Assembly (NCBI GenBank): GCA_017522185.1
Contig: JAFWZZ010000033.1
Span: 1 to 56,288, forward strand
Direction of reading: 5' to 3'
Source of the DNA: Bacillota bacterium
GTDB lineage: Bacteria > Bacillota > Clostridia > Peptostreptococcales > Anaerovoracaceae
DNA length: 56,288 nt
This document shows, piece by piece, positions 1-56,288 of this stretch (position 1 is its first letter; the number at the start of each line of letters is the position of its first letter). Under the pieces are notes generated by a model, which worked only from the letters and a program-made list of their open reading frames with translations, was not told the DNA's origin and searched no databases. The translations under genes and the position numbers were made by a program.

Positions 1-108
1 AGATATCAAAAGAGGCTAGAAAATCTAGCCCCTAACGAATACTATCAATATATTTTGACAGGCAAATATCCAGTTTTCATGCAAGGAACGGAAATTAACC
101 TAAATTAA
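1..108 (+). CDS. IS3-family transposase (OrfB), C-terminal end only
   Basis: Frame 1 is open from the window edge to a TAA at 106-108 and gives 35 residues beginning RYQKRLENLAPNEYYQYI. The string (H)RYQKRLxxLxPxEYYxY is the usual C-terminus of IS3-group OrfB (DDE integrase core) transposases, where it follows the last catalytic Glu. Only the tail is inside the window, so the catalytic residues cannot be checked. The sequence after the stop (about 109-142) probably holds the right inverted repeat of the element, but no partner end is visible to confirm it. Family call is from this short tail, so it is moderately sure. Confidence 0.6.
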   Translation, partial: RYQKRLENLAPNEYYQYILTGKYPVFMQGTEINLN

Positions 109-145
109 AAGCTCCGTGTCCTTGACATAGGTAGTAGTTTACAAA

Positions 146-187
146 TTCGGTATACACTTTTTGCAAAATAATCGAATTTCGGTATAC
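146..187 (+). repeat. 10-bp direct repeat TTCGGTATAC between IS3 remnant and tcdA
   Basis: TTCGGTATAC occurs at 146-155 and again at 178-187, 32 bp apart, each followed by a run resembling ACTTTTT/TTTTCG. The stretch 109-222 has no credible gene. The pair could be part of the IS end or a short regulatory repeat. It does not follow the 52-bp spacing of the three large arrays described elsewhere in this window. Confidence 0.35.
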
Positions 188-222
188 TTTTCGCCAGCTC
201 ACCCAGCCAGAGAAAGCAAACC

Positions 223-906
223 CTACCCAATTAAATCTTTTATCACTTCTCCGCCAATGATCAGTCCGGCCGCAGACGGCACGAAACTGATGCTGCCCGG
301 GGTGCGACTTCCCGTCTTCACCGGTTCTTCTTTGGAATATAGAACTTTGACGCCTTTGATGCCACGGTCACGCATGGCTTTGCGGATGACCTTCGCCAGC
401 GGACAGACGCTGGTCTTATCGATATCGGCGATTTCGAAACGGGTCGGATCCAGTTTGTTTCCTGTGCCCATGGAGGAAATCACCGGTGTACCGGCTTCCT
501 TGCAGCGGACGATGATATCAATCTTCGCCGCCACCGTATCGATGGCATCTACCACATAGTCGTACTTGCTGAAGTCAAAACGCTCCGCCCCCAGGGTGTC
601 CGGCAGGTAGAAACAATCAAACTTCTCAACCTGACAGTCCCGGTTCACGGATTTGATACGCGCTTCCATCACATCGGTTTTAGGCAATCCTACTGTGTCG
701 TAGGTGGCGATAATCTGTCTGTTGATGTTACTTTCAGAGACCACGTCGTTATCGCAGATGGCGATATGTCCAACGCCGGCTCTGGCCAATGCTTCGCAGA
801 CATAGCCGCCGACACCGCCGACGCCGAAGACCAGCACCTTGGCACCTGCCAGTTTATCCATGGCCTGCTGACCGATCATACTTATGGTTCTTTCGTGTCT
901 GCTCAT
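223..906 (-). CDS. tcdA: tRNA threonylcarbamoyladenosine dehydratase (TcdA/YrvM, E1-like)
   Basis: A 227-residue ThiF/E1-like enzyme that, by family, uses ATP to cyclise t6A37 of tRNA to ct6A in the cytosol. Visible features are the dinucleotide-binding GVGGVGG at residues 28-34, the NINRQ segment at about 60-64 and the TcdA hallmark DKTSVCPLAK with the conserved Cys at about 168, which separates it from MoeB/ThiF enzymes that carry CxxC zinc motifs. It is at the short end of the family. The start overlaps the recX stop by 4 bp (ATGA type), so it is probably translationally coupled and is the last gene of the PPTase-recX-tcdA run. Confidence 0.9.
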   Translation of the reverse strand: MSRHERTISMIGQQAMDKLAGAKVLVFGVGGVGGYVCEALARAGVGHIAICDNDVVSESNINRQIIATYDTVGLPKTDVMEARIKSVNRDCQVEKFDCFYLPDTLGAERFDFSKYDYVVDAIDTVAAKIDIIVRCKEAGTPVISSMGTGNKLDPTRFEIADIDKTSVCPLAKVIRKAMRDRGIKGVKVLYSKEEPVKTGSRTPGSISFVPSAAGLIIGGEVIKDLIG

Positions 907-1373
907 CGTCTCAACGCTCCTATCACACTATAAATCACGTCACTGCTGTAGCCTTTTGACTGCAGTCTGCGGCCGATTTTTGCCAGCAGTTTCTCGTCGA
1001 TTTCCTCTTTGCCGGCCATGCGAAGGACCTTTTCCGCCTCTTCACGTGCCCGTGTTTTCTCGTCATATTCTCCCGCATGTTCTGCCTCCCAGTCCTCAAA
1101 AGCGAACTGGATGGTATCGCTACTCACGCCTTTTTCCTTCAGCTCGGCGAAAACCAGTCGTTTCCCTTTGCCTTTCCCGAAGGCGTAGTCAAAATACTGC
1201 ATGCAGTAACGGCTGTCATCCAAATAGCCAAATTCTATAAATTCTGCAATCACCGCTGCAGTATCCTCTTCGGAAAATCCCTTCTGCAGCAGATGTTTCT
1301 GCATTTCCCTACATGTGTGGCTGCGGTAGGCTAAATATCTCGCCGCCACGTCCCTGATATCTAAATGACTCAT
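903..1373 (-). CDS. recX: RecX-family regulator of RecA
   Basis: A 156-residue all-helical protein with the RecX three-helix repeats: RDVAARYLAYRSHTCREM at the start, then FSEEDTAAVIAEFIEFGYLDD and a C-terminal SKGYSSDVIYSVIGAL. The FGYLDDxRYC segment is the most diagnostic part. RecX binds RecA filaments and modulates their activity. Length matches small Firmicutes RecX proteins. It overlaps by 4 bp both with the phosphopantetheinyl transferase gene upstream and with tcdA downstream, so the three are read as one unit. recA is not in the window. Confidence 0.85.
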   Translation of the reverse strand: MSHLDIRDVAARYLAYRSHTCREMQKHLLQKGFSEEDTAAVIAEFIEFGYLDDSRYCMQYFDYAFGKGKGKRLVFAELKEKGVSSDTIQFAFEDWEAEHAGEYDEKTRAREEAEKVLRMAGKEEIDEKLLAKIGRRLQSKGYSSDVIYSVIGALRR

Positions 1374-1939
1374 CCTAATATCCTCAATTCTGCTGACGCT
1401 GCCTCTTCACCGGCTACACAGTAAGCACATTTGACCTCCGGCATAATGGCTACGGTACCAAAGGCATACGCCACGCCTTCCCATTCCATCTGTTCTCGCA
1501 AATCAAAGTTCTCATCTACCATAGACGGCATTTCGGAAAAAATGCCGCGGCCGGTACATTTACCGAAGGCTTCTTTGCGCACCCAGATTTCATAGAATCC
1601 TTCTACGCCCCAAAGCTCCACATAATGCTGTTCTTCCGCCGTATATCGTCTGCGGCAAATAGCCTGCCAGTCCCGGTCAGTCTCTACAACCTGCAGATCC
1701 AGGCCACAGGGACGCTGGGAAAACATGCACATCCACATGGCCCCGCTGTGGGACAGGGAAAATTCCACCGGCACATCCACAAAAAACGGTTTGCCGCTGT
1801 CTGTCCGTCTGATTTCCGCAGTCTCAAATTCGTAAGACAGGTCCAGCTCTCCACCATATCTGCTTGCCGCCTCTCTCACCAGCATCCAGCCGGCATCACC
1901 CCGGTCAAAAGACCCATCGTAAATATAAATCTGATTCAT
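1370..1939 (-). CDS. 4'-phosphopantetheinyl transferase (Sfp type)
   Basis: A 189-residue enzyme expected to transfer 4'-phosphopantetheine from CoA to a Ser of a carrier protein. The two family signatures are present: GLDLQVVE at about residue 78 (the Mg-binding GxDxx) and WVRKEAFGKCTGRG at about 120-133 (the WxxKEAxxK motif). The start ATG follows GGGGTTAAG. The length and the second motif place it nearer the Sfp class than the 120-residue AcpS class. No polyketide or peptide synthetase lies in the window, so its target is unknown; it could be the acyl carrier protein. Confidence 0.85.
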   Translation of the reverse strand: MNQIYIYDGSFDRGDAGWMLVREAASRYGGELDLSYEFETAEIRRTDSGKPFFVDVPVEFSLSHSGAMWMCMFSQRPCGLDLQVVETDRDWQAICRRRYTAEEQHYVELWGVEGFYEIWVRKEAFGKCTGRGIFSEMPSMVDENFDLREQMEWEGVAYAFGTVAIMPEVKCAYCVAGEEAASAELRILG

Positions 1940-1954
1940 CTTAACCCCGCTAAT

Positions 1955-1978
1955 AAAAAAGGCGTCCCGAAAGACGCC
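1955..1978 (-). terminator. Rho-independent terminator after yerC
   Basis: GGCGTC (961-966 of the second kilobase) pairs with GACGCC at 1973-1978 around a CCGAAA loop; read on the minus strand the stem is followed by six T. It lies between yerC and the phosphopantetheinyl transferase gene. Confidence 0.8.
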
Positions 1979-1993
1979 TCTGTTTGATTTCGT

Positions 1994-2296
1994 TTATTTC
2001 TCCTGGTTTTCCAGTCTTTCTAAAACACGCTGATAGCCTTCTGCGCCATACACCAGACACTTGTTAATACGGCTGATGGTTGCAGTAGAGGCCTTGGTCA
2101 GCTCCTCAATTTCGCTATAGGTCTTCTTCTGAGAAAGAAGCTTTGCCACCTGCAGTCTCTGAGATATCGCGTGTAATTCATTAATGGTGCAGATATCTTC
2201 AAAGAAACGATAACAGTCTTCTCTGTTTTCTAACGTCAGAACTGCATCAAAAAGCTCATCCAGATCCTCTCTCTTAAACTTGGATTCGTATGCCAT
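1994..2296 (-). CDS. YerC/YecD family TrpR-like DNA-binding protein
   Basis: About 100 residues, matching the small YerC/YecD family of TrpR-fold helix-turn-helix proteins found in most Firmicutes. The segment CYRFFEDICTINELHAISQRL and the recognition region TKASTATISRINKCL are characteristic. The target genes are not known from sequence. I place the start at the ATG at 2296 (MAYESKF); a TTG two codons upstream is closer to AAAGGAG and is possible. The gene stands alone with its own promoter and terminator, so it is probably a monocistron. Confidence 0.85.
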   Translation of the reverse strand: MAYESKFKREDLDELFDAVLTLENREDCYRFFEDICTINELHAISQRLQVAKLLSQKKTYSEIEELTKASTATISRINKCLVYGAEGYQRVLERLENQEK

Positions 2297-2333
2297 TTGC
2301 AAAAGTCTCCTTTCTGTTATAGTAATTACCGAA

Positions 2334-2362
2334 AGTATACCACTTTTACATACTAAAGTAAA
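2334..2362 (-). promoter_or_regulatory. sigma-A type promoter of yerC
   Basis: On the minus strand, -35 TTTACT (2357-2362) and -10 TATACT (2334-2339) are separated by 17 bp, about 35 bp upstream of the yerC start. Confidence 0.6.
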
Positions 2363-2382
2363 GCCTTAATTCCGCCAGATGG

Positions 2383-3552
2383 CTATTTCAACAGCTCCAG
2401 CGCCTTTTCCAGCTGCACATCCGTCTTCGCATCTTCCGTCAGCACAACTTTGTGAGAAGGTGCTACGCCTTTTTTATGAATTTTGTTGCCGTCCGGTGAG
2501 AAGTACTCCATGATGGTCAGAGACATGGCAGAACCGTCCTGTAAGTCGATGGTTCCCTGAATCACGCCTTTACCGAAAGTCTTCTCGCCTACCAGCTTGC
2601 CGCCGTTATCCTTTACGGCTGCTGCAACGATTTCTGCTGCGCTGGCAGAATTGCCGTTAATCAACAGTACAAAAGGAAGATCCGTGCAATGCTCGTCAGA
2701 GTTATAGGTTTCTTCCTGACCATTCTTATCCTTGGTGTATGTAATCATAGCCTCCGGCAGCAACATATCTGCAACCTGAATACACTGATCCATCATACCG
2801 CCCGGATTATTTCTCAGGTCGATAACCAGACCCTTAACACCTTTCTGCTCCATGGCTTCCAGTTCGGTTTCGAACTGTTTTGCAGTCTCTTCTTCAAAAG
2901 ATGCAATCTGGATATATCCATAGTCTTTGTTGATGTCTGACGCATATACTGAGATTTCTTTGACCTCGCCGCGAACCAGGCTGACTGTCTTTTCCGCACC
3001 GTCTCTCTTATATGTAATTTCTACAGAAGATCCTTCTTCTCCGCGAATGGCCGCCGCCATTTTGTTGGAGTCCTCGTAGGCCTTGCCATCTACCTTCAGA
3101 AGCAGGTCGCCGGCTTTCAGACCGCCAATCTCTGCAGGGCTGTCTGCCATGACACGGTTTACCACATAGGTACCGTCGTCATCCTGGGTAAAGGCCACAC
3201 CGATGCCGTAGAAGGTGCCGGTCACTTTGTCGGCCCACTCCTTGTATTCCTCCGCATTCATGTAGTAGGAATACTTGTCATCCAGGACGTCTACCGCTTC
3301 CTTACAGATGGCGTCCATCTGTGCCTCGCTGTCTGTTTCCCACAGGAACTGATCGTCGATGGTCTTCTGAATTGCATACAGTTTTTCATATTTATCGACC
3401 ATTTTCGCCGCTTTCTGATAGTCATCTTTGGATACCAGGGCCATATTGCCCACTTCCATCACGCCGAAAAATACGGCGCCGGTCAGCAAAAATGTCAACG
3501 CAGCCACACCGACCAGAGTCAGAATGAATCTGCTTTTCTTAATTTTTATCAT
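2383..3552 (-). CDS. ctpA: S41 family C-terminal processing peptidase (CtpA-like)
   Basis: A 389-residue membrane-anchored serine protease facing outside. An N-terminal transmembrane segment spans about residues 8-32, a PDZ domain about 113-195 (YGIGVAF through GDLLLKVDGK), and the S41 catalytic core about 205-385. The Ser/Lys dyad is visible: NSASAAE (Ser304) and TFGKGVIQ (Lys328, with Gln332). It is the last gene of the ftsE-ftsX-EnvC-like-recJ-ctpA run, 4 bp after recJ. In Gram-positives such proteases often trim wall hydrolases or their activators, and the EnvC-like protein in the same run is a plausible substrate; that link is inference. Confidence 0.9.
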   Translation of the reverse strand: MIKIKKSRFILTLVGVAALTFLLTGAVFFGVMEVGNMALVSKDDYQKAAKMVDKYEKLYAIQKTIDDQFLWETDSEAQMDAICKEAVDVLDDKYSYYMNAEEYKEWADKVTGTFYGIGVAFTQDDDGTYVVNRVMADSPAEIGGLKAGDLLLKVDGKAYEDSNKMAAAIRGEEGSSVEITYKRDGAEKTVSLVRGEVKEISVYASDINKDYGYIQIASFEEETAKQFETELEAMEQKGVKGLVIDLRNNPGGMMDQCIQVADMLLPEAMITYTKDKNGQEETYNSDEHCTDLPFVLLINGNSASAAEIVAAAVKDNGGKLVGEKTFGKGVIQGTIDLQDGSAMSLTIMEYFSPDGNKIHKKGVAPSHKVVLTEDAKTDVQLEKALELLK

Positions 3553-3556
3553 GTTC

Positions 3557-5191
3557 TTACTTTACCCCCATTACGGTTATCTGTAAGTATGCCCTGCCAT
3601 TCCAGGTCTGGGCACCTAATGTGCCTATTATACTGATTTTACCGCCTTTTTGCAAGACTGCATCATAGCTTTCCGCATTGCGGAAGATGACACACTGCAC
3701 TTCCCTGCCGTCGGCCAGCACCCCTGTAAACTTGGTAAACTGATTTCTGGCACCCATTCTGCGCAGATTCACCGGCGTCACTTCCACTTCCACCAGTGGT
3801 CTCGGATTATCACATCCGAAAGGCTCCAGTTTCTGCATATCGTTAACCAGGTCCATGGATACGTCTTCCGGCTGCAATACCATGTCAGCCTTCAGTTCCT
3901 GCTCAAGCAGGTCCGGCTTTGTCTCCATCAAAGCGGCCAGCTGCCCGTTTAAACGCTGGCGCAGCTCCTGCAGGTGTTCCTGCTTCATGGTAAATCCGCA
4001 GGCCGCACTGTGTCCGCCGAAACGTTCAAAGAGCTCTTCGTTCTCTTTCAGCATCCGGTAGATGTTGACACCTTCCACGCTTCGTCCGGTGCCCTTGAGG
4101 CAGTCATCTGCCGTCGGTGTCATGATAATCGCCGGCTTATAGAAGGTTTCTTTGATCTTCCCTGCCACGATGCCGGTAATGCCTTCGTGGGCATGTTCCA
4201 GATCGATGACCAGGAAATCATCGTCCATGTATTCCGTTTCCACCAGGTTCCTGCACTGAAGGAAAGTCTCTTCCTGAATCCGTTTCCGCTCGCTGTTATA
4301 GCGGATCAGTTTTTCCACGCCTGTCCTGCTGGTTTCTTCTGATTTTGTCATCATCAGACCGGCTGCCACCTTGGCATCTTCCATACGGCCTGACGCGTTG
4401 AGATGGGGCACAATGACAAAGGAGATATTCTCCGAACGAATCTGCCCTTTGTGCAGGCCTGTGCCTTCGATCAGTTGCACCAGGCCTGGTCTCTGGCTCA
4501 CGTTTACCGCACGGATGCCGTACTTGGCCAGGGTTCTGTTCTCGTCTGTCAATGGCACGATGTCACCGATGGTACCGATGCCCACCAGATCCAATGTACG
4601 GTTGATGATGCTCTTCGGCAGGCCTGTTTCCGCCGCAATGGCCTGAGCCAGTTTGAACGCGACACCAACGCCCGCCAGATGTTTGAAAGGATACGGACAT
4701 CCCGGCTGCATCGGATTGATAACGATGGTATCCGCGATCTTATCTGTCACCGTGTGGTGGTCAGTAACCACGATATCCAGGCCGATGGACTTGCCGTATT
4801 CCACCTCGTCATAAGAAACGCTGCCGCAGTCCACGGTAATGACCAGATCCACGCCGGCATCTTTGATTTTGCGGAGAGCGTCTTTGTTGAGGCCGTAACC
4901 TTCGTCAAAACGCTTCGGTATGTAATAGGTCAGGTTGCTTGTCAGCTGGGACAGCACCTCCATCAAAACCGCAGTAGAGGTGACACCGTCCGCATCGTAG
5001 TCGCCGTAGATGCAGATTTTCTCGTTGTTTTCTATGGCAGACAATATGAAATCCACCCCTGCTTCCATATTGAGAAGCAGGAATGGATCATAAGTCTTCT
5101 TCGGCTTGTCGGACAGAAACTCTGCGATCTCTTCTTCCGTCCGAATTCCTCTGTTATATAAAAGTTCTTTGATTCTTGGTTGTAAATTCAT
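3557..5191 (-). CDS. recJ: Single-stranded-DNA exonuclease RecJ
   Basis: A 544-residue DHH/DHHA1 nuclease acting 5'->3' on single-stranded DNA in repair and recombination. Seen motifs: GDYDADGVTSTAVL at about 63-76 (motif I), VTVDCGS at about 117, VTDHHTV at about 143-149 (the DHH motif), then a DHHA1 region with GGHSAACGF at about 395-403, and a C-terminal OB-like domain ending with YLQITVMGVK. The protein is a short RecJ and lacks the extra C-terminal domain of the 780-residue Bacillus protein. Its position between a murein hydrolase activator and a protease looks like transcriptional hitch-hiking, not shared function. Confidence 0.92.
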   Translation of the reverse strand: MNLQPRIKELLYNRGIRTEEEIAEFLSDKPKKTYDPFLLLNMEAGVDFILSAIENNEKICIYGDYDADGVTSTAVLMEVLSQLTSNLTYYIPKRFDEGYGLNKDALRKIKDAGVDLVITVDCGSVSYDEVEYGKSIGLDIVVTDHHTVTDKIADTIVINPMQPGCPYPFKHLAGVGVAFKLAQAIAAETGLPKSIINRTLDLVGIGTIGDIVPLTDENRTLAKYGIRAVNVSQRPGLVQLIEGTGLHKGQIRSENISFVIVPHLNASGRMEDAKVAAGLMMTKSEETSRTGVEKLIRYNSERKRIQEETFLQCRNLVETEYMDDDFLVIDLEHAHEGITGIVAGKIKETFYKPAIIMTPTADDCLKGTGRSVEGVNIYRMLKENEELFERFGGHSAACGFTMKQEHLQELRQRLNGQLAALMETKPDLLEQELKADMVLQPEDVSMDLVNDMQKLEPFGCDNPRPLVEVEVTPVNLRRMGARNQFTKFTGVLADGREVQCVIFRNAESYDAVLQKGGKISIIGTLGAQTWNGRAYLQITVMGVK

Positions 5192-5209
5192 CCTACACCT
5201 GTCTAAGTT

Positions 5210-6280
5210 TTATAAATATCCCATTGGGTCTACGTAGTTGCCGCCTTCTCTGACTTCGAAGTGCAGATGCGGACCGGTGGACCATCCTGTGGAACCTGCT
5301 CCGGCGATGGTTTCACCGCGGCTTACCTTCTGGCCGACACTGACATATAATTCCTCGTTATGTCCGTACAGTGTCGTGATACCGCCACCGTGGTCGATAA
5401 CCACTGCATTGCCGTAACCGCCGTACCATTCTGCCAGGATAACCGTGCCGGATTCAGCCGCGTAGATTGGTGCGTACATGCTGCAGCCGATATCGATACC
5501 GGTATGTCCCGTCCAGATGCCCGTAATCGGATGAATACGATATCCGAATTCAGATGTGATATACGTGGAGTCGCATGGCCACATCATGACGCCGCCGCTG
5601 TAGTTGCCGCCGCCACTGGTGCCGTTCTGGGCCTGCTGCTGTGCCAGGGCTTCCTGTCTTGCCTGAATTTCTGCGGAAATACGATCCGCTTCCGCATTCA
5701 GCGCATCCAGCTGTGCCTGGAGTTCGCCTTTGCTTTCTTCCAGCTCAGCCTGCTTTGCAGCCTGCTTTTCCTTCTGCTGGCTCAGCGCTGCCTTTTCTTC
5801 TTCTAAAACGGCCTGCTTTTCTTCCAGAATGCCATGCTGCTCTTCCAGTGTTTTCAGAGTATCCTGGTCATTCTTGAAGATACGCTGAATCATTTCGATG
5901 TTGTTCAGGAACTCAGAAATGCTGTTGGAACCCAGCAGTACGTCCAGATAACCGACGGAGCCATTCTTGTACATGGCACGCAGTCTCTCGTTCAGTCCCT
6001 CTTCACGCTCCTGCATGTCGACCTTCAGCTGCTCGATTTCGCTTGCCGCCGCCGAGATCTCGCCTTCTTTGACTTCGATGCTGGACTGAATCGCATCTAC
6101 CTCTGCCTGTGCCGCCTCTACCTTCTCACTGACTTCGGAAAGCTCGTTGGAGACTTCTTCCTGTTCGGCTTCGACTTCCGCCTGCTGCTCGTCCAGATTG
6201 TCAGCAAAGGCCACATTCCACATGCCGCCTGTCACCATCAAAACGGCTGCAAGCAGGCATACGATTGCTTTCTTTTTCAT
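5210..6280 (-). CDS. EnvC-like secreted M23 peptidase, FtsEX partner
   Basis: A 356-residue exported protein with a signal peptide (MKKKAIVCLLAAVLMVTG..VAFA, cleavage near 26), a long Glu/Gln/Ala-rich coiled coil at about 28-215, and a LytM/M23 domain at about 235-356. The zinc-site residues are present: GHTGIDIG and the C-terminal GPHLHFEV, so the metallopeptidase may be active, unlike E. coli EnvC. Directly downstream of ftsX (16 bp), it is the expected coiled-coil hydrolase or activator controlled by FtsEX at the division septum, by analogy with EnvC, PcsB and CwlO. The neighbouring S41 protease could process it. Confidence 0.9.
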   Translation of the reverse strand: MKKKAIVCLLAAVLMVTGGMWNVAFADNLDEQQAEVEAEQEEVSNELSEVSEKVEAAQAEVDAIQSSIEVKEGEISAAASEIEQLKVDMQEREEGLNERLRAMYKNGSVGYLDVLLGSNSISEFLNNIEMIQRIFKNDQDTLKTLEEQHGILEEKQAVLEEEKAALSQQKEKQAAKQAELEESKGELQAQLDALNAEADRISAEIQARQEALAQQQAQNGTSGGGNYSGGVMMWPCDSTYITSEFGYRIHPITGIWTGHTGIDIGCSMYAPIYAAESGTVILAEWYGGYGNAVVIDHGGGITTLYGHNEELYVSVGQKVSRGETIAGAGSTGWSTGPHLHFEVREGGNYVDPMGYL

Positions 6281-6296
6281 TCTAATCCTCCCTTTT

Positions 6297-7187
6297 TTAG
6301 GTGTCTAAGAAACGTCTCATGGAAATGATACTGCCGCATGCACCGATGCTAATGCCCATCGCCAGGAAAATGCAGATCAGATTGCCTGCCATATATCCTG
6401 CCGGTACCAGCGGTGAAGACAGAATGGTCATAACCTGTGTTCCGATTGCACCTACAACCTTACTGTACACAGCAAAGGTAATGCCTGCGGAGACCAGTGA
6501 GGAGAAGATCCCCAGGATTACGCCTTCCGCAAAGAACGGCCCTCTGATGAACCAGTTGGTTGCCCCGATATATTTCATGATTGAGATTTCTTTTGCTCTT
6601 GCCATGACGGTCAGCTTGATGGTGTTGGACACCACGACCACCGATACGATGACCAGGAACGCCATGATAATCAGACACGCAATCTGCAGAAAGTCGGTTA
6701 CCATGGTCAGTTTTTCTACAGTTTCTTTGTAGTATTTGATGTCTTCTATGCCCTTGAATTCTCCCAGATAGCTCGTAACATCCTCGGCGCTTTCCAGGTT
6801 GTCAATGGTAATCAGCAGAGAATTCGGCAACGGATTCTCGCCCAGGGTATCCAGCAGATAGCTGTTTTCACCCCAGCGCTTTTTCATGATCTTCAGCGCG
6901 TCCTTCTTGCTTCTGTATTCTACATCCTCAACGTGTTCGTGAACCGCAACCTGGTCCATGATTTCCTGTGCCTCTGCCTTGCTGGTGCTGTCTTCCAGGA
7001 ATACTTCGATCTGGTCGTAGTCCGCCTTTACCATTTCGGTAAAGAGGTTGACGTTGACGGTCAACACAAAGAACAGTCCCAGGATCAGCATCATGGCCGT
7101 AATGGCGAAGATGGATGCCACGCTCATACCTTTGTTACGGAAGATCTGCTGCAGGGCCTGTTTCAGATTATATGTCAAACTGTTCAT
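6297..7187 (-). CDS. ftsX: Cell-division permease FtsX
   Basis: A 297-residue membrane subunit of the FtsEX complex. I choose the ATG at 7187 (MNSLTYNLKQALQQIFRNKG) because this is the usual FtsX N-terminus; a longer reading frame upstream only covers the end of ftsE. Topology is classic: a first membrane segment at about 22-45, an extracellular loop of about 120 residues that contacts the hydrolase partner, and three C-terminal membrane helices. It overlaps the ftsE 3' end by 20 bp. FtsX passes ATP-driven changes in FtsE to the EnvC-like protein outside. Confidence 0.93.
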   Translation of the reverse strand: MNSLTYNLKQALQQIFRNKGMSVASIFAITAMMLILGLFFVLTVNVNLFTEMVKADYDQIEVFLEDSTSKAEAQEIMDQVAVHEHVEDVEYRSKKDALKIMKKRWGENSYLLDTLGENPLPNSLLITIDNLESAEDVTSYLGEFKGIEDIKYYKETVEKLTMVTDFLQIACLIIMAFLVIVSVVVVSNTIKLTVMARAKEISIMKYIGATNWFIRGPFFAEGVILGIFSSLVSAGITFAVYSKVVGAIGTQVMTILSSPLVPAGYMAGNLICIFLAMGISIGACGSIISMRRFLDT

Positions 7188-7881
7188 CTTCTGCTGCTCC
7201 CTCCTCTTCAAATCCGTACTGGCCGAACTCGTCTCTGACGATATGGCCCTTTTCGATGGCGATGACACGCTTCTTCATGCGGTCAACGATATCCTTGGCA
7301 TGGGTTACCATCACGATGGTGGTACCCGTGATATTAATCTGGTTCAGTAAATCCATGATTTCTGTGGCCGTATCCGGGTCCAGGTTTCCTGTCGGCTCAT
7401 CGGCGATGAGCAGGCTCGGATTGTTGATGATGGCTCTCGCGATGGCAACACGCTGCTGTTCCCCCGCAGAAAGCTCGTCCGGATACTTGTCCGCCTTATC
7501 GCTGATGCCCACCAGACTCAATACCTGCGGCACGCGTTTACGGATCTGACGCTTGGACTTATGAATAACCTCCATGGCGAAGGCTACGTTTTCGTAAACT
7601 GTCTTCTTCGGCAGCAGTCGGAAATCCTGGAATACGATACCGATGCCTCGTCTCAGTTCCGGAATCTCACGGTTGCTTAAGCCTGTGACTTCCCAGTCGC
7701 CTACCGTGATTTTACCGCTGTCTGCATTGATTTCCTTCAGAATCAGCTTGATGAATGTGGATTTTCCGGCGCCGCTGGGGCCTACCAGAAACACAAAGTC
7801 ACCCTTATCAATGTGGACATTGGCTTCGACAAGACCTCTGTTGCCGTTATATGTCTTCGTTACATTTTCAAATGTGATCAT
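7168..7881 (-). CDS. ftsE: Cell-division ATP-binding protein FtsE
   Basis: A 237-residue ABC ATPase. Walker A GPSGAGKST lies at 34-42, the Q-loop Gln at about 84, the signature LSAGEQQ at about 136-142, and Walker B LLIADEPTGNLD at about 157-168. Together with FtsX it powers septal wall hydrolysis. It heads a five-gene run ending with the S41 protease. The acidic tail after residue 215 is dispensable in most homologues and overlaps the start of ftsX. Confidence 0.95.
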   Translation of the reverse strand: MITFENVTKTYNGNRGLVEANVHIDKGDFVFLVGPSGAGKSTFIKLILKEINADSGKITVGDWEVTGLSNREIPELRRGIGIVFQDFRLLPKKTVYENVAFAMEVIHKSKRQIRKRVPQVLSLVGISDKADKYPDELSAGEQQRVAIARAIINNPSLLIADEPTGNLDPDTATEIMDLLNQINITGTTIVMVTHAKDIVDRMKKRVIAIEKGHIVRDEFGQYGFEEEGAAEDEQFDI

Positions 7882-7915
7882 GTTGATTCCCCTTCTACAA
7901 AAATTTCAACGTCTT

Positions 7916-7944
7916 ATTATACTACATTTCGACATCTTTTGAAA
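7916..7944 (-). promoter_or_regulatory. Candidate promoter of the ftsE run
   Basis: Minus strand TATAAT (7916-7921) with a weak -35 TTTCAA (7939-7944) at 17 bp. It lies across the stop codon of the upstream gene, 35 bp before ftsE. Confidence 0.5.
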
Positions 7945-8734
7945 TAGAAAACCATGATAAACTGCTGTGAAATCGTGAAACTTTTGTGAAAATTTCTATG
8001 AATTTCCTTTGAATTTCCGCGTTTTCCCAATGAAAGCGGCAAAAGTACTCGTCCTCGTAAACGTGACGGGTATCGACGGCCTCCATCCACAAGATGTAGT
8101 CTGCCTTCAGATAGTTTTTTACCTGTTTTTTGTCCACGCCGGGGCTCATTTTGTTGACGACCCAGATGATCCTGCAGCCGGCCAGCTCCATCTTCTTCAG
8201 CACCCGGTACCGTTCCCTGCTGCGGATCAATTTCGACGGCAGCGGATCCACCACGACAAAGATGACATCCATATCCATCAGGTAGTCGTCCCAGCTATAG
8301 TCTGCCTCCATGTCAAAAATGCATACTTCCTCTCCTGCCGCCGCCATGAGCCTCGCCTGCTGTCTTGGCGTCAGGGTCCGTTTCTTCCCGCAGTCATCCG
8401 GTACGGGAAGGCGCCAGAGGACGCCCGCTTCCTTGTTCTGACGGCGCATCATGGGCGCCTCTTCTGCAAGTTTCTGATAGACGGGTTCAAACTGCCTGTG
8501 GGCAAACCTCTTATCCATGGCCACCTGGTCGTACAGCAGGCCGCTGCATGAAGCCGGGTCCAGGCACTGGTTGAAAGACACCTGTCTCCCCTGATCACGA
8601 AAATAAAAGGCCAGGGCTGCAGCAACAAAAGTTGTTCCCACGCCCCGGCCAAGTCCTGTTACACCGATGCGGTACCGCTCTGCCCCCTCGGGCTGCGGCC
8701 GCTCCTGTTTTTCCCGAAAGAAAATCCGTTCCAT
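7922..8734 (-). CDS. ParA/MinD-like P-loop protein with altered Walker A
   Basis: About 270 residues. I choose the ATG at 8734 (MERIFFREKQ), preceded by AAAAGGAGG at 7 bp, over an in-frame start further upstream. The fold looks like the SIMIBI/ParA class: IGVTGLGRGVGTTFVAAALA near the N-terminus, VCIFDMEADYSWDDY as a Walker-B-like strand and VDPLPSKL / WVVNKMSPG as later strands (an NKxD-like position). The P-loop reads GRGVGTT where ParA/MinD proteins have GGVGKTT, so the lysine that binds phosphate is missing. It may be a regulatory or structural relative. It precedes ftsE, so a division role is possible but not shown. Confidence 0.55.
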   Translation of the reverse strand: MERIFFREKQERPQPEGAERYRIGVTGLGRGVGTTFVAAALAFYFRDQGRQVSFNQCLDPASCSGLLYDQVAMDKRFAHRQFEPVYQKLAEEAPMMRRQNKEAGVLWRLPVPDDCGKKRTLTPRQQARLMAAAGEEVCIFDMEADYSWDDYLMDMDVIFVVVDPLPSKLIRSRERYRVLKKMELAGCRIIWVVNKMSPGVDKKQVKNYLKADYILWMEAVDTRHVYEDEYFCRFHWENAEIQRKFIEIFTKVSRFHSSLSWFSISKDVEM

Positions 8735-8786
8735 GGCAAACCTCCTTTTGGGAGATTTTACCATATATGTAATTAATGCGCAAGTA

Positions 8787-9227
8787 TTATCCCTTCGGAT
8801 AGCTGGATTTCAGCTCGATTTTGTCCGGCAATCCACTGAGCTCTGCCTTTACCACCGAGACCGGGTAACTCTTTACCCGCGCCATGTTCTCCGGTTTTGC
8901 CGGATCCGCAAAATCCGCATAAACGATCAGCTTCGTCCCCTGTTTTTCGCTCACCAGCTCCAGATCCGTAATCTGGATTTCATAGCCGCTGGTCGGCTTT
9001 TCTCCACGCATAGCCAGCACATAAACGTCGTCCCCGACCCTACAGGCCAGCGCCCGTTCGATATCCCTGTAATTTGGGATGATTTCCGCCTCCAGCTCCC
9101 GCGGCATTTCCTTCTCCGACACCGGTTCAAAACCAATCCGGCCGTTTCCGCCATAAACGCCAAAACCGATGATTAATGCAATCAGTACAGCTCCCAGCAC
9201 ACCGATGGCAATCAGTTGTTTCTTCAT
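8787..9227 (-). CDS. Membrane-anchored PrcB-domain protein
   Basis: About 146 residues from the ATG at 9227 (MKKQLIAIGVL), which is preceded by GGAAGGGGCAGG. An N-terminal transmembrane anchor covers residues 5-26; the rest is predicted outside. The segment GEKPTSGYEIQITDLEL followed by YADFADP and a C-terminal YPVSVVKAE strand matches the PrcB C-terminal domain, named for the protease-complex regulator in Treponema. Its target here is unknown, although an S41 protease lies 5 kb away on the same strand. Confidence is moderate because the domain is small. Confidence 0.6.
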   Translation of the reverse strand: MKKQLIAIGVLGAVLIALIIGFGVYGGNGRIGFEPVSEKEMPRELEAEIIPNYRDIERALACRVGDDVYVLAMRGEKPTSGYEIQITDLELVSEKQGTKLIVYADFADPAKPENMARVKSYPVSVVKAELSGLPDKIELKSSYPKG

Positions 9228-9287
9228 GTTCCTGCCCCTTCCAAACACTTTGTTACAGTGTATGCGTCGGGCGGAGCAGGTATGCGT

Positions 9288-10853
9288 TTAATATCGTTTT
9301 CCTGTTCCGTTGCAGGAACCGCATCTTCCGGTCCGATTGCATTTATAGCAGTTTAACTTTTCATTATCCATGGCGAAGCTGTGACGGTATCCGTCACCTC
9401 CGCAGGCTGTGCAGTCACCCGAACCTTTACAAATAGAGCATTCCAAATGGGTCGGTCTCGTCACGCTGCTGTTTGGCACGCCGCTGCCCGATGAGGAACT
9501 GCTGCTTGATGGCGACTTGACAGTTTTCTTTTTCCAGTGTGCATAAAGCTTTGTTGTTGGATAAATGTCCTTCATCTTAGTGGATGCCGTCACCTTGACG
9601 CCGCCAGTCTTCTTGGTGTACCAGCCCTGGAAGGTGTAGCCCTTGCGGGTTGCCTTCGGCAGAGACTTGAACTTGTAATTGTATTTGACTGTAATCGAAG
9701 TCTTCTTACAGGATCCGCCGTTTTTGTACAGTTTCACCGTGAATTTCTTCGTGTTCATGATCCAGCGGGCATACAGCGTCACGTTCTTTTTCACCACATA
9801 CTGTTTGGTGATTTTCACGCCGCCTGTTTTCTTGGTGTACCAGCCCTGGAAGGTGTACCCTTTTCGCGTCGGCGTCGGACAGGAGGCAATGATCTCGCCC
9901 TTCAGCACTTTCTTGGATTTGGTTTTCACTGTCCCGCCGTTTGGCTTAAAGGTTACCGTGCGCCGGTTATCTTCCCAGCGGGCATAGATGGTCTGGCCGT
10001 CTCCATAGGCATATGGTGCGCCGTCCAGCTTTGTGCCGCCGCCCGGATCCGTATACCAGCCCTTGAAGGTATAGTTCTCGCGAGTCGCTTCCGGCAGCTG
10101 CACTGCCATATCCGGCACCGCGAAGAAACTTTCCATGTCGCAGGTTCCGCCGTTGGGATTTAGGAATACTTTGCTTGCATTTGTTGCCCACAGGTTTACG
10201 TTCTTTACCTTATGAACCAGCGCCCCGTAGTAGCCGGTCTCCGCATCAAAACCTATATATGTCAGATCATATAAGTCGCATGGGATATTGCTTTGCGCCA
10301 CCTGGCCGTCTACCGTCACGCTGAGCAGGCCATTGGCGTAGGTGATTTCCGCATGATGCCACGTCTCATCGCAGGATTTGAAAGGATAGTCCTCCGTTGA
10401 AACGTAAGCGATCGACTCCTGCGCCTTCTTCTGCCTGATATAGATATCGCCCTCGTAGTTATCGTAGGTATCGAATTCCACAACATAGTAGTTCTGATAC
10501 GTTGACGTATCCCATACGCCATACTCCGGCACCGGCTGATCCATCATGATGAACTGAATGCCGCCCCGCGCACGCTTATATACATCTCCCATCCAGTAAT
10601 CAAAGGAAATGGTGAAACCGTTCTTCGGATCGATCGGCGTGGTTTTGGAATATACACCGGTCTGATTAGAGCTTACCGTCTCCGTCAGTTGGATGCCGTC
10701 TTCCGTCTCCATCGCATCACCCTGCACAATCCAGTCGGATTCGGCACAGACCGGGGTCGGTGTCAACACAATCAGCGAAACGGCTGCCGCCAGCACCGCC
10801 ATGCAGAGCATATATGTCAAAGTTTTTATTCTGCTTTTCATACTTTTCACCAT
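9288..10853 (-). CDS. Secreted InlB-repeat protein with lectin-like domain and Cys-rich tail
   Basis: 521 residues. A signal peptide runs to about residue 37 (VCAES). Residues 40-230 look like a concanavalin-type lectin/glucanase fold (FTISFDYWMGD, YYVVEFDTYDN, WHHAEITYANGLLSVTVDG). Three InlB B-type (Flg_new) repeats follow at about 232-445, each with PNGG or KNGG and GYTFxGWYT and ending in YARW or YAHW. A Ser-rich linker leads to a tail with four CxxC pairs (CSICKGSGDCTACGGDG, CYKCNRTGRCGSCNGTG), like a DnaJ zinc domain. There is no LPXTG motif or C-terminal membrane anchor. It is likely a wall-associated adhesin. AGGAAGGGACT precedes the chosen ATG. Confidence 0.75.
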   Translation of the reverse strand: MVKSMKSRIKTLTYMLCMAVLAAAVSLIVLTPTPVCAESDWIVQGDAMETEDGIQLTETVSSNQTGVYSKTTPIDPKNGFTISFDYWMGDVYKRARGGIQFIMMDQPVPEYGVWDTSTYQNYYVVEFDTYDNYEGDIYIRQKKAQESIAYVSTEDYPFKSCDETWHHAEITYANGLLSVTVDGQVAQSNIPCDLYDLTYIGFDAETGYYGALVHKVKNVNLWATNASKVFLNPNGGTCDMESFFAVPDMAVQLPEATRENYTFKGWYTDPGGGTKLDGAPYAYGDGQTIYARWEDNRRTVTFKPNGGTVKTKSKKVLKGEIIASCPTPTRKGYTFQGWYTKKTGGVKITKQYVVKKNVTLYARWIMNTKKFTVKLYKNGGSCKKTSITVKYNYKFKSLPKATRKGYTFQGWYTKKTGGVKVTASTKMKDIYPTTKLYAHWKKKTVKSPSSSSSSSGSGVPNSSVTRPTHLECSICKGSGDCTACGGDGYRHSFAMDNEKLNCYKCNRTGRCGSCNGTGKRY

Positions 10854-10969
10854 AGTCCCTTCCTACTTTCCAAAGACTTATGCTTCTAAGCAGATTATAC
10901 AACACATCCCGCGAAAAACGAAGATAAAGAAGATAAAAAGGAGATTAACTGTGCGGCCGTGCGGCTGGA

Positions 10970-11262
10970 AGTTCTAGAAATTTCGGCCTGGAGTTCTAGA
11001 ATTTGGATCCCTGGTATGTTGTTTTCTAGAACTTTACACTCGTCGATTCTAGAAATTCAGTTTGGCCTGCCCGATTTCTAGAAAATATGTCATGAGTGTT
11101 CTAGAATTACAATCGATTCAAGGTGTTTTTCTAGAACTTTAACAAAAAAATCTCTATTTCCGAAGCAGTAGTTCTAGAAACTGACCTGTTCAATCTTTGT
11201 TTTCTAGAATTAAATCAAAAAAGTTCTAGAAAGATAGCCCTTTGTTGTCATTTTTCTAGAAC
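10970..11262. repeat. Array 1: eleven TTCTAGAA sites, alternating orientation and spacing
   Basis: Perfect TTCTAGAA cores start at 10972, 10994, 11024, 11047, 11076, 11099, 11129, 11172, 11202, 11224 and 11254, giving steps of 22, 30, 23, 29, 23, 30, 43, 30, 22 and 30. Flanks give an orientation: GTTCTAGAAA (forward) is followed 30 bp on by TTTCTAGAAC (reverse) in four of five pairs. The 21-22 nt within pairs and 14-15 nt between pairs are all different. The 43-bp step equals one short step plus one further degenerate site. The array fills the gap between the tkt terminator (11320) and the InlB-repeat gene promoter (-10 at 10894-10899). No ORF is present. Confidence 0.9.
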
Positions 11263-11319
11263 TTTTCATATCTTACTTATCCCCCGCCGTTTTCGGCTGG
11301 TTATATCTCCAAAAACACA

Positions 11320-11350
11320 AAAGGCCTCTTCCCCAGGAAGAGACCTTTTT
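11320..11350. terminator. Terminator after split transketolase, usable on both strands
   Basis: AAGGCCTCTTCC pairs with GGAAGAGACCTT around CCA, with an A-run before and a T-run after the stem. It ends the tkt transcript just before array 1. Confidence 0.85.
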
Positions 11351-11363
11351 CGTTCACAATATC

Positions 11364-12290
11364 TTACAGTCCTTTCACAGCCGCAACGATGTCTGCAGCT
11401 GTCATGCCGTATTTTTCTTTTAATTCGTCTGGTTTGCCGGATTCACCGAAGGTGTCGTTCTGGCCAACCATTGCCATCATGCAAGGGCAGTTCTTTACAA
11501 CCACTTCTGCAACTGCACTGCCCAGGCCGCCGATCACGGAGTGTTCTTCGGCAGTTACGATTTTGCCGCATTCGGATGCAGCCTTGATGATGATTTCTTC
11601 ATCTAATGGCTTGATGGTATGGATGTCGATGACACGAGCCTCAATGCCCTCTTCAGCCAAAGACTCTGCTACCTTCATGGCTTCTGCCACCATGATGCCA
11701 GTTGCGATGATTGCAACGTCACCGCCGGCTCTAAGTTCGTGGCCTTTGCCCAGCACGATGTCTGCGGATTCATCGTAGAACACAGGAACGGATGCTCTGC
11801 CTAAACGAACGTAAGCAGGACCTTCGAATGCGCAAACCTGCTTCATCAGCTTCATTGCGCTGACGCCGTCGGATGGGTTTACCACAGTCATGCCCGGAAT
11901 GGTTCTCATCAGGGCGATGTCTTCGAAAGTCTGGTGGCTGGCACCGTCTTCCCCTACTGTGATACCTGCATGTGTTGCACAAACCTTTACGTTTGCGCCT
12001 GTATAGCCGATAGAGTTTCTGATGATTTCAAAAGCTCTGCCGGATGCGAACATGGCGAATGTGGATGCACATACAACCTTGCCGGACAGTGCCAGACCGG
12101 CTGCCGTGCCATATAAATTCTGTTCAGCGATACCCATGTTGAAGAATCTTTCAGGGTATACCTTCTGGAAGTCGCCTGTCTTTGTAGACTTGGAAAGGTC
12201 GGCGTCCATAACGATCAGATTCGGATTTTCTGCTCCGATTTCAACGAGTGCCTTACCGTAAGCTTCTCTTGTTGCCATCTTATCTGCCAT
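11364..12290 (-). CDS. Transketolase, C-terminal subunit
   Basis: About 308 residues, the pyrimidine-binding plus C-terminal domain half of a split transketolase. Visible motifs include MGIAEQNLYGTAAGLA (catalytic Glu of the Pyr domain), THAGITVGEDGASHQ and TIPGMTVVNPSD; the C-terminal domain begins near residue 190. With the partner subunit upstream it moves two-carbon units between sugar phosphates in the non-oxidative pentose phosphate pathway. The ATG at 12290 overlaps the TAA of the upstream subunit (TAATG), so the two are translated in a coupled way. A start two codons earlier is possible. Confidence 0.92.
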   Translation of the reverse strand: MADKMATREAYGKALVEIGAENPNLIVMDADLSKSTKTGDFQKVYPERFFNMGIAEQNLYGTAAGLALSGKVVCASTFAMFASGRAFEIIRNSIGYTGANVKVCATHAGITVGEDGASHQTFEDIALMRTIPGMTVVNPSDGVSAMKLMKQVCAFEGPAYVRLGRASVPVFYDESADIVLGKGHELRAGGDVAIIATGIMVAEAMKVAESLAEEGIEARVIDIHTIKPLDEEIIIKAASECGKIVTAEEHSVIGGLGSAVAEVVVKNCPCMMAMVGQNDTFGESGKPDELKEKYGMTAADIVAAVKGL

Positions 12291-13108
12291 TACCATTCAC
12301 CTCCCAGTTCTGCTACTGCCTGTTTTGCTTCCTCTTCGCTTGGCGCCTTGCCGTGCCATCCTGCCTGGTTTTCCATGAAGGAAACGCCCTTGCCCTTTAC
12401 GGTCTTTGCTAAGATTGCAGTCGGCTTGCCCTTGCATGCGCGCGCCTGATCAAAAGCATCAAAGATTTCATCAAAATTATGTCCATCGATGCAGACAACA
12501 TTCCAGCCGAAAGCTGCGAATTTTTCATCGATAGGCTTTACCTTCATAACGTCGTCGTTGTCGCCATCGATCTGCAGACCGTTGAAGTCCACGATGGCAA
12601 CCAGGTTGTCCAGACCGTAGTGGGCTGCAGACATCACTGCTTCCCAAACCAGGCCTTCCTGGATTTCGCCGTCACCCAGCAGGGTATAAACTCTGCCCGG
12701 ATTCTTGTCAATCTTGTTTGCCAGTGCCATACCAACGCTGACAGAGATGCCCTGACCTAAAGAACCTGTGGACATTTCCACGCCAGGTACTTTGTGCATG
12801 TTTGGATGTCCCTGGAAGATGCTTCCCATCTTACGCAGGCTCATCATGTCTTCTACAGGGTAATAGCCTCTTTCAGCCAGTGCAGCGTACTGCACAGGAC
12901 CTGCATGTCCCTTGGATAAGATGAACTTGTCTCTGTCTGCCTTCTTTGGCTCAGCAGGGTCGATGTTCATTTCCTTGAAATACAGTGCGGTCACGATGTC
13001 TGCCGCAGATAAGGAGCCGCCCGGATGGCCGGATCCTGCCTTATGTATTGCGCGGACTACATCGATTCTGACTCTTGCAGCCACTTCTTCAAAATGTTTG
13101 TTCGCCAT
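12290..13108 (-). CDS. Transketolase, N-terminal (thiamine-diphosphate) subunit
   Basis: 272 residues forming the PP domain of a split transketolase. GSGHPGGSLSAADIVTALYF at about 25-45 and GDGEIQEGLVWEA at about 143-155 (the Mg/ThDP motif GDGx(n)N continued by IVDFNGLQIDG) are clear. The catalytic site forms at the interface with the C-terminal subunit, encoded next. It has a GGAGGATAATC ribosome site and starts 68 bp after mazF on the same strand. Confidence 0.93.
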   Translation of the reverse strand: MANKHFEEVAARVRIDVVRAIHKAGSGHPGGSLSAADIVTALYFKEMNIDPAEPKKADRDKFILSKGHAGPVQYAALAERGYYPVEDMMSLRKMGSIFQGHPNMHKVPGVEMSTGSLGQGISVSVGMALANKIDKNPGRVYTLLGDGEIQEGLVWEAVMSAAHYGLDNLVAIVDFNGLQIDGDNDDVMKVKPIDEKFAAFGWNVVCIDGHNFDEIFDAFDQARACKGKPTAILAKTVKGKGVSFMENQAGWHGKAPSEEEAKQAVAELGGEW

Positions 13109-13176
13109 GATTATCCTCCATTTTATCTATTTGATGGGGGAAACTGCTTTTTCAGCTCCCCCCACGAAATCAAAAA

Positions 13177-13524
13177 TCATTCTTTCATCCCCAGACTGAT
13201 ACCCAGCGCACGGTCTACTCCCGGCATCTGGTCCTCGCTGAGGGTACCAATGTGCTCCTTCAGTCTCTGCTTGTCGATGGTACGCAGCTGTTCCAGCAGC
13301 ACCACCGAATTCTTACTGAGTCCTCCACTGGAGGCCCTGAGTTCTACATGGGTCGGCAATTTTGCCTTATTAATCTGTGATGTTACAGCCGCCACGATGA
13401 TGGTGGGACTGTATTTGTTTCCTACGTCGTTTTGAACTACAAGTACTGGTCTGACTCCCCCTTGTTCAGAGCCAACAACGGGACTCAGATCTGCAAAGAA
13501 AAGGTCTCCCTTCTTTACGATCAA
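13177..13524 (-). CDS. mazF: MazF/PemK-type mRNA interferase (NdoA-like)
   Basis: About 115 residues. The best start is a TTG at 13524, eight bases after AAGGAG, giving [16 protein letters not shown], which matches NdoA N-termini; a TTG three codons earlier is too near the ribosome site. The conserved [38 protein letters not shown] and [13 protein letters not shown] segments are intact, so the enzyme should cleave mRNA at short sequence-specific sites. In Bacillus the antitoxin gene lies directly upstream; here the upstream gene is nnrD, 19 bp away, and no small antitoxin ORF is visible. The antitoxin must be elsewhere or absent. Confidence 0.92.
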
Positions 13525-13543
13525 GTCCAACACTCCTTACTTT

Positions 13544-14395
13544 CTAGATAGTCAATTCTTTCAAGGCAAAAGGGACATAATCAGCAATATCACTGGCGGT
13601 GAGTCCGTACTCTCCCACATGCTCCGCAGCCATGTCTCCCGCAAGACCGTGTACAAAGACGCCGGCCCGCGCCGCATCGCCAGCCGCCATGCCCAGGCCC
13701 GCAAAGGATGCGATCACGCCTGTCAGAACATCACCGGAGCCGGCTGTGGCCATTCCAGGATTTCCTGTAGTATTAATATATGCTTCATCGGCAGAAAGGG
13801 CCACGATGGTGCCGGCACCTTTCATGACGATAATAGACCGATACTTGTCCATCAAAGCTGCCGCCAATTCTTCCCGGCTCAGCTCCCCGTCTGCAGCTTG
13901 TCCACCCAGCAGTCTTCTTGCTTCTCCCACATGGGGCGTCATGATAACTTTGGCGCGGGTTTCTCTGATCAAAGCCTGCAGATCAGGCTCTGCCGCCACG
14001 GCGTTGAGTCCGTCGGCGTCGATGATTACAGGGCCGTCATAAGAAGACAGCACTGCGTGCAGCATCGCTTTCGTGTCTCCGCCGGTCCCAAGACCCGGTC
14101 CGATGGCTACAGCATCATACTGCGATAAGTCACTCTTTACCTTGTCCCAGGACTTACAAATGCCTTCCGGTACGGAAATCTGCAGCACCGGATAGATGCG
14201 GCGGTCCGTGCAGGTGTACACCAGGCCGCTGCCGCTTTTGATGGCCGCTTTGGTGCAGAAAATGGCGGCGCCTGCCATTTCCTCCGAGCCGCAGATCAAA
14301 AGCACCCGTCCGCAATCCCCTTTATGTATGTCCCGAGGTCGCTTCTTAATGACAGTATGGACAAAATCTCTATCTGTTAAACCTAAAATTTTCAT
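13544..14395 (-). CDS. nnrD: ADP/ATP-dependent NAD(P)H-hydrate dehydratase, stand-alone (NnrD)
   Basis: About 283 residues of the ribokinase-like YjeF C-terminal domain that repairs damaged NAD(P)H hydrates. Visible are GRVLLICGSEEMAGAA near the start, IGPGLGTG, VIIDADGLNAVA, TPHVGEARRL and the nucleotide site NTTGNPGMATAGSGDVL at about 215-231. The epimerase half (NnrE) found fused in many bacteria is missing. The start at 14395 (MKILGLTD) follows the lipoprotein stop directly; a start four codons earlier lacks a ribosome site. It sits between a lipoprotein gene and mazF in the mgtE-to-tkt run. Confidence 0.9.
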   Translation of the reverse strand: MKILGLTDRDFVHTVIKKRPRDIHKGDCGRVLLICGSEEMAGAAIFCTKAAIKSGSGLVYTCTDRRIYPVLQISVPEGICKSWDKVKSDLSQYDAVAIGPGLGTGGDTKAMLHAVLSSYDGPVIIDADGLNAVAAEPDLQALIRETRAKVIMTPHVGEARRLLGGQAADGELSREELAAALMDKYRSIIVMKGAGTIVALSADEAYINTTGNPGMATAGSGDVLTGVIASFAGLGMAAGDAARAGVFVHGLAGDMAAEHVGEYGLTASDIADYVPFALKELTI

Positions 14396-14397
14396 GT

Positions 14398-14850
14398 TTA
14401 TTCCCATCGTTCGAAGACAAGGGTAGAAACGCTGCCTCTGTCGTTCTCACAGCTTAGATACAGCAGCTCAGTTCCATCTTCCTCATGGAAGCTGTACTTC
14501 AGCTGCCCGTCTTCGGTGATTCCTAAAATATACCATAAATACGGTGGGTCAAAATCGTCCGACTCACAGTCCAGTTGGATAACGCCCCCACCGTCCGGGT
14601 ACAACTTCCCCGCCATGCCGGGATTTCCCGCCTCTACATCGTACAGGCTGAACGTTCCATCTTCTTCCACGCGGAGACTCAGATAGCCGACATATAAGGC
14701 GTCTTCTGTACCCCGTTCTTCCAGCGCACTTTCCTGACAGTTCCAGCTGCCCACAAAAGGCGCCAGGGCCTCTTTGTTCAGTTCCGGCCCGCATGCACCC
14801 AGCGCACAGGCCAGGATGCAGCAGCAGAGCAGCGCAATAAGTTTCTTCAT
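14398..14850 (-). CDS. Small predicted lipoprotein
   Basis: About 150 residues. The N-terminus MKKLIALLCCCILACALGAC has a lipobox (LGAC) with the modified Cys near residue 20. The mature part is beta-rich with SWNCQESALEERGTEDALYVGYL and repeated Asp/Glu-Gly turns, resembling lipocalin-like stability domains, but I do not recognise a family. Start chosen at 14850, seven bases after AGGAG. It lies 11 bp after mgtE and directly before nnrD. Confidence 0.7.
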   Translation of the reverse strand: MKKLIALLCCCILACALGACGPELNKEALAPFVGSWNCQESALEERGTEDALYVGYLSLRVEEDGTFSLYDVEAGNPGMAGKLYPDGGGVIQLDCESDDFDPPYLWYILGITEDGQLKYSFHEEDGTELLYLSCENDRGSVSTLVFERWE

Positions 14851-14861
14851 TGTCATTCTCC

Positions 14862-16265
14862 TTACAGTCCCAGAATCACCGTCGCCATGGCAAAGAAGAT
14901 GCCCAGCGCGATGATATCAGATACGGATGAGATGGCCGGATTCGCAATCAACGCAGGGTCCAGCTTGAACTTCTTAACTAACAACGGCACCATGGAGCCG
15001 ATAATTTTTGCGATGATAACGATGCCCAGGATAGAGATGGATACGGTCAGACCAATCCATACGCCGTTGCCGTCCAGCCAGCAGACTCTGGCAAAGTTCA
15101 CGATGCTGAGCACGAGCCCGATCAGTGCGCCGACACGGAATTCCTTCCAAAGAATTTTCAGCGCGTCGGATGTGTCCACCTCGTCTGTGGCAAGACCACG
15201 GATAATCAAAGTGGATGCCTGGGAGCCTGTATTCCCGCCGGTACCCATCAGCATTGGCATATAGGATACCAGACAGATGACTTCAGACAGCTTGGCCTCA
15301 AACCCGGTGATAATCATACCGGTGAAGATGTAGGCAATCATCAGGACAATAAGCCACGGAAGACGGTTCAGGGCATGCTGCCACACGGAAACGTCCAGGT
15401 AGTCTTTGTCGGAGTCCTCAAAGTCGATAACCCCGTTCATCAGCTCGAAGTCCTCGGTGGTTTCTTCTTCAATAACGTCCAGGATGTCGTCGACGGTGAC
15501 GATACCCACCAGACGCTGTTCATTATCTACAACCGGCAGTGCCAGGTAGCCGTACTTCTTAAAGTCTTCGGATACTTCTTCCTGGTCATCAAAAACGTGG
15601 GCGAAGACAAATTCCGTACGCATGATGTTTTTGATTTTTTCTTCGTCCGGTGCGATTACCAGTGTGGCAAGAGAAACGATACCGATCAGCTTACGGCCGA
15701 AGTCTCTTACGTAACAGGTATAGATGGTTTCCGCTTCCATGCCTTCTTTCTTGATATGGTCGAGGGCCTGGCGGACGCTCCATTCTTTGTCCAGACTGAT
15801 GTATTCCGGCGTCATGATGCTGCCGGCACAGTCGTCAGGATAGTTCAGGAAGGTATTGATTAATTTTCTTTCCTGTTTTGGTGTCTTTTCTAAGATCTGG
15901 TTGACGATGTTGGCAGGCAGTTCCTCCAGCATGTCAATCTTATCGTCAAAGTCCATCTCGCCGATGATGAAGTTGATTTCCTTATCGGTGATGCGGTTGA
16001 CGATTTCCACCTGGTCGTCAGATGGCAGTTCTGCGAAGACGTCGACAGAGATGGCTTTCGGAAGCAGACGGAACAGAACGATGCTGCGTTCGTAGTCGTA
16101 TTCTTCCGTGATTTCTTCCAGCATTTCTGCGATATCTACCGCGTTGTATTTCAGGAGTTCATCTCTGGCCTGGAAGTACTTCTTTTCTTCCAGCAGGCCG
16201 TAGATTTTTTCCAGGGATTCTTCCATCAGTAAATCTGTATCAGGAAGCAGGATTCTGTTTTCCAT
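14862..16265 (-). CDS. mgtE: Magnesium transporter MgtE
   Basis: 467 residues. Order of parts: MgtE N-domain (about 20-130, LFRLLPKAISVDVFAELPSD), two CBS domains (about 135-260, CAGSIMTPEYISL and GYLALPVVDNEQRLVGIVTVDDILD), a plug helix and five membrane helices (about 285-467). GTGGNTGSQASTL at about 345-357 is the conserved membrane signature. Inner-membrane Mg2+ channel gated by Mg2+ binding to the CBS domains. The ATG at 16265 is placed eight bases after AGAGAGG. A leader of about 190 nt with a small ORF and a strong hairpin precedes it and may regulate it. Confidence 0.95.
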   Translation of the reverse strand: MENRILLPDTDLLMEESLEKIYGLLEEKKYFQARDELLKYNAVDIAEMLEEITEEYDYERSIVLFRLLPKAISVDVFAELPSDDQVEIVNRITDKEINFIIGEMDFDDKIDMLEELPANIVNQILEKTPKQERKLINTFLNYPDDCAGSIMTPEYISLDKEWSVRQALDHIKKEGMEAETIYTCYVRDFGRKLIGIVSLATLVIAPDEEKIKNIMRTEFVFAHVFDDQEEVSEDFKKYGYLALPVVDNEQRLVGIVTVDDILDVIEEETTEDFELMNGVIDFEDSDKDYLDVSVWQHALNRLPWLIVLMIAYIFTGMIITGFEAKLSEVICLVSYMPMLMGTGGNTGSQASTLIIRGLATDEVDTSDALKILWKEFRVGALIGLVLSIVNFARVCWLDGNGVWIGLTVSISILGIVIIAKIIGSMVPLLVKKFKLDPALIANPAISSVSDIIALGIFFAMATVILGL

Positions 16266-16284
16266 AGGCATTTCCTCTCTTTCT

Positions 16285-16320
16285 CGTCAGTTTCCCCTTT
16301 GCCGGAGAAACAAATTGACG
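16285..16320 (-). promoter_or_regulatory. Stable hairpin just before the mgtE ribosome site
   Basis: On the minus strand CGTCA..GTTTCTCC pairs with GGGGAAAC..TGACG around GGCAAA, a 13-bp stem with a 4-nt bulge. It ends about 15 bases before the mgtE ribosome-binding site and directly follows the 25-codon leader ORF, the layout of a translation-coupled leader. No T-run follows, so it is not a plain terminator. Confidence 0.55.
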
Positions 16321-16340
16321 CAGACAGAAACGCTCTGAAT

Positions 16341-16418
16341 CTATTTCTCCAGCGAAGACAGGGTGATCTTCTTCGGTTGCACAAAAGATATTCGGTTAGG
16401 GACAGGCCCGTTATCCAT
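16341..16418 (-). CDS. 25-codon leader ORF upstream of mgtE
   Basis: ATG at 16418 follows AAGGAAG by seven bases and gives 25 residues: MDNGPVPNRISFV, then QPKKITLSSLEK and TAG. It lies inside the mgtE transcript leader, about 40 nt after the predicted start site and 75 nt before mgtE. Three prolines and an early Asp recall Mg-responsive leader peptides of enteric mgtA/mgtCBR, in which ribosome stalling on Pro/acidic codons controls downstream structure. That comparison is inference. It could also be an unrelated small protein or chance. Confidence 0.45.
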   Translation of the reverse strand: MDNGPVPNRISFVQPKKITLSSLEK

Positions 16419-16464
16419 GTCTTCACTTCCTTTCGTTTGATTTTTGAACATATTTTAACATCTT

Positions 16465-16494
16465 ATTCTACCACTTTTCCATGTAACTTGGCAA
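16465..16494 (-). promoter_or_regulatory. Promoter of the mgtE run
   Basis: Minus strand -35 TTGCCA (16489-16494) and -10 TAGAAT (16465-16470), 18 bp apart. It predicts a transcript start near 16458 and a leader of about 190 nt. Confidence 0.6.
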
Positions 16495-16525
16495 CTATAG
16501 AAAAACTGGGAAAATGATTTTTTAT

Positions 16526-16540
16526 ACCCCTGACGGGGGT
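16526..16540. promoter_or_regulatory. ACCCC-N5-GGGGT dyad touching the gdhA -35 box
   Basis: ACCCC at 16526-16530 is mirrored by GGGGT at 16536-16540. The last base is the first base of the gdhA -35 hexamer, so a bound protein would affect RNA polymerase. A small operator or an activator site is possible; the protein is unknown. Confidence 0.35.
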
Positions 16541-16568
16541 TGACGAAAAATATCCAAAGTGCTATAGT
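16540..16568 (+). promoter_or_regulatory. Strong sigma-A promoter of gdhA
   Basis: TTGACG (16540-16545), 17-bp spacer, TATAGT (16563-16568). Only one mismatch per hexamer to the consensus, fitting a highly expressed gene. Confidence 0.8.
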
Positions 16569-16651
16569 TTAAGTAACGTATAAATATATTCGTCGATTTT
16601 TTCGTGCGAGTATTTTTAGTGAATAAGAGAACAGAAAAGAGGAGATTACCA

Positions 16652-17998
16652 ATGGGCAAATTAGTAGACAAGTACATTGAAATTGCTGAAAAGAGAAATC
16701 CTGGCGAACCAGAATTCTTACAGACAGTTGAAGAAGTATTAACTTCCATCGAGCCAGTATTAGAAGCTCATCCTGAATACGTAGAAGCAGGTCTGATCGA
16801 AAGACTGATCGAACCTGAAAGAGGTATCAGCTTCAGAGTTCCTTGGGTTGACGATGAAGGTAAAGTTCAGGTTAACAGAGGTTACAGATATGAATTCAAC
16901 AGCGCTATCGGACCTTACAAAGGCGGTCTGAGATTCGCTCCAAACGTATACCCAGGCATCATCAAGTTCTTAGGTTTCGAACAGATCTTCAAGAACTCCT
17001 TAACTGGTCTGCCTATCGGCGGCGGTAAGGGTGGCGCTGACTTCGATCCTAACGGCAAGTCCGATGCTGAAGTTATGAGATTCTGTCAGTCCTTCATGAC
17101 TGAATTATACAGACACGTTGGTCCAGCTACAGACGTTCCTGCTGGTGACTTAGGTGTAGGCGCTAGAGAAATCGGCTACATGTTCGGTCAGTACAAGAGA
17201 ATCGTTAACAGATACGAAGGCGTTTTAACTGGTAAGGGCTTAGCTTACGGCGGTTTATCCGGCAGAACTGAAGCTACTGGTTACGGTATCGTATTCTTCG
17301 CAAGAGAAATGCTGAAAGCTTGCGGTGAAGAATTAGCAGGTAAGACTGTTGCAGTATCCGGTTTCGGTAACGTAACTTGGGGTACAGTACAGAAGCTGAA
17401 CCAGTTAGGTGCTAAGGTTGTTACTATCTCCGGTCCAGACGGATACATCTACGATCCAGAAGGCGTAACAGCTGGCGAAAAGGAAGACTTCTTATTAGAA
17501 TTAAGAGCATCCGGCAAGAACATCTGCGCTCCATACGCAGAAAAGTTCCCAAGCGCAACATTCTACGCTGGCAAGAAGCCATGGGAAGTTAAGGCTGACC
17601 TGTACATTCCATGTGCTACTCAGAACGAAATCAGAATGGAAGATGCTCAGACAATGGTTGCTAACGGCTGTAAGTTCCTGTGCGAAGGTTCCAACATGCC
17701 TACAACTAACGAAGCATTAGCATACTTAATGGAAAACGGCGTTGTAGTAGGTCCTTCCAAGGCTGCTAACGCTGGTGGCGTAGCTTGCTCCTGCATCGAA
17801 ATGGGTCAGAACGCTGGTCACACAGTATTCTCCCCAGCTCAGGTTTACGAACAGTTAGAAACTATCATGGTTAACATCCACAAGAACTCCAAGGAAGCTG
17901 CTGAAAGATACGGCTTAGGTTATGACCTGGTTAAGGGTGCTAACATCGCTGGTTTCGAAAAGGTTGCTCAGGCTATGATGGCTCAGGGTATTGTATAA
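16652..17998 (+). CDS. gdhA: Glutamate dehydrogenase
   Basis: 448 residues, hexameric class GDH that interconverts glutamate with 2-oxoglutarate and ammonia. Start at 16652 (MGKLVDKYIEIAEKR) follows AGAGGAGATT; a longer frame upstream is leader. Visible are KGGLRFAP and GGGKGGADFDPNGKS (catalytic Lys), DVPAGDLGVGAREIGYMFGQYKR, the Rossmann turn VAVSGFGNVTWGTVQKL and NAGGVACSCIEMGQN. Every arginine codon I read is AGA, and TTA/GCT/GGT dominate, unlike the mixed codons of neighbours; this signals strong translational selection. The coenzyme cannot be fixed from sequence alone. In amino-acid-fermenting clostridia it feeds glutamate into energy metabolism. Confidence 0.95.
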   Translation: MGKLVDKYIEIAEKRNPGEPEFLQTVEEVLTSIEPVLEAHPEYVEAGLIERLIEPERGISFRVPWVDDEGKVQVNRGYRYEFNSAIGPYKGGLRFAPNVYPGIIKFLGFEQIFKNSLTGLPIGGGKGGADFDPNGKSDAEVMRFCQSFMTELYRHVGPATDVPAGDLGVGAREIGYMFGQYKRIVNRYEGVLTGKGLAYGGLSGRTEATGYGIVFFAREMLKACGEELAGKTVAVSGFGNVTWGTVQKLNQLGAKVVTISGPDGYIYDPEGVTAGEKEDFLLELRASGKNICAPYAEKFPSATFYAGKKPWEVKADLYIPCATQNEIRMEDAQTMVANGCKFLCEGSNMPTTNEALAYLMENGVVVGPSKAANAGGVACSCIEMGQNAGHTVFSPAQVYEQLETIMVNIHKNSKEAAERYGLGYDLVKGANIAGFEKVAQAMMAQGIV

Positions 17999-18030
17999 TC
18001 AGTAATTACATACTTAAACCAAAAAATTTA

Positions 18031-18060
18031 GAGGATTGCCGATTGGCAATCCTCTTTTTT
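18031..18060. terminator. gdhA terminator
   Basis: GAGGATTGCC pairs with GGCAATCCTC around GATT, followed by TTTTTT; the A-rich side upstream may let it serve the convergent 819-residue gene too. Confidence 0.9.
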
Positions 18061-18072
18061 CATGCTTATTTA

Positions 18073-20532
18073 TTAATTATTTTTTCTTCTCAGAATCATA
18101 ATCAGCAGTGCGATTTCAGATACAATCGCTAACAGCAGATATGCTGTCAGATGGTTCGGGTCTCCTGTGTCAACCCCGTCTGCATCACCAGGCTGATGAC
18201 TGTCTCCCTGCTGTCCGGAACCCGGCTTCTGACCGTCATCTCCGGAACCGGAAGGTCCTCCCGGCGTCTGCTCATCATCGTCTCCGCCAGGTTTGTCGGT
18301 GTCTTCCGTAGAGGAATCGCCGTGGCCTCCGCCACCGCCGCTTCCGCTGTCGTCTCCCGGCTTGTCGCCTTCCCCGTCGCCCGGTTTATCGCCGCCAGGC
18401 TGATCATCACCGCCCGGCTGGTCGCCTGGCGCCTGATATACGTTGGTGAATAACAGACCTTCCGCCGCTGCACCGTCTCTTGTCAGAGCAGTTTCTGCCA
18501 CGAAAAGATTTCCTTTTTCATCGTCCTTTACCGTGACTTTCAGACGGTAAACCGACTTGTCGTAAGTCACATCTGCCAACGGCGCCGATGTGTCTTCTTT
18601 GATGATATAGTGATAATCGCCTGCATGACTGAATGTCAGCTTGTCAAAGGCGATTCTGCCTTCCCCGTCGTTGACCGCCGTCAGGAACGCTTCAGGCTGC
18701 GGCGTGAACTCATCATCTGCAGCGTAGAGTGCGAAGGTAAACTCGCCTGCCGCCAGTGCCCTGCCTTCCAGCACCTTGGTGCCCTCCGGATTCCAGTTCA
18801 CCGCTTCCGGCAGATACTCGTTTTCAAAGACGATTTCCGCCTTGGCGCCTCTTTCATCGACGATAGAAGTTTCGGCCGTCAAAACGCCCTTTTCATCGGT
18901 CACAGTCACGGTTACAAAGTACTTTGCCTTGTCGTAGGTAATGCCCTTCAGACCGTCGCCCTTATCTTCCTTCGCAACAAAATAGTATGTGCCCGGCTTG
19001 TCGAAATGCAACGTATCGAAGGTAAATCCACCCTGCTCTCCGTTGACTACGGAAGAGACAGGCTGTGCATCCTTCTTCACCGCAAAATTTCTGTCTGCTG
19101 CAAACAGATCAAAGTCGAACTCTCCGGCTTTCAGCGTTCTGCCGTCCAGCTTCTTCCTGCCTTCCAGGCTGACCGTCGTATTCTCCGGATCATATTTGTT
19201 CACAAAGTCAGCATCATAATCCGCTGCGCCTGTGTTTTCCTTATCCTTTTCAAAGATTTCAGCACGTACCGTGCCGTCCAGGTTATCGATGACATTGACC
19301 TGCAGCAGATACTCTCTGTCATCATAGGTAAATCCGTCCTTCTCCAGACCGGCATCGGTTTCCTTCAGCACATATACGAAAGACTTTCCTGCTTCTTCCG
19401 GCGGATAAATCAGGTTCAGCGCCGTCTTCCCGCCTACATCTGTCGCTACAGAGGTCTTCAGCAGGTTCTGGGCTTCATCATAAAGTTCAAAGGTGTATCC
19501 TGCCGGCGTCATGCCCTGTCCGGACAGGTCTTCCATGGTTTTCTCAATGGAAATGACTGCCTGGGCGCTTCCCTCCGGCGCATAACGGTTCCGGAAGACT
19601 GCACTTACGTCCTGGCCTTCGACCTTCACGTTTTCAGACAGCGTTTTCACTTCTGCGATTTCCAGCGCACCGTCCATGTCTACGTCGGTGACAGCTACAT
19701 CAAAATCTCCCTTGGTGCTGTCATAGGTAATGCCGCCGATGGATCCTTCTGTTTCACTGATACGGAAATGATAGGTGCGGATTTCATCAAAAGTAAACCC
19801 GCGGATCACATCGTTAAAGCTGAACTGATTGAAGTCCGGCTCGATGATGCCTTCCGCATTTTTCTCATATGCAACCTTTGTTTCCCCTACCTGTGTCCAT
19901 TCTTTCTTCTCTGCATCGTATAACTGCAATGCGAAGGTAAAATGATCGCCTTCCAGCCAGTCACGGCCGTCCAGTTCCTTGGTACCCGTTACCGATAGTT
20001 TACCGGTATCAGCCTTTTCCGGCTGATATGTATTTTCAAAAGAAACCAGATTGTCTTTGTACTTTTCAATCACGATTTTCTTTGATGCCTCAGGCGTCGT
20101 GAAGCCTTTGGCGATGTTGACTTCTTTGATGACAGCCTCTGTGTTTTCGTCGATATCATAGATGGTCACGCGGCTGTCGGCTTTGACCGGAATGGCCAGC
20201 ACGCCGTCTTTGTCGGCGGTCAGGTTGCCCAGAGTGGTCTTCACTGTTGCGCCCCCGTATGCGTCACCCAGGCCGACCTCAAAGTCGAAGGTTAACGCCT
20301 CCGGCACCTGGTACCGGTCTCCATAAGGATGTTTCACCTGCTTTTCGATCACCAGGTTTCCATCGGGATGCAGCCCGTTGGTAAACAGGTTGGTCAGCGG
20401 TGAAGTTCCCGTTATGAGGTACGCAAAAGTAGATCCAATTCCTGCGGTGGCCAGAATAAACAGCGCCGCCAGCAGAACTGCACCCTGCGTCATCTTTTTC
20501 AGTTTCAGCTTTTCTTTGATAAACCGGATCAA
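18073..20532 (-). CDS. Large pilin-like isopeptide-repeat surface protein with SipW-type signal
   Basis: 819 residues. The start is TTG at 20532, five bases after GGGGGGAGG. A SipW-type signal lies at about 15-45 (LFILATAGIGSTFAYLITG), then a DUF7601-like domain (about 58-170) and four FctA/Spy0128-like pilin domains (about 175-700) with GTKELDGRDW, GRKKLDGRTLKAGEF and GTKVLEGRALAAGEF openings and YHFRISE/YYFVAKED strands, which normally hold Lys-Asn isopeptide bonds. A Pro-Gly-Asp linker (about 705-785) leads to GVDTGDPN, a membrane helix and RRKNN, a degenerate sortase sorting signal. It is the last gene of the SipW cluster and is the likely wall anchor. No sortase is in the window. Confidence 0.8.
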   Translation of the reverse strand: MIRFIKEKLKLKKMTQGAVLLAALFILATAGIGSTFAYLITGTSPLTNLFTNGLHPDGNLVIEKQVKHPYGDRYQVPEALTFDFEVGLGDAYGGATVKTTLGNLTADKDGVLAIPVKADSRVTIYDIDENTEAVIKEVNIAKGFTTPEASKKIVIEKYKDNLVSFENTYQPEKADTGKLSVTGTKELDGRDWLEGDHFTFALQLYDAEKKEWTQVGETKVAYEKNAEGIIEPDFNQFSFNDVIRGFTFDEIRTYHFRISETEGSIGGITYDSTKGDFDVAVTDVDMDGALEIAEVKTLSENVKVEGQDVSAVFRNRYAPEGSAQAVISIEKTMEDLSGQGMTPAGYTFELYDEAQNLLKTSVATDVGGKTALNLIYPPEEAGKSFVYVLKETDAGLEKDGFTYDDREYLLQVNVIDNLDGTVRAEIFEKDKENTGAADYDADFVNKYDPENTTVSLEGRKKLDGRTLKAGEFDFDLFAADRNFAVKKDAQPVSSVVNGEQGGFTFDTLHFDKPGTYYFVAKEDKGDGLKGITYDKAKYFVTVTVTDEKGVLTAETSIVDERGAKAEIVFENEYLPEAVNWNPEGTKVLEGRALAAGEFTFALYAADDEFTPQPEAFLTAVNDGEGRIAFDKLTFSHAGDYHYIIKEDTSAPLADVTYDKSVYRLKVTVKDDEKGNLFVAETALTRDGAAAEGLLFTNVYQAPGDQPGGDDQPGGDKPGDGEGDKPGDDSGSGGGGGHGDSSTEDTDKPGGDDDEQTPGGPSGSGDDGQKPGSGQQGDSHQPGDADGVDTGDPNHLTAYLLLAIVSEIALLIMILRRKNN

Positions 20533-20562
20533 CTGATCCTCCCCCCTTTAGTTCTTTCGATT

Positions 20563-21342
20563 CTATAAAACATCCCTGTCTACAGACAGTTTTACCGACG
20601 CGGCATCTGTCGCCGCCGTATCATCCCAAGGATTGGCCCCCAGTGAGCCAAAAGGATCTGTCTGTCCATCTGTCTGTACTGCCTGTATTGCAACCGGAAT
20701 CTTCACGCCCTGTGCGAAGTCGTAGTCGATCTTCTTTCCTTTGAGCGTGTATCCGTCTCTGTCGTTATCTACCTTCCAGTCCAGATACATACCGGAAATC
20801 ACCGGCGGCGTTTTTTCTCCAGCCGGCAGTGTGTTTTTGTACTTACAGCTGTAGACGTTGCATATTACGCCGGCACAAAGTGTCCCTTCGGAAATCTTTA
20901 CCGGAGGCTCCCAGGCCGACTGTTCCGTGTCGTCGTATACCTGTACATGCAATGCTTTGGGCTCATCGCCGTCTAATGCGGATGGAACCGCGAAAAGCAT
21001 GCGGACATAAACTTCCTCGCTGCTTTGGTTGTCTGCAGAGACGATGCAGTCCACAAAGTTTTCATTGGAAGGCAGATTCAGTGTGTATTCGCCCAGGTCA
21101 ACCGGCTTCGTGTTAAGCGCGCCGACAATCGGATACAGCAGTTTTCCCGCCGCTCCATCCCGGTATTCTTCCAGGCCTGCCGCGCCCCGCTGTTCCATGA
21201 CCAGCTGCACCGGTGGATCAAGGGACGTCGTCCCACTGCCAGCCGCCTTCACATGGGCCGTCGCCGCACTGGCGATACCGCCTGCCAAAACCAGCATCAA
21301 AAGAAGGCCAATTATAAACAGGTCTTTTTTTCTTCTTTTCAT
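20563..21342 (-). CDS. Short SipW-type exported protein (TasA-like)
   Basis: About 259 residues from the ATG at 21342 (MKRRKKDLF), preceded by AAAGGAGG; an upstream TTG in the same frame overlaps a hairpin element. The signal IIGLLLMLVLAGGIASAATAHV resembles SipW substrates. The mature part keeps motifs shared with the cluster: LLYPIVGALN, VDCIVSADNQSSEEVYVRMLFAVPS, LDWKVDND and IPVAIQAVQTDG. It carries no beta-helix extension. Two Cys (about 160 and 165) may pair. A fibre subunit or accessory protein is likely. Confidence 0.65.
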   Translation of the reverse strand: MKRRKKDLFIIGLLLMLVLAGGIASAATAHVKAAGSGTTSLDPPVQLVMEQRGAAGLEEYRDGAAGKLLYPIVGALNTKPVDLGEYTLNLPSNENFVDCIVSADNQSSEEVYVRMLFAVPSALDGDEPKALHVQVYDDTEQSAWEPPVKISEGTLCAGVICNVYSCKYKNTLPAGEKTPPVISGMYLDWKVDNDRDGYTLKGKKIDYDFAQGVKIPVAIQAVQTDGQTDPFGSLGANPWDDTAATDAASVKLSVDRDVL

Positions 21343-21368
21343 CCGTTTCAGCCTCCTTTCCTCTTCTT

Positions 21369-21431
21369 CAATCAAAAGTCTCAGCCGTCGCCGGGGAGAC
21401 CTTTGATTGCCGCCCTTCCGCAGAAGGGCGG
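21369..21431 (-). repeat. Double-hairpin element, copy 1
   Basis: Two adjacent stem-loops: CCGCCCTTC / GAAGGGCGG (21410-21431) and a 14-bp stem CAATCAAAAGTCTC / GAGACCTTTGATTG (21369-21409) with a GC-rich loop. It follows the stop of the 515-residue gene by 9 bp and precedes the ribosome site of the 270-residue reading frame. A near-identical copy lies at 23042-23104. There is no T-run, so it is not a standard terminator; mRNA processing or stabilisation between fibre genes is possible. Confidence 0.75.
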
Positions 21432-21440
21432 GGTAAAATG

Positions 21441-22988
21441 TTAGTTTACTTTATTTCCGTTTTCGTCAAAGAAAACAGTAGTTCCAAAACCATAACGGAT
21501 TGGTGATGTAGCTGTACCTGTTAATTCAAAGTTATTTCCATTTCCGTAGATATCTAAATTCAATCTTGCCTTAATCGCTTCATCACTATGCTGTGCAGAG
21601 TTCAGGTCACCAAGGTAGTTATGTACCCAGAACGCTCTGGTCGCGCCCTTTAACGTACTGTTCTTGATGGTTACATTGTTCATATCATATCCGCTGTTAA
21701 ATACACGAACGCCGCAATATGTTGCGTCGAATACACAGTTATTTGCATTCAGTGTAACTTCACCCCAGTTGTTCAGATGAACACCAAAGTTCATGTCTGT
21801 ACCACCTTCGTTTTTAACCGTAACCTTTTCAAGGTTCAGAACACCACCAGCAGTTACATCAATTACGGTTGTAGCCCCGTTCCATCCCATGTTAGCGCCG
21901 GTATGCTTCATTGCTACCGTGCCATCAGAAACTGTCAGCGTACCGCCCTTTACATCGATAAAGAAATTGTGCGTAGCCGTTCTGGTGTTTTCAACAGATA
22001 ATGTATGACCATTTAAATCTAACGCTGCATCGGTTCCAGCTCCAATTACCATTGTAGTGTCAGCATCAGCTGTGACATCTTCTGTCAGATATACGTCCTT
22101 GCCAGCTGTTAATGCCGCTGTTAATTCAGCAGCTGTTGCAACTCCTGTAGGGATTTCTGTGCCTTTGAACCATTCAACTACGTTTGTTGCGTTAAATGCA
22201 CCAAATGCAGTGTCTAATGCTGTCTTTGCATCAGCAAATCCATTTGTCTGTGTTGCCTGGGACAGTACCAGAATATCGAACATTCCATTGTCATTTCCAT
22301 CTATAGCTTCAACATCTTCGTTCGTTGCAGTATCAAACATATAAACCTGAGCCAAACTGTTATAAGTGTAGTCTCCTGGGGTTAACACACCGTTTGGATG
22401 CTGCACATTTCCATATCCTTTATAGACAAACTCTACAACATAATAGTTGTTTCCATCAATTTCAGTAACGAACCAGTCCTGTGTTTCGTCCCATGTGAAA
22501 TGTTTTGTATAAGAAATTTTCTTCCACCAGTCTTCTTCAGCTACGGAGCCCGCCTCAAAAGCAACCAGCGTACGAACATAAGCATCACTTTCTCCTGTGT
22601 TTTCAACAACAACAAGCTTATCCTGTACGTTTGCTGCCGGAAGCATAGACATACCACCACGGCTATTATGTCCAAGCTGAGCAAGGCGTACTTCAGTTGA
22701 ATCATATCCGTTATTCACAGCACCTACAAACGGATACAAAGGTTTTTCCTGAGTAAAATCTTTCAAGACATAGCTGGTTACACCATCGATGGTATCAGTC
22801 TTATAAGTACCATCCGCATTTACAACACGTTCGTATTCGTGCTGCGTGATATTCACATTACCCATTGTCATCACGTTGACATCGTCGTCTTCGCTGCTCA
22901 GGTATGCCAGCATACCTGCCACGCCGATGATTGCAACTAACGCAACAACAAAGAGCATGGACATCGCTTTCTTTGTTTTCTTTTTCAT
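21441..22988 (-). CDS. TasA-like / beta-helix fusion exported protein A
   Basis: 515 residues. The signal MLFVVALVAIIGVAGMLAYL ends in AYLSSEDDDVNVMTMGNVNI, the SipW/CalY-type start. A TasA-like domain covers about 30-275 (PLYPFVGAVNNGYDS, KLVVVENTGESDAYVRTLVAFE, DILVLSQATQTNGFADAKTAL). From about 285 to 510 it is a right-handed parallel beta-helix: AAELTAALTAGKDVYLTEDVT, then rungs such as GGVLNLEKVTVKNEG and DMNNVTIKNSTLKG. The fusion suggests a fibre subunit that displays a carbohydrate-binding or adhesive blade. Its signal region is over 90% identical in DNA to protein B upstream, so they are duplicates. Confidence 0.8.
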   Translation of the reverse strand: MKKKTKKAMSMLFVVALVAIIGVAGMLAYLSSEDDDVNVMTMGNVNITQHEYERVVNADGTYKTDTIDGVTSYVLKDFTQEKPLYPFVGAVNNGYDSTEVRLAQLGHNSRGGMSMLPAANVQDKLVVVENTGESDAYVRTLVAFEAGSVAEEDWWKKISYTKHFTWDETQDWFVTEIDGNNYYVVEFVYKGYGNVQHPNGVLTPGDYTYNSLAQVYMFDTATNEDVEAIDGNDNGMFDILVLSQATQTNGFADAKTALDTAFGAFNATNVVEWFKGTEIPTGVATAAELTAALTAGKDVYLTEDVTADADTTMVIGAGTDAALDLNGHTLSVENTRTATHNFFIDVKGGTLTVSDGTVAMKHTGANMGWNGATTVIDVTAGGVLNLEKVTVKNEGGTDMNFGVHLNNWGEVTLNANNCVFDATYCGVRVFNSGYDMNNVTIKNSTLKGATRAFWVHNYLGDLNSAQHSDEAIKARLNLDIYGNGNNFELTGTATSPIRYGFGTTVFFDENGNKVN

Positions 22989-23041
22989 ACTTCCCTTTCC
23001 TTTCTAAAATAAGTTCGATTATGTATAGTCCCTCATTCTAG

Positions 23042-23104
23042 CAATCAAAAGTCTCAGCCGTCGCCAGGGAGACCTTTGATTGCCGCCCTTCCGGGGAAGG
23101 GCGG
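23042..23104 (-). repeat. Double-hairpin element, copy 2
   Basis: Same two stem-loops as at 21369-21431. The 14-bp stem is identical, the GC stem is identical, and differences fall only in the loops (one base in the first loop, a few in the second). It follows the stop of the 469-residue gene by 8 bp. The matched position after two paralogous genes points to a tandem duplication of gene plus element, with selection on the stems. Confidence 0.75.
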
Positions 23105-23112
23105 GTAAAAAG

Positions 23113-24522
23113 CTATTTTACTGTAGCGTTCGCAATGTTAGATACTACTAATGTAGCAAGATTGTCCTTTGTTAACGCAACGCCGCCAATTGTACAATCT
23201 TCAAATGTTACAGCAGCTCTAGCATCCACTCTGAATCCTGCCTCAAAATCACATCCGATCAATGTAGTTGGCGCATATGGACGCATGTACGCATATCCGT
23301 TACCTTTTCCGAAATAGCAATCTTCAAAAGTAGCATTACCTAATGTTGCTGCATAGCTGGTCCATCCTTTGAAAGTGCTATCCTTTGCATACAATGTCTG
23401 ATAGTTGCCCTGGTCACAGCTGATTGTGTATGTGGTTCCATCAAGGGTAACATTTTCTAAAATAACAGGTTCGCTATGCGAGCTATTGTGGTTTATAAAG
23501 ATGCCTCTAAAGGAACCTGTGATGGTAATATCCTTAATTGTACCACCAGTTGTGTTGATACCGGAATCCCATGTGCCACCTGCACCCTTAATATCCAATA
23601 CGTTTCCGCCGCCATCAACAGTCTGACCGTTTTTCACATTGATGCCTGTTGTGCCGTATGCGTTACTCATTCCGGCAGGATCAATTTTTACATCATCAGT
23701 CAGGACAACACTGTCACCCTGTTCCAGTGCAGCAACTAAGTCGTCAGCTGCTTCAACAACTTTAGGGATTTTCACGTCGCCAAACCATCCAGCTACGTTT
23801 GCAGCAGTTGCTCCACCGAATGCAGTATCTAATGCTGTCTTTGCATCAGCGAATCCATTTGTCTGCACAGCCTGGGATAAAACTAAGATGTCGTATGTAT
23901 CACCATATTTTGCAACGACTTCATTTGTAGCAGCTTTGTTCATGTATACCTGCTTTAAGCTTGGATCAGTTGTTTCACCCTTTTTCAAAGCTTCAGGATA
24001 TACATACTCATAAGCAGTATAATCTGTACCGTTTACATTTACAATGCCGATGCATGTAATTGCAATTGCTGGGTTTACATTTGTGCCATTATGTACCACA
24101 TGGATATATGCGCCTTCAGGACCGTAAGTCATATCACCTTCGTAAGCGATGATTGTACGTACATACGCATCAGACTTACCTGTGTTCTTGACAGTTACAA
24201 ACTTGTCCACTACATTGGCATTGGCCTCAACAACTTTCCAAGCCTGATCTCCAGGAACTACCCAGTTTGCTTCTGCAGCCCAAGGAATACTGGAACCTTC
24301 AAATACTGCAGGATATAAAGGCTTTCCATTTTTAAATTCCACCAGGTCACCAGTAGCATTTCTTTCTTGTTCAATCTGGTCGATTTCTACATTACCTAAT
24401 GTCATTACGTTGACATCGTTGTCTTCGCTGCTCAGGTATGCCAGCATACCTGCCACGCCGATGATTGCAACTAATGCAACCACAAAGAGCATGGACATCA
24501 TTTTCTTTGTTTTCTTTGACAT
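23113..24522 (-). CDS. TasA-like / beta-helix fusion exported protein B
   Basis: 469 residues with the same plan as protein A. The signal MLFVVALVAIIGVAGMLAYL is identical, followed by SSEDNDVNVMTLGNVEIDQ. The TasA-like part (about 30-250) has PLYPAVFEGSSIPW, KFVTVKNTGKSDAYVRTIIAYE and DILVLSQAVQTNGFADAKTAL. The beta-helix (about 262-460) starts with ADDLVAALEQGDSVVLTDDV and has rungs such as GGTIKDITITGSFRGIFINHN and NATFEDCYFGKG. Blade sequences differ strongly from A, while the N-terminal part is conserved, which suggests a constant assembly domain with a diversified display domain. Confidence 0.8.
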   Translation of the reverse strand: MSKKTKKMMSMLFVVALVAIIGVAGMLAYLSSEDNDVNVMTLGNVEIDQIEQERNATGDLVEFKNGKPLYPAVFEGSSIPWAAEANWVVPGDQAWKVVEANANVVDKFVTVKNTGKSDAYVRTIIAYEGDMTYGPEGAYIHVVHNGTNVNPAIAITCIGIVNVNGTDYTAYEYVYPEALKKGETTDPSLKQVYMNKAATNEVVAKYGDTYDILVLSQAVQTNGFADAKTALDTAFGGATAANVAGWFGDVKIPKVVEAADDLVAALEQGDSVVLTDDVKIDPAGMSNAYGTTGINVKNGQTVDGGGNVLDIKGAGGTWDSGINTTGGTIKDITITGSFRGIFINHNSSHSEPVILENVTLDGTTYTISCDQGNYQTLYAKDSTFKGWTSYAATLGNATFEDCYFGKGNGYAYMRPYAPTTLIGCDFEAGFRVDARAAVTFEDCTIGGVALTKDNLATLVVSNIANATVK

Positions 24523-24658
24523 TTTTTATTCCTCCATTATAGTCAATTCTTTAAAATGTCGATTTGTTATGCTTCAAAAGCGATATATATCGCTTTATTT
24601 GTCGATTGTGCTGCATGCTGTACTTTCGCAGGCATACACTTAGAATCGACATAGCTTA
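24523..24658. other. Intergenic spacer with 20-bp palindrome and GTCGAT words
   Basis: Between two fibre genes. AAAGCGATATATATCGCTTT at 24577-24596 is a perfect 20-bp palindrome. TGTCGAT occurs at 24557 and 24600 and ATCGACA at 24645. A short regulatory hairpin is possible. The GTCGAT words resemble the array 3 site but the spacing (43, 45) and the core differ. Confidence 0.4.
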
Positions 24659-25861
24659 CTATTTAATTGTAACTTTAGGGATATTTCCTCCACGGATAAT
24701 ACCATCTGTATTATCTACATAGTAAACCGGAGATCCATTATTCATTGTGCAGTTATTGAAAGTAATTGGCATATCGTTAAAGCCGGCTAATACTACACGG
24801 TTATTGAACTCACAATTGTTAAAGGTAACTTCTCCATAGAAACGCATACCTTTTTCAGACCAAATGCTATCATTTGTAGTTCCGGCAAATTCACAGTTGT
24901 TAAACACTGAAGTTCCTGGCGCACCAACCTGAACTTTACCCGCTGTAAATGTGCAATCATTCACAACAAGTTCACCTTTAAGCTGGTCAAAATGAATTGC
25001 AGCATCTGGAGAATCAAAAGTGCATCCCTGGAATGTTGCATTGTTAGCATATCCCCATGCGTTATTACCGGTAAATTCACAGTCCACAAAAATTGCACTT
25101 ACGTCGGTACCAAGACTCATTTTTTCTGTAAACTCAGCACCTTCTACATACAGGCTCTTCGCACCACCTGCAATAGCAGTCTTCAGTTCTTCTGCACTTT
25201 CCACGCTTACAACCTTACCATAATCGCCTGCAGTGGAACCCCACTGTCCTTCGTACAGGAGACAAGCTGTTGCTGCATCAGCAACTTCTTCTGTCTGCAT
25301 TGCATATGCGTTTACATAGATTACAGGGTTGCCGTTTGCATCTTTCCAGCCTAAATCGGTTACTGTTCCGTTTACAACATTGGACCATTTTCCGTTTTCA
25401 TCAACATCTACGGAACCAGCCAGTTTGACGTGCTCGAAAACAGGTTCGGTTTCCTTTCCTGGTTCCAGGATGATGTTATGCAGTACGGTATACACTGTAT
25501 ACTTGATGCCATCAATGGTCTCTGTTTTGGATGCTACCGTACCCCAGTCCCAGTCAGAATGCTTATCTAAAAGCTCAATCACATCATCCAGTGCCTCTGG
25601 AACCGCAACAGTGGTCCAAACCCAAGCCGGATCTTTGCCTGTGTTTTTCACAGTTGGGATTTTCTTTACTGTTACGCCTGGTTTCAATGGAGAACCCTGT
25701 GCGAATTCTTCTGTCAGGTCAATATCAACATTACCAACAGTAAATACGTTCGCTTCACCGTCTTTGTCGCTCAGGTACGCCAGCATGCCGCCGACTGCGA
25801 TGATACCAATCAGTGCAACCACTGCCAGCATCGAAAGTGCTTTCTTTTTCTTTCTGTTCAT
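24659..25861 (-). CDS. TasA-like / beta-helix fusion exported protein C
   Basis: 400 residues. Signal MLAVVALIGIIAVGGMLAYL then SDKDGEANVFTVGNVDIDLTEEF, a textbook SipW/TasA start. The TasA-like part runs to about 215 (PTVKNTGKDPAWVWTTVAVPE, KPGVTVKKIP, VYVNAYAMQTEEVADAATA). The beta-helix part (about 218-398) opens with AEELKTAIAGGAKSLYVEGA and has short rungs VDCEFTGNN, FQGCTFDSP, VNDCTFTAG, FNNCEFAGT, each with a Cys at the same turn (a Cys ladder). It is more diverged from A and B than they are from each other. AAAGGATAAGAGAG precedes the start. Confidence 0.8.
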   Translation of the reverse strand: MNRKKKKALSMLAVVALIGIIAVGGMLAYLSDKDGEANVFTVGNVDIDLTEEFAQGSPLKPGVTVKKIPTVKNTGKDPAWVWTTVAVPEALDDVIELLDKHSDWDWGTVASKTETIDGIKYTVYTVLHNIILEPGKETEPVFEHVKLAGSVDVDENGKWSNVVNGTVTDLGWKDANGNPVIYVNAYAMQTEEVADAATACLLYEGQWGSTAGDYGKVVSVESAEELKTAIAGGAKSLYVEGAEFTEKMSLGTDVSAIFVDCEFTGNNAWGYANNATFQGCTFDSPDAAIHFDQLKGELVVNDCTFTAGKVQVGAPGTSVFNNCEFAGTTNDSIWSEKGMRFYGEVTFNNCEFNNRVVLAGFNDMPITFNNCTMNNGSPVYYVDNTDGIIRGGNIPKVTIK

Positions 25862-25918
25862 CTCTCTTATCCTTTCTTATAAACTAGTCCTTCTATGTAA
25901 CAGGTGTTCCTGTTTACA

Positions 25919-26659
25919 TCATGGTGTTGTGCTGCCGTAGGAGTCTTTGATCTTGCTCCATGCTGTCTCTGCAGCAGCCTTTGTCTGTTCTGTCGTCGGC
26001 GGTGTGCCTTCGGCTTCAAAACCGGAATGCTGGATGGCGTAAGCCTTCAGCTCCAGTTTCGGATATGTTGCATTGGCCTTGTCTTTGCCGTTGTTGTCCA
26101 GGCCGTTAAGCATATCCTTTGTGACATCTTTGATCACGGAAATCTGATGATTCTTCAGAATCGCGTAAGCGGTGCCTGCCTTTGCCGCATCTGCTTCCAC
26201 CAGACGGAAGTATACGGTTTCGCTGTCGCCGCCCTGTAGCTTTGTCCAGCCGTCCTCTACCTGGTAGGTCAGGAAGTCGTCAAATCCGTAAACGGTTCCG
26301 CTTCCGTCTGTGAATCCGCCGGACTCGGTCAGTTTCACGAAGAGCCAGCAGGCTTCACTGCCCGCCTTCACCGTAACAACCGGATCCTTCAGATAGGATT
26401 CTTCCGGCAGCATACTGTAGGTGTTGCCCGCGGTGGTCTTTACCGGGTTATTGTCTGCATCCAGCTCCGGCACGCCTTTCTCGTCGGTTTTGGTTTCCTC
26501 TAACGCCAGATGAATATCGCCGTAAGTAAAGGTGTTTTCCAGCGTATTTGTCTCGTCAGACAGCCAGGCCAGCGTCGCGCTGGTTCCCATGCACAGCAAA
26601 AGGGTAACCGCCAGGAGCAGATTCAGAAGAATCAGGTTTCTTCTCTTTCTTTTCGTCAT
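25919..26659 (-). CDS. TasA/CalY-like exported protein, short form 2
   Basis: 246 residues, no beta-helix. Signal LILLNLLLAVTLLLCMGTSATLAWL is followed by SDETNTLENTFTYGDIHLALEET, the CalY/TasA cleavage and first strand pattern. Later motifs YLKDPVVTVKAGSEACWLFVKLTES, FRLVEADAAKAGTAY and LELKAYAIQHSGF match the family. It follows the 244-residue paralogue by 15 bp. It is likely a main fibre subunit or its partner (compare TasA and TapA roles in Bacillus). Confidence 0.8.
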   Translation of the reverse strand: MTKRKRRNLILLNLLLAVTLLLCMGTSATLAWLSDETNTLENTFTYGDIHLALEETKTDEKGVPELDADNNPVKTTAGNTYSMLPEESYLKDPVVTVKAGSEACWLFVKLTESGGFTDGSGTVYGFDDFLTYQVEDGWTKLQGGDSETVYFRLVEADAAKAGTAYAILKNHQISVIKDVTKDMLNGLDNNGKDKANATYPKLELKAYAIQHSGFEAEGTPPTTEQTKAAAETAWSKIKDSYGSTTP

Positions 26660-26674
26660 AAAACGCCCCCTTCC

Positions 26675-27376
26675 TTAGTTCGGATACTGCTGTTCGAATG
26701 CCGCCCAGGCATCTTCCTCTGTATCCATGACTGCGGTCTGAATCGCCTGCCCTTTGATACGGATCTTCAGGTCTTTGATGGATGCCAGCTGATCGCCGGT
26801 CATCGTCTCAGGTACCGTAAACGATCCGAACAGCGGATCCAGTTTCACAGCCTCTCTTCCCTCGTTCTTTACTTTTTCTTTGTATCTGAATTCGTAGATT
26901 ATGGTGTTTTCCGCATCATCCCTCTCGGCGTCAACATATTTCCACGTCTGCGAATCATAACCATTAAAAATCTTCAGCAGATCTGCCCCGTCCGGCTTAA
27001 AAATCTCATCCAGCTCCCGCATGCAGTTGAAGCTAACCAGTACACGTACAAAGGCTTCCTCACTGTCCGGCTCTACGGTAATCGTCGGATCCTTCACGTA
27101 AGTCAGACCGGGTATCAGATGGTATGCGTTTCCCTTTTTCGTACGGTCTGCGTCCCTGACATCAGCAACCGGCGCACCGTCCTTCAGCGGCTCTCCTTCG
27201 GTATTCACGACTGCCTCCGTCAGGCCGATGTCGACTTTGCCCGTCGTAAATACGTTGAGGGCTTCTTCTTCGTCTGTCAAAAAAGCCAGCGTCGCCATAA
27301 TGGATGCCCCTGCAATCAGGCACACGCACAAAGGAAACAGAATGTATAGTTTATTCAGCTTTCTCTTCTTTTTCAT
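26675..27376 (-). CDS. TasA/CalY-like exported protein, short form 1
   Basis: About 233 residues from the ATG at 27376 (MKKKRKLNKLYIL); several in-frame ATGs lie up to 27409, so the start is uncertain by up to 11 codons. Signal LFPLCVCLIAGASIMATLAFL then TDEEEALNVFTTGKVDIGLTEA is typical. YVKDPTITVEPDSEEAFVRVLVSFN and IRIKGQAIQTA follow. It overlaps the end of sipW by about 26 bp, so protease and first substrate are coupled in translation. Confidence 0.8.
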   Translation of the reverse strand: MKKKRKLNKLYILFPLCVCLIAGASIMATLAFLTDEEEALNVFTTGKVDIGLTEAVVNTEGEPLKDGAPVADVRDADRTKKGNAYHLIPGLTYVKDPTITVEPDSEEAFVRVLVSFNCMRELDEIFKPDGADLLKIFNGYDSQTWKYVDAERDDAENTIIYEFRYKEKVKNEGREAVKLDPLFGSFTVPETMTGDQLASIKDLKIRIKGQAIQTAVMDTEEDAWAAFEQQYPN

Positions 27377-27893
27377 CTCTCTCATCCTCTTCATCATCCT
27401 CATCCCCAAAGAGCATTTCCGGAAGGAACATCATCAGCAGCATTGCCGCCCCAAAGGCGATCATGGCAAAGATGCCTGCCGGTCCCTGGATAAATGTCAC
27501 CAGGTGCCCCAGATACGGAATGGAAAATACCGGTGCGCCGATGACCTGTGATTCGGCTACCAGACCGCCGTCTTCCACGTTATTGGCATCTCCCTTCGTC
27601 TTATAGAAGGTCTGCCCGTCCTGCTTCACCACTTCCACGATTCTGTGGGTTACCTTGACATCCCCGTTTATAACATAGGTAACCGGGTCGCCTGCCTGCA
27701 GGGTGGAAGTATCCACATCGTCTACATAGAGAACGGCACCTGTTTTATAGGTCGGCTCCATAGAACCGGAAAGTACCACGTATACGTCCCATCCGATCAG
27801 CTTCACCCCTGCCAGCGCGATGGCGAGGAAGAGAATCACCGCGATCAGAAGGACATTGATGATTTCCCATATTTTCTTAATCTTTTGTCCCAT
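27351..27893 (-). CDS. sipW: SipW-type (ER-like) signal peptidase I
   Basis: 180 residues. One N-terminal membrane helix (about 10-34), then SGSMEPTYKTGAVLYV with the catalytic Ser44, and KVTHRIVEV with His83 in place of the bacterial Lys, the hallmark of ER-type signal peptidases. TKGDANNVEDG and a second membrane helix (about 135-160) follow, ending in an acidic tail. SipW enzymes cut the special signal peptides of TasA-type fibre proteins on the outer face of the membrane. It is the first gene of an eight-gene minus-strand run in which all other genes encode SipW-type substrates. Confidence 0.93.
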   Translation of the reverse strand: MGQKIKKIWEIINVLLIAVILFLAIALAGVKLIGWDVYVVLSGSMEPTYKTGAVLYVDDVDTSTLQAGDPVTYVINGDVKVTHRIVEVVKQDGQTFYKTKGDANNVEDGGLVAESQVIGAPVFSIPYLGHLVTFIQGPAGIFAMIAFGAAMLLMMFLPEMLFGDEDDEEDERDEKEEKAE

Positions 27894-27963
27894 TTTTCCT
27901 TCCTTTCTGGTTTGCTTCTGCGAAGTGCGCGCAAAAACAAACGGATGGAATTATCCAACCTAT

Positions 27964-27992
27964 ATTCTATCACTTTTCCCCTGTGAAGTCCA
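27964..27992 (-). promoter_or_regulatory. Candidate promoter of the sipW run
   Basis: Minus strand -35 TGGACT (27987-27992) and -10 TAGAAT (27964-27969) with 17 bp between. About 70 bp before sipW. No SinR-like or other regulator gene is visible nearby. Confidence 0.5.
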
Positions 27993-28047
27993 CTTTTTTT
28001 CTCCGAATATATAGATTCACTATGCATCAGGCCCTGGCGCCACGAAA

Positions 28048-28074
28048 AAAGGGACCCGTCTTTTGAGTCCCTTT
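28048..28074 (-). terminator. addA terminator
   Basis: AAAGGGAC at 28048-28055 pairs with GTCCCTTT at 28067-28074; on the minus strand the stem runs into TTTTTT. Confidence 0.8.
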
Positions 28075-28083
28075 CATCTTTCC

Positions 28084-31000
28084 TTATACTTCTATGGCCG
28101 CACCTGCCCCGAACAGGTACAGATAAGCTTCTTTCACCGGTCTGCCGGCCGCCTCTGCCAGCACCCTGCGGTAGATTTCCATCTGCTTCGCGTAGGTTTT
28201 GCGCAGGCGGTCTGCTTCCTCTTCAAAAGGCCTGGACGGGTCGATCCAGTTGGTCTTGTAATCCAGCAGGACGAAGCCGTCTTCCTCTGCAAAGTAGCAG
28301 TCGATAATCCCCTGGGTGATAATCTGCTCGCCTTCTACGTCCATCTGCAGCGCGAATGGCCGCTCTCTCTCCAGCACGCCCCGCTCAAAGGCCTTGGCCG
28401 CCCTTCTTCCCAGGTCGCTGGCAAAGAAATCCACAATCCGTCCCAGGTCTACTGCCTGGATTTCCGTCTCCGTGAAAATGGTTCTGTCTATCATATCCGC
28501 AGCTGCCTGCTCCAGATATGGCAGGCCTTCGACAGCTGCCCTGGCGAAATCGATCCGCTCCATGATGCCGTGGTAGATGGTTCCTTTTTCGGCCGCAGTC
28601 AGTTTCTTCTCGCCCTGACGGAACTTCGGAACGGCCAGAGTCATGGCCTGCTGTCCGGACTGTCCGGCTCCGGCTTCACCCGCAGTACCCGTAGTGCCTG
28701 TCGCCGCCTGTTCCTGCGCAAGCCTGTTCAGCTCCGACACGGAATATTTTGATTTCAGCTGTCTCGCCGCTTCGTAAGGATAGACGTAAGAAAGTCGTCT
28801 CTCCACTTCCGCCTTCTGGGCTTCCGTCGGTTCTCCGGCAAAGAATCCGGGGTCTGTAATCCGCTTCTTTGCCCTGCCCGTCTGCTTCTTCCCCGGTGAC
28901 AGTCTGTCCCCGTGGATGATTTCCAGGCTGGTAGTCTGGCCGATCATTTCCAGATAGGTACCTTCTCCTGCCAGTCCCTGTTCCAGGAATTCCCGGTATT
29001 TTTCCCCGTCTTTCACCGTTCCCGTCATGAACAGGAAATCCTTTGCACGGGTCAGCGCCACGTAGAGGATTCTGGTTTCTTCCTGCACTTCCTCCATGTG
29101 GACCTGTCTGGCGATGAGCTTCTGCAGCAGGGTCTGCTTGTGCCAGTGTCCCCGGTAATCGGCCAGGGTCATGCCGATGCCGATGTCTTTGTGCAGCACC
29201 ACGCCTGCACCGATTCTGGTATAGGTCAGGTTCCGTCCCATGCCGCAGACGATGACCATCGGGAATTCCAGTCCCTTGCTCTTATGAATGGTCATGATGC
29301 GGACCAGTTCGTCCTGGTCGCCGACCAGTTTTACCTGTCCCATCGGCACCTTTCTCTTCTTCACCGCGTCGATATAGCGGATGAAGCTGTAGAGAGAAAC
29401 CTGCCGGTTCTCCATGTATTTTTCGGCCTTGTCAATCAGCGCACGCAGGTTGGCCTGTCTCTGTGCACCGCCCGGCATAGCCCCCATTTCCAGATAATAT
29501 CCCGTTTCCAGCATCAGTTCCCAAAGGAAGTCGCCCAGGGGCTGTGTCAGGGATTTTGCTTTCCAGCCTTTGATGTCCTCCAGCGCAGACGCGCATTTCT
29601 TCCGCAGCGCCTGACGCTGACCGTTCTGTGCATAGTCCATTACCGCAGACGCAAAGGATCCTTTCTTGTTCTCTCCACGAATCCGCGCCAGCTCGGCGGA
29701 GGAGAACTTGAAGATCTCGGAGTGCAGCACACTAATCAGCTCCACGTCCTGCTGCCGGTTGTCGATGACAGAAAGCAGGTTCATGAAGACACTGATTTCC
29801 ATGGTGTCAAAGTAGCCGTCGCTTTCGTCCACAAAGGCGTCAATGCCCCTGCCCTTCAGGGTCTGATAGAAGATATCGGCGTAGTTCCTGGTGCCGCGCA
29901 TGAGAATCACCATGTCGTGCAGTCCCAGCGGCCGCTCCACGCCCTGCTTATGATCAAAGAACATACGGCCCAGGTTTTCCTCGATGAGGTCCGCCGCTTC
30001 CAGGGCTTCCAGTTCCGCGTTCTTTAAGTTGGCCAGCTCTTCATCAGTTCTGTCCACTGTCGCCACGTCCACCACCTTCACTTCCGGCGTATAGAGATAC
30101 GGGCCGTCGTAATCCACCCCGGGATAAAGCTTTGCCTCGTCGTCATAGTCTTCCATGAGGCCGTCAAAGATCTCATTGATCTCACGCAGGATGACGGATT
30201 TGCTTCGGAAGTTCCGGTTCAGGTCCAGCTTGACCGACTGTTCTTCCGACTGGTATGCGCTGTACTTCGCTTTGAAAATTTCCGGCTCAGCCAGACGGAA
30301 CTTGTAGATGCTCTGCTTCACATCACCTACCATGAACAGGTTGTTTTCCCGTCTGATCAGGCTGATGATTTCCTCCTGCAGCACGTTGGTATCCTGGTAC
30401 TCGTCGATGAAGATATGGTCAAATTTGTTCCGGTAATAGTTGGCCGCTTCTCCCGCCTCCAGGATCTCCAGGCAGAAGTGTTCGATGTCGTTAAAGTCGA
30501 TGACTCTCTTTTCCGCCTTGGCGCTGCGGAAGATGTGGTCAAAATCCAGCAGCAGTTTCCGGAGGGTCTGTGCCTTCGGTGCCGTCTGGTTCATCTCCGC
30601 AATCTGGTCTTCCAAAGGCTCCAGGAAGAAGGATTTGCTGATGGATCCGATACCGCCGGAGGCCTTCTTCCGCAAAGACGCCACCGTGTTTTTCACCATT
30701 TCGTAGTCCGGTTTCTCGTCTTTTTTTGCCACCAGGCGGGGTGCCGCAAAGTTAGCCATTCTTTCTGCGAGGGCTTCCCAGTCCCGTACCTTCACGGCCT
30801 CTTCCATCTCCAGATACTGTGCCAGTTCCTCTTTCTCCAGTTTTTCCGCCATGCGTTCCAGACCGTTACCTCCCAGGATTTCCATGGCCTGTTCCTCCGT
30901 CTGAATGCTCTTCTCTACGGTTTCCCCAAAAAAGCTCCAGAGTTTCTCCATGGTTTCCCCTGCGGTGAAGGTCGCTTTGTCCGCAGAGAGGGCTGCAACC

Positions 31001-31575
31001 TGTCTGTCCAGCCATTCCCACGGGTGGGGCATGGCCATCAGGGTGCCGTAAGTTTCATCCAGCATGGCCCTGATTTTGTTCTGGTTTTTGTCCGCACTAT
31101 ACCATCCCAGGAAGTCGTAGAATTCCGGTTCGTCACGCTCAAACCACTGCTCCAGCAGGGCGTCCATGGCGTCTTCCTTCATGATGGTTCGCTGTGCGTC
31201 GTCACAGATAGAAAAGCCCGGTTCCACGTCAGCCTCGTAGAAAAATCTGCGAATTACATCCAAGGCAAAGGAATGGAATGTGCTGATATTCGCCCGGGGC
31301 AAAAGTGCCAGCTGCTGCCGCATCTTCGGTCCGTTTTCCGGGTGTTCTTCCGCCTCTTTGTGCAAGGCTTTTCGGATTTTCTCCTTCATTTCCGCCGCAG
31401 CGGCGTTGGTAAAGGTCACGATCAGCATCCGGTCGATAGGCACACCGTCCTCGATGATCAGCTTCTTAATACGCTCAACCAAAACCGCCGTCTTTCCGGA
31501 GCCGGCGGCCGCTGCAACCAGTATATTACGGCCTCTCTCGTCGATGGCCTGTTGTTGTTCTTTGGTCCATTTCAT
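28084..31575 (-). CDS. addA: ATP-dependent helicase/nuclease subunit A (AddA)
   Basis: About 1163 residues from the ATG at 31575 (MKWTKEQQQAIDERG), seven bases after AAGAGG. It is a UvrD-type helicase with Walker A AAAGSGKTAVLVER near 22-35, the RNLFMVGDVKQSIYKFR motif, TIHKSKGLEFPMVIVCG and VALTRAKDFLFMTG, and a C-terminal RecB-like nuclease with GTIYHGIMERID and GIIDCYFAEEDGFVLLDYKTNW. AddAB resects double-strand breaks and recognises Chi. The partner addB, usually directly upstream, is not here; gpmI lies upstream on the other strand. Confidence 0.95.
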   Translation of the reverse strand: MKWTKEQQQAIDERGRNILVAAAAGSGKTAVLVERIKKLIIEDGVPIDRMLIVTFTNAAAAEMKEKIRKALHKEAEEHPENGPKMRQQLALLPRANISTFHSFALDVIRRFFYEADVEPGFSICDDAQRTIMKEDAMDALLEQWFERDEPEFYDFLGWYSADKNQNKIRAMLDETYGTLMAMPHPWEWLDRQVAALSADKATFTAGETMEKLWSFFGETVEKSIQTEEQAMEILGGNGLERMAEKLEKEELAQYLEMEEAVKVRDWEALAERMANFAAPRLVAKKDEKPDYEMVKNTVASLRKKASGGIGSISKSFFLEPLEDQIAEMNQTAPKAQTLRKLLLDFDHIFRSAKAEKRVIDFNDIEHFCLEILEAGEAANYYRNKFDHIFIDEYQDTNVLQEEIISLIRRENNLFMVGDVKQSIYKFRLAEPEIFKAKYSAYQSEEQSVKLDLNRNFRSKSVILREINEIFDGLMEDYDDEAKLYPGVDYDGPYLYTPEVKVVDVATVDRTDEELANLKNAELEALEAADLIEENLGRMFFDHKQGVERPLGLHDMVILMRGTRNYADIFYQTLKGRGIDAFVDESDGYFDTMEISVFMNLLSVIDNRQQDVELISVLHSEIFKFSSAELARIRGENKKGSFASAVMDYAQNGQRQALRKKCASALEDIKGWKAKSLTQPLGDFLWELMLETGYYLEMGAMPGGAQRQANLRALIDKAEKYMENRQVSLYSFIRYIDAVKKRKVPMGQVKLVGDQDELVRIMTIHKSKGLEFPMVIVCGMGRNLTYTRIGAGVVLHKDIGIGMTLADYRGHWHKQTLLQKLIARQVHMEEVQEETRILYVALTRAKDFLFMTGTVKDGEKYREFLEQGLAGEGTYLEMIGQTTSLEIIHGDRLSPGKKQTGRAKKRITDPGFFAGEPTEAQKAEVERRLSYVYPYEAARQLKSKYSVSELNRLAQEQAATGTTGTAGEAGAGQSGQQAMTLAVPKFRQGEKKLTAAEKGTIYHGIMERIDFARAAVEGLPYLEQAAADMIDRTIFTETEIQAVDLGRIVDFFASDLGRRAAKAFERGVLERERPFALQMDVEGEQIITQGIIDCYFAEEDGFVLLDYKTNWIDPSRPFEEEADRLRKTYAKQMEIYRRVLAEAAGRPVKEAYLYLFGAGAAIEV

Positions 31576-31600
31576 ATGCATACCTCTTTTTTGTACTTCC

Positions 31601-31628
31601 TTGATTATACCAAATTTTTTGATATAAT
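31601..31628 (+). promoter_or_regulatory. gpmI promoter, back to back with addA start region
   Basis: TTGATT (31601-31606), 16 bp, TATAAT (31623-31628), then gpmI at 31661. The minus strand also shows TATAAT at about 31604-31609, so the two divergent promoters overlap. Confidence 0.7.
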
Positions 31629-31660
31629 GGAGATGTATCATAAAAAACAGGAGAGAAATT

Positions 31661-33196
31661 ATGGAAATCAAAAACAAACCAACCATGCTGATGATTCTCG
31701 ACGGCTTCGGGCTGAACCCCCGGAGTGAAGGAAACGCAATTGCCCAGGCAGAAAAACCTGCCCTGGATCAGATATTTGAACGCTACCCGGGCACGAGATT
31801 AGATGCCTGCGGCCTGGCAGTAGGCCTGCCGGAAGGCCAGATGGGGAACTCTGAAGTGGGACACCTGAACATCGGTGCCGGCAGAATCGTTTATCAGGAA
31901 CTGACACGTATCACCAAGGCCATCGAAGACGGCGACTTCTTCCAAAACGAAGCCCTGCTGTCTGCCATCGCTCACGTAAAGCAGCACGATTCCGCCCTGC
32001 ATCTGCTGGGCCTGCTGTCTGACGGCGGCGTGCACAGCCACATCAGCCACCTCTTTGCCCTGCTGGATCTGGCAAAGAAGGAAGGCCTGACGAAGGTCCT
32101 GGTACATTGCTTCTTAGACGGCCGTGACGTGCCGCCAAGATGTGCGGGGCAGTACATCGAGGCCCTGCAGAACCACATGAACAGAATCGGTCTCGGTGAA
32201 ATCGCGGTCATCTCCGGCAGATATTACGCCATGGACAGAGACAAGAGATGGGAAAGAGTGGAGAAAGCTTACGACGCCATGACACTGGGCCAGGGCTTTG
32301 CCGCTTTTGATGCTGCGACAGGCTGCGCGGCAGTCGACGCTGCGTACCTCAGAGACGAAAACGACGAGTTCGTACAGCCGACTGCTACCGGCGCCGGCAC
32401 AGTCAATGACAACGACGCCATGATCATGTTCAACTTCAGACCGGACAGAGCCAGAGAAATCACCCGCGCTTTCGTGGATGGGGATTTTGATGGATTTGAG
32501 AGAAAGAAAGTAATCGAAAACCTGAAATACGTCTGCATGACCCAGTACGATGCGACCATGCCGAACGTGGATATCGCCTTCCCGCCGCAGACCCTGGAAA
32601 ACACCTTCGGGGACTACATCTCCTCTCAGGGGCTGAAACAGCTGCGTATCGCGGAAACGGAAAAATATGCCCACGTGACCTTCTTCTTTAACGGCGGCGT
32701 GGAAGCTCCTGCGGCCGGTGAAGACCGTATCCTGGTGCCTTCCCCAAAGGTTGCAACCTACGACCTGCAGCCGGAAATGAGCGCTTATGAAGTGACCGAC
32801 AGGGTGCTGGAACAGATTGCGGCTGACAAGTATGACTGCATCGTATTGAACTTCGCCAACGCCGACATGGTAGGCCATACGGGCATCATGGAAGCGGCGG
32901 TAGCTGCCATCGAAGCACTGAACGACTGCATTCCAAAGATCGTCGATGCGGTTCTGGAAAAGAACGGACAGATCCTGCTGACCGCAGACCACGGCAACGC
33001 GGACTGCATGGTGGACGAAGCAGGCAACGTGGTAACGGCCCACTCCCTGAACCAGGTACCGCTGGTACATATCGCAGCAGAACCTGTGCAGCTGGCCGAC
33101 GGCGGCAAGCTGGCTGACCTGGCACCTACCATGCTGGATCTGATGGGACTGGATATTCCGGAAGAAATGACAGGCAGAAGCCTGGTTGTAAGATAG
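31661..33196 (+). CDS. gpmI: 2,3-bisphosphoglycerate-independent phosphoglycerate mutase
   Basis: 511 residues, alkaline-phosphatase superfamily enzyme of glycolysis that needs two Mn2+. Asp14 in [18 protein letters not shown] and the phosphorylated Ser64 in [17 protein letters not shown] are present, with [12 protein letters not shown] and [11 protein letters not shown] giving the metal ligands near the C-terminus. Full length for the family. Start follows AGGAGAGAAATT. It is followed 10 bp later by a uridine phosphorylase gene with its own AGGAGG site; both are read from the promoter at 31601. Confidence 0.96.
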
Positions 33197-33206
33197 GAGG
33201 TTCAAG

Positions 33207-34004
33207 ATGGCATTACAGTATCATACAAAACTAGACGTGGGCGACATCGCCCCTTACGTGCTGCTGCCTGGAGACCCAAAGAGAGTCGCAACCGTTGCCT
33301 CTTACTGGGACGAAGCACATCTGGTGGCAGACAACCGTGAACACGTGACCTATACGGGCACTTACAAAGGCATGCCGATTTCCTGCACCAGCACCGGCAT
33401 GGGATGCCCTTCTACTTCCATCGCCATGGAAGAGCTGGCTCAGGTGGGTGCAACCACATTCCTTCGTATCGGCACCTGCGGTACTTTTCAGGAGTTCATC
33501 AAAAACGGGGACATCATCGTCTTCGACTCCGCCTGCCGCTACGACGGTGCATCCAAGGCTTATGCACCGGTGGAATATCCTGCGGCGGCTCATTATCAGA
33601 TGATCAATGCCTGTGTGGCTGCCTGTGAAGACCTGGGTTACGCCCATCACGTTGGCGCGACCCGAACGGCGGATACCTTCTTTGCGGGACATCCAAGACC
33701 GGGTTCTTCCTTCAATAACTACTGGCATTCCTCCTGGGAACACTATTTCGAGGACCTGAAGCGGATGAACGTGTACGGCGCCGAGATGGAAGCTTCTATC
33801 ATCATGGTTTTAGCTCGTCTGTGGGGACTGCGTGCCGGCGGCATCGCTGTAACACTGGACAACATGCTGACCGTTTCCGGCGAAGACGGCAATTTCGATC
33901 CGGAAACCCAGCTGGATCACTCCCAGGATGCTATCGAGAAGTTATCAAAGGCGGGCTGCGAGGCCCTGTACCAGATCTGGCTGAAGGATCAGGCAGGGAA
34001 ATAA
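33207..34004 (+). CDS. udp: Uridine phosphorylase-type nucleoside phosphorylase
   Basis: 265 residues of the NP-I family. PYVLLPGDPKRVATVASYWD (phosphate-binding GDPxR) lies near 15-35, STGMGCPSTSIAMEELAQVGATTFLRIGTCGTFQ near 62-95, and NVYGAEMEASIIMVLARL (substrate-site EMEA) near 191-208. The family splits nucleosides with phosphate to ribose-1-phosphate and base. The pattern RIGTCGTFQ and the length favour uridine over purine nucleosides, but the substrate is not certain. The co-transcription with gpmI fits feeding ribose carbon toward glycolysis through transketolase. Confidence 0.85.
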   Translation: MALQYHTKLDVGDIAPYVLLPGDPKRVATVASYWDEAHLVADNREHVTYTGTYKGMPISCTSTGMGCPSTSIAMEELAQVGATTFLRIGTCGTFQEFIKNGDIIVFDSACRYDGASKAYAPVEYPAAAHYQMINACVAACEDLGYAHHVGATRTADTFFAGHPRPGSSFNNYWHSSWEHYFEDLKRMNVYGAEMEASIIMVLARLWGLRAGGIAVTLDNMLTVSGEDGNFDPETQLDHSQDAIEKLSKAGCEALYQIWLKDQAGK

Positions 34005-34084
34005 GGGTCTGGGCCAGAATCCCCAACAGATGTTACTGGAAACAGCGTTTTTCATACAAAAGTGTATATGAAAATCACGGCTCA

Positions 34085-34188
34085 GAAAGAAATAATTACT
34101 ACAAACAAAAGAAAAGAAGCAAAAGTGTATCTGCATTTCAATACAAAGTTCACACTTTTGCTTCTTTTTCGTTTCTGTAGTAATTTCT
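34085..34188. terminator. Long imperfect inverted repeat between convergent genes
   Basis: AGAAGCAAAAGTGT (34115-34128 region) pairs with ACACTTTTGCTTCT around a 23-nt loop, and outside it ATTACTACA pairs with TGTAGTAAT. The whole forms a stem of about 40 bp with bulges. A smaller hairpin (TTCATAC / GTATATGAA) lies just left at about 34051-34073. Placed between udp (+) and the LCP gene (-), it should terminate both. Confidence 0.6.
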
Positions 34189-34197
34189 GTTGCGGAA

Positions 34198-35685
34198 TTA
34201 TTTGGCTTCTGTCTCTTCGCCGTCTGCGACGTCTGTCTCTGCCGGCGTACCGTTGATCACTGCGCTGATTTCGCCCTTCACCTCTTCAATGGAAGCAGGA
34301 TCTGGAATCATAACGTATGCGTAGGCACCCGGGATGGAGTAAACGGCTTCGGTGGAGCCGCTGCCGTCCAGACTGCAGCTGTCGATTTCCCATCCGCGCA
34401 TGTCGCCCAGCTGCATCTTTACCAGAGACTTCATGTCCTTGGCAGTCATGCTGATTTCGATGTTGTCGGCGATGGCAACCAGTAAGTCGTTGTACTGGGT
34501 CAGGATGGCGGTGCTGCCGGTGGCTTTGTTAATGATGCCGGAGATAACCGCCTGCTGGTTCTTCACACGCTGGCGGTCTCCTTCGGAGAAGGCCTTTCTC
34601 TCGCGTACAAAGGACAGGGCCTGTTCACCGTTGAGGTAGTTCTCACCTGCCGTGTAGTAGAAACCGTCTCTGGAAGTGAATTCTTTGTCGGAGTTTACGG
34701 TGATACCGCCCAGTGCATCAACCAGGCTGGTTACAGTCGTGAAGTTCACCTTCAGATAATACTGGATGTCCATGCCCAGCAGGTCTTCGATGGTGGCCTT
34801 GGATTCTTCCGGTCCATAGATGCCTGCGTGGGTCAGCTTGTCCAGTGCGCCGTAGCTATGTAAGGTTACGTAATAGTCTCTCGGAATGGATGTGAGCAGA
34901 ATCTTACGTTCCGTTGGATTCACGGTCATGACCATGTTTACGTCACTTCTGGACGCGTTGCTGATGGAACCGGTGGTGTCAATGCCGCTGACATAGACGC
35001 TGAATGGGTCCTTTGTCGGATCCAATGCGGCCGCAGCGGTAGTGTTTTCCACGGTAATCTTATAAGTTTTCAGGATTCTCACGGTCTCTTCGGAGAAGCC
35101 GTTATCCTCTTCAACAGCCATGTCGTAGTAGGAAGAGCTCATCAGAAGGACGTTGGTTTCGCCTTTCAAAAGCTTTTTCGTCATGTCGCCGAGGCTTTCT
35201 TCGGACTTAAACATGACTGCGACTTCTTTCGTCAGTTCTTCCTTGGCCGATTCCTGGGTGCTGCTCTGGATGTCCAGCACGGATACGGTTTCGTTCTCGA
35301 TATCTGTCACCTCTGCGTAGCTGCTGTCACCCTTCACCACCACATGGTAGTCGTAAGACTGGCTGCCTGCCAGGATATCGTTAAAGAAGCTCATGGTGCC
35401 GGAAATCATGGCCGATCCTGCGATGAGGACTAGTGCCAGAATCGCGGCTACCACTGCACTTGCCACGTGTTTCTTTCCGCGGTGTTTGGAGAACAAAAGA
35501 CCGCGAATGAGGAAGCCGCTGACTACCGCCATTGCAAAAACTACAATGAGGAAATATGTAAGCGGTAACACGTCTAAGAAGAACAGGGCTACCAGAAATG
35601 CGATGGCGGAAATGCCATAAATCGCTGCGATGATGATACTCCATATGCTGCGTTTTTTGTTTTGTTCCTGATTGGTGTTGCTCAT
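34198..35685 (-). CDS. LytR-CpsA-Psr (LCP) family wall ligase
   Basis: About 495 residues from the ATG at 35685 (MSNTNQEQNKKRS), after AAAGGGATTT. Three N-terminal membrane segments (about 15-110) are followed by an outside region and the LCP catalytic domain at about 250-410: RSDVNMVMTVNP, LLTSIPRDYYVTL, DKLTHAGIYG, GGITVNSDKEF and LNGEQALSFVRERKAFSEGDRQRVKNQQ, with the Asp and Arg residues that bind the polyprenyl pyrophosphate. Such enzymes attach teichoic acid or capsule polymers to peptidoglycan. It lies 2 bp after a flavoprotein gene. Confidence 0.92.
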   Translation of the reverse strand: MSNTNQEQNKKRSIWSIIIAAIYGISAIAFLVALFFLDVLPLTYFLIVVFAMAVVSGFLIRGLLFSKHRGKKHVASAVVAAILALVLIAGSAMISGTMSFFNDILAGSQSYDYHVVVKGDSSYAEVTDIENETVSVLDIQSSTQESAKEELTKEVAVMFKSEESLGDMTKKLLKGETNVLLMSSSYYDMAVEEDNGFSEETVRILKTYKITVENTTAAAALDPTKDPFSVYVSGIDTTGSISNASRSDVNMVMTVNPTERKILLTSIPRDYYVTLHSYGALDKLTHAGIYGPEESKATIEDLLGMDIQYYLKVNFTTVTSLVDALGGITVNSDKEFTSRDGFYYTAGENYLNGEQALSFVRERKAFSEGDRQRVKNQQAVISGIINKATGSTAILTQYNDLLVAIADNIEISMTAKDMKSLVKMQLGDMRGWEIDSCSLDGSGSTEAVYSIPGAYAYVMIPDPASIEEVKGEISAVINGTPAETDVADGEETEAK

Positions 35686-35687
35686 GG

Positions 35688-37271
35688 TTAAATCCCTTTC
35701 GGTTCTGTGTATTTTGCGATGATTTTTTCCGCGGCTTTGATGCCGTCGCATGCAGCGCTGGTGATACCGCCTGCATGACCGGTGCCTTCTCCCGCAGGAT
35801 AAAGGCCGGTGAAAGTGCCTTCCATATTTTCGTTTCTAGGGAATCTGACAGGGGAAGAACTTCTGGTTTCTACCGCTGTCATCTTTGCGTCGTCTGCGTC
35901 AAAGCCTTTGATTTTCCTGCCTAAGAACGGCATGGCTTCGCGCATGGCCTCTGCCGCAAAGTCCGGCATGGAGTTTTCTACGGCTTTGGCTGACGGATGA
36001 CCGTCGCGGAATGCCCCCCAGGTGGTGGTCGGCGCCTTGTATGTACCGCCGCCGTTTTCGAAGGCCAGTCTCTCGTATTTCTCCTGGAATTCGATGCCTG
36101 CCAGCGGATGAGTGGAACCAAAATCCTCTACTCTTACGTCAACCAGCAGCGCGCTGTTGGCGGTGCCACTGTCACGGTTTCTGTTGCTCATGCCATTGGT
36201 CACTACGCCGCCTTCCTGGGAAGATGCGATGACCACTTCGCCGCCGGGACACATGCAGAAGGTATAGACGCCTCTGCCGTTTTCACAGCGATGGGAAAGC
36301 TTGTATTCTGCCGGCGGCAGACCTTTTGTACCGCCGTACTGGGCACGGTCGATGAGACTCTGCGGATGCTCGATACGGACGCCGATGGAGAACGGTTTCT
36401 GGGTCATCTTGACGCCTTTCTCGTAGAGGTAGCGGAAGGTGTCCCGGGCGCTGTGGCCGATGGCCAGGATGACGTCATCGGTTTCCAGCGTATATGTCTC
36501 TCCATTCTGTTCATAGGTTACGCCGGTGACGGTTCTGCCTTTGGTCTGCAGCTCGGTGAGCCTTGCACCAAAGCGGATATCGCCGCCGCTTGCAATGATT
36601 TCTTCTCTGATGTTCTTTACCACGGTTCGCAGCACGTCGGTGCCGATGTGTGGTTTCTGCTTATACAGGATGTCCTCGTCTGCGCCGGCCTTGACGAACT
36701 CGGTCAGAACCTTGCGGATGCGGACGTCTTTGATGCCGGTGGTCAGCTTGCCGTCGGAGAAAGTGCCTGCGCCGCCTTCGCCGAACTGGACGTTGGATTC
36801 AGGATTGAGGACGCCGGTTTTCCAGAAACGCTCCACATCTTCCACACGCTGTTCCACCTTGTTGCCGCGCTCTAAGATAATCGGCGCGTAGCCCCGCTTT
36901 GCCAGGATGAGGCCGGCAAACATACCGCACGGGCCGAAGCCGACGATGACCGGTCTGTTGCGCATCTCTGCATCGCCTGCAGGGACTTCCTGATAGCGCA
37001 TATCGGGCGCGTCTTCCAGGCCGTTTTTCTTAGTCTTCGGGATGGTTACTGCCTGCCTCGGATTCTGCCTTGTCACTGCACGAAAATCAACGGAATAGAC
37101 GAATTTGATGTCGTTTTTGTCTCTGGCGTCGATGGATTCCTTGACGATTTCCATGTCGGTGAGGATCAGGTTGCGGTTCCCGATCCGCTGGATGATCTTG
37201 CGGGGAATATCGCCTTTGGACTCGTTCATGCCGATTTTGATCTGGTGAATTCTGTACATATTCTGGTTCAT
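35688..37271 (-). CDS. FAD-dependent dehydrogenase (COG2509 type)
   Basis: 527 residues. An N-terminal region (about 1-90) precedes the FAD Rossmann motif IVGFGPCGMFAGLILAKRGYAPIILERG at about 107-134. Later motifs include NVQFGEGGAGTFSDGKLTTG, ILAIGHSARDTFRYLYEKGV, MCPGGEVVIASS, RSSSPVRFPRNE and the C-terminal GLYPAGEGTGHAGGITSAACDG. This is the widespread but uncharacterised COG2509 group. It overlaps the upstream HI0933-type flavoprotein by 4 bp. Substrate unknown. Confidence 0.85.
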   Translation of the reverse strand: MNQNMYRIHQIKIGMNESKGDIPRKIIQRIGNRNLILTDMEIVKESIDARDKNDIKFVYSVDFRAVTRQNPRQAVTIPKTKKNGLEDAPDMRYQEVPAGDAEMRNRPVIVGFGPCGMFAGLILAKRGYAPIILERGNKVEQRVEDVERFWKTGVLNPESNVQFGEGGAGTFSDGKLTTGIKDVRIRKVLTEFVKAGADEDILYKQKPHIGTDVLRTVVKNIREEIIASGGDIRFGARLTELQTKGRTVTGVTYEQNGETYTLETDDVILAIGHSARDTFRYLYEKGVKMTQKPFSIGVRIEHPQSLIDRAQYGGTKGLPPAEYKLSHRCENGRGVYTFCMCPGGEVVIASSQEGGVVTNGMSNRNRDSGTANSALLVDVRVEDFGSTHPLAGIEFQEKYERLAFENGGGTYKAPTTTWGAFRDGHPSAKAVENSMPDFAAEAMREAMPFLGRKIKGFDADDAKMTAVETRSSSPVRFPRNENMEGTFTGLYPAGEGTGHAGGITSAACDGIKAAEKIIAKYTEPKGI

Positions 37272-38404
37272 CGCGCCATCTCCTTTCCTGCAATAGTGCC
37301 GGTTTCCCAGGCATTCTGCAAATTATATCCGCCGCAAGGGCCGTCAAAATCTAATATTTCGCCTGCAAAATACAGGTCTTTGATTTTCCTGGATTCCATG
37401 GTTTCCGGGTTCACCTCGTCGAGGCTTACACCGCCTTTGGTTGCCTGGGCAAAGTCCCAGCCTTTGGCCCCCTTCGGGGAGAGCGGGAATGCCTTCAGCA
37501 GGGTTGCCGAATCTGACGGATCGCCCTTCGCTGACGCGTAAATCATGTCTGCCACCGGGCCGCGGACCAGGTATTCCAGTATGGATTCCTCACGGAAACC
37601 CAGCTCCTGACGCTGACGGAGCAGCTTTGTCAGTTCTGCAGCTTCTATTTCAGGGAAAAAGTCGATAAAAATCCGGTAATCATCGAAGCCGTCCAGGAAG
37701 CTTCTGCCTTCCGGAATCAGCAGGAATCTGGACAGATTGAACACGCAGATGCCGGAAATGCCGGTCTTGGTAAACTGGATTTCCCCTCTTTCCCGGAAAA
37801 TTTCCTCGTTATGATATGTCAGTGAAACCGCTGCCTTGGCACGGATGCCGGCCAGGCGGGTCATGTCTTCTTTGATGTCTACTGCGGTGAGAACCGGGAT
37901 TGGTTTTTCCACCTTGTGACCGAAAGCCTTTGCCCAGCGGTAGCCGTCGCCGGTCGTTCCAAACTGGGGACCTGCCTTGCCGCCGCAGGCGATGAGTACC
38001 TTCTTCGCGTGGAGCTGGCCGGTCTTCAGATGGAGGATAAAATGCTCCTTTTTCTCGATTTCCAGTACCTCTGCGGAAGTGCGGATTTCGATGTCCAGTT
38101 GGTGCAACCTGTGTTTCAGGGCTTCCTGTACGGCACGGGATTCCTCAGTATAAGGGTAAAGTCTGCCCTCGCTGTCTGCTCTGGTAATCACGCCCAGTCT
38201 TCTGAAGAAGTCCAGCGTCTCTGTGACGCGGGCGCAGGCCAGATTGGACAGGTTACACTTGCCGTTGCCGGATGCCAGAATCTTCTTACCCAGCTGGTTT
38301 TTCTTTTCTATGATGCAAATGTGCAGTGCGGGGTTCGCTTCCTTTGCGTAGATTGCGGCCGTCATGCCGGCTGCCCCGCCGCCAACAATACAAATATCGA
38401 TCAT
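37268..38404 (-). CDS. HI0933/YhiN-type flavoprotein
   Basis: 378 residues. IVGGGAAGMTAAIYAKEANP at about 6-25 binds FAD; ASGNGKCNLSN at about 46-56 is the family hallmark, and GGVSLDEVNPETMESRKIKDLYFAGEILDFDGPCGGYNLQNAWETG closes the protein. Members are annotated as aminoacetone oxidase or NAD(P)/FAD-dependent oxidoreductase but the reaction in this lineage is not known. It is the first gene of a three-gene run with the COG2509 enzyme and the LCP gene. Full length. Confidence 0.88.
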   Translation of the reverse strand: MIDICIVGGGAAGMTAAIYAKEANPALHICIIEKKNQLGKKILASGNGKCNLSNLACARVTETLDFFRRLGVITRADSEGRLYPYTEESRAVQEALKHRLHQLDIEIRTSAEVLEIEKKEHFILHLKTGQLHAKKVLIACGGKAGPQFGTTGDGYRWAKAFGHKVEKPIPVLTAVDIKEDMTRLAGIRAKAAVSLTYHNEEIFRERGEIQFTKTGISGICVFNLSRFLLIPEGRSFLDGFDDYRIFIDFFPEIEAAELTKLLRQRQELGFREESILEYLVRGPVADMIYASAKGDPSDSATLLKAFPLSPKGAKGWDFAQATKGGVSLDEVNPETMESRKIKDLYFAGEILDFDGPCGGYNLQNAWETGTIAGKEMAR

Positions 38405-38452
38405 GGTATTTTTGCCTTTCCTATAAGTTCTCCTTATTGTACCACAGAATCA

Positions 38453-38492
38453 CAAAAAAAACAGCTTTGGCAGGTATCTTCTACTGCCAAAG
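38453..38492 (-). terminator. Terminator after the DUF308-like gene
   Basis: CTTTGGCAG and CTGCCAAAG pair around a 10-nt loop, followed on the minus strand by a run of T. Confidence 0.88.
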
Positions 38493-38507
38493 CATGTTAA
38501 TTTTTTC

Positions 38508-39425
38508 CTAGTCTTCTTTTGGTTCTTCTGCAGGCTCTTCTGCAGGCTCTGCGTCTGTTTCAGCCGGCTCTTCTGCTGCGGCTTCTTTTGCAAGCTTCGC
38601 CATTTCTGCCGCCGCTGCTTCTTTGTCTGCCTCGTAGGCTTTGTTGGCTTCTGCCACCGCTTCTTCTGCCGCCGCTGCCGCTTCTTCTTTGATTTCGGCA
38701 ATGGTTGCGATGCTGATTGGTTCCACAACGACCGGTTCTGCGATGATTTCGTGGAATTCCTTTTCTTCTTCCACTTCCTTCAGTGCAGCCTTCGCTTCTC
38801 TCACCTTGTCGATGGCTTCCTTCATTTCTTCCTTCGCCTGTGCTGCAGCTTCTTCTGCTTCTCTTACTTTCTGTGCCTTGGACTTAATCAGTTCAGGCTT
38901 GTTGTAAGCGATGGAGAAGGAAATCTTGATCACGACTGCCGCCTGTACAGTGATAATCAGACCTACCAGTGTCAGTACGGACATGTTGAATAACAGGGTG
39001 TTGAAGAATGCAACCAGACCAAAGATGCTGGCCAGCAGCGCTGTCACCAGATCCCAGTAATAGTTGACGTCTTTTTCTTCGTGTGGTACGGCTTCTTTCA
39101 TGGAGAACATAACTACCAGGCCTCTGATCCCGGAGATGCAGCTCCACATACCGAATACTGCCGGTACCGCAACGTCTGCCGCCAGTACACCGGAAATAAC
39201 AACCACGCCCAGCAGGAATGTGGTAACACCTTCGATTAAAATCCAGTGCTTGTCCTCTTCGTCGTCAACAGCCTTTTTATATGCAAAACATTCTACAATG
39301 CCCACGATTAACATACCTAATCCGATTGGGAACGCTAAAGACAGGAAGGATAATCCTCCACTTGCCACAGCCACAATACCCAAAAGTGCAAGCATCGCCC
39401 CTGCAATGATCGTAATAATTCTCAT
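38508..39425 (-). CDS. DUF308/HdeD-like membrane protein with Ala/Glu-rich tail
   Basis: 305 residues. Five or six membrane helices (about 5-180: TIIAGAMLALLGIVAVASGG, IEGVTTFLLGVVVISGV, MWSCISGIRGLVV, LLASIFGLVAFFN, LTLVGLIITVQAAVV) form a DUF308-like core. Residues 185-305 are highly charged and Ala/Glu-rich, with long heptad-like helices (EAEEAAAQAKEEMKEAIDKV) and a Pro-Glu-Asp end, probably cytoplasmic. Function unknown. Start follows AAAGGAGG. It is a single-gene unit. Confidence 0.65.
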   Translation of the reverse strand: MRIITIIAGAMLALLGIVAVASGGLSFLSLAFPIGLGMLIVGIVECFAYKKAVDDEEDKHWILIEGVTTFLLGVVVISGVLAADVAVPAVFGMWSCISGIRGLVVMFSMKEAVPHEEKDVNYYWDLVTALLASIFGLVAFFNTLLFNMSVLTLVGLIITVQAAVVIKISFSIAYNKPELIKSKAQKVREAEEAAAQAKEEMKEAIDKVREAKAALKEVEEEKEFHEIIAEPVVVEPISIATIAEIKEEAAAAAEEAVAEANKAYEADKEAAAAEMAKLAKEAAAEEPAETDAEPAEEPAEEPKED

Positions 39426-39477
39426 TCGGGTCTACCTCCTTTTATTTCATAGATATTTTAATTATACAGAATTTCCG

Positions 39478-39505
39478 TTGTGAATTCAACCTTTTGTGCT
39501 AAAAT
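39478..39505 (+). promoter_or_regulatory. dinB promoter directly before the start codon
   Basis: TTGTGA (39478-39483), 16 bp, TAAAAT (39500-39505). Transcription would begin at about 39511-39513, at the ATG itself (39512), so the mRNA could be leaderless. There is no ribosome site before the ATG. Confidence 0.5.
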
Positions 39506-39511
39506 GGGTGT

Positions 39512-40705
39512 ATGGACAGAGTAATTTTACATTGTGACATGAATGGGTTCTTCGCATCTGTGGAACTTCTGGACAGGCCGGATCTGGCGGACAAGCCGAT
39601 GGCCGTCTGCGGTGACCCGGAAAGCCGGCATGGCATTATATTGGCTAAAAATGAACTGGCCAAGCGGTGCGGTGTTGTGACTGCCGAGACCATCTGGCAG
39701 GCAAAGAAAAAATGTCCGGATCTTCAGCTGGTGGCACCCCATCATGAGAAGTACAAAATGTACAGCAAAAAAATAAACCAGATTTATCTGCAGTACACCG
39801 ACATGGTGGAGCCGTTCAGTATCGACGAGTCCTGGCTGGATGTAACTGCCAGCCTGCAGCTCTTCGGCAACGGTGTTGAAATTGCAGATCAGATTCGTGA
39901 GAGGGTAAAACGGGAACTGGGCCTGACCCTCTCTGTTGGCGTGTCCTATAATAAGATTTTTGCTAAAATGGGAAGTGAATATAAGAAGCCGGATGCTACC
40001 ACCGTGATTTCCCGGGAGAACTACCGGGATCTGCTCTGGCCCCTGGATGTGGGCGATATGTTTTTCGTCGGCGCGGCCACAGCGGAGAAACTTCGTTCGA
40101 TGGGTATTGCCACCATCGGGGATCTGGCCCGTGCCAACCCGCTGGCTTTGGAAGCCTTGCTGGGAAAACACGGCCCGATGCTCCACCGCTACGTCAACGG
40201 CCTGGACGACGACCCGGTCCGCCGCTACGACCAGCGGGAACCTGTAAAATCCGTCGGAAACGGCATCACCTTCAAACGGAATCTGATTGGCCTCGATGAT
40301 ATCACCACCGCGGTGACAGCTCTGGCTGATACGGTAGCAACCAGGCTGCGGGCACAGCAGCTCAAAGCCCGGGGCGTAAAGGTAGACATCAAAGACCCCA
40401 ACTTCCGAACCATTACCCGCCAGAAACAGCTGCCTCACCCGACCCATTCCACTGCGGATGTGCGCGAGGCGGCCATGGAACTGATCGCTGCATCCTGGCG
40501 GCCGTCGGATCCGATCCGCCTGCTGACCATCACCGCCATTAACCTAACCGGCGAAATGGCCGACGAACAGCTTTCCCTGTTCGATGCTCCTGTCATCGAG
40601 CGTGAGCGCGACGAATCCCTGGACAAAGCCATGGACGACATTCGCCGCAAGTTCGGCGACAGCTCTATTACCTTCGGCCAGATGATTGATAATGATTTGG
40701 TTTGA
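39512..40705 (+). CDS. dinB: DNA polymerase IV (DinB, Y family)
   Basis: 397 residues. The palm has ILHCDMNGFFASVE (Asp9) and FSIDESWLDVT (Asp105, Glu106), the catalytic acidic residues of error-prone translesion polymerases. VGVSYNKIFAKMGSEYKKPD and two helix-hairpin-helix turns follow, then the little-finger domain from about 240. Near the C-terminus EQLSLFD is a canonical sliding-clamp binding motif (QxxLF). No ribosome site precedes the ATG. I see no LexA box in the promoter, so SOS control is not supported. Confidence 0.95.
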   Translation: MDRVILHCDMNGFFASVELLDRPDLADKPMAVCGDPESRHGIILAKNELAKRCGVVTAETIWQAKKKCPDLQLVAPHHEKYKMYSKKINQIYLQYTDMVEPFSIDESWLDVTASLQLFGNGVEIADQIRERVKRELGLTLSVGVSYNKIFAKMGSEYKKPDATTVISRENYRDLLWPLDVGDMFFVGAATAEKLRSMGIATIGDLARANPLALEALLGKHGPMLHRYVNGLDDDPVRRYDQREPVKSVGNGITFKRNLIGLDDITTAVTALADTVATRLRAQQLKARGVKVDIKDPNFRTITRQKQLPHPTHSTADVREAAMELIAASWRPSDPIRLLTITAINLTGEMADEQLSLFDAPVIERERDESLDKAMDDIRRKFGDSSITFGQMIDNDLV

Positions 40706-40738
40706 TTATATTTTATTTAGCTTTGGCAAATCTGAGAA

Positions 40739-41008
40739 GTTCTAGAAATACTGCTATTTGAGGCCGATTTCTAGAACTTTTTTCTTTTGTGTTCTAGAAA
40801 TCCCAGGCTTTGCATTGAAATTCTAGAAAATTCTACTTTGCTTTTCTAGAAAAATTGGGCTTTCCTGCTCATTTTCTAGAAATACTCTCTGCTTTTTCCA
40901 GGAAACTCTTTGTTTTTTCTAGAAAACCCCTTCCAGAACCTCTCATTTCTAGAACCTGCAAACGGAAAGTTCTAGAAAACATACCTTTCCGTAATAGTTT
41001 TCTAGAAC
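40739..41008. repeat. Array 2: TTCTAGAA sites with the same ruler as array 1
   Basis: TTCTAGAA cores start at 40740, 40769, 40792, 40821, 40844, 40874, 40917, 40947, 40970 and 41000; steps 29, 23, 29, 23, 30, 43, 30, 23, 30. A degenerate palindromic site TTCCAGGAA sits at 40896-40904 inside the 43-bp step. Pairs 29-30 bp apart run forward (GTTCTAGAAA) then reverse (TTTCTAGAAC) in the outer pairs. Intervening sequences are unlike each other and unlike array 1. First to last core is 260 bp, as for the paired part of array 1. It lies between the convergent dinB and a nuclease-like gene. Confidence 0.9.
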
Positions 41009-41022
41009 TTTTCATTTCGCAC

Positions 41023-41814
41023 TTACATCATAAAGTTTGTAATCAGCCTATCCAAAGCCTGCGCATCGATATTTCCATCCAGATCATCGAAAGTAAACAG
41101 GATATCCTCGTAAGGCCGGTATCCGTTGGTGATATAGTATTCTATTTTCCACATTGCGTTTCTGCGGTATTCTGGATCGTCCATCCTGCCAAAATGCTCA
41201 TGCATTTTTATCTTGTTTATTCTTGGAATCAGCACCTTGAAATCCGGTGCAAAATATTTGCTGCCTATCTCTGTGATTTCTTCGTAGCGGTATTGCGCAT
41301 TTTTTATGAAATAGGTGTTTGCAATAATTACTTCTGACTTAGATCGGACCATGTCACCCTTCATCGTTTTGTGGGTCAGCTGTTCCGGGTACTTTTCGCT
41401 TCTTCTGTAGGGCTGGTCACCCCAGTCTAATTTGCTTTTTCGCTTATGCACAGAAAACAAATCAATCTGCTCCGACTGATATGCCTGGCCCAGGCTCTCC
41501 CTTACGCTTTCGGGATTTGGGTCCTGATACGCCTCGAGAAAATCCATCATCAGCTGTTCGTTATGTTTCATTCTTTCTGCCGTATGGAACAGTATCTTGC
41601 GTTTCATTAACTCCTGGACCTCATGTTGATTCTCATTGCCCAAATAGATGGTACTCCCCTGATCATATTTATTGTAATAATTTCTCCCATTCTTCTGATA
41701 GACGGACAGATTCCCTTCGGGCAAAGATCTCAACTGCTTCTCACAAATCTTCATCATATTCCGATGCTGGCGCAGTGCGCGTTCCAAAAAGTCTTTTACG
41801 TCGTACATCTCCAC
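41023..41814 (-). CDS. Putative PD-(D/E)XK-like nuclease-fold protein
   Basis: 263 residues, not firmly recognised. The N-terminal half (about 1-130) is helical and charged. The C-terminal half has an order of motifs seen in restriction-endonuclease-like proteins: RSKSEVIIANTYF (Glu), RYEEITE, YFAPDFKVLIP (PDF, candidate active Asp), then HEHFGRMDDPEYRRNAMWKIEYYITNGYRPYEDILFTFDD. Related clostridial proteins have WEHxGMMDxxxY at this place. Whether it cuts DNA is unknown. Array 2 ends 14 bp from its stop codon, so a link to the array is worth testing but is not shown. Confidence 0.5.
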   Translation of the reverse strand: MEMYDVKDFLERALRQHRNMMKICEKQLRSLPEGNLSVYQKNGRNYYNKYDQGSTIYLGNENQHEVQELMKRKILFHTAERMKHNEQLMMDFLEAYQDPNPESVRESLGQAYQSEQIDLFSVHKRKSKLDWGDQPYRRSEKYPEQLTHKTMKGDMVRSKSEVIIANTYFIKNAQYRYEEITEIGSKYFAPDFKVLIPRINKIKMHEHFGRMDDPEYRRNAMWKIEYYITNGYRPYEDILFTFDDLDGNIDAQALDRLITNFMM

Positions 41815-41897
41815 ACTCCTTTCTGGAAATATTTTACAGCAAATGCCAGCGGCCAGTCAAGAAAAATTTTACAGAATTTCCCATTTCAAGGATACCG

Positions 41898-41928
41898 ACA
41901 AAAAAAGACAACGCGCTCACGCATTGCC
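41898..41928 (-). terminator. Terminator of the lysO-dnaE-pfkA-flavodoxin run
   Basis: On the minus strand GGCAATGCG pairs with CGCGTTGTC around TGAG, followed by a long T-run (A-run 41898-41906 on the plus strand). Confidence 0.85.
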
Positions 41929-41945
41929 TTTTTTATAATATCTGT

Positions 41946-42446
41946 TTACTTCAGTGCATCCACGATGTACTTGATTTCGCTGCGGTCCACACGGTCCGCA
42001 CCGTTGACGATGGCATCTCTCAGCTCCGGATTGCTGTTGTCCATCAGTTTCTTCATGATGCCCATGATGATTTTGTCGCCGCCCTTGATTTCGTCCGGTT
42101 TGTATGCGCCCGGCAGGAAATAGCACGGCACGTCCTCGAGCTCTTTCTTGAAGTTGATTTCCCTGCATTCCTGTCTCGCCGCGATGCCGTCTGTATTGAG
42201 ACCCACCGCAAAGGCGAAGACGTCTTTGACGCAAAAGGTTCCCATATTCTTTCGCAGGAACTCGATGCCCTGCAGGCCGCCTGCGCGGAGCCATCCCCCA
42301 AAGACGATGGTGTCGTAGTCAGACAGGTCAGAGCCCTTGCACTGATCCACATCAAAGAGATCAGCCCCCGTCTCCTCCGCAATCCACTGGGCGTACTGCT
42401 TGGTGCTGCCTCTTTTGCTCTTATATACTACTGCGATTTTTCTCAT
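41946..42446 (-). CDS. Flavodoxin-domain protein
   Basis: 166 residues. VVYKSKRGSTKQYAQWIAEETGADLFDV at the start is the flavodoxin FMN phosphate loop (T/SxxGxT type: SKRGSTKQ), and TIVFGGWLRAGGLQGIEFL and FAVGLNTDG follow. Length and pattern fit the flavodoxin_5/HemG-like group, not classic small flavodoxins. A cytosolic FMN redox carrier or an oxidoreductase is likely. Located 12 bp after pfkA, last gene of the run. Confidence 0.8.
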   Translation of the reverse strand: MRKIAVVYKSKRGSTKQYAQWIAEETGADLFDVDQCKGSDLSDYDTIVFGGWLRAGGLQGIEFLRKNMGTFCVKDVFAFAVGLNTDGIAARQECREINFKKELEDVPCYFLPGAYKPDEIKGGDKIIMGIMKKLMDNSNPELRDAIVNGADRVDRSEIKYIVDALK

Positions 42447-42458
42447 ATCAAAGTCTCC

Positions 42459-43421
42459 TTACTTGCTCAGCACGCGAATCAGGTTGAACATTTCGCGGTT
42501 GACTTCTCTCTCCTGCTCGATGGCTTCCTGCAGCGGTAATGCCGTAATCTGACCGTTTACCGTGCCGATGGCCTTGCTTTCCGAGTCTGCGTGGAGCAGC
42601 TCTACCGCTTTTGACGCACACTGGGTCGCCAGCAGACGGTCACGCAGGGTCGGACTGCCGCCTCTCTGCAGGTAGGACAAAACGACCAGCTTGGTTTCTC
42701 TGCCAGTCTTGCGCTCGATGGCTTCCACCAGGTCCTGTGAGGAAATATCCACGCCTTCGGCTTTGATAATCAGGCTGTGCTGCTTGCCGCGGTTGGCACC
42801 GATGACGATGCGCTGGCAGACTTCGTTCAGGTTGAACTCAATCTCCGGCACCAGAACAGCTTCCGCGCCGCCTGTCAGGCCGGCATACAACGCGATGTCG
42901 CCGCAGTGTCTGCCCATAACCTCGATGATGGTGGTTCTTTCGTGAGAGGAAGATGTATCTCTGATCTTGGAGATGGCTTCCAGCACGGTGGTTACCGCCG
43001 TATCAAAACCGATGGTGTAATCGGTGTATGCCAGGTCGTTGTCGATGGTGCCCGGCAGGCCCATGACTTTGATGCCACGGTTGCTCAGGTCCAGGCCGCC
43101 ACGAAGGGAACCGTCGCCACCGACGATGATCAGGCCTTCGATGCCAAAAGTCTCCAGCATCTGCATGGCCTTCTCCTGCCCTTCCTCTGTGCGGAAACGC
43201 TCGCTGCGGGCGGTCTTCAGCATGGTGCCGCCCCGCTGCAGAATGTCTCCTACGGAGCTGCGGTTCAGCTGTCTGATTTCACCGTCCAGCAGGCCTTCGT
43301 ATCCTCTGTATATTCCATAAACTTCCATGCCTGCTTCGATGCCGCAGCGCACGGCGGCTCTGATGGCCGCGTTCATGCCGGGGGAGTCGCCCCCGCTGGT
43401 TAAAATTCCAATTCGTTTCAT
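42459..43421 (-). CDS. pfkA: ATP-dependent 6-phosphofructokinase
   Basis: 320 residues, bacterial PfkA. ILTSGGDSPGMNAAIRA at 6-22 (ATP loop, Gly11), GDGSLRGG near 102, PGTIDNDLAYTDYTIGFDTA near 123-142 (catalytic TIDND), MGRHCGDIALYAGL near 168-181 and YLQRGGSPTLRDRLLA near 246 are all intact. The Gly at position 104 after GD favours ATP over pyrophosphate as donor. It lies 11 bp after dnaE; many clostridia keep the dnaE-pfkA pair. Confidence 0.95.
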   Translation of the reverse strand: MKRIGILTSGGDSPGMNAAIRAAVRCGIEAGMEVYGIYRGYEGLLDGEIRQLNRSSVGDILQRGGTMLKTARSERFRTEEGQEKAMQMLETFGIEGLIIVGGDGSLRGGLDLSNRGIKVMGLPGTIDNDLAYTDYTIGFDTAVTTVLEAISKIRDTSSSHERTTIIEVMGRHCGDIALYAGLTGGAEAVLVPEIEFNLNEVCQRIVIGANRGKQHSLIIKAEGVDISSQDLVEAIERKTGRETKLVVLSYLQRGGSPTLRDRLLATQCASKAVELLHADSESKAIGTVNGQITALPLQEAIEQEREVNREMFNLIRVLSK

Positions 43422-43432
43422 ATGATTTACCT

Positions 43433-46400
43433 CTAAAATACCGGTTTTCCTTTGATGTTAGGTCGTCCTACCAGGTCGGCTACCGTATCAAAGAATTCAA
43501 TGGTCGGATGGACGCCGCCCTGTGGGCTTGTTCTGACAATCTTGCCATTCTGCAGGTAGATGAGCACCGGTGTGTCGCCGGCAAAGGCCCTGAAAATCAG
43601 CTGCAGGTCCTGCAGAACCTGTTTCTCGTCGGCGTCTTCCGGGATGCGGACTTTCACCGCATTTTCTCCCGGATTTCCCCCGCGTGGGGAATGCTGCGAT
43701 GCGGACGCTGCGGACGGAGCGGTTGCCCTCTGCGCGTCGGCTGACGGTGTGGACGGCGCAGATGTCTGTCGCTGCGGACCCGGCTGGGATCCTCTCTGGC
43801 GAGGTCTGTCGCCATATCCACGGTCCTCATCCGCCTTCAGCAGGTCCATGTTTTCTTCTACCGCGTGGATTTCCACGATGGTGTCGGCCAGCAGCTTCGG
43901 TACTTCCTCTTCCTTGAAGTTCAGCTTGCCTTTGATGACCACGACGTTGTCTTCGGCCAGGGTATGCATGAACCTGTCGTAAACGTTAGGGAATACCACC
44001 ACTTCTACGGTGCCGTATAAGTCTTCTAAATCCACGAAGGACATCATCTTATTATTCTTTGTGACCAGCTTCTTCTGGCCGGTAATCATGCCTGCCATGA
44101 TGACAGACATACCGTCCTGAATGTGATGGTCAGCGTTGTGTTCCGGCTCTGCCGCCGATGCAAGGTCTTCACTGGTGACGGAGGTCAGCTCCCGGATGCG
44201 GTCTGCATAGTCATTGAGCGGATGGCCGGTGATGTAAACGCCCAGCATTTCCTTTTCCATGGCCAGCAGCACGTCCTGGTCAAAGTTCTTGATATCCGGC
44301 AGTCTTCCTGTGGTATCACCTGTGTTCATCTCTTCCATACTGGTCTGGAAGAGGGACATCTGGCCTGCGATATTCTTCTTCGCGTTAGCCTGGGCGGATT
44401 CCATGAGGCTTTCGTAGATGGTCAGATGGGCCGCACGGTTTTCGTTGAGGCAGTCCAGGGCGCCGGCTTTGATCAGGCTTTCTACCGCCTTCTTGTTGAC
44501 CTCGGAGATTTCCAGGTTGTTGATGAACTGGAAGATATCCTTCGGTCTGCCCTTTTCCTCGCGGGCCTTGATAATGGCGTCGATGGCGCCTTCGCCTACG
44601 TTTTTGACGCCGAGGAGCCCGAAGCGGATCTTACCGTCCACCACGGAGAACTTCTTCTCACTGCCGTAGATGCAAGGAGGCAGTACCTCGATGCCCATGT
44701 CCTGGCAGTTACGGATATATTTGGAGATGGCTTTCGCATCGCCCATGACCGATGTCATGAGGGCAGCCATAAACTCTACAGGATAGTATTTCTTCAGGTA
44801 GCCGGTCTCAAAGGCAACCACCGCGTATGCCGCAGCATGGGACTTATTAAACGCGTACTGAGCGAAGGTTTCCATGTCGGCAAAGATGGCTTCTGCCGCC
44901 TCGCGGGAGATGCCGTTACGGATGCAGCCGGGTACTTCCACGGTGCCGTCTTCGCGGACGATGCCGTTGATGAAGTATTCCTTTTCCTGATCCATGACGT
45001 CTTTTTTCTTTTTTGACATGGCACGGCGCACCAGGTCAGAACGGCCGTAACTGTAGCCTGCCAGCTCACGCACGATCTGCATTACCTGCTCCTGGTAGAC
45101 CAGACAGCCGTAGGTTACGTCTAAGATTGGCGCCAGTTCCGGCGTCACGTATTTGATCTTGTCCGGGTTCTTTTTGTTCTCGATGTACTTCGGAATGGAG
45201 TCCATCGGGCCCGGTCTGTAGAGGGAGATGCCCGCTACCACGTCTTCGAAGCAGGTCGGCTTCAGGTTCTTCATGAAAGCCGTCATGCCGCCGCTTTCCA
45301 GCTGGAACACGCCTTCGGTGTTGCCGCTGGCAATCATATCGTACACGCCGCGGTCATCGTAGCCCATGCGGGCGAAGTCGATGGTCACGCCGTAATTCTT
45401 TTCAATTAATTCCAAGGCGTCGCGGATGACCGTCAGGTTCCGCAGGCCCAAAAAGTCCATCTTGAGCAAGCCCAGCTCCTCGATGGTGGTCATGTTGAAC
45501 TGGGTGGCAACGCCTTTGTCCGCCATGTACAGCGGCACGTATTCGTCCAGTGGCAGCTTGGAGATTACAACCCCGGCTGCATGGGTGGATGCGTGACGCG
45601 GCATGCCTTCGATGGAGCGGGAAACATCCAGGACTTTGCGCACGGTTTCGTCGCCTTCGTACATGGACTTCAGCTCCGGATTCATCTCGATGGCCTTGTC
45701 GATGGTCATCTTCAGGTCGAACGGAATGGCCTTTGCGATGCGGTCGCCGTCTGCGTAAGACAGGTTCAGGGCGCGGGCAACGTCACGGACTGCCGCCTTG
45801 GCTTTCATGGTACCAAAGGTGATAATCTGAGACACGTTGTCTTCGCCATACTTGCGTTTTACGTAGTCGATGACTTCACCGCGTCGTTCGATACAGAAGT
45901 CGATATCGATATCTGGCATGCTGACACGTTCCGGATTGAGGAAACGCTCAAAAATCAGGCTGTAGCGTATCGGGTCGATGTCTGTAATCTGCAGACAGTA
46001 TGCGACTAGGCTTCCCGCCGCAGAACCTCTGCCCGGTCCCACCATGATGTGGTTGACCTTGGCGTAGTTGATGAAATCCCATACGATGAGGAAGTATTCC
46101 ACGTAGCCCATGTTCTCGATGACATCCAGCTCGTAGCTGAGTCTTTCTTCCAATTCCGGCGTCACGTCATCGTAACGTTTGGCCAGGCCTTCGCGGCAAA
46201 GCTCACGGAGATACTGGGCGTTAGTCTTGCCTTCCGGCGGAATGAATTCCGGCAGATGGTATTCGCCAAAGGTGAACTCCACGTTGCAGGCATCGGCGAT
46301 CTTCTGGGTATTATCGATGGCTTCCGGCGCAAAGGCGAAAATCTTACGCATTTCGTCTTCGCTTTTCAGGTAGAACTGGTCATTTGGGAAGCGCATGCGG

Positions 46401-47098
46401 TTCTCGTCGTCGATGTTGGTAGCCGTCTGAATGGCCAGCAGAACATCGTGCCACTCGGCGTCTTCCTGGCGCACGTAGTGGACGTCGTTGGTAGCCGCCA
46501 GCGGAATATCCAGTTCCTTGGACAGCTTCACCAGCATTGGATTGATCATGGCCTCTTCATCCAGCCCCTGGTCCTGCAGCTCCAGGTAGAAGTTGCCGTG
46601 ACCAAAGATTTCATCCAGCGCCATGGCCTCCGTGCGGGCACCGTCGTAGTCCCGGTTCAAAAGGCACTGCTGGACTTTACCTGCAAGGCAGGCAGACAAA
46701 GCGATGATGCCTTCGCTGTGGGCAGCAAGGACGTCTTTGTCGATACGCGGTTTATAGTAGTATCCCCTGGTGTAACCCTGGGATACGATTTTGATTAAGT
46801 TTTTGTAGCCTTCATTGTCTTTGGCAAGGAGCACCAGGTGGCCCTGATACTTGTCCTTGTCGGCGTCTTTGTCGGTCATCTTGCGGGCCGCGGTATAAAC
46901 CTCGCAGCCGATAACCGGCTTGATGCCCTGCTTCTTACATTCTCTGTAGAAGTCGATGACGCCGAACATGCAGCCGTGGTCCGTGATGGCCAGGGCCGTC
47001 TGACCAAGCTCTTTGGCGCGGGCAACGACTTCCGGGATGCGGGCTGCGCCGTCCAGAAGGCTGTATTCCGTATGGACATGTAAATGTGTAAATGCCAT
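43433..47098 (-). CDS. dnaE: DNA polymerase III alpha subunit (DnaE)
   Basis: 1221 residues. PHP domain at the start (HLHVHTEYSLLDGAARI, ITDHGCMFG), polymerase core with GPGRGSAAGSLVAYCLQITDID and the catalytic PDIDIDFCIERR, MDFLGLRNLTV, YRPGPMDSIPKYI and MSKKKKDVM, then tandem helix-hairpin-helix (NKKAVESLIKAGALDCL) and an OB domain near 985-1075 with MAGMITGQKKLVTK. A Pro/Ser/Gln-rich low-complexity stretch of about 60 residues (about 1090-1150) separates the OB domain from a conserved C-terminal domain. Replicative or lagging-strand polymerase; PolC is not in the window. Start follows AGAGGAATTTTTT. Confidence 0.96.
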   Translation of the reverse strand: MAFTHLHVHTEYSLLDGAARIPEVVARAKELGQTALAITDHGCMFGVIDFYRECKKQGIKPVIGCEVYTAARKMTDKDADKDKYQGHLVLLAKDNEGYKNLIKIVSQGYTRGYYYKPRIDKDVLAAHSEGIIALSACLAGKVQQCLLNRDYDGARTEAMALDEIFGHGNFYLELQDQGLDEEAMINPMLVKLSKELDIPLAATNDVHYVRQEDAEWHDVLLAIQTATNIDDENRMRFPNDQFYLKSEDEMRKIFAFAPEAIDNTQKIADACNVEFTFGEYHLPEFIPPEGKTNAQYLRELCREGLAKRYDDVTPELEERLSYELDVIENMGYVEYFLIVWDFINYAKVNHIMVGPGRGSAAGSLVAYCLQITDIDPIRYSLIFERFLNPERVSMPDIDIDFCIERRGEVIDYVKRKYGEDNVSQIITFGTMKAKAAVRDVARALNLSYADGDRIAKAIPFDLKMTIDKAIEMNPELKSMYEGDETVRKVLDVSRSIEGMPRHASTHAAGVVISKLPLDEYVPLYMADKGVATQFNMTTIEELGLLKMDFLGLRNLTVIRDALELIEKNYGVTIDFARMGYDDRGVYDMIASGNTEGVFQLESGGMTAFMKNLKPTCFEDVVAGISLYRPGPMDSIPKYIENKKNPDKIKYVTPELAPILDVTYGCLVYQEQVMQIVRELAGYSYGRSDLVRRAMSKKKKDVMDQEKEYFINGIVREDGTVEVPGCIRNGISREAAEAIFADMETFAQYAFNKSHAAAYAVVAFETGYLKKYYPVEFMAALMTSVMGDAKAISKYIRNCQDMGIEVLPPCIYGSEKKFSVVDGKIRFGLLGVKNVGEGAIDAIIKAREEKGRPKDIFQFINNLEISEVNKKAVESLIKAGALDCLNENRAAHLTIYESLMESAQANAKKNIAGQMSLFQTSMEEMNTGDTTGRLPDIKNFDQDVLLAMEKEMLGVYITGHPLNDYADRIRELTSVTSEDLASAAEPEHNADHHIQDGMSVIMAGMITGQKKLVTKNNKMMSFVDLEDLYGTVEVVVFPNVYDRFMHTLAEDNVVVIKGKLNFKEEEVPKLLADTIVEIHAVEENMDLLKADEDRGYGDRPRQRGSQPGPQRQTSAPSTPSADAQRATAPSAASASQHSPRGGNPGENAVKVRIPEDADEKQVLQDLQLIFRAFAGDTPVLIYLQNGKIVRTSPQGGVHPTIEFFDTVADLVGRPNIKGKPVF

Positions 47099-47116
47099 AA
47101 AAAATTCCTCTTTTTT

Positions 47117-48088
47117 CTAGATAAACAGTGGTACCAGGAACGGCACTGCCATGGACAGGACGAACCCGGAGATAAAGGAGTAGACTGCCACGGTTCCGCT
47201 TGTGGAGCGTTCCACTAACGGCAGACATACGTCCATGGCCGGGGAAGCCGGCAGCGCCAGCGCTTCCACATAGCCCAGCTTCTTCGCTACGATCGGGATA
47301 AAGATAATCGCGCAAAGTTCTCTCATAACGTTGTGCATGAAGGAGATCGCCCCTGCGGAAACCAGGCCCGCATCTAACAGGATGGCAGATCCCATAGAAT
47401 ACCACGCCAGACCTGCGCTGACTGCTACGCTTTCGTTGAGCGGTATTGGCAGAAACAGGCCTGCAGCTGCGCCGCCTGCCAACGTTCCGATGGCGATGGC
47501 AATTGGAATTGCCACGATCTTGATGCCTACTTTTTTGAAGTTTGCAAATACCTGTCCTTCCAAGCCCAGATCCAATCCGACGAAGACTAACAGCACACAA
47601 AGCTCGATGGTAATGGCTGTGCCTGCCGCCGCGTTAAATACATCAAATGTAAAGAGATTCTTGCAGACAAAGTAGCCGCACAGAATACCTGCCGCTACAC
47701 AGCAGACAATCAGAAGTGTCATAGTATCGATTTTGCCTTTTGCCTGCTCCTTGTTCTCTTCGTGTTCCTTATTTGTTTCCGCAGCAGCATCGGTATTTAC
47801 CAGGCCGTAGCGGTCCATTTTGAGGGCTTTGCGCACAAAGAATACACAGATCAGAGATCCCGCCAGTGTGAAAACGGTAATCACAAGGGCATAGAGCCCA
47901 TAGGATCCCAGGTTCTTTACAATCTCGTCGTTCGCCCCGATACGAAGACCCATGGTGAATACCAAAATCAGAACGGAAAGGGTCTGCGCCAGACCAATCC
48001 ATTTTAATCTATCTTTTACTTTACGCAGGGGAATCGCAGCGACATACCCTGCCATACAAATTCCTAAATATAATGCAATATCTGACAT
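47117..48088 (-). CDS. lysO: LysO-family lysine exporter (DUF340)
   Basis: 323 residues, about eight to ten membrane helices. The N-terminal GICMAGYVAAIPLRKV and FTMGLRIGANDEIVKNLG, and the C-terminal GLAWYSMGSAILLDAGLVSAGAISFMHNVMRELCAIIFIPI, match the LysO family, which exports L-lysine in E. coli. A charged loop (about 95-125, ETNKEHEENKEQAKGK) divides the two halves. First gene of the run with dnaE, 18 bp upstream of it. Confidence 0.85.
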   Translation of the reverse strand: MSDIALYLGICMAGYVAAIPLRKVKDRLKWIGLAQTLSVLILVFTMGLRIGANDEIVKNLGSYGLYALVITVFTLAGSLICVFFVRKALKMDRYGLVNTDAAAETNKEHEENKEQAKGKIDTMTLLIVCCVAAGILCGYFVCKNLFTFDVFNAAAGTAITIELCVLLVFVGLDLGLEGQVFANFKKVGIKIVAIPIAIAIGTLAGGAAAGLFLPIPLNESVAVSAGLAWYSMGSAILLDAGLVSAGAISFMHNVMRELCAIIFIPIVAKKLGYVEALALPASPAMDVCLPLVERSTSGTVAVYSFISGFVLSMAVPFLVPLFI

Positions 48089-48125
48089 GATAAAACTCCT
48101 TTTTCTTAAAAGTTGATTACTCTAT

Positions 48126-48154
48126 ATTGTAGCAAATTTGCGGGGGTTTGGCAA
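48126..48154 (-). promoter_or_regulatory. Promoter of lysO-dnaE-pfkA-flavodoxin
   Basis: Minus strand -35 TTGCCA (48149-48154), 17 bp, -10 TACAAT (48126-48131). About 38 bp before lysO. It directly abuts the gltX terminator. Confidence 0.7.
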
Positions 48155-48158
48155 TGGG

Positions 48159-48187
48159 AAAGGCCCGCCGGGATGCCGGCGGGCCTT
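48159..48187 (-). terminator. gltX terminator
   Basis: AAAGGCCCGCCGG pairs with CCGGCGGGCCTTT around a short loop. The T-run is only three bases, so termination may be partial and allow read-through into lysO. Confidence 0.7.
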
Positions 48188-48208
48188 TGATGGACGCTTT
48201 GATAGATT

Positions 48209-49861
48209 CTATTTGTAATTCGCGATTCTTGCTCTTGTTCTTTCTTCGCCCAGGATCTGCTGGATTTCCCAAACGTCTGGGGACTGGCTGCGGCCCATCA
48301 GCGCGATACGGATCGCTGTGCTGACATGACCTACGTGGCCTTTGTATTCTTCTGGATGCTTCTTGAAGTCCTTTGGCTTCACTGCGTAACCCATGTCGGC
48401 AGTGATGGTTCTGATTTTTTCGAACCACTGGCTCTGGTCATCGCTGTGGTCATAAGTTTCCAGGTAAGCCTTCAGGATTTCCGGTACGTCTGCTGCAGCT
48501 TCTGCAGGCATTTCGTCTTCAATCTTGAACATGTCGTCGAAGAAGTAGCTGATGAACTCGATCATCTGCTGTGCGTAGATGTGGTCCTTTCTAGGCTTTG
48601 CTTCGTTGCGGCCTAAGTCCAGGATTCTTTCCAGGTAAGCACGGTCTTCGAAGATGTGCATGATTTCTGGCTTGAATTCTTCTGCCCAGCCCTTGAGGAA
48701 GTCGTACAGTTCAGATGCAGGAATCTTCAGCAGCACGTCCTTACTGATGTCGTTGAGCTTGTTCAGGTCGAACAGTGCACCGGAGTTACTCATCTTTTCT
48801 GTGGTGAATTCGAACGCGTCGATTGGTGCATCTGGGTTTGCCATTCTCCATTCTTCGAAGTTGGAGTTCAGGATGGTCAGCAGGTATTCTCTCACTGCTG
48901 CAGGGTGGTAACCCTGGTTTCTATAGTAGTCTAAGGACAGTTCAGGGTCCTTTCTCTTAGACAGCTTTCTCTTGTTGCCTTCTTCGTCCAGCTTCATCAG
49001 CTGTGCAGTGTGGCAGTAAATCGGAGCTTCCCAACCCAGTGCCTGGAACAGTTCCACGTGGATTGGCAGGGATGGCAGCCATTCAGCACCTCTTACTACG
49101 TGGGTAGTTCTCATCAGGTGGTCGTCCACTACGTGAGCAAAATGATAGGTTGGGATGCCTGTTGCCTTCAGGATAATGACGTCCATGAAGTTTTCCGGCA
49201 TTTCCAGTGTGCCTCTGATGGCATCTTCTACGGCAAACTTCTTTACATCGTCGCCGCTCTGATCAGGGTTTCCCTGGGACTTCAGTCTGATTACGTAAGG
49301 CTTGCCGGCTTTGATGTTGTCTTCGATTTCTTCCATCGTTAAGTCACGATGTTTTGCAAACTGGCCGTAAATACCAGGGTTCAGTTTTTCTGCTTCCTGT
49401 CCAGCTCTGATTTCAGCGATTTCTTCTTCAGTTAAGAAACAAGGATATGCCTTGCCTTCTTCCACCAGTTTCTTTGCGAATGCCTGGTAGATCGGGCCTC
49501 TGTTGCTCTGGGTGTAGTCGCCGTAGTTGCCCATGTCGCCTTCCATGGTTGCCCCTTCATCAAAGTTGATGCCGAAGAACTTCAGGGAGTTGATGATGAT
49601 TTCTACTGCGCCTTCTACGTATCTCTTGTCGTCAGTGTCTTCGATTCTCAGATAGAATACACCGCCGGACTGGTGTGCCAGTCTTTCGTCAACAAAAGCG
49701 CCATACAGGTTACCTAAGTGGATGAAGCCTGTTGGGGAAGGTCCTAATCTTGTTACCTTTGCACCTTCCGGTAATTCACGGGCAGGATACATCGCTTCGA
49801 TTTCTGCCGGTGTTTTTTCTATGTTAGGGAATAACAGTTCCGCTAATTTTGCATAATTCAT
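48209..49861 (-). CDS. gltX: Glutamate-tRNA ligase
   Basis: About 550 residues from the ATG at 49861 (MNYAKLAELLFPN), seven bases after GGAGG; a longer frame upstream is leader. LGPSPTGFIHLGNLYGAFVDERLA is the HIGH-type motif region and KRKLSKRKDPELSLDYYRNQGYHP carries the KMSKS-equivalent (KLSKR). The C-terminal anticodon domain ends ALMGRSQSPDVWEIQQILGEERTRARI. It loads glutamate on tRNA-Glu, and as no Asn/Gln ligase is visible it may be non-discriminating. No T-box leader is seen. Confidence 0.95.
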   Translation of the reverse strand: MNYAKLAELLFPNIEKTPAEIEAMYPARELPEGAKVTRLGPSPTGFIHLGNLYGAFVDERLAHQSGGVFYLRIEDTDDKRYVEGAVEIIINSLKFFGINFDEGATMEGDMGNYGDYTQSNRGPIYQAFAKKLVEEGKAYPCFLTEEEIAEIRAGQEAEKLNPGIYGQFAKHRDLTMEEIEDNIKAGKPYVIRLKSQGNPDQSGDDVKKFAVEDAIRGTLEMPENFMDVIILKATGIPTYHFAHVVDDHLMRTTHVVRGAEWLPSLPIHVELFQALGWEAPIYCHTAQLMKLDEEGNKRKLSKRKDPELSLDYYRNQGYHPAAVREYLLTILNSNFEEWRMANPDAPIDAFEFTTEKMSNSGALFDLNKLNDISKDVLLKIPASELYDFLKGWAEEFKPEIMHIFEDRAYLERILDLGRNEAKPRKDHIYAQQMIEFISYFFDDMFKIEDEMPAEAAADVPEILKAYLETYDHSDDQSQWFEKIRTITADMGYAVKPKDFKKHPEEYKGHVGHVSTAIRIALMGRSQSPDVWEIQQILGEERTRARIANYK

Positions 49862-49900
49862 GTCTTGTCCTCCGTTTTGGATATATTCATTAACTTTTAT

Positions 49901-49930
49901 ATTATACCCGTGAATGGGTATAGATTTCAA
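49901..49930 (-). promoter_or_regulatory. gltX promoter with an internal 20-bp dyad
   Basis: Minus strand -35 TTGAAA (49925-49930) and -10 TATAAT (49901-49906) with 18 bp. Inside it TATACCC-N6-GGGTATA (49903-49922) is a perfect dyad covering the spacer and -10, a good operator candidate. It also lies 46 bp upstream of the divergent spoVAF-like gene. Confidence 0.7.
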
Positions 49931-49967
49931 GGGGTTTGGAAAAATATCTCTCATGGAGGTGTAGATT

Positions 49968-51392
49968 ATGGTAAAAAACAACTATCCATATTTTTTAGAT
50001 ACCTTTGTAGGCCAGCTGCCTGTGGGGGAGTCTTTTGATTTGGTAGAGCGTCGTCTTTCTATCGGCGGACGTGACGGCCGAATGTACTTTCTTGACGGCC
50101 TCTCTGACGGACAAAAAGGCCAGCTCCTTCTGGATTTTCTCATGGAAATTTCCGTCCGGGAGATGAAGAATATCGAAAGTGCCGACCAGTTTCTGGCCTC
50201 TTTGGTGCCTTTTATTACGGCCACTGCCGAGTCAGATGTGAACATGGCTGCCAAGCAGATGTACGCAGGCCTTGCTGCCATTCTATTAGACGGACTGGAC
50301 AAAATTCTCATCGTAGACATCCGTCGGTATCCACTGCGTGGAATTGAAGAGCCTGAGAAAGAAAAGACCCTGCGAGGGGCAAAAGACGGGTTCAATGAGA
50401 GCATTATGAGTAACATTGGGTTGATCCGACGGAGAATCCGGGACAACCGATTGATTTTCAAATATCACATGATTGGGGCGAAATCGAAAACAGATGTAGC
50501 AGTCTGCTACATGAAAGGTATTGTCGACGATGCCCTATTGGAAAAGGTCACATCGGCATTAGACAATATCAAAATTGACAGCATTTCCGTGGGTGATCAA
50601 TCCATTGTGGAGCAGTTGATGAAAGAATTTCATCGTGGCCGGGGCGGTCTTGCTTCTTCCTTCAATCCTTTTCCAAAGGTCCGTTACACCCAGCGGCCAG
50701 ATGTAGTCTGCGCCCATCTGACCGAAGGAAAAATTGCAATTATCGTCGATAACACGCCAACGGTACTGCTGCTGCCTGTGGGTATTTTCAACTTTACACA
50801 GGATATGGATGACTACTATTTTCCCCTGATTACCGGTAATTACCTGCGGCTTCTGCGGATTTTGAATATGGTGCTGATTCTGCTGGCAACGCCTGTTTAT
50901 CTGTTAACCTGCGAGGGTCATATTGAGGCACCTTTTGATTTGGATTTCATATTACCAAAAGACGATTATGCCTTGCCTGTCTTCTGGCAGTTTCTTTTGC
51001 TGGAGCTGGCCATCGACGCACTGAAACTGGCCTCCTTAAATACACCGAATTCTCTTGGCATGTCATTGTCAGTGATCGGTGCTTTGATTCTCGGTGAATT
51101 CTCCATCGATTCTGGCTGGTTTATCGCCCAGACTATTCTGGTGATGGCTGTGGTGGCTTTGGCATCCTTTACCCAGCCCAGTATGGAACTGTCCTACGGT
51201 ATTAAGTTTATCCGTGTCATGCTACTGATTGGCTGCCATCTATGGGGATTCTGGGGCTTCTTTGGCGGACTGTTTCTGGCCTTCCTCATGCTGGTAACCA
51301 CCAAAACCGTCAGCGGCCACAGCTACCTGTTCCCTTTGATTCCGTTCTACTGGCCTGCGCTGAAAAAGCTGCTGTTTCGGACGTCACGGTAA
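49968..51392 (+). CDS. spoVAF: GerA-family spore protein, SpoVAF-like
   Basis: 474 residues. A soluble N-terminal GerA-type domain (about 1-275) with KILIVDIRRYPLRGIEEPEKEKTLRGAKDGFNESIMSNIGLIRRRIRD is followed by membrane helices (about 290-445): NFTQDMDDYYFPLITGNYLRLLRI, FWQFLLLELAIDALKLASLNTPNSLGMSLSVIGALILGEFSI. The N-terminal HPYFxDxxVGQLPVGESFDLVERR pattern (here YPYFLDTFVGQLPVGESFDL) points to SpoVAF, which forms an ion channel in the inner spore membrane during germination. Start follows GGAGGTGTAGATT. GerB/GerC partners are not next to it. Confidence 0.88.
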   Translation: MVKNNYPYFLDTFVGQLPVGESFDLVERRLSIGGRDGRMYFLDGLSDGQKGQLLLDFLMEISVREMKNIESADQFLASLVPFITATAESDVNMAAKQMYAGLAAILLDGLDKILIVDIRRYPLRGIEEPEKEKTLRGAKDGFNESIMSNIGLIRRRIRDNRLIFKYHMIGAKSKTDVAVCYMKGIVDDALLEKVTSALDNIKIDSISVGDQSIVEQLMKEFHRGRGGLASSFNPFPKVRYTQRPDVVCAHLTEGKIAIIVDNTPTVLLLPVGIFNFTQDMDDYYFPLITGNYLRLLRILNMVLILLATPVYLLTCEGHIEAPFDLDFILPKDDYALPVFWQFLLLELAIDALKLASLNTPNSLGMSLSVIGALILGEFSIDSGWFIAQTILVMAVVALASFTQPSMELSYGIKFIRVMLLIGCHLWGFWGFFGGLFLAFLMLVTTKTVSGHSYLFPLIPFYWPALKKLLFRTSR

Positions 51393-51421
51393 GGGGATGT
51401 GGTGGGAAAATAGCCTTCCAA

Positions 51422-51723
51422 GTTCGACAATTATTTAATATATATTATAGTTTGTCGAACTTTTTTGAGAAAAATTCGACAAATTGTATAAATGGTAGAT
51501 GATTTGTCGAACTCTATCCTTTTATATTCGACAAATACCACAGATAGATGGAAGAATTGTCGAACCAAGGCAGTGCAAAGTTCGACAATACAGAATCGTG
51601 CGCGCCATTTTGTCGAACCTGAACAACTTTAGTTCGACAAATAAGTCTTTTATCTACGTTTTTGTCGAACCAGACCATGAAAAAGTTCGACAAAAATTTC
51701 AGAGACATTATAGATTGTCGAAC
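51422..51723. repeat. Array 3: six GTTCGACAA / TTGTCGAAC pairs at 52-53 bp period
   Basis: Forward TTCGACAA cores start at 51423, 51475, 51527, 51581, 51633, 51686; reverse TTGTCGAA cores at 51452, 51504, 51557, 51610, 51662, 51715. Strict alternation gives steps 29, 23, 29, 23, 30, 24, 29, 23, 29, 24, 29. No core has a mismatch. The 21-22 nt inside pairs and 15-16 nt between pairs are all different and show no shared words. The array lies between the convergent spoVAF-like gene and the 134-residue membrane gene; that gene's terminator (51758) shields it. No promoter is evident in it. Confidence 0.92.
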
Positions 51724-51751
51724 TCTCATCAAAATAAAAGAACACACAACG

Positions 51752-51786
51752 AAAAAAGAGGCCTCCCCGTGCGCCGGGGAGGCCTC
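51752..51786 (-). terminator. Terminator of the 134-residue membrane gene
   Basis: GAGGCCTCCCCG (51758-51769) pairs with CGGGGAGGCCTC (51775-51786); on the minus strand TTTTTT follows. Confidence 0.92.
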
Positions 51787-51801
51787 GTACTTTACATCCT
51801 A

Positions 51802-52206
51802 TTAAAATGCATAGAAAATGTGGTCCATATTGGTATGGTCAAATGTAAATATGCTGTACATTGCAGCTACGCAGCCGCCTAGGAACAGCACGATGAACAG
51901 AACTGCGAAAACAATCAGCAGTACCTTTGCCCATTTTGGAAAACCTGCCGGTTTCTGTGGAACCGGATTGCCAAACTCGTCATAGGTCAGTGTCATTTCC
52001 TTCAGCGGGTAGTCGCCGCGAACAACCAGATAAATAATCAAGCCTACGAAGCTTGGTGCCAGTGCTGCAATCAGTGCCCATAACCATGGATTGCAGTCCA
52101 CTCTTTTGTCGGCGTCACGATATACCAGAATCCCTACCAGTAACGGAATCGCCATGGTGCACAGAATCACTAACAGAAATGCACTAAAAAATATAATAAT
52201 ACTCAT
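51802..52206 (-). CDS. Small membrane protein of unknown function
   Basis: 134 residues with three or four helices: FFSAFLLVILCTMAIPLLVGILVY, WLWALIAALAPSFVGLIIYLVVRGDYP and VLLIVFAVLFIVLFLGGCVAAMYS. The YRDADKRVDCNPWLWALIAALAPSFVGLIIYLVVR pattern recurs in clostridial membrane proteins that often sit with zinc-ribbon domains, but no function is known to me. The loop DEFGNPVPQKPAGFPKWAK is polar. It is a single gene with its own terminator. Confidence 0.65.
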   Translation of the reverse strand: MSIIIFFSAFLLVILCTMAIPLLVGILVYRDADKRVDCNPWLWALIAALAPSFVGLIIYLVVRGDYPLKEMTLTYDEFGNPVPQKPAGFPKWAKVLLIVFAVLFIVLFLGGCVAAMYSIFTFDHTNMDHIFYAF

Positions 52207-52313
52207 ATCCTCTTTTCCCTCCTCTTGCGATTTAGATTTGCAAAGATTATATCACATTTTGTCAAAACTGCATATGTTAATATTGAAACTTTTATTCTTT
52301 TGAGGTGACGAAT

Positions 52314-52757
52314 ATGGCTTACGATACGCGAGAGCTTTTTGCACGTCTCATTCAGTGTGAAGCCGGCGGCGAGGGGGTCAACGGTATGGCGGCGGTGGCA
52401 ACGGTCATTATGAACCGGGCGACCATCAGCTATGGGGAGTTTGCGCGGGTCAGCAAAGGCGGCGATGTGCGCAATATCATTACCCAACCCGGCCAGTTTA
52501 CCTGCATGCGGGAATCGGTAGGCGGCGCCTATAATTCCCAAAACGTCTACAACATGGCCCCGGAGGAAATCCACTATCAGATTGTCGATTGGGCCATGGC
52601 CGGCGGCAGGCTTCCAGGCGTGGACGAATCTATTTTTTTCTTCAACCCTTACAGTTCTACCTGCCCCACTTATTTTCCGACCCGGGTCGGCGTCATCCAC
52701 AACCGCGTAGGCGATCACTGTTTCTATCAGCCCACACCGTCCTACGCGCAGACTTGA
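52314..52757 (+). CDS. cwlJ: Spore cortex-lytic enzyme CwlJ/SleB-type hydrolase
   Basis: About 147 residues from the ATG at 52314 (MAYDTRELFARLIQCEAGGEG), six bases after GAGGTG. It is a bare Hydrolase_2 (SleB) domain: the conserved AxxIxCEAGGEGxxGMAAVATVIMNR, KGGDVRNIITQPGQFTCM and FFFNPYSSTCP are intact. Lack of a signal peptide and of a peptidoglycan-binding domain, and the length of about 145, match CwlJ, which is made in the mother cell, needed for cortex breakdown in germination, and depends on GerQ. The gene directly downstream is GerQ-like, as in Bacillus. Confidence 0.9.
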   Translation: MAYDTRELFARLIQCEAGGEGVNGMAAVATVIMNRATISYGEFARVSKGGDVRNIITQPGQFTCMRESVGGAYNSQNVYNMAPEEIHYQIVDWAMAGGRLPGVDESIFFFNPYSSTCPTYFPTRVGVIHNRVGDHCFYQPTPSYAQT

Positions 52758-52777
52758 TATAAAGAGAGGTATTCTAT

Positions 52778-53467
52778 ATGCTTACATCCTGCATGGGCGA
52801 AAACGGCTGCGGCACTCTGGTCCGCCAACAAAGGGACCACTACAGCACATGGCAGCCAACAAAAACGCCCGACATGCATCGCAATCAAATGACAAATTAT
52901 GTAGTTCCCGTACCCGGCACCAGCTATATGCCAAGCGGCACAGGCAGCATCGCATCAAATATGGCAATGCCTGGCATCTGGTCCGACGAGAACGGAGTTG
53001 AAACTATTCCCGGTCAGCCCGATCAAAACCAGAGCGGCTGGCAAAGCACCAGCAGTGGCGGCACATCAAACACCGGGCTGCAAAATGCCGGAACCGGCAG
53101 CCTGGGCGGGCCGGTCCAGCAGAATATTCCGGGCATTCCAGATCCTTCTAGACCTGTGCTCCCGGAAAATCCACAGTTTCAGGTTCCGCCAAATCCCCTG
53201 CTTCCTCCCGGCTACCAGGAAATGCTCAGTTACGAAAACCTGCAGTACATGAACGGTTTTCTCCGAACCCAGATTGGCAAATACCTGCGGGTGGAACAGC
53301 TGGTGACTTCCAGCCAGATAGAAGACCGGTTCGGGTATCTAGTGGGAGTTGGACTGAATTATATTCTGCTGCAGCAGCCGGGCACCGGCAATATCAGTGC
53401 CGTGGATTACTACAGCATTAAATATGTCTACGTTTATTACAACCAGAGCGAGGTTCCGATGGGCTAG
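52778..53467 (+). CDS. gerQ: GerQ-like spore coat protein, partner of CwlJ
   Basis: 229 residues. A low-complexity N-terminal part (about 1-150) is rich in Gly, Ser, Pro, Gln and Asn. The C-terminal 75 residues (YENLQYMNGFLRTQIGKYLRVEQL...YLVGVGLNYILLQQPGTGNISAVDYYSIKYVYVY) match the GerQ domain in layout. In Bacillus GerQ is cross-linked into the coat by transglutaminase and holds CwlJ there. The gene starts 20 bp after cwlJ with its own AGAGAGG site. Homology is by pattern and context, so it is less certain than cwlJ. Confidence 0.75.
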   Translation: MLTSCMGENGCGTLVRQQRDHYSTWQPTKTPDMHRNQMTNYVVPVPGTSYMPSGTGSIASNMAMPGIWSDENGVETIPGQPDQNQSGWQSTSSGGTSNTGLQNAGTGSLGGPVQQNIPGIPDPSRPVLPENPQFQVPPNPLLPPGYQEMLSYENLQYMNGFLRTQIGKYLRVEQLVTSSQIEDRFGYLVGVGLNYILLQQPGTGNISAVDYYSIKYVYVYYNQSEVPMG

Positions 53468-53519
53468 CCGGGGTTGGGGCCGCGAAATGCCCCGATGGGC
53501 TAGTTCAATCACAATCCCA

Positions 53520-53557
53520 TATAATACAATAGGGCGCCGGATGGCGCCCTGTATTAT
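53520..53557. terminator. Shared terminator between gerQ and the chimeric ORF
   Basis: AGGGCGCC and GGCGCCCT pair around GGAT, extended by ATAATAC / GTATTAT. It overlaps the stop codon of the minus-strand ORF and serves the convergent gerQ transcript. Confidence 0.8.
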
Positions 53558-54474
53558 TTTGTCTTCACTTTCTTTATTTTGGACCAGTCTGCGTAGACCA
53601 TCTGGCCGCCGACTTTCTTGTAGGTTCTAACTTTTGCGTAATAAGTTTTCTTTGCTGCCAGCTTAGAAATCTTTTTGGAAGTTGTCTTGTATGGTACTTT
53701 GACAGTCTTCTTGCCCTTTGTAAACTTACTGTCTGTTGCATACATGATTTCATAGCCGTCGGCCTGTTTGGAAACCTTGTTCAGCTTTACTGTAAATGCC
53801 TTCTTTGCAGGGGTCAGCTTCTTCACAGAAGTTGCCTTCGGTGTAATGGTGAAGGTCAGCTCCTCTGTTCCGGAATATCTTTCCTTGAACGCGATGGTGT
53901 AAGTGTACTTTCCAACATTCTTTCTGCCAGCTGGTGTTTTCACAGTATAGTATTTGGAGCTGATGGTATTGCCCAACCAGTCTTTGACAATGACTTTCGG
54001 GGACTTTACCTTACCGTCATAAGCATAGAACGTCTTGGATAAGGAAATGCTGCCTGGGCTGTAGATAAACTCATAATCCCCCAGTTCTCCGCAAATGCTG
54101 CACTCCGTCCATACGGCGCCATCTTCCTTCAGGGTTGCCTTATCATATTTTGTTACACTGTAATCATGTTCAGTGTCGTGACGATTACCGCAAACGTTAC
54201 AATCCGCATCACATCCATTATCATATACGTGGTCTGCCAAAGGAACGCGGGTATATGTACAATCGCCGCAGGCTGACTGGCAATCATAATCAAATTCATG
54301 TGGCACAACACGCTCGCTGCCGCTGTTTCGCACCTCGCCAAAATCCACTTCCGGAATGATACGTTCCAGAAGCCCTTTGCAGATTTTTGGATCCCGGATA
54401 ACCATGCTGAAGGTGAAACGATTGGTAAAGGGATAAAACTTCGTTTCTTTTTCAATTTCATTTTTTGTTTCCAT
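53554..54474 (-). pseudogene. Chimeric ORF: Rpn-type N-terminus joined to surface-protein C-terminus
   Basis: About 306 residues from the ATG at 54474 (METKNEIEKETKFYPF). Residues 1-50 read like the start of an Rpn/PD-(D/E)XK transposase-family nuclease (FYPFTNRFTFSMVIRDPKICKGLLERIIPE), but the catalytic core is absent. From about 52 on the protein is a cell-surface type: CxxC-rich segments (CQSACGDCTYTRVP, CDADCNVCGNRHDTEHDY, CSICGELGDYEF), an Ig-like domain with SISLSKTFYAYDGKVKSP, and a fibronectin-III-like end (ADGYEIMYATDSKFTKGKKTVKV, YAKVRTYKKVGGQMVYADWS). There is no signal peptide, so the surface part cannot be exported by the normal route. A deletion fusing two genes is the simplest reading. 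Confidence 0.6.
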
Positions 54475-54937
54475 AAACATTCCTAACCTTTCAATTATTA
54501 GGTAAGCGCTTTCCTTGTCCATCACTATAGCATGGCTTGGAATCATTACAATAGGGATGTCAGATTTTGGTCTTTTTATGTAAGGATTTGGTGCGGGGCT
54601 TGCGTTTTGATGTGATTGGCGGGTCTTTGTGGTTTGACGCGGGGCATTTGACATGGGGTTCTTTTATGCGAAATTGCAGGTGGGGCTTTACAAGATTCCC
54701 TGTTTTGTCCCGGAATAGAGAAGAAATTTCCGGCGAAACTTCTCTATTGAGCGGACTTTCGCCCCGTTTCTGTAAAGAAACCGTGAAAAACCGCCGATTT
54801 TCCTTACCCATTGGCCTGCTTTTTTACGGAATTTGTAAAGGGTCCTTCGTATGATCCCCTGCATTGGGATTCGTCATTGGCCCTTTCTACATTAGCATTG
54901 GCCAGGGCTGTAGAGGGGCGGCGGTGCAATCGTTCAG

Positions 54938-54971
54938 AAAAAAAGACTCTCAGTCCCATTGACCGAGAGTC
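54938..54971 (-). terminator. Minus-strand terminator in the mobile border
   Basis: GACTCTC at 54945-54951 pairs with GAGAGTC at 54965-54971 (extended by GT/AC); read on the minus strand TTTTTTT follows. No gene is seen to end here, so it may be left over from a lost gene. Confidence 0.75.
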
Positions 54972-55015
54972 GCCTATCCAAAATAGTTTGGGGTCAGAAT
55001 ATTTTTGGGTCACAT

Positions 55016-55087
55016 TTTAGGGTCTTAAAGTAAACGCTGATTTTTAGGCGAGAAGTTTGGGGGCTGGCTTTAGGGTCTTAAAGTAAA
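55016..55087 (+). repeat. 19-bp direct repeat at the ISL3 left end
   Basis: TTTAGGGTCTTAAAGTAAA occurs at 55016-55034 and 55069-55087, 53 bp apart. One copy may be the left inverted repeat of the ISL3 element; the other could be a transposase-binding repeat or the trace of an older insertion. The right end of the element is outside the window. Confidence 0.65.
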
Positions 55088-55094
55088 ATTAAAA

Positions 55095-55135
55095 AGAGAG
55101 CAACTGGTAAAGCACTACCATTTGCTCTCTTTTTT
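55095..55135 (+). terminator. Hairpin terminator guarding the transposase gene
   Basis: AGAGAGCAA pairs with TTGCTCTCT, extended by TGGTA / TACCA, followed by TTTTTT. It blocks outside transcription entering the transposase gene, as is common in insertion sequences. Confidence 0.8.
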
Positions 55136-55186
55136 CCTTTCTTCTATGATAAGTTTGGGACTAATTCATGAAAGAAAGGAGTATCT

Positions 55187-56288
55187 ATGAAAGATGATAT
55201 CATAAGTTTTTTAGCCTTAAAAGAAGCAAATGTCGAAACCGTCAGTTCTGTAATCCGTAAGGGGCAGCGAGTCGTTACGCTCCAGAAGAAGCTTACCGTC
55301 ATGCACTGTCCTATCTGCAGCCACCGTATGTATTCCAGGGGTATTTACAAAAGAGTTCTCAACCACCCTGTCATGCAGGATGGTATGCAGCTGATTCTCA
55401 TACTAAATCAGCGCCGGTGGAGATGCAGCAATCCTGCCTGCCGTCACTCCATGAATGATGCGTTCAGTTTTATCGAACCATACAGAAGGATTACCAATGC
55501 TACTGACCTGATGATTGTGAACGCATTCAAGGATCCGGGTATGACCGCCGTACAGATTGCAAGAACATTCCGTGTCTCTGATACACATGCAATCAACACA
55601 TTCGCAAGATATGTGGATATGCCACAGCGACAGCTGACCGAAGCAATCTGTATTGACGAAGTCCACGTAGACATCAATTACAAATGCAAATATGCTCTTG
55701 TTATCCAGGACTTCATATCAGGAGAACCGATTGATATGCTGCCCAGCCGCAGGGAAGAAGTAACAGAGCCATACTTTGCCAACATTCCCTTGAAACAGCG
55801 TGCCAGAGTAAAATATCTCGTTACGGATATGTACCGCCCCTATCATGGCTTTGCAGACAAGTATTTCCCGAATGCAATCTCTGTTATCGACTCTTTTCAT
55901 GTCGTAAAAATGATTAACCATGAGCTGCACCAGTATATGCTTCGTATTATGCGCCGGTATCGTGAACGAGATGAGATAAGACATGAAGAATTAGAACAAA
56001 AGCTCGGCAGACGTGTTGAGTTCACTCCATCCAGAGAGTATTATCTTTTGAAAAAGTACCAGTGGCTCATACTGAAAAACAATGATGAAGTAAATTATGC
56101 GCAGCCGCCTAAGTATAATACGAAGCTGCGAAGAAATGTCACAATTGCAGAAATCGAAAACATGTTATTCGACATCGATCCTAATTTGGCTGAATTAAGA
56201 AAACTGAAGGAAAAGTATATTCACTTCAACAAACAGTTTGGTGGAAGACATTCCGAGGCAGCTGACAGATTGAGATACATTATTGAAG
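55187..56288 (+). CDS. ISL3-family transposase, cut by the window edge
   Basis: At least 367 residues from the ATG at 55187, eight bases after AAAGGAG, open to the end of the window. The N-terminal zinc-ribbon (MHCPICSHRMYSRG, CSNPACRHSMNDAF) and helix-turn-helix (MTAVQIARTFRVSDTHAINTF) are followed by the DDE core: EAICIDEVHVDINYKCKYALVIQD (first Asp/Glu cluster) and VKYLVTDMYRPYHGFADKYFPNAISVIDSFHVVKMIN (second Asp, DxFHV). These are ISL3/IS1001-type signatures. No frameshift is seen in the visible part, so the element may be active. Confidence 0.93.
   Translation, partial: MKDDIISFLALKEANVETVSSVIRKGQRVVTLQKKLTVMHCPICSHRMYSRGIYKRVLNHPVMQDGMQLILILNQRRWRCSNPACRHSMNDAFSFIEPYRRITNATDLMIVNAFKDPGMTAVQIARTFRVSDTHAINTFARYVDMPQRQLTEAICIDEVHVDINYKCKYALVIQDFISGEPIDMLPSRREEVTEPYFANIPLKQRARVKYLVTDMYRPYHGFADKYFPNAISVIDSFHVVKMINHELHQYMLRIMRRYRERDEIRHEELEQKLGRRVEFTPSREYYLLKKYQWLILKNNDEVNYAQPPKYNTKLRRNVTIAEIENMLFDIDPNLAELRKLKEKYIHFNKQFGGRHSEAADRLRYIIE

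What the first reader, a model, noticed from the sequence alone, without database searches (positions are those of the whole stretch)
10970..51723. One fixed spacing ruler shared by three intergenic arrays with two different core words
Core positions relative to the first paired site are 0,30,53,82,105,135,178,208,230,260 in array 1, 0,29,52,81,104,134,177,207,230,260 in array 2, and 0,29,52,81,104,134,158,187,210,239,263,292 in array 3. Arrays 1 and 2 use TTCTAGAA, array 3 uses GTTCGACAA / TTGTCGAAC. The sequences between cores are unrelated between arrays. Geometry is conserved while intervening sequence is not, and even the 43-bp irregular step falls at the same place in arrays 1 and 2. The 52-53 bp period is five helical turns. 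This suggests either a cooperative DNA-protein scaffold (nucleoid, anchoring or silencing element) or an RNA made of a chain of hairpins with variable loops. I cannot name a known element of this form.
Basis: seen in the sequence. Interest (0 to 1): 0.95.

Follow-up and report, generated by a model that had tools for sequence, protein, structure and literature searches.

The report
Evenly spaced species-specific DNA word arrays
Between its genes this bacterium carries chains of one short DNA word, flipped back and forth at fixed distances close to whole turns of the double helix, and two relatives carry the same kind of chain with different words, which looks like a docking rail for an unknown DNA-binding protein.

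Summary
The three arrays have the stated core positions, and seven more on the same ruler lie elsewhere in the genome. All 44 F-to-R intervals are 29 or 30 bp (36 of 36 between exact words). Of 34 R-to-F intervals 28 are 22-24 bp; the rest (12, 33, 43 x4) differ from 23 by about whole helical turns. Long spacers are as unlike within an array as between arrays, yet words and distances are kept, so something reads them. In the one clearly homologous pair, words changed at 1 of 56 bases and spacers at 26 of 147.
The kind is wider than the window. Two other species of the genus carry arrays with other words: TTGAGCAA (step 63, 62 pairs, G007) and GTTACGCA (step 94, 56 pairs, G005), each pair pattern in 1 of 61 genomes. 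A second class (GTTTTC quads) occurs in this genome and G007.
Flanks do not covary and spacers mostly add nothing to RNA folding, so hairpin RNA is unlikely. No RAYT transposase over cut-off was found in this genome. Best reading: one-face DNA-binding scaffolds, each word read by its own unidentified protein. It resembles REPIN/BIME clusters but fails tested features. The protein and its effect are not shown.

The parts
10969..11264 (.). Array 1 (W1): 11 TTCTAGAA words; five F-R dyads from 10994 (10994/11024, 11047/11076, 11099/11129, 11172/11202, 11224/11254) plus an extra word at 10972; one 43-bp step between 11129 and 11172
11084..11277 (.). Part of array 1 homologous to the C21:174.9 kb array (L019): the six words inside are unchanged (0 of 48 bases), spacers changed at 26 of 147; the word at its left border (11076) differs by one base in L019
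40737..41010 (.). Array 2 (W2): five F-R dyads of TTCTAGAA (words at 40740, 40769, 40792, 40821, 40844, 40874, 40917, 40947, 40970, 41000), 43-bp step between 40874 and 40917
51420..51726 (.). Array 3 (W3): six F-R dyads of TTCGACAA / TTGTCGAA (words at 51423, 51452, 51475, 51504, 51527, 51557, 51581, 51610, 51633, 51662, 51686, 51715), no irregular step; the word contains TTCGACA, recalled as the Spo0A box
49968..51392 (+). GerA spore germination protein gene upstream of array 3 (neighbour, not part of the array)
   Evidence: relatives
39512..40705 (+). ImpB/MucB/SamB (DinB-like) polymerase gene upstream of array 2 (neighbour)
11364..12296 (-). Gene with transketolase pyrimidine-binding and C-terminal domains next to array 1 (neighbour)

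Best explanation
Each array is an extragenic landing platform for a sequence-specific DNA-binding protein. The protein reads an asymmetric word of about 12 bp (AAGTTC-TAG-AAA, or GAC in place of TAG). Copies alternate in orientation so that all bound units sit on nearly one face of the helix: if the contact centre lies 1 bp off the 8-mer centre, the steps are about 31.5 and 21 bp, or 3 and 2 turns. Bound side by side they would make a cooperative nucleoprotein stretch of 90-300 bp (insulator, anchor or silencer like). Shown: words, ruler, conservation of words against spacers, whole-turn deviations, other words on rulers of 6 and 9 turns in two sister species. Inferred: that a protein binds, that binding is cooperative, that each word has its own protein, and that arrays grow by tandem duplication of a dyad and then let spacers drift (units of one locus are near copies in the G005 and G007 loci aligned).
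For: Ruler and words in 10 arrays of the genome: 44 of 44 F-R intervals 29-30 bp, 28 of 34 R-F intervals 22-24; between exact words only, 36 of 36 and 23 of 28. Long-spacer identity 0.347 within arrays, 0.348 between (nine arrays, copy D left out). Off-step intervals cluster at whole turns: 8 loci, Rayleigh p about 7e-4; 5 distinct values, p about 0.011. W1 against its copy D: words 0/48, spacers 26/147, p 4.5e-4; with the border word 1/56, p 0.002. Young arrays: words 2/256 against spacers 116/752 in four G007 loci, 0/144 against 45/702 in two G005 loci. Pair patterns: TTCTAGAA 44 in G000 and one chance-like pair in G046 of 61 genomes; TTGAGCAA 62 in G007 only; GTTACGCA 56 in G005 only. No covariation of facing flanks.
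Against: No binding protein was found and none was tested. The 1-bp centre shift is a fit after the fact. Nine of 88 words deviate and were placed by me on the ruler; the 12-bp step ends at such a word. The class-2 step (81 bp) is not a whole number of turns (7.7). In three neighbouring word pairs both words carry the same variant (L017, L018, L020), which fits hairpin-templated copying as well as selection. The relatives' loci were found through repeated exact words, so the counts lean towards conserved words. In G000 arrays sit on 4 of 35 contigs, while in G005 the listed ones are spread over two large contigs (list cut), so no common chromosomal address appears.
Confidence: 0.5

Rival explanations
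1. A REPIN/BIME-like population of miniature mobile dyads: inverted word pairs spread by a transposase acting in trans, then multiplied in tandem; the words are kept because the transposase needs them.
For: Species-specific words, extragenic dyads, tandem clusters and dispersal look like what PMC3116915 says of REPINs (passages). W1 and D are partial copies in different gene surroundings. In G005 one listed dyad (C8:88.6 kb) stands alone.
Against: No Y1 transposase over cut-off in G000, only a sub-threshold match of 40 positions with three stops. In G000 every TTCTAGAA pair found lies in an array of at least two dyads. Spacer lengths stay fixed after sequence similarity is lost, and facing flanks do not covary. 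RAYTs were not searched in G005 and G007, nor other transposase families anywhere.
Confidence: 0.2
2. A structured RNA or DNA cruciform: chain of hairpins formed by neighbouring inverted words.
For: Words are inverted and complementary; word changes go together in three neighbour pairs and in whole arrays (TAG to GAC). Three of 18 strands fold better than with shuffled spacers: W2 + z -2.6, L017 array - z -2.3 and + z -1.8.
Against: Facing flanks match less than or as expected: short pairs 43 against 50.8, long pairs 76 against 76.3. In the other 15 of 18 strands z lies between -1.3 and 1.4 (40 shuffles each, copy D left out). No Rfam match in the window. RNA loops would not need 29-30 bp in 44 of 44.
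Confidence: 0.12
3. Spo0A platform: array 3 and its C34 counterpart are dense clusters of Spo0A boxes that tie sporulation control to chromosome organisation; the TAG arrays belong to another regulator.
For: The GAC word contains TTCGACA (recalled consensus); the genome has Spo0A and gerA lies next to array 3.
Against: Only one Spo0A_C gene, and 8 of 10 arrays use TTCTAGAA, which is not that box. Ten of 12 genus mates have Spo0A, yet none of ten gerA loci of mates holds an array; the GAC word itself was searched genome-wide only in the own genome, through the loose pattern in two genus mates and 145 other family genomes, and in the named-genome scan.
Confidence: 0.1
4. Mutational homogenisation without function: inverted words copied onto each other by template switching at the replication fork.
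For: Neighbouring words share private variants in three places.
Against: It does not explain one word in eight arrays with mostly unrelated spacers, nor fixed lengths, nor whole-turn deviations.
Confidence: 0.08

Closest known systems
REPINs and BIMEs (REP doublets, alternating REP clusters)
   Same: Extragenic, dispersed, inverted dyads in alternating orientation and regular spacing, ordered tandem clusters, words that differ between species
   Different: Word of 8-12 bp where REPIN work uses 16-mers; no RAYT over cut-off in G000; no support for hairpin pairing beyond the words; whole-turn step rules; spacers specific to each locus
Protein-binding site arrays such as plasmid centromere iterons (ParR, omega), parS or Noc sites (recalled)
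   Same: Short words on a phased ruler that nucleate a cooperative protein stretch
   Different: About ten arrays spread through a chromosome, word replaced between sister species; no partition gene among the neighbours scanned with Pfam
Spo0A box (recalled consensus TTCGACA)
   Same: The array 3 word contains it in 12 of 12 copies
   Different: Twelve alternating copies on a fixed ruler are not a usual promoter arrangement (recalled); the TAG arrays do not contain it
CRISPR arrays
   Same: Constant words with variable spacers of fixed length
   Different: Words of 8-12 bp in alternating orientation, ten dispersed arrays; cas genes were not searched for

Membership tests
REPIN / BIME | Inverted words in alternating orientation at regular spacing, extragenic | tested here: met
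REPIN / BIME | RAYT (Y1 transposase) encoded in the genome | tested here: not met
   PF01797 none over cut-off in G000, one sub-threshold fragment with three stops; G005 and G007 not searched
REPIN / BIME | Dyad forms a conserved hairpin | tested here: not met
   no covariation of facing flanks; no extra folding from spacers in 15 of 18 strands, three with z -1.8 to -2.6
REPIN / BIME | REP core carrying a GTAG or CGTC tag (title of PMC3733652, listing only) | tested here: not met
   consensus AAAGTTCTAGAAA and AAGTTCGACAA hold neither on either strand
Spo0A box array | TTCGACA in the word (consensus recalled) | tested here: inconclusive
   present in the words of array 3 and C34:57.6 kb, absent from the consensus of the eight TAG arrays
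Spo0A box array | Bound by Spo0A | not testable with these tools
   gene present once
Structured RNA | Compensatory changes in stems, and transcription | tested here: inconclusive
   none in flanks; three neighbour pairs share word variants; transcription not testable
CRISPR array | Direct repeats of one orientation | tested here: not met
   words alternate in orientation
CRISPR array | cas genes | not tested
   no search made

The most novel reading that the evidence does not exclude
A genus-wide system in which a helix-turn ruler is kept while the word written on it is replaced in each species, read by a fast-evolving DNA-binding protein: a bacterial counterpart of centromere or PRDM9-like word turnover that organises or insulates the chromosome.
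Probability: 0.3. Interest if true: 0.92.

Novelty: new variant of a known kind. Interest (0 to 1): 0.74.

Why it matters
If true, bacteria hold chromosome sites whose meaning lies in spacing along the helix, with the letters free to be swapped between species. That would make co-evolution of a DNA word and its reader directly testable in sister species. The paper searches made (only the best rows of each are listed, and most subscription papers are not held) showed no description of this form.

Tried and rejected
Named genomes: 2 matches in the 84,980-species set, in Xenophilus and Pseudanabaena, each a single match; no word cluster showed there, judged chance; the tool may leave out the own genome or very near ones. 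Viral contigs: 0 matches to the KAS/TMG pattern; 22 stretches match the loose pattern, with words that differ within each match or lie in repeats, judged chance. Plasmids (array 3 only) and phages (array 2 only): no match. Rfam: none in the window.

Chromosome domain near origin or terminus: dnaA lies on C19; no array was found there by the TTCTAGAA and TTCGACAA pair searches. Arrays lie on 4 of 35 contigs (P 0.0014 for 10 arrays on 4 or fewer), and synteny puts the flanks of W1, W2, W3 and C21:58 kb within 177 kb of G005, but the listed G005 arrays are spread, so no domain role is claimed. Spo0A paralogue for the second word: none. A common neighbour gene: none seen, the flanks are mixed.

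Detectors. The ruler detector gave 0 four-word hits in G005 because its step is 94; three-word hits were 3 in 658,221 bases of other own stretches (1 in their shuffle), 1 in 400,000 of G005 and 1 in 324,399 of other mates (0 in shuffles). In one search it gave two chance-like three-word hits (L180, L183). The freer detector found the other-word arrays; it needs steps of 18 or more and so misses class-2 arrays known in L070, L234 and L235. It also listed repeats in L137, L139, L147, L091, L105 and L227 that I did not count as this kind.

RNA fold test timed out with nothing printed and was repeated with fewer shuffles. In one search the last word of the C34 GAC array was set one base late; corrected, the long intervals are 25 of 29 bp and 19 of 30 bp. 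Array D was left out as a copy of W1. In one search the 450 bases printed for the five gerA loci on the minus strand lie on the wrong side of the gene; one search printed the right side.
Full report
Observation. All core positions in the finding are exact (sequence). All 21 TTCTAGAA words of the window lie in arrays 1 and 2; one of them, at 10972, stands 22 bp before the ruler and is left out of the counts below. Word-free detection of the ruler gave 27 four-word hits in 196,288 bases of array-bearing stretches and none in a shuffle; it gave none in 658,221 bases of other own stretches.

Inventory in this genome. A whole-genome search for TTCTAGAA pairs (44 forward matches) and for TTCGACAA pairs (9) leads to ten arrays: C21 near 58.5, 79.8, 142.8 and 174.9 kb; C31 (this window) three; C33 near 37.2 kb; C34 near 57.6 kb (GAC word) and 116.4 kb. 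They are printed unit by unit. The rest of C34, and of C21 and C33 apart from their last 446 and 753 bases, holds no further array of this kind, only two chance-like three-word hits. The arrays are intergenic, apart from weak overlapping reading frames at arrays 2 and 3. Neighbours are mixed: transketolase, DinB-like polymerase, GerA; DeoR regulator, arginase, radical SAM, HTH proteins; citrate transporter, ArsC.

Anatomy. Turned to one orientation, 68 TAG words give AAAG-TTCTAGAA-A and 20 GAC words give AAG-TTCGACAA-A. In the TAG set the first three bases are TTC in 68 of 68, and the eight off-consensus words (8 of 68) all differ at bases 4, 5, 6 or 8, the side where TAG and GAC also differ. 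I placed deviating words (9 of 88) on the ruler by eye. F-R intervals are 29 or 30 in 44 of 44; R-F intervals are 22 (4), 23 (21), 24 (3), 12 (1), 33 (1), 43 (4). Between exact words only, F-R is 29-30 in 36 of 36 and R-F is 22-24 in 23 of 28, the rest being 33 and 43 x4. The mean F-R plus R-F repeat is about 52.4 bp, five turns. If the contact centre lies one base towards the AAG side, the two steps are about 31.5 and 21 bp, three and two turns; this is my fit. The odd steps differ from 23 by -11, +10 and +20. With the G007 deviations among the listed places (53 and twice 105 against 63, list cut) they cluster at whole turns (8 loci, Rayleigh p about 7e-4; five distinct values, p about 0.011). 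Against this, the W1, W2 and L017 43-bp steps may be one inherited event, and multiples of the usual step (126, 188, 282) were left out as missing units.

Evolution. Spacers of W1 and of the C21:174.9 kb array (D) are homologous (masked score 92). Among the other pairs of TAG/GAC arrays none exceeds the highest of 300 shuffles (16), but two reach it (the L017 and L020 arrays; L022 and W1), and W1-W2 and D-W2 score 14 and 15 (99% level 14). In the W1-D pair the six words inside differ at 0 of 48 bases and spacers at 26 of 147 (p 4.5e-4); counting the border word, TTCCAGAA in D, it is 1 of 56 (p 0.002). Among nine arrays (D left out) long spacers are no more alike within an array (0.347, 75 pairs) than between arrays (0.348, 705 pairs). 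So words and lengths outlived spacer similarity. In G007 (four loci) and G005 (two loci) units of one locus are near copies: words 2 of 256 and 0 of 144, spacers 116 of 752 and 45 of 702 (in G005 units were anchored on the first word, so that part cannot vary). This suggests birth by tandem duplication and later drift of spacers.

Relatives. TTCTAGAA pairs: 2 of 61 genomes, the own with 44 and one chance-like pair in G046. The loose pattern GTTCNNNAA: own only, 1 of 148, with only two genus mates among them. Genus mates are far: GerA 64-69% identical, Spo0A about 67-70% for nine of ten mates aligned, the tenth misread. Behind gerA none of ten genus loci holds an array; by eye eight of them (one cut short) keep a convergent neighbour like the one here, two have other neighbours. 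A freer word search in sampled stretches found the same kind with other words. G007: TTGAGCAA (29 and 34, step 63; three sampled loci) and GTTTCGTA (31, 32, 31; one locus). G005: GTTACGCA (31 and 62-63, step 93-94; three sampled loci). None was found in 324,399 bases of G008, G009, G010 and G012. In 1,007,239 bases of other own stretches it listed two places, both class 2 or its variant, but it misses other class-2 arrays there. Whole-genome counts: TTGAGCAA dyads 62 in G007 and none in 60 others; GTTACGCA dyads 56 in G005 and none in 60 others. A shuffle of the G005 and G007 samples gave 0 clusters in 774,165 bases. Of four stretches from two other genera of the family, one (L239 of G020) shows a two-dyad candidate.

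Second class. Quads GTTTTC-15-GTTTTC-4-GAAAAC-15-GAAAAC with the next quad 29 bp on (step about 81) occur at six places in G000, and the quad pattern on five contigs of G007; 6 of 61 genomes match at one mismatch, the other four with single chance-like matches. A GTTTC variant lies at L025:3070-3340. The 81-bp step is 7.7 turns, so whole-turn phasing holds inside a quad only.

RNA or DNA. If hairpins mattered, flanks that face each other should match. They do not: short pairs 43 matches against 50.8 expected (26 pairs), long pairs 76 against 76.3 (40 pairs); outer flanks of long pairs match slightly more than expected (94 against 82.2, P 0.025). Native arrays fold no better than arrays with shuffled spacers in 15 of 18 strand tests; W2 + (z -2.6) and the L017 array on - (z -2.3) and + (z -1.8) are the exceptions. 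No Rfam family matches the window. Three neighbour pairs share the same word variant, which is the best evidence on the other side.

Reading. A cooperative, one-face protein scaffold explains fixed lengths, whole-turn deviations, word conservation and word uniformity within a genome. Word replacement between species then calls for a reader that changes with the word. No reader was identified. Spo0A could read the GAC word (TTCGACA; consensus recalled; the one paper listed was not read) but is present once and does not account for TAG arrays.

Known kinds. BIMEs have regularly spaced REPs in alternating orientation (start of the abstract of PMC2817692 in listings). REPINs form ordered tandem clusters and are tied to RAYTs (passages of PMC3116915). 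The architecture and the species-specific words are alike. RAYT, hairpin and tag features were tested and not met in G000, so I do not file it there. The paper searches made gave no description of this form; the library lacks most subscription papers.

Noticed in passing
L020:12707-13005 and 8079-8316, L024:3726-4025, L070:8889-9188, L234:7330-7630, L235:5698-5916 (G000); L220:12226, L228:13055, L229:5505, L221:13911, L230 about 12145 (G007): Second array class: GTTTTC/GAAAAC quads at 0, 21, 31, 52 with step about 81 in G000; single quads or pairs of quads in G007.
   Followed up: partly
L025:3070-3340 (G000 C33): Variant of the second class with GTTTCTATAGAAAC at step 81.
   Followed up: no
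L220:3415-3600 (G007): GTTCGGCA pairs 12 bp apart repeated every 62 bp, then an inverted copy; another word array with a direct-repeat layout.
   Followed up: no
L239:3237-3360 (G020, another genus of the family): Two AATAGGTGA / TCACCTATT dyads, 31 bp inside a dyad, 82 bp from dyad to dyad; the kind may reach beyond the genus.
   Followed up: no
L173 (G000 C34:118803-118925): Sub-threshold fragment of a Y1 transposase with three stops.
   Followed up: no
L137:12355 and L139:12771 (G005): Two dispersed copies of a repeat of about 250 bp with ACGGCG / CGCCGT dyads, possibly a miniature mobile element.
   Followed up: no
L066:1-260 and 1883-4160 (G000 C28): Direct repeats with steps of 18 bp and 9-45 bp, probably repeat-coding genes.
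   Followed up: no
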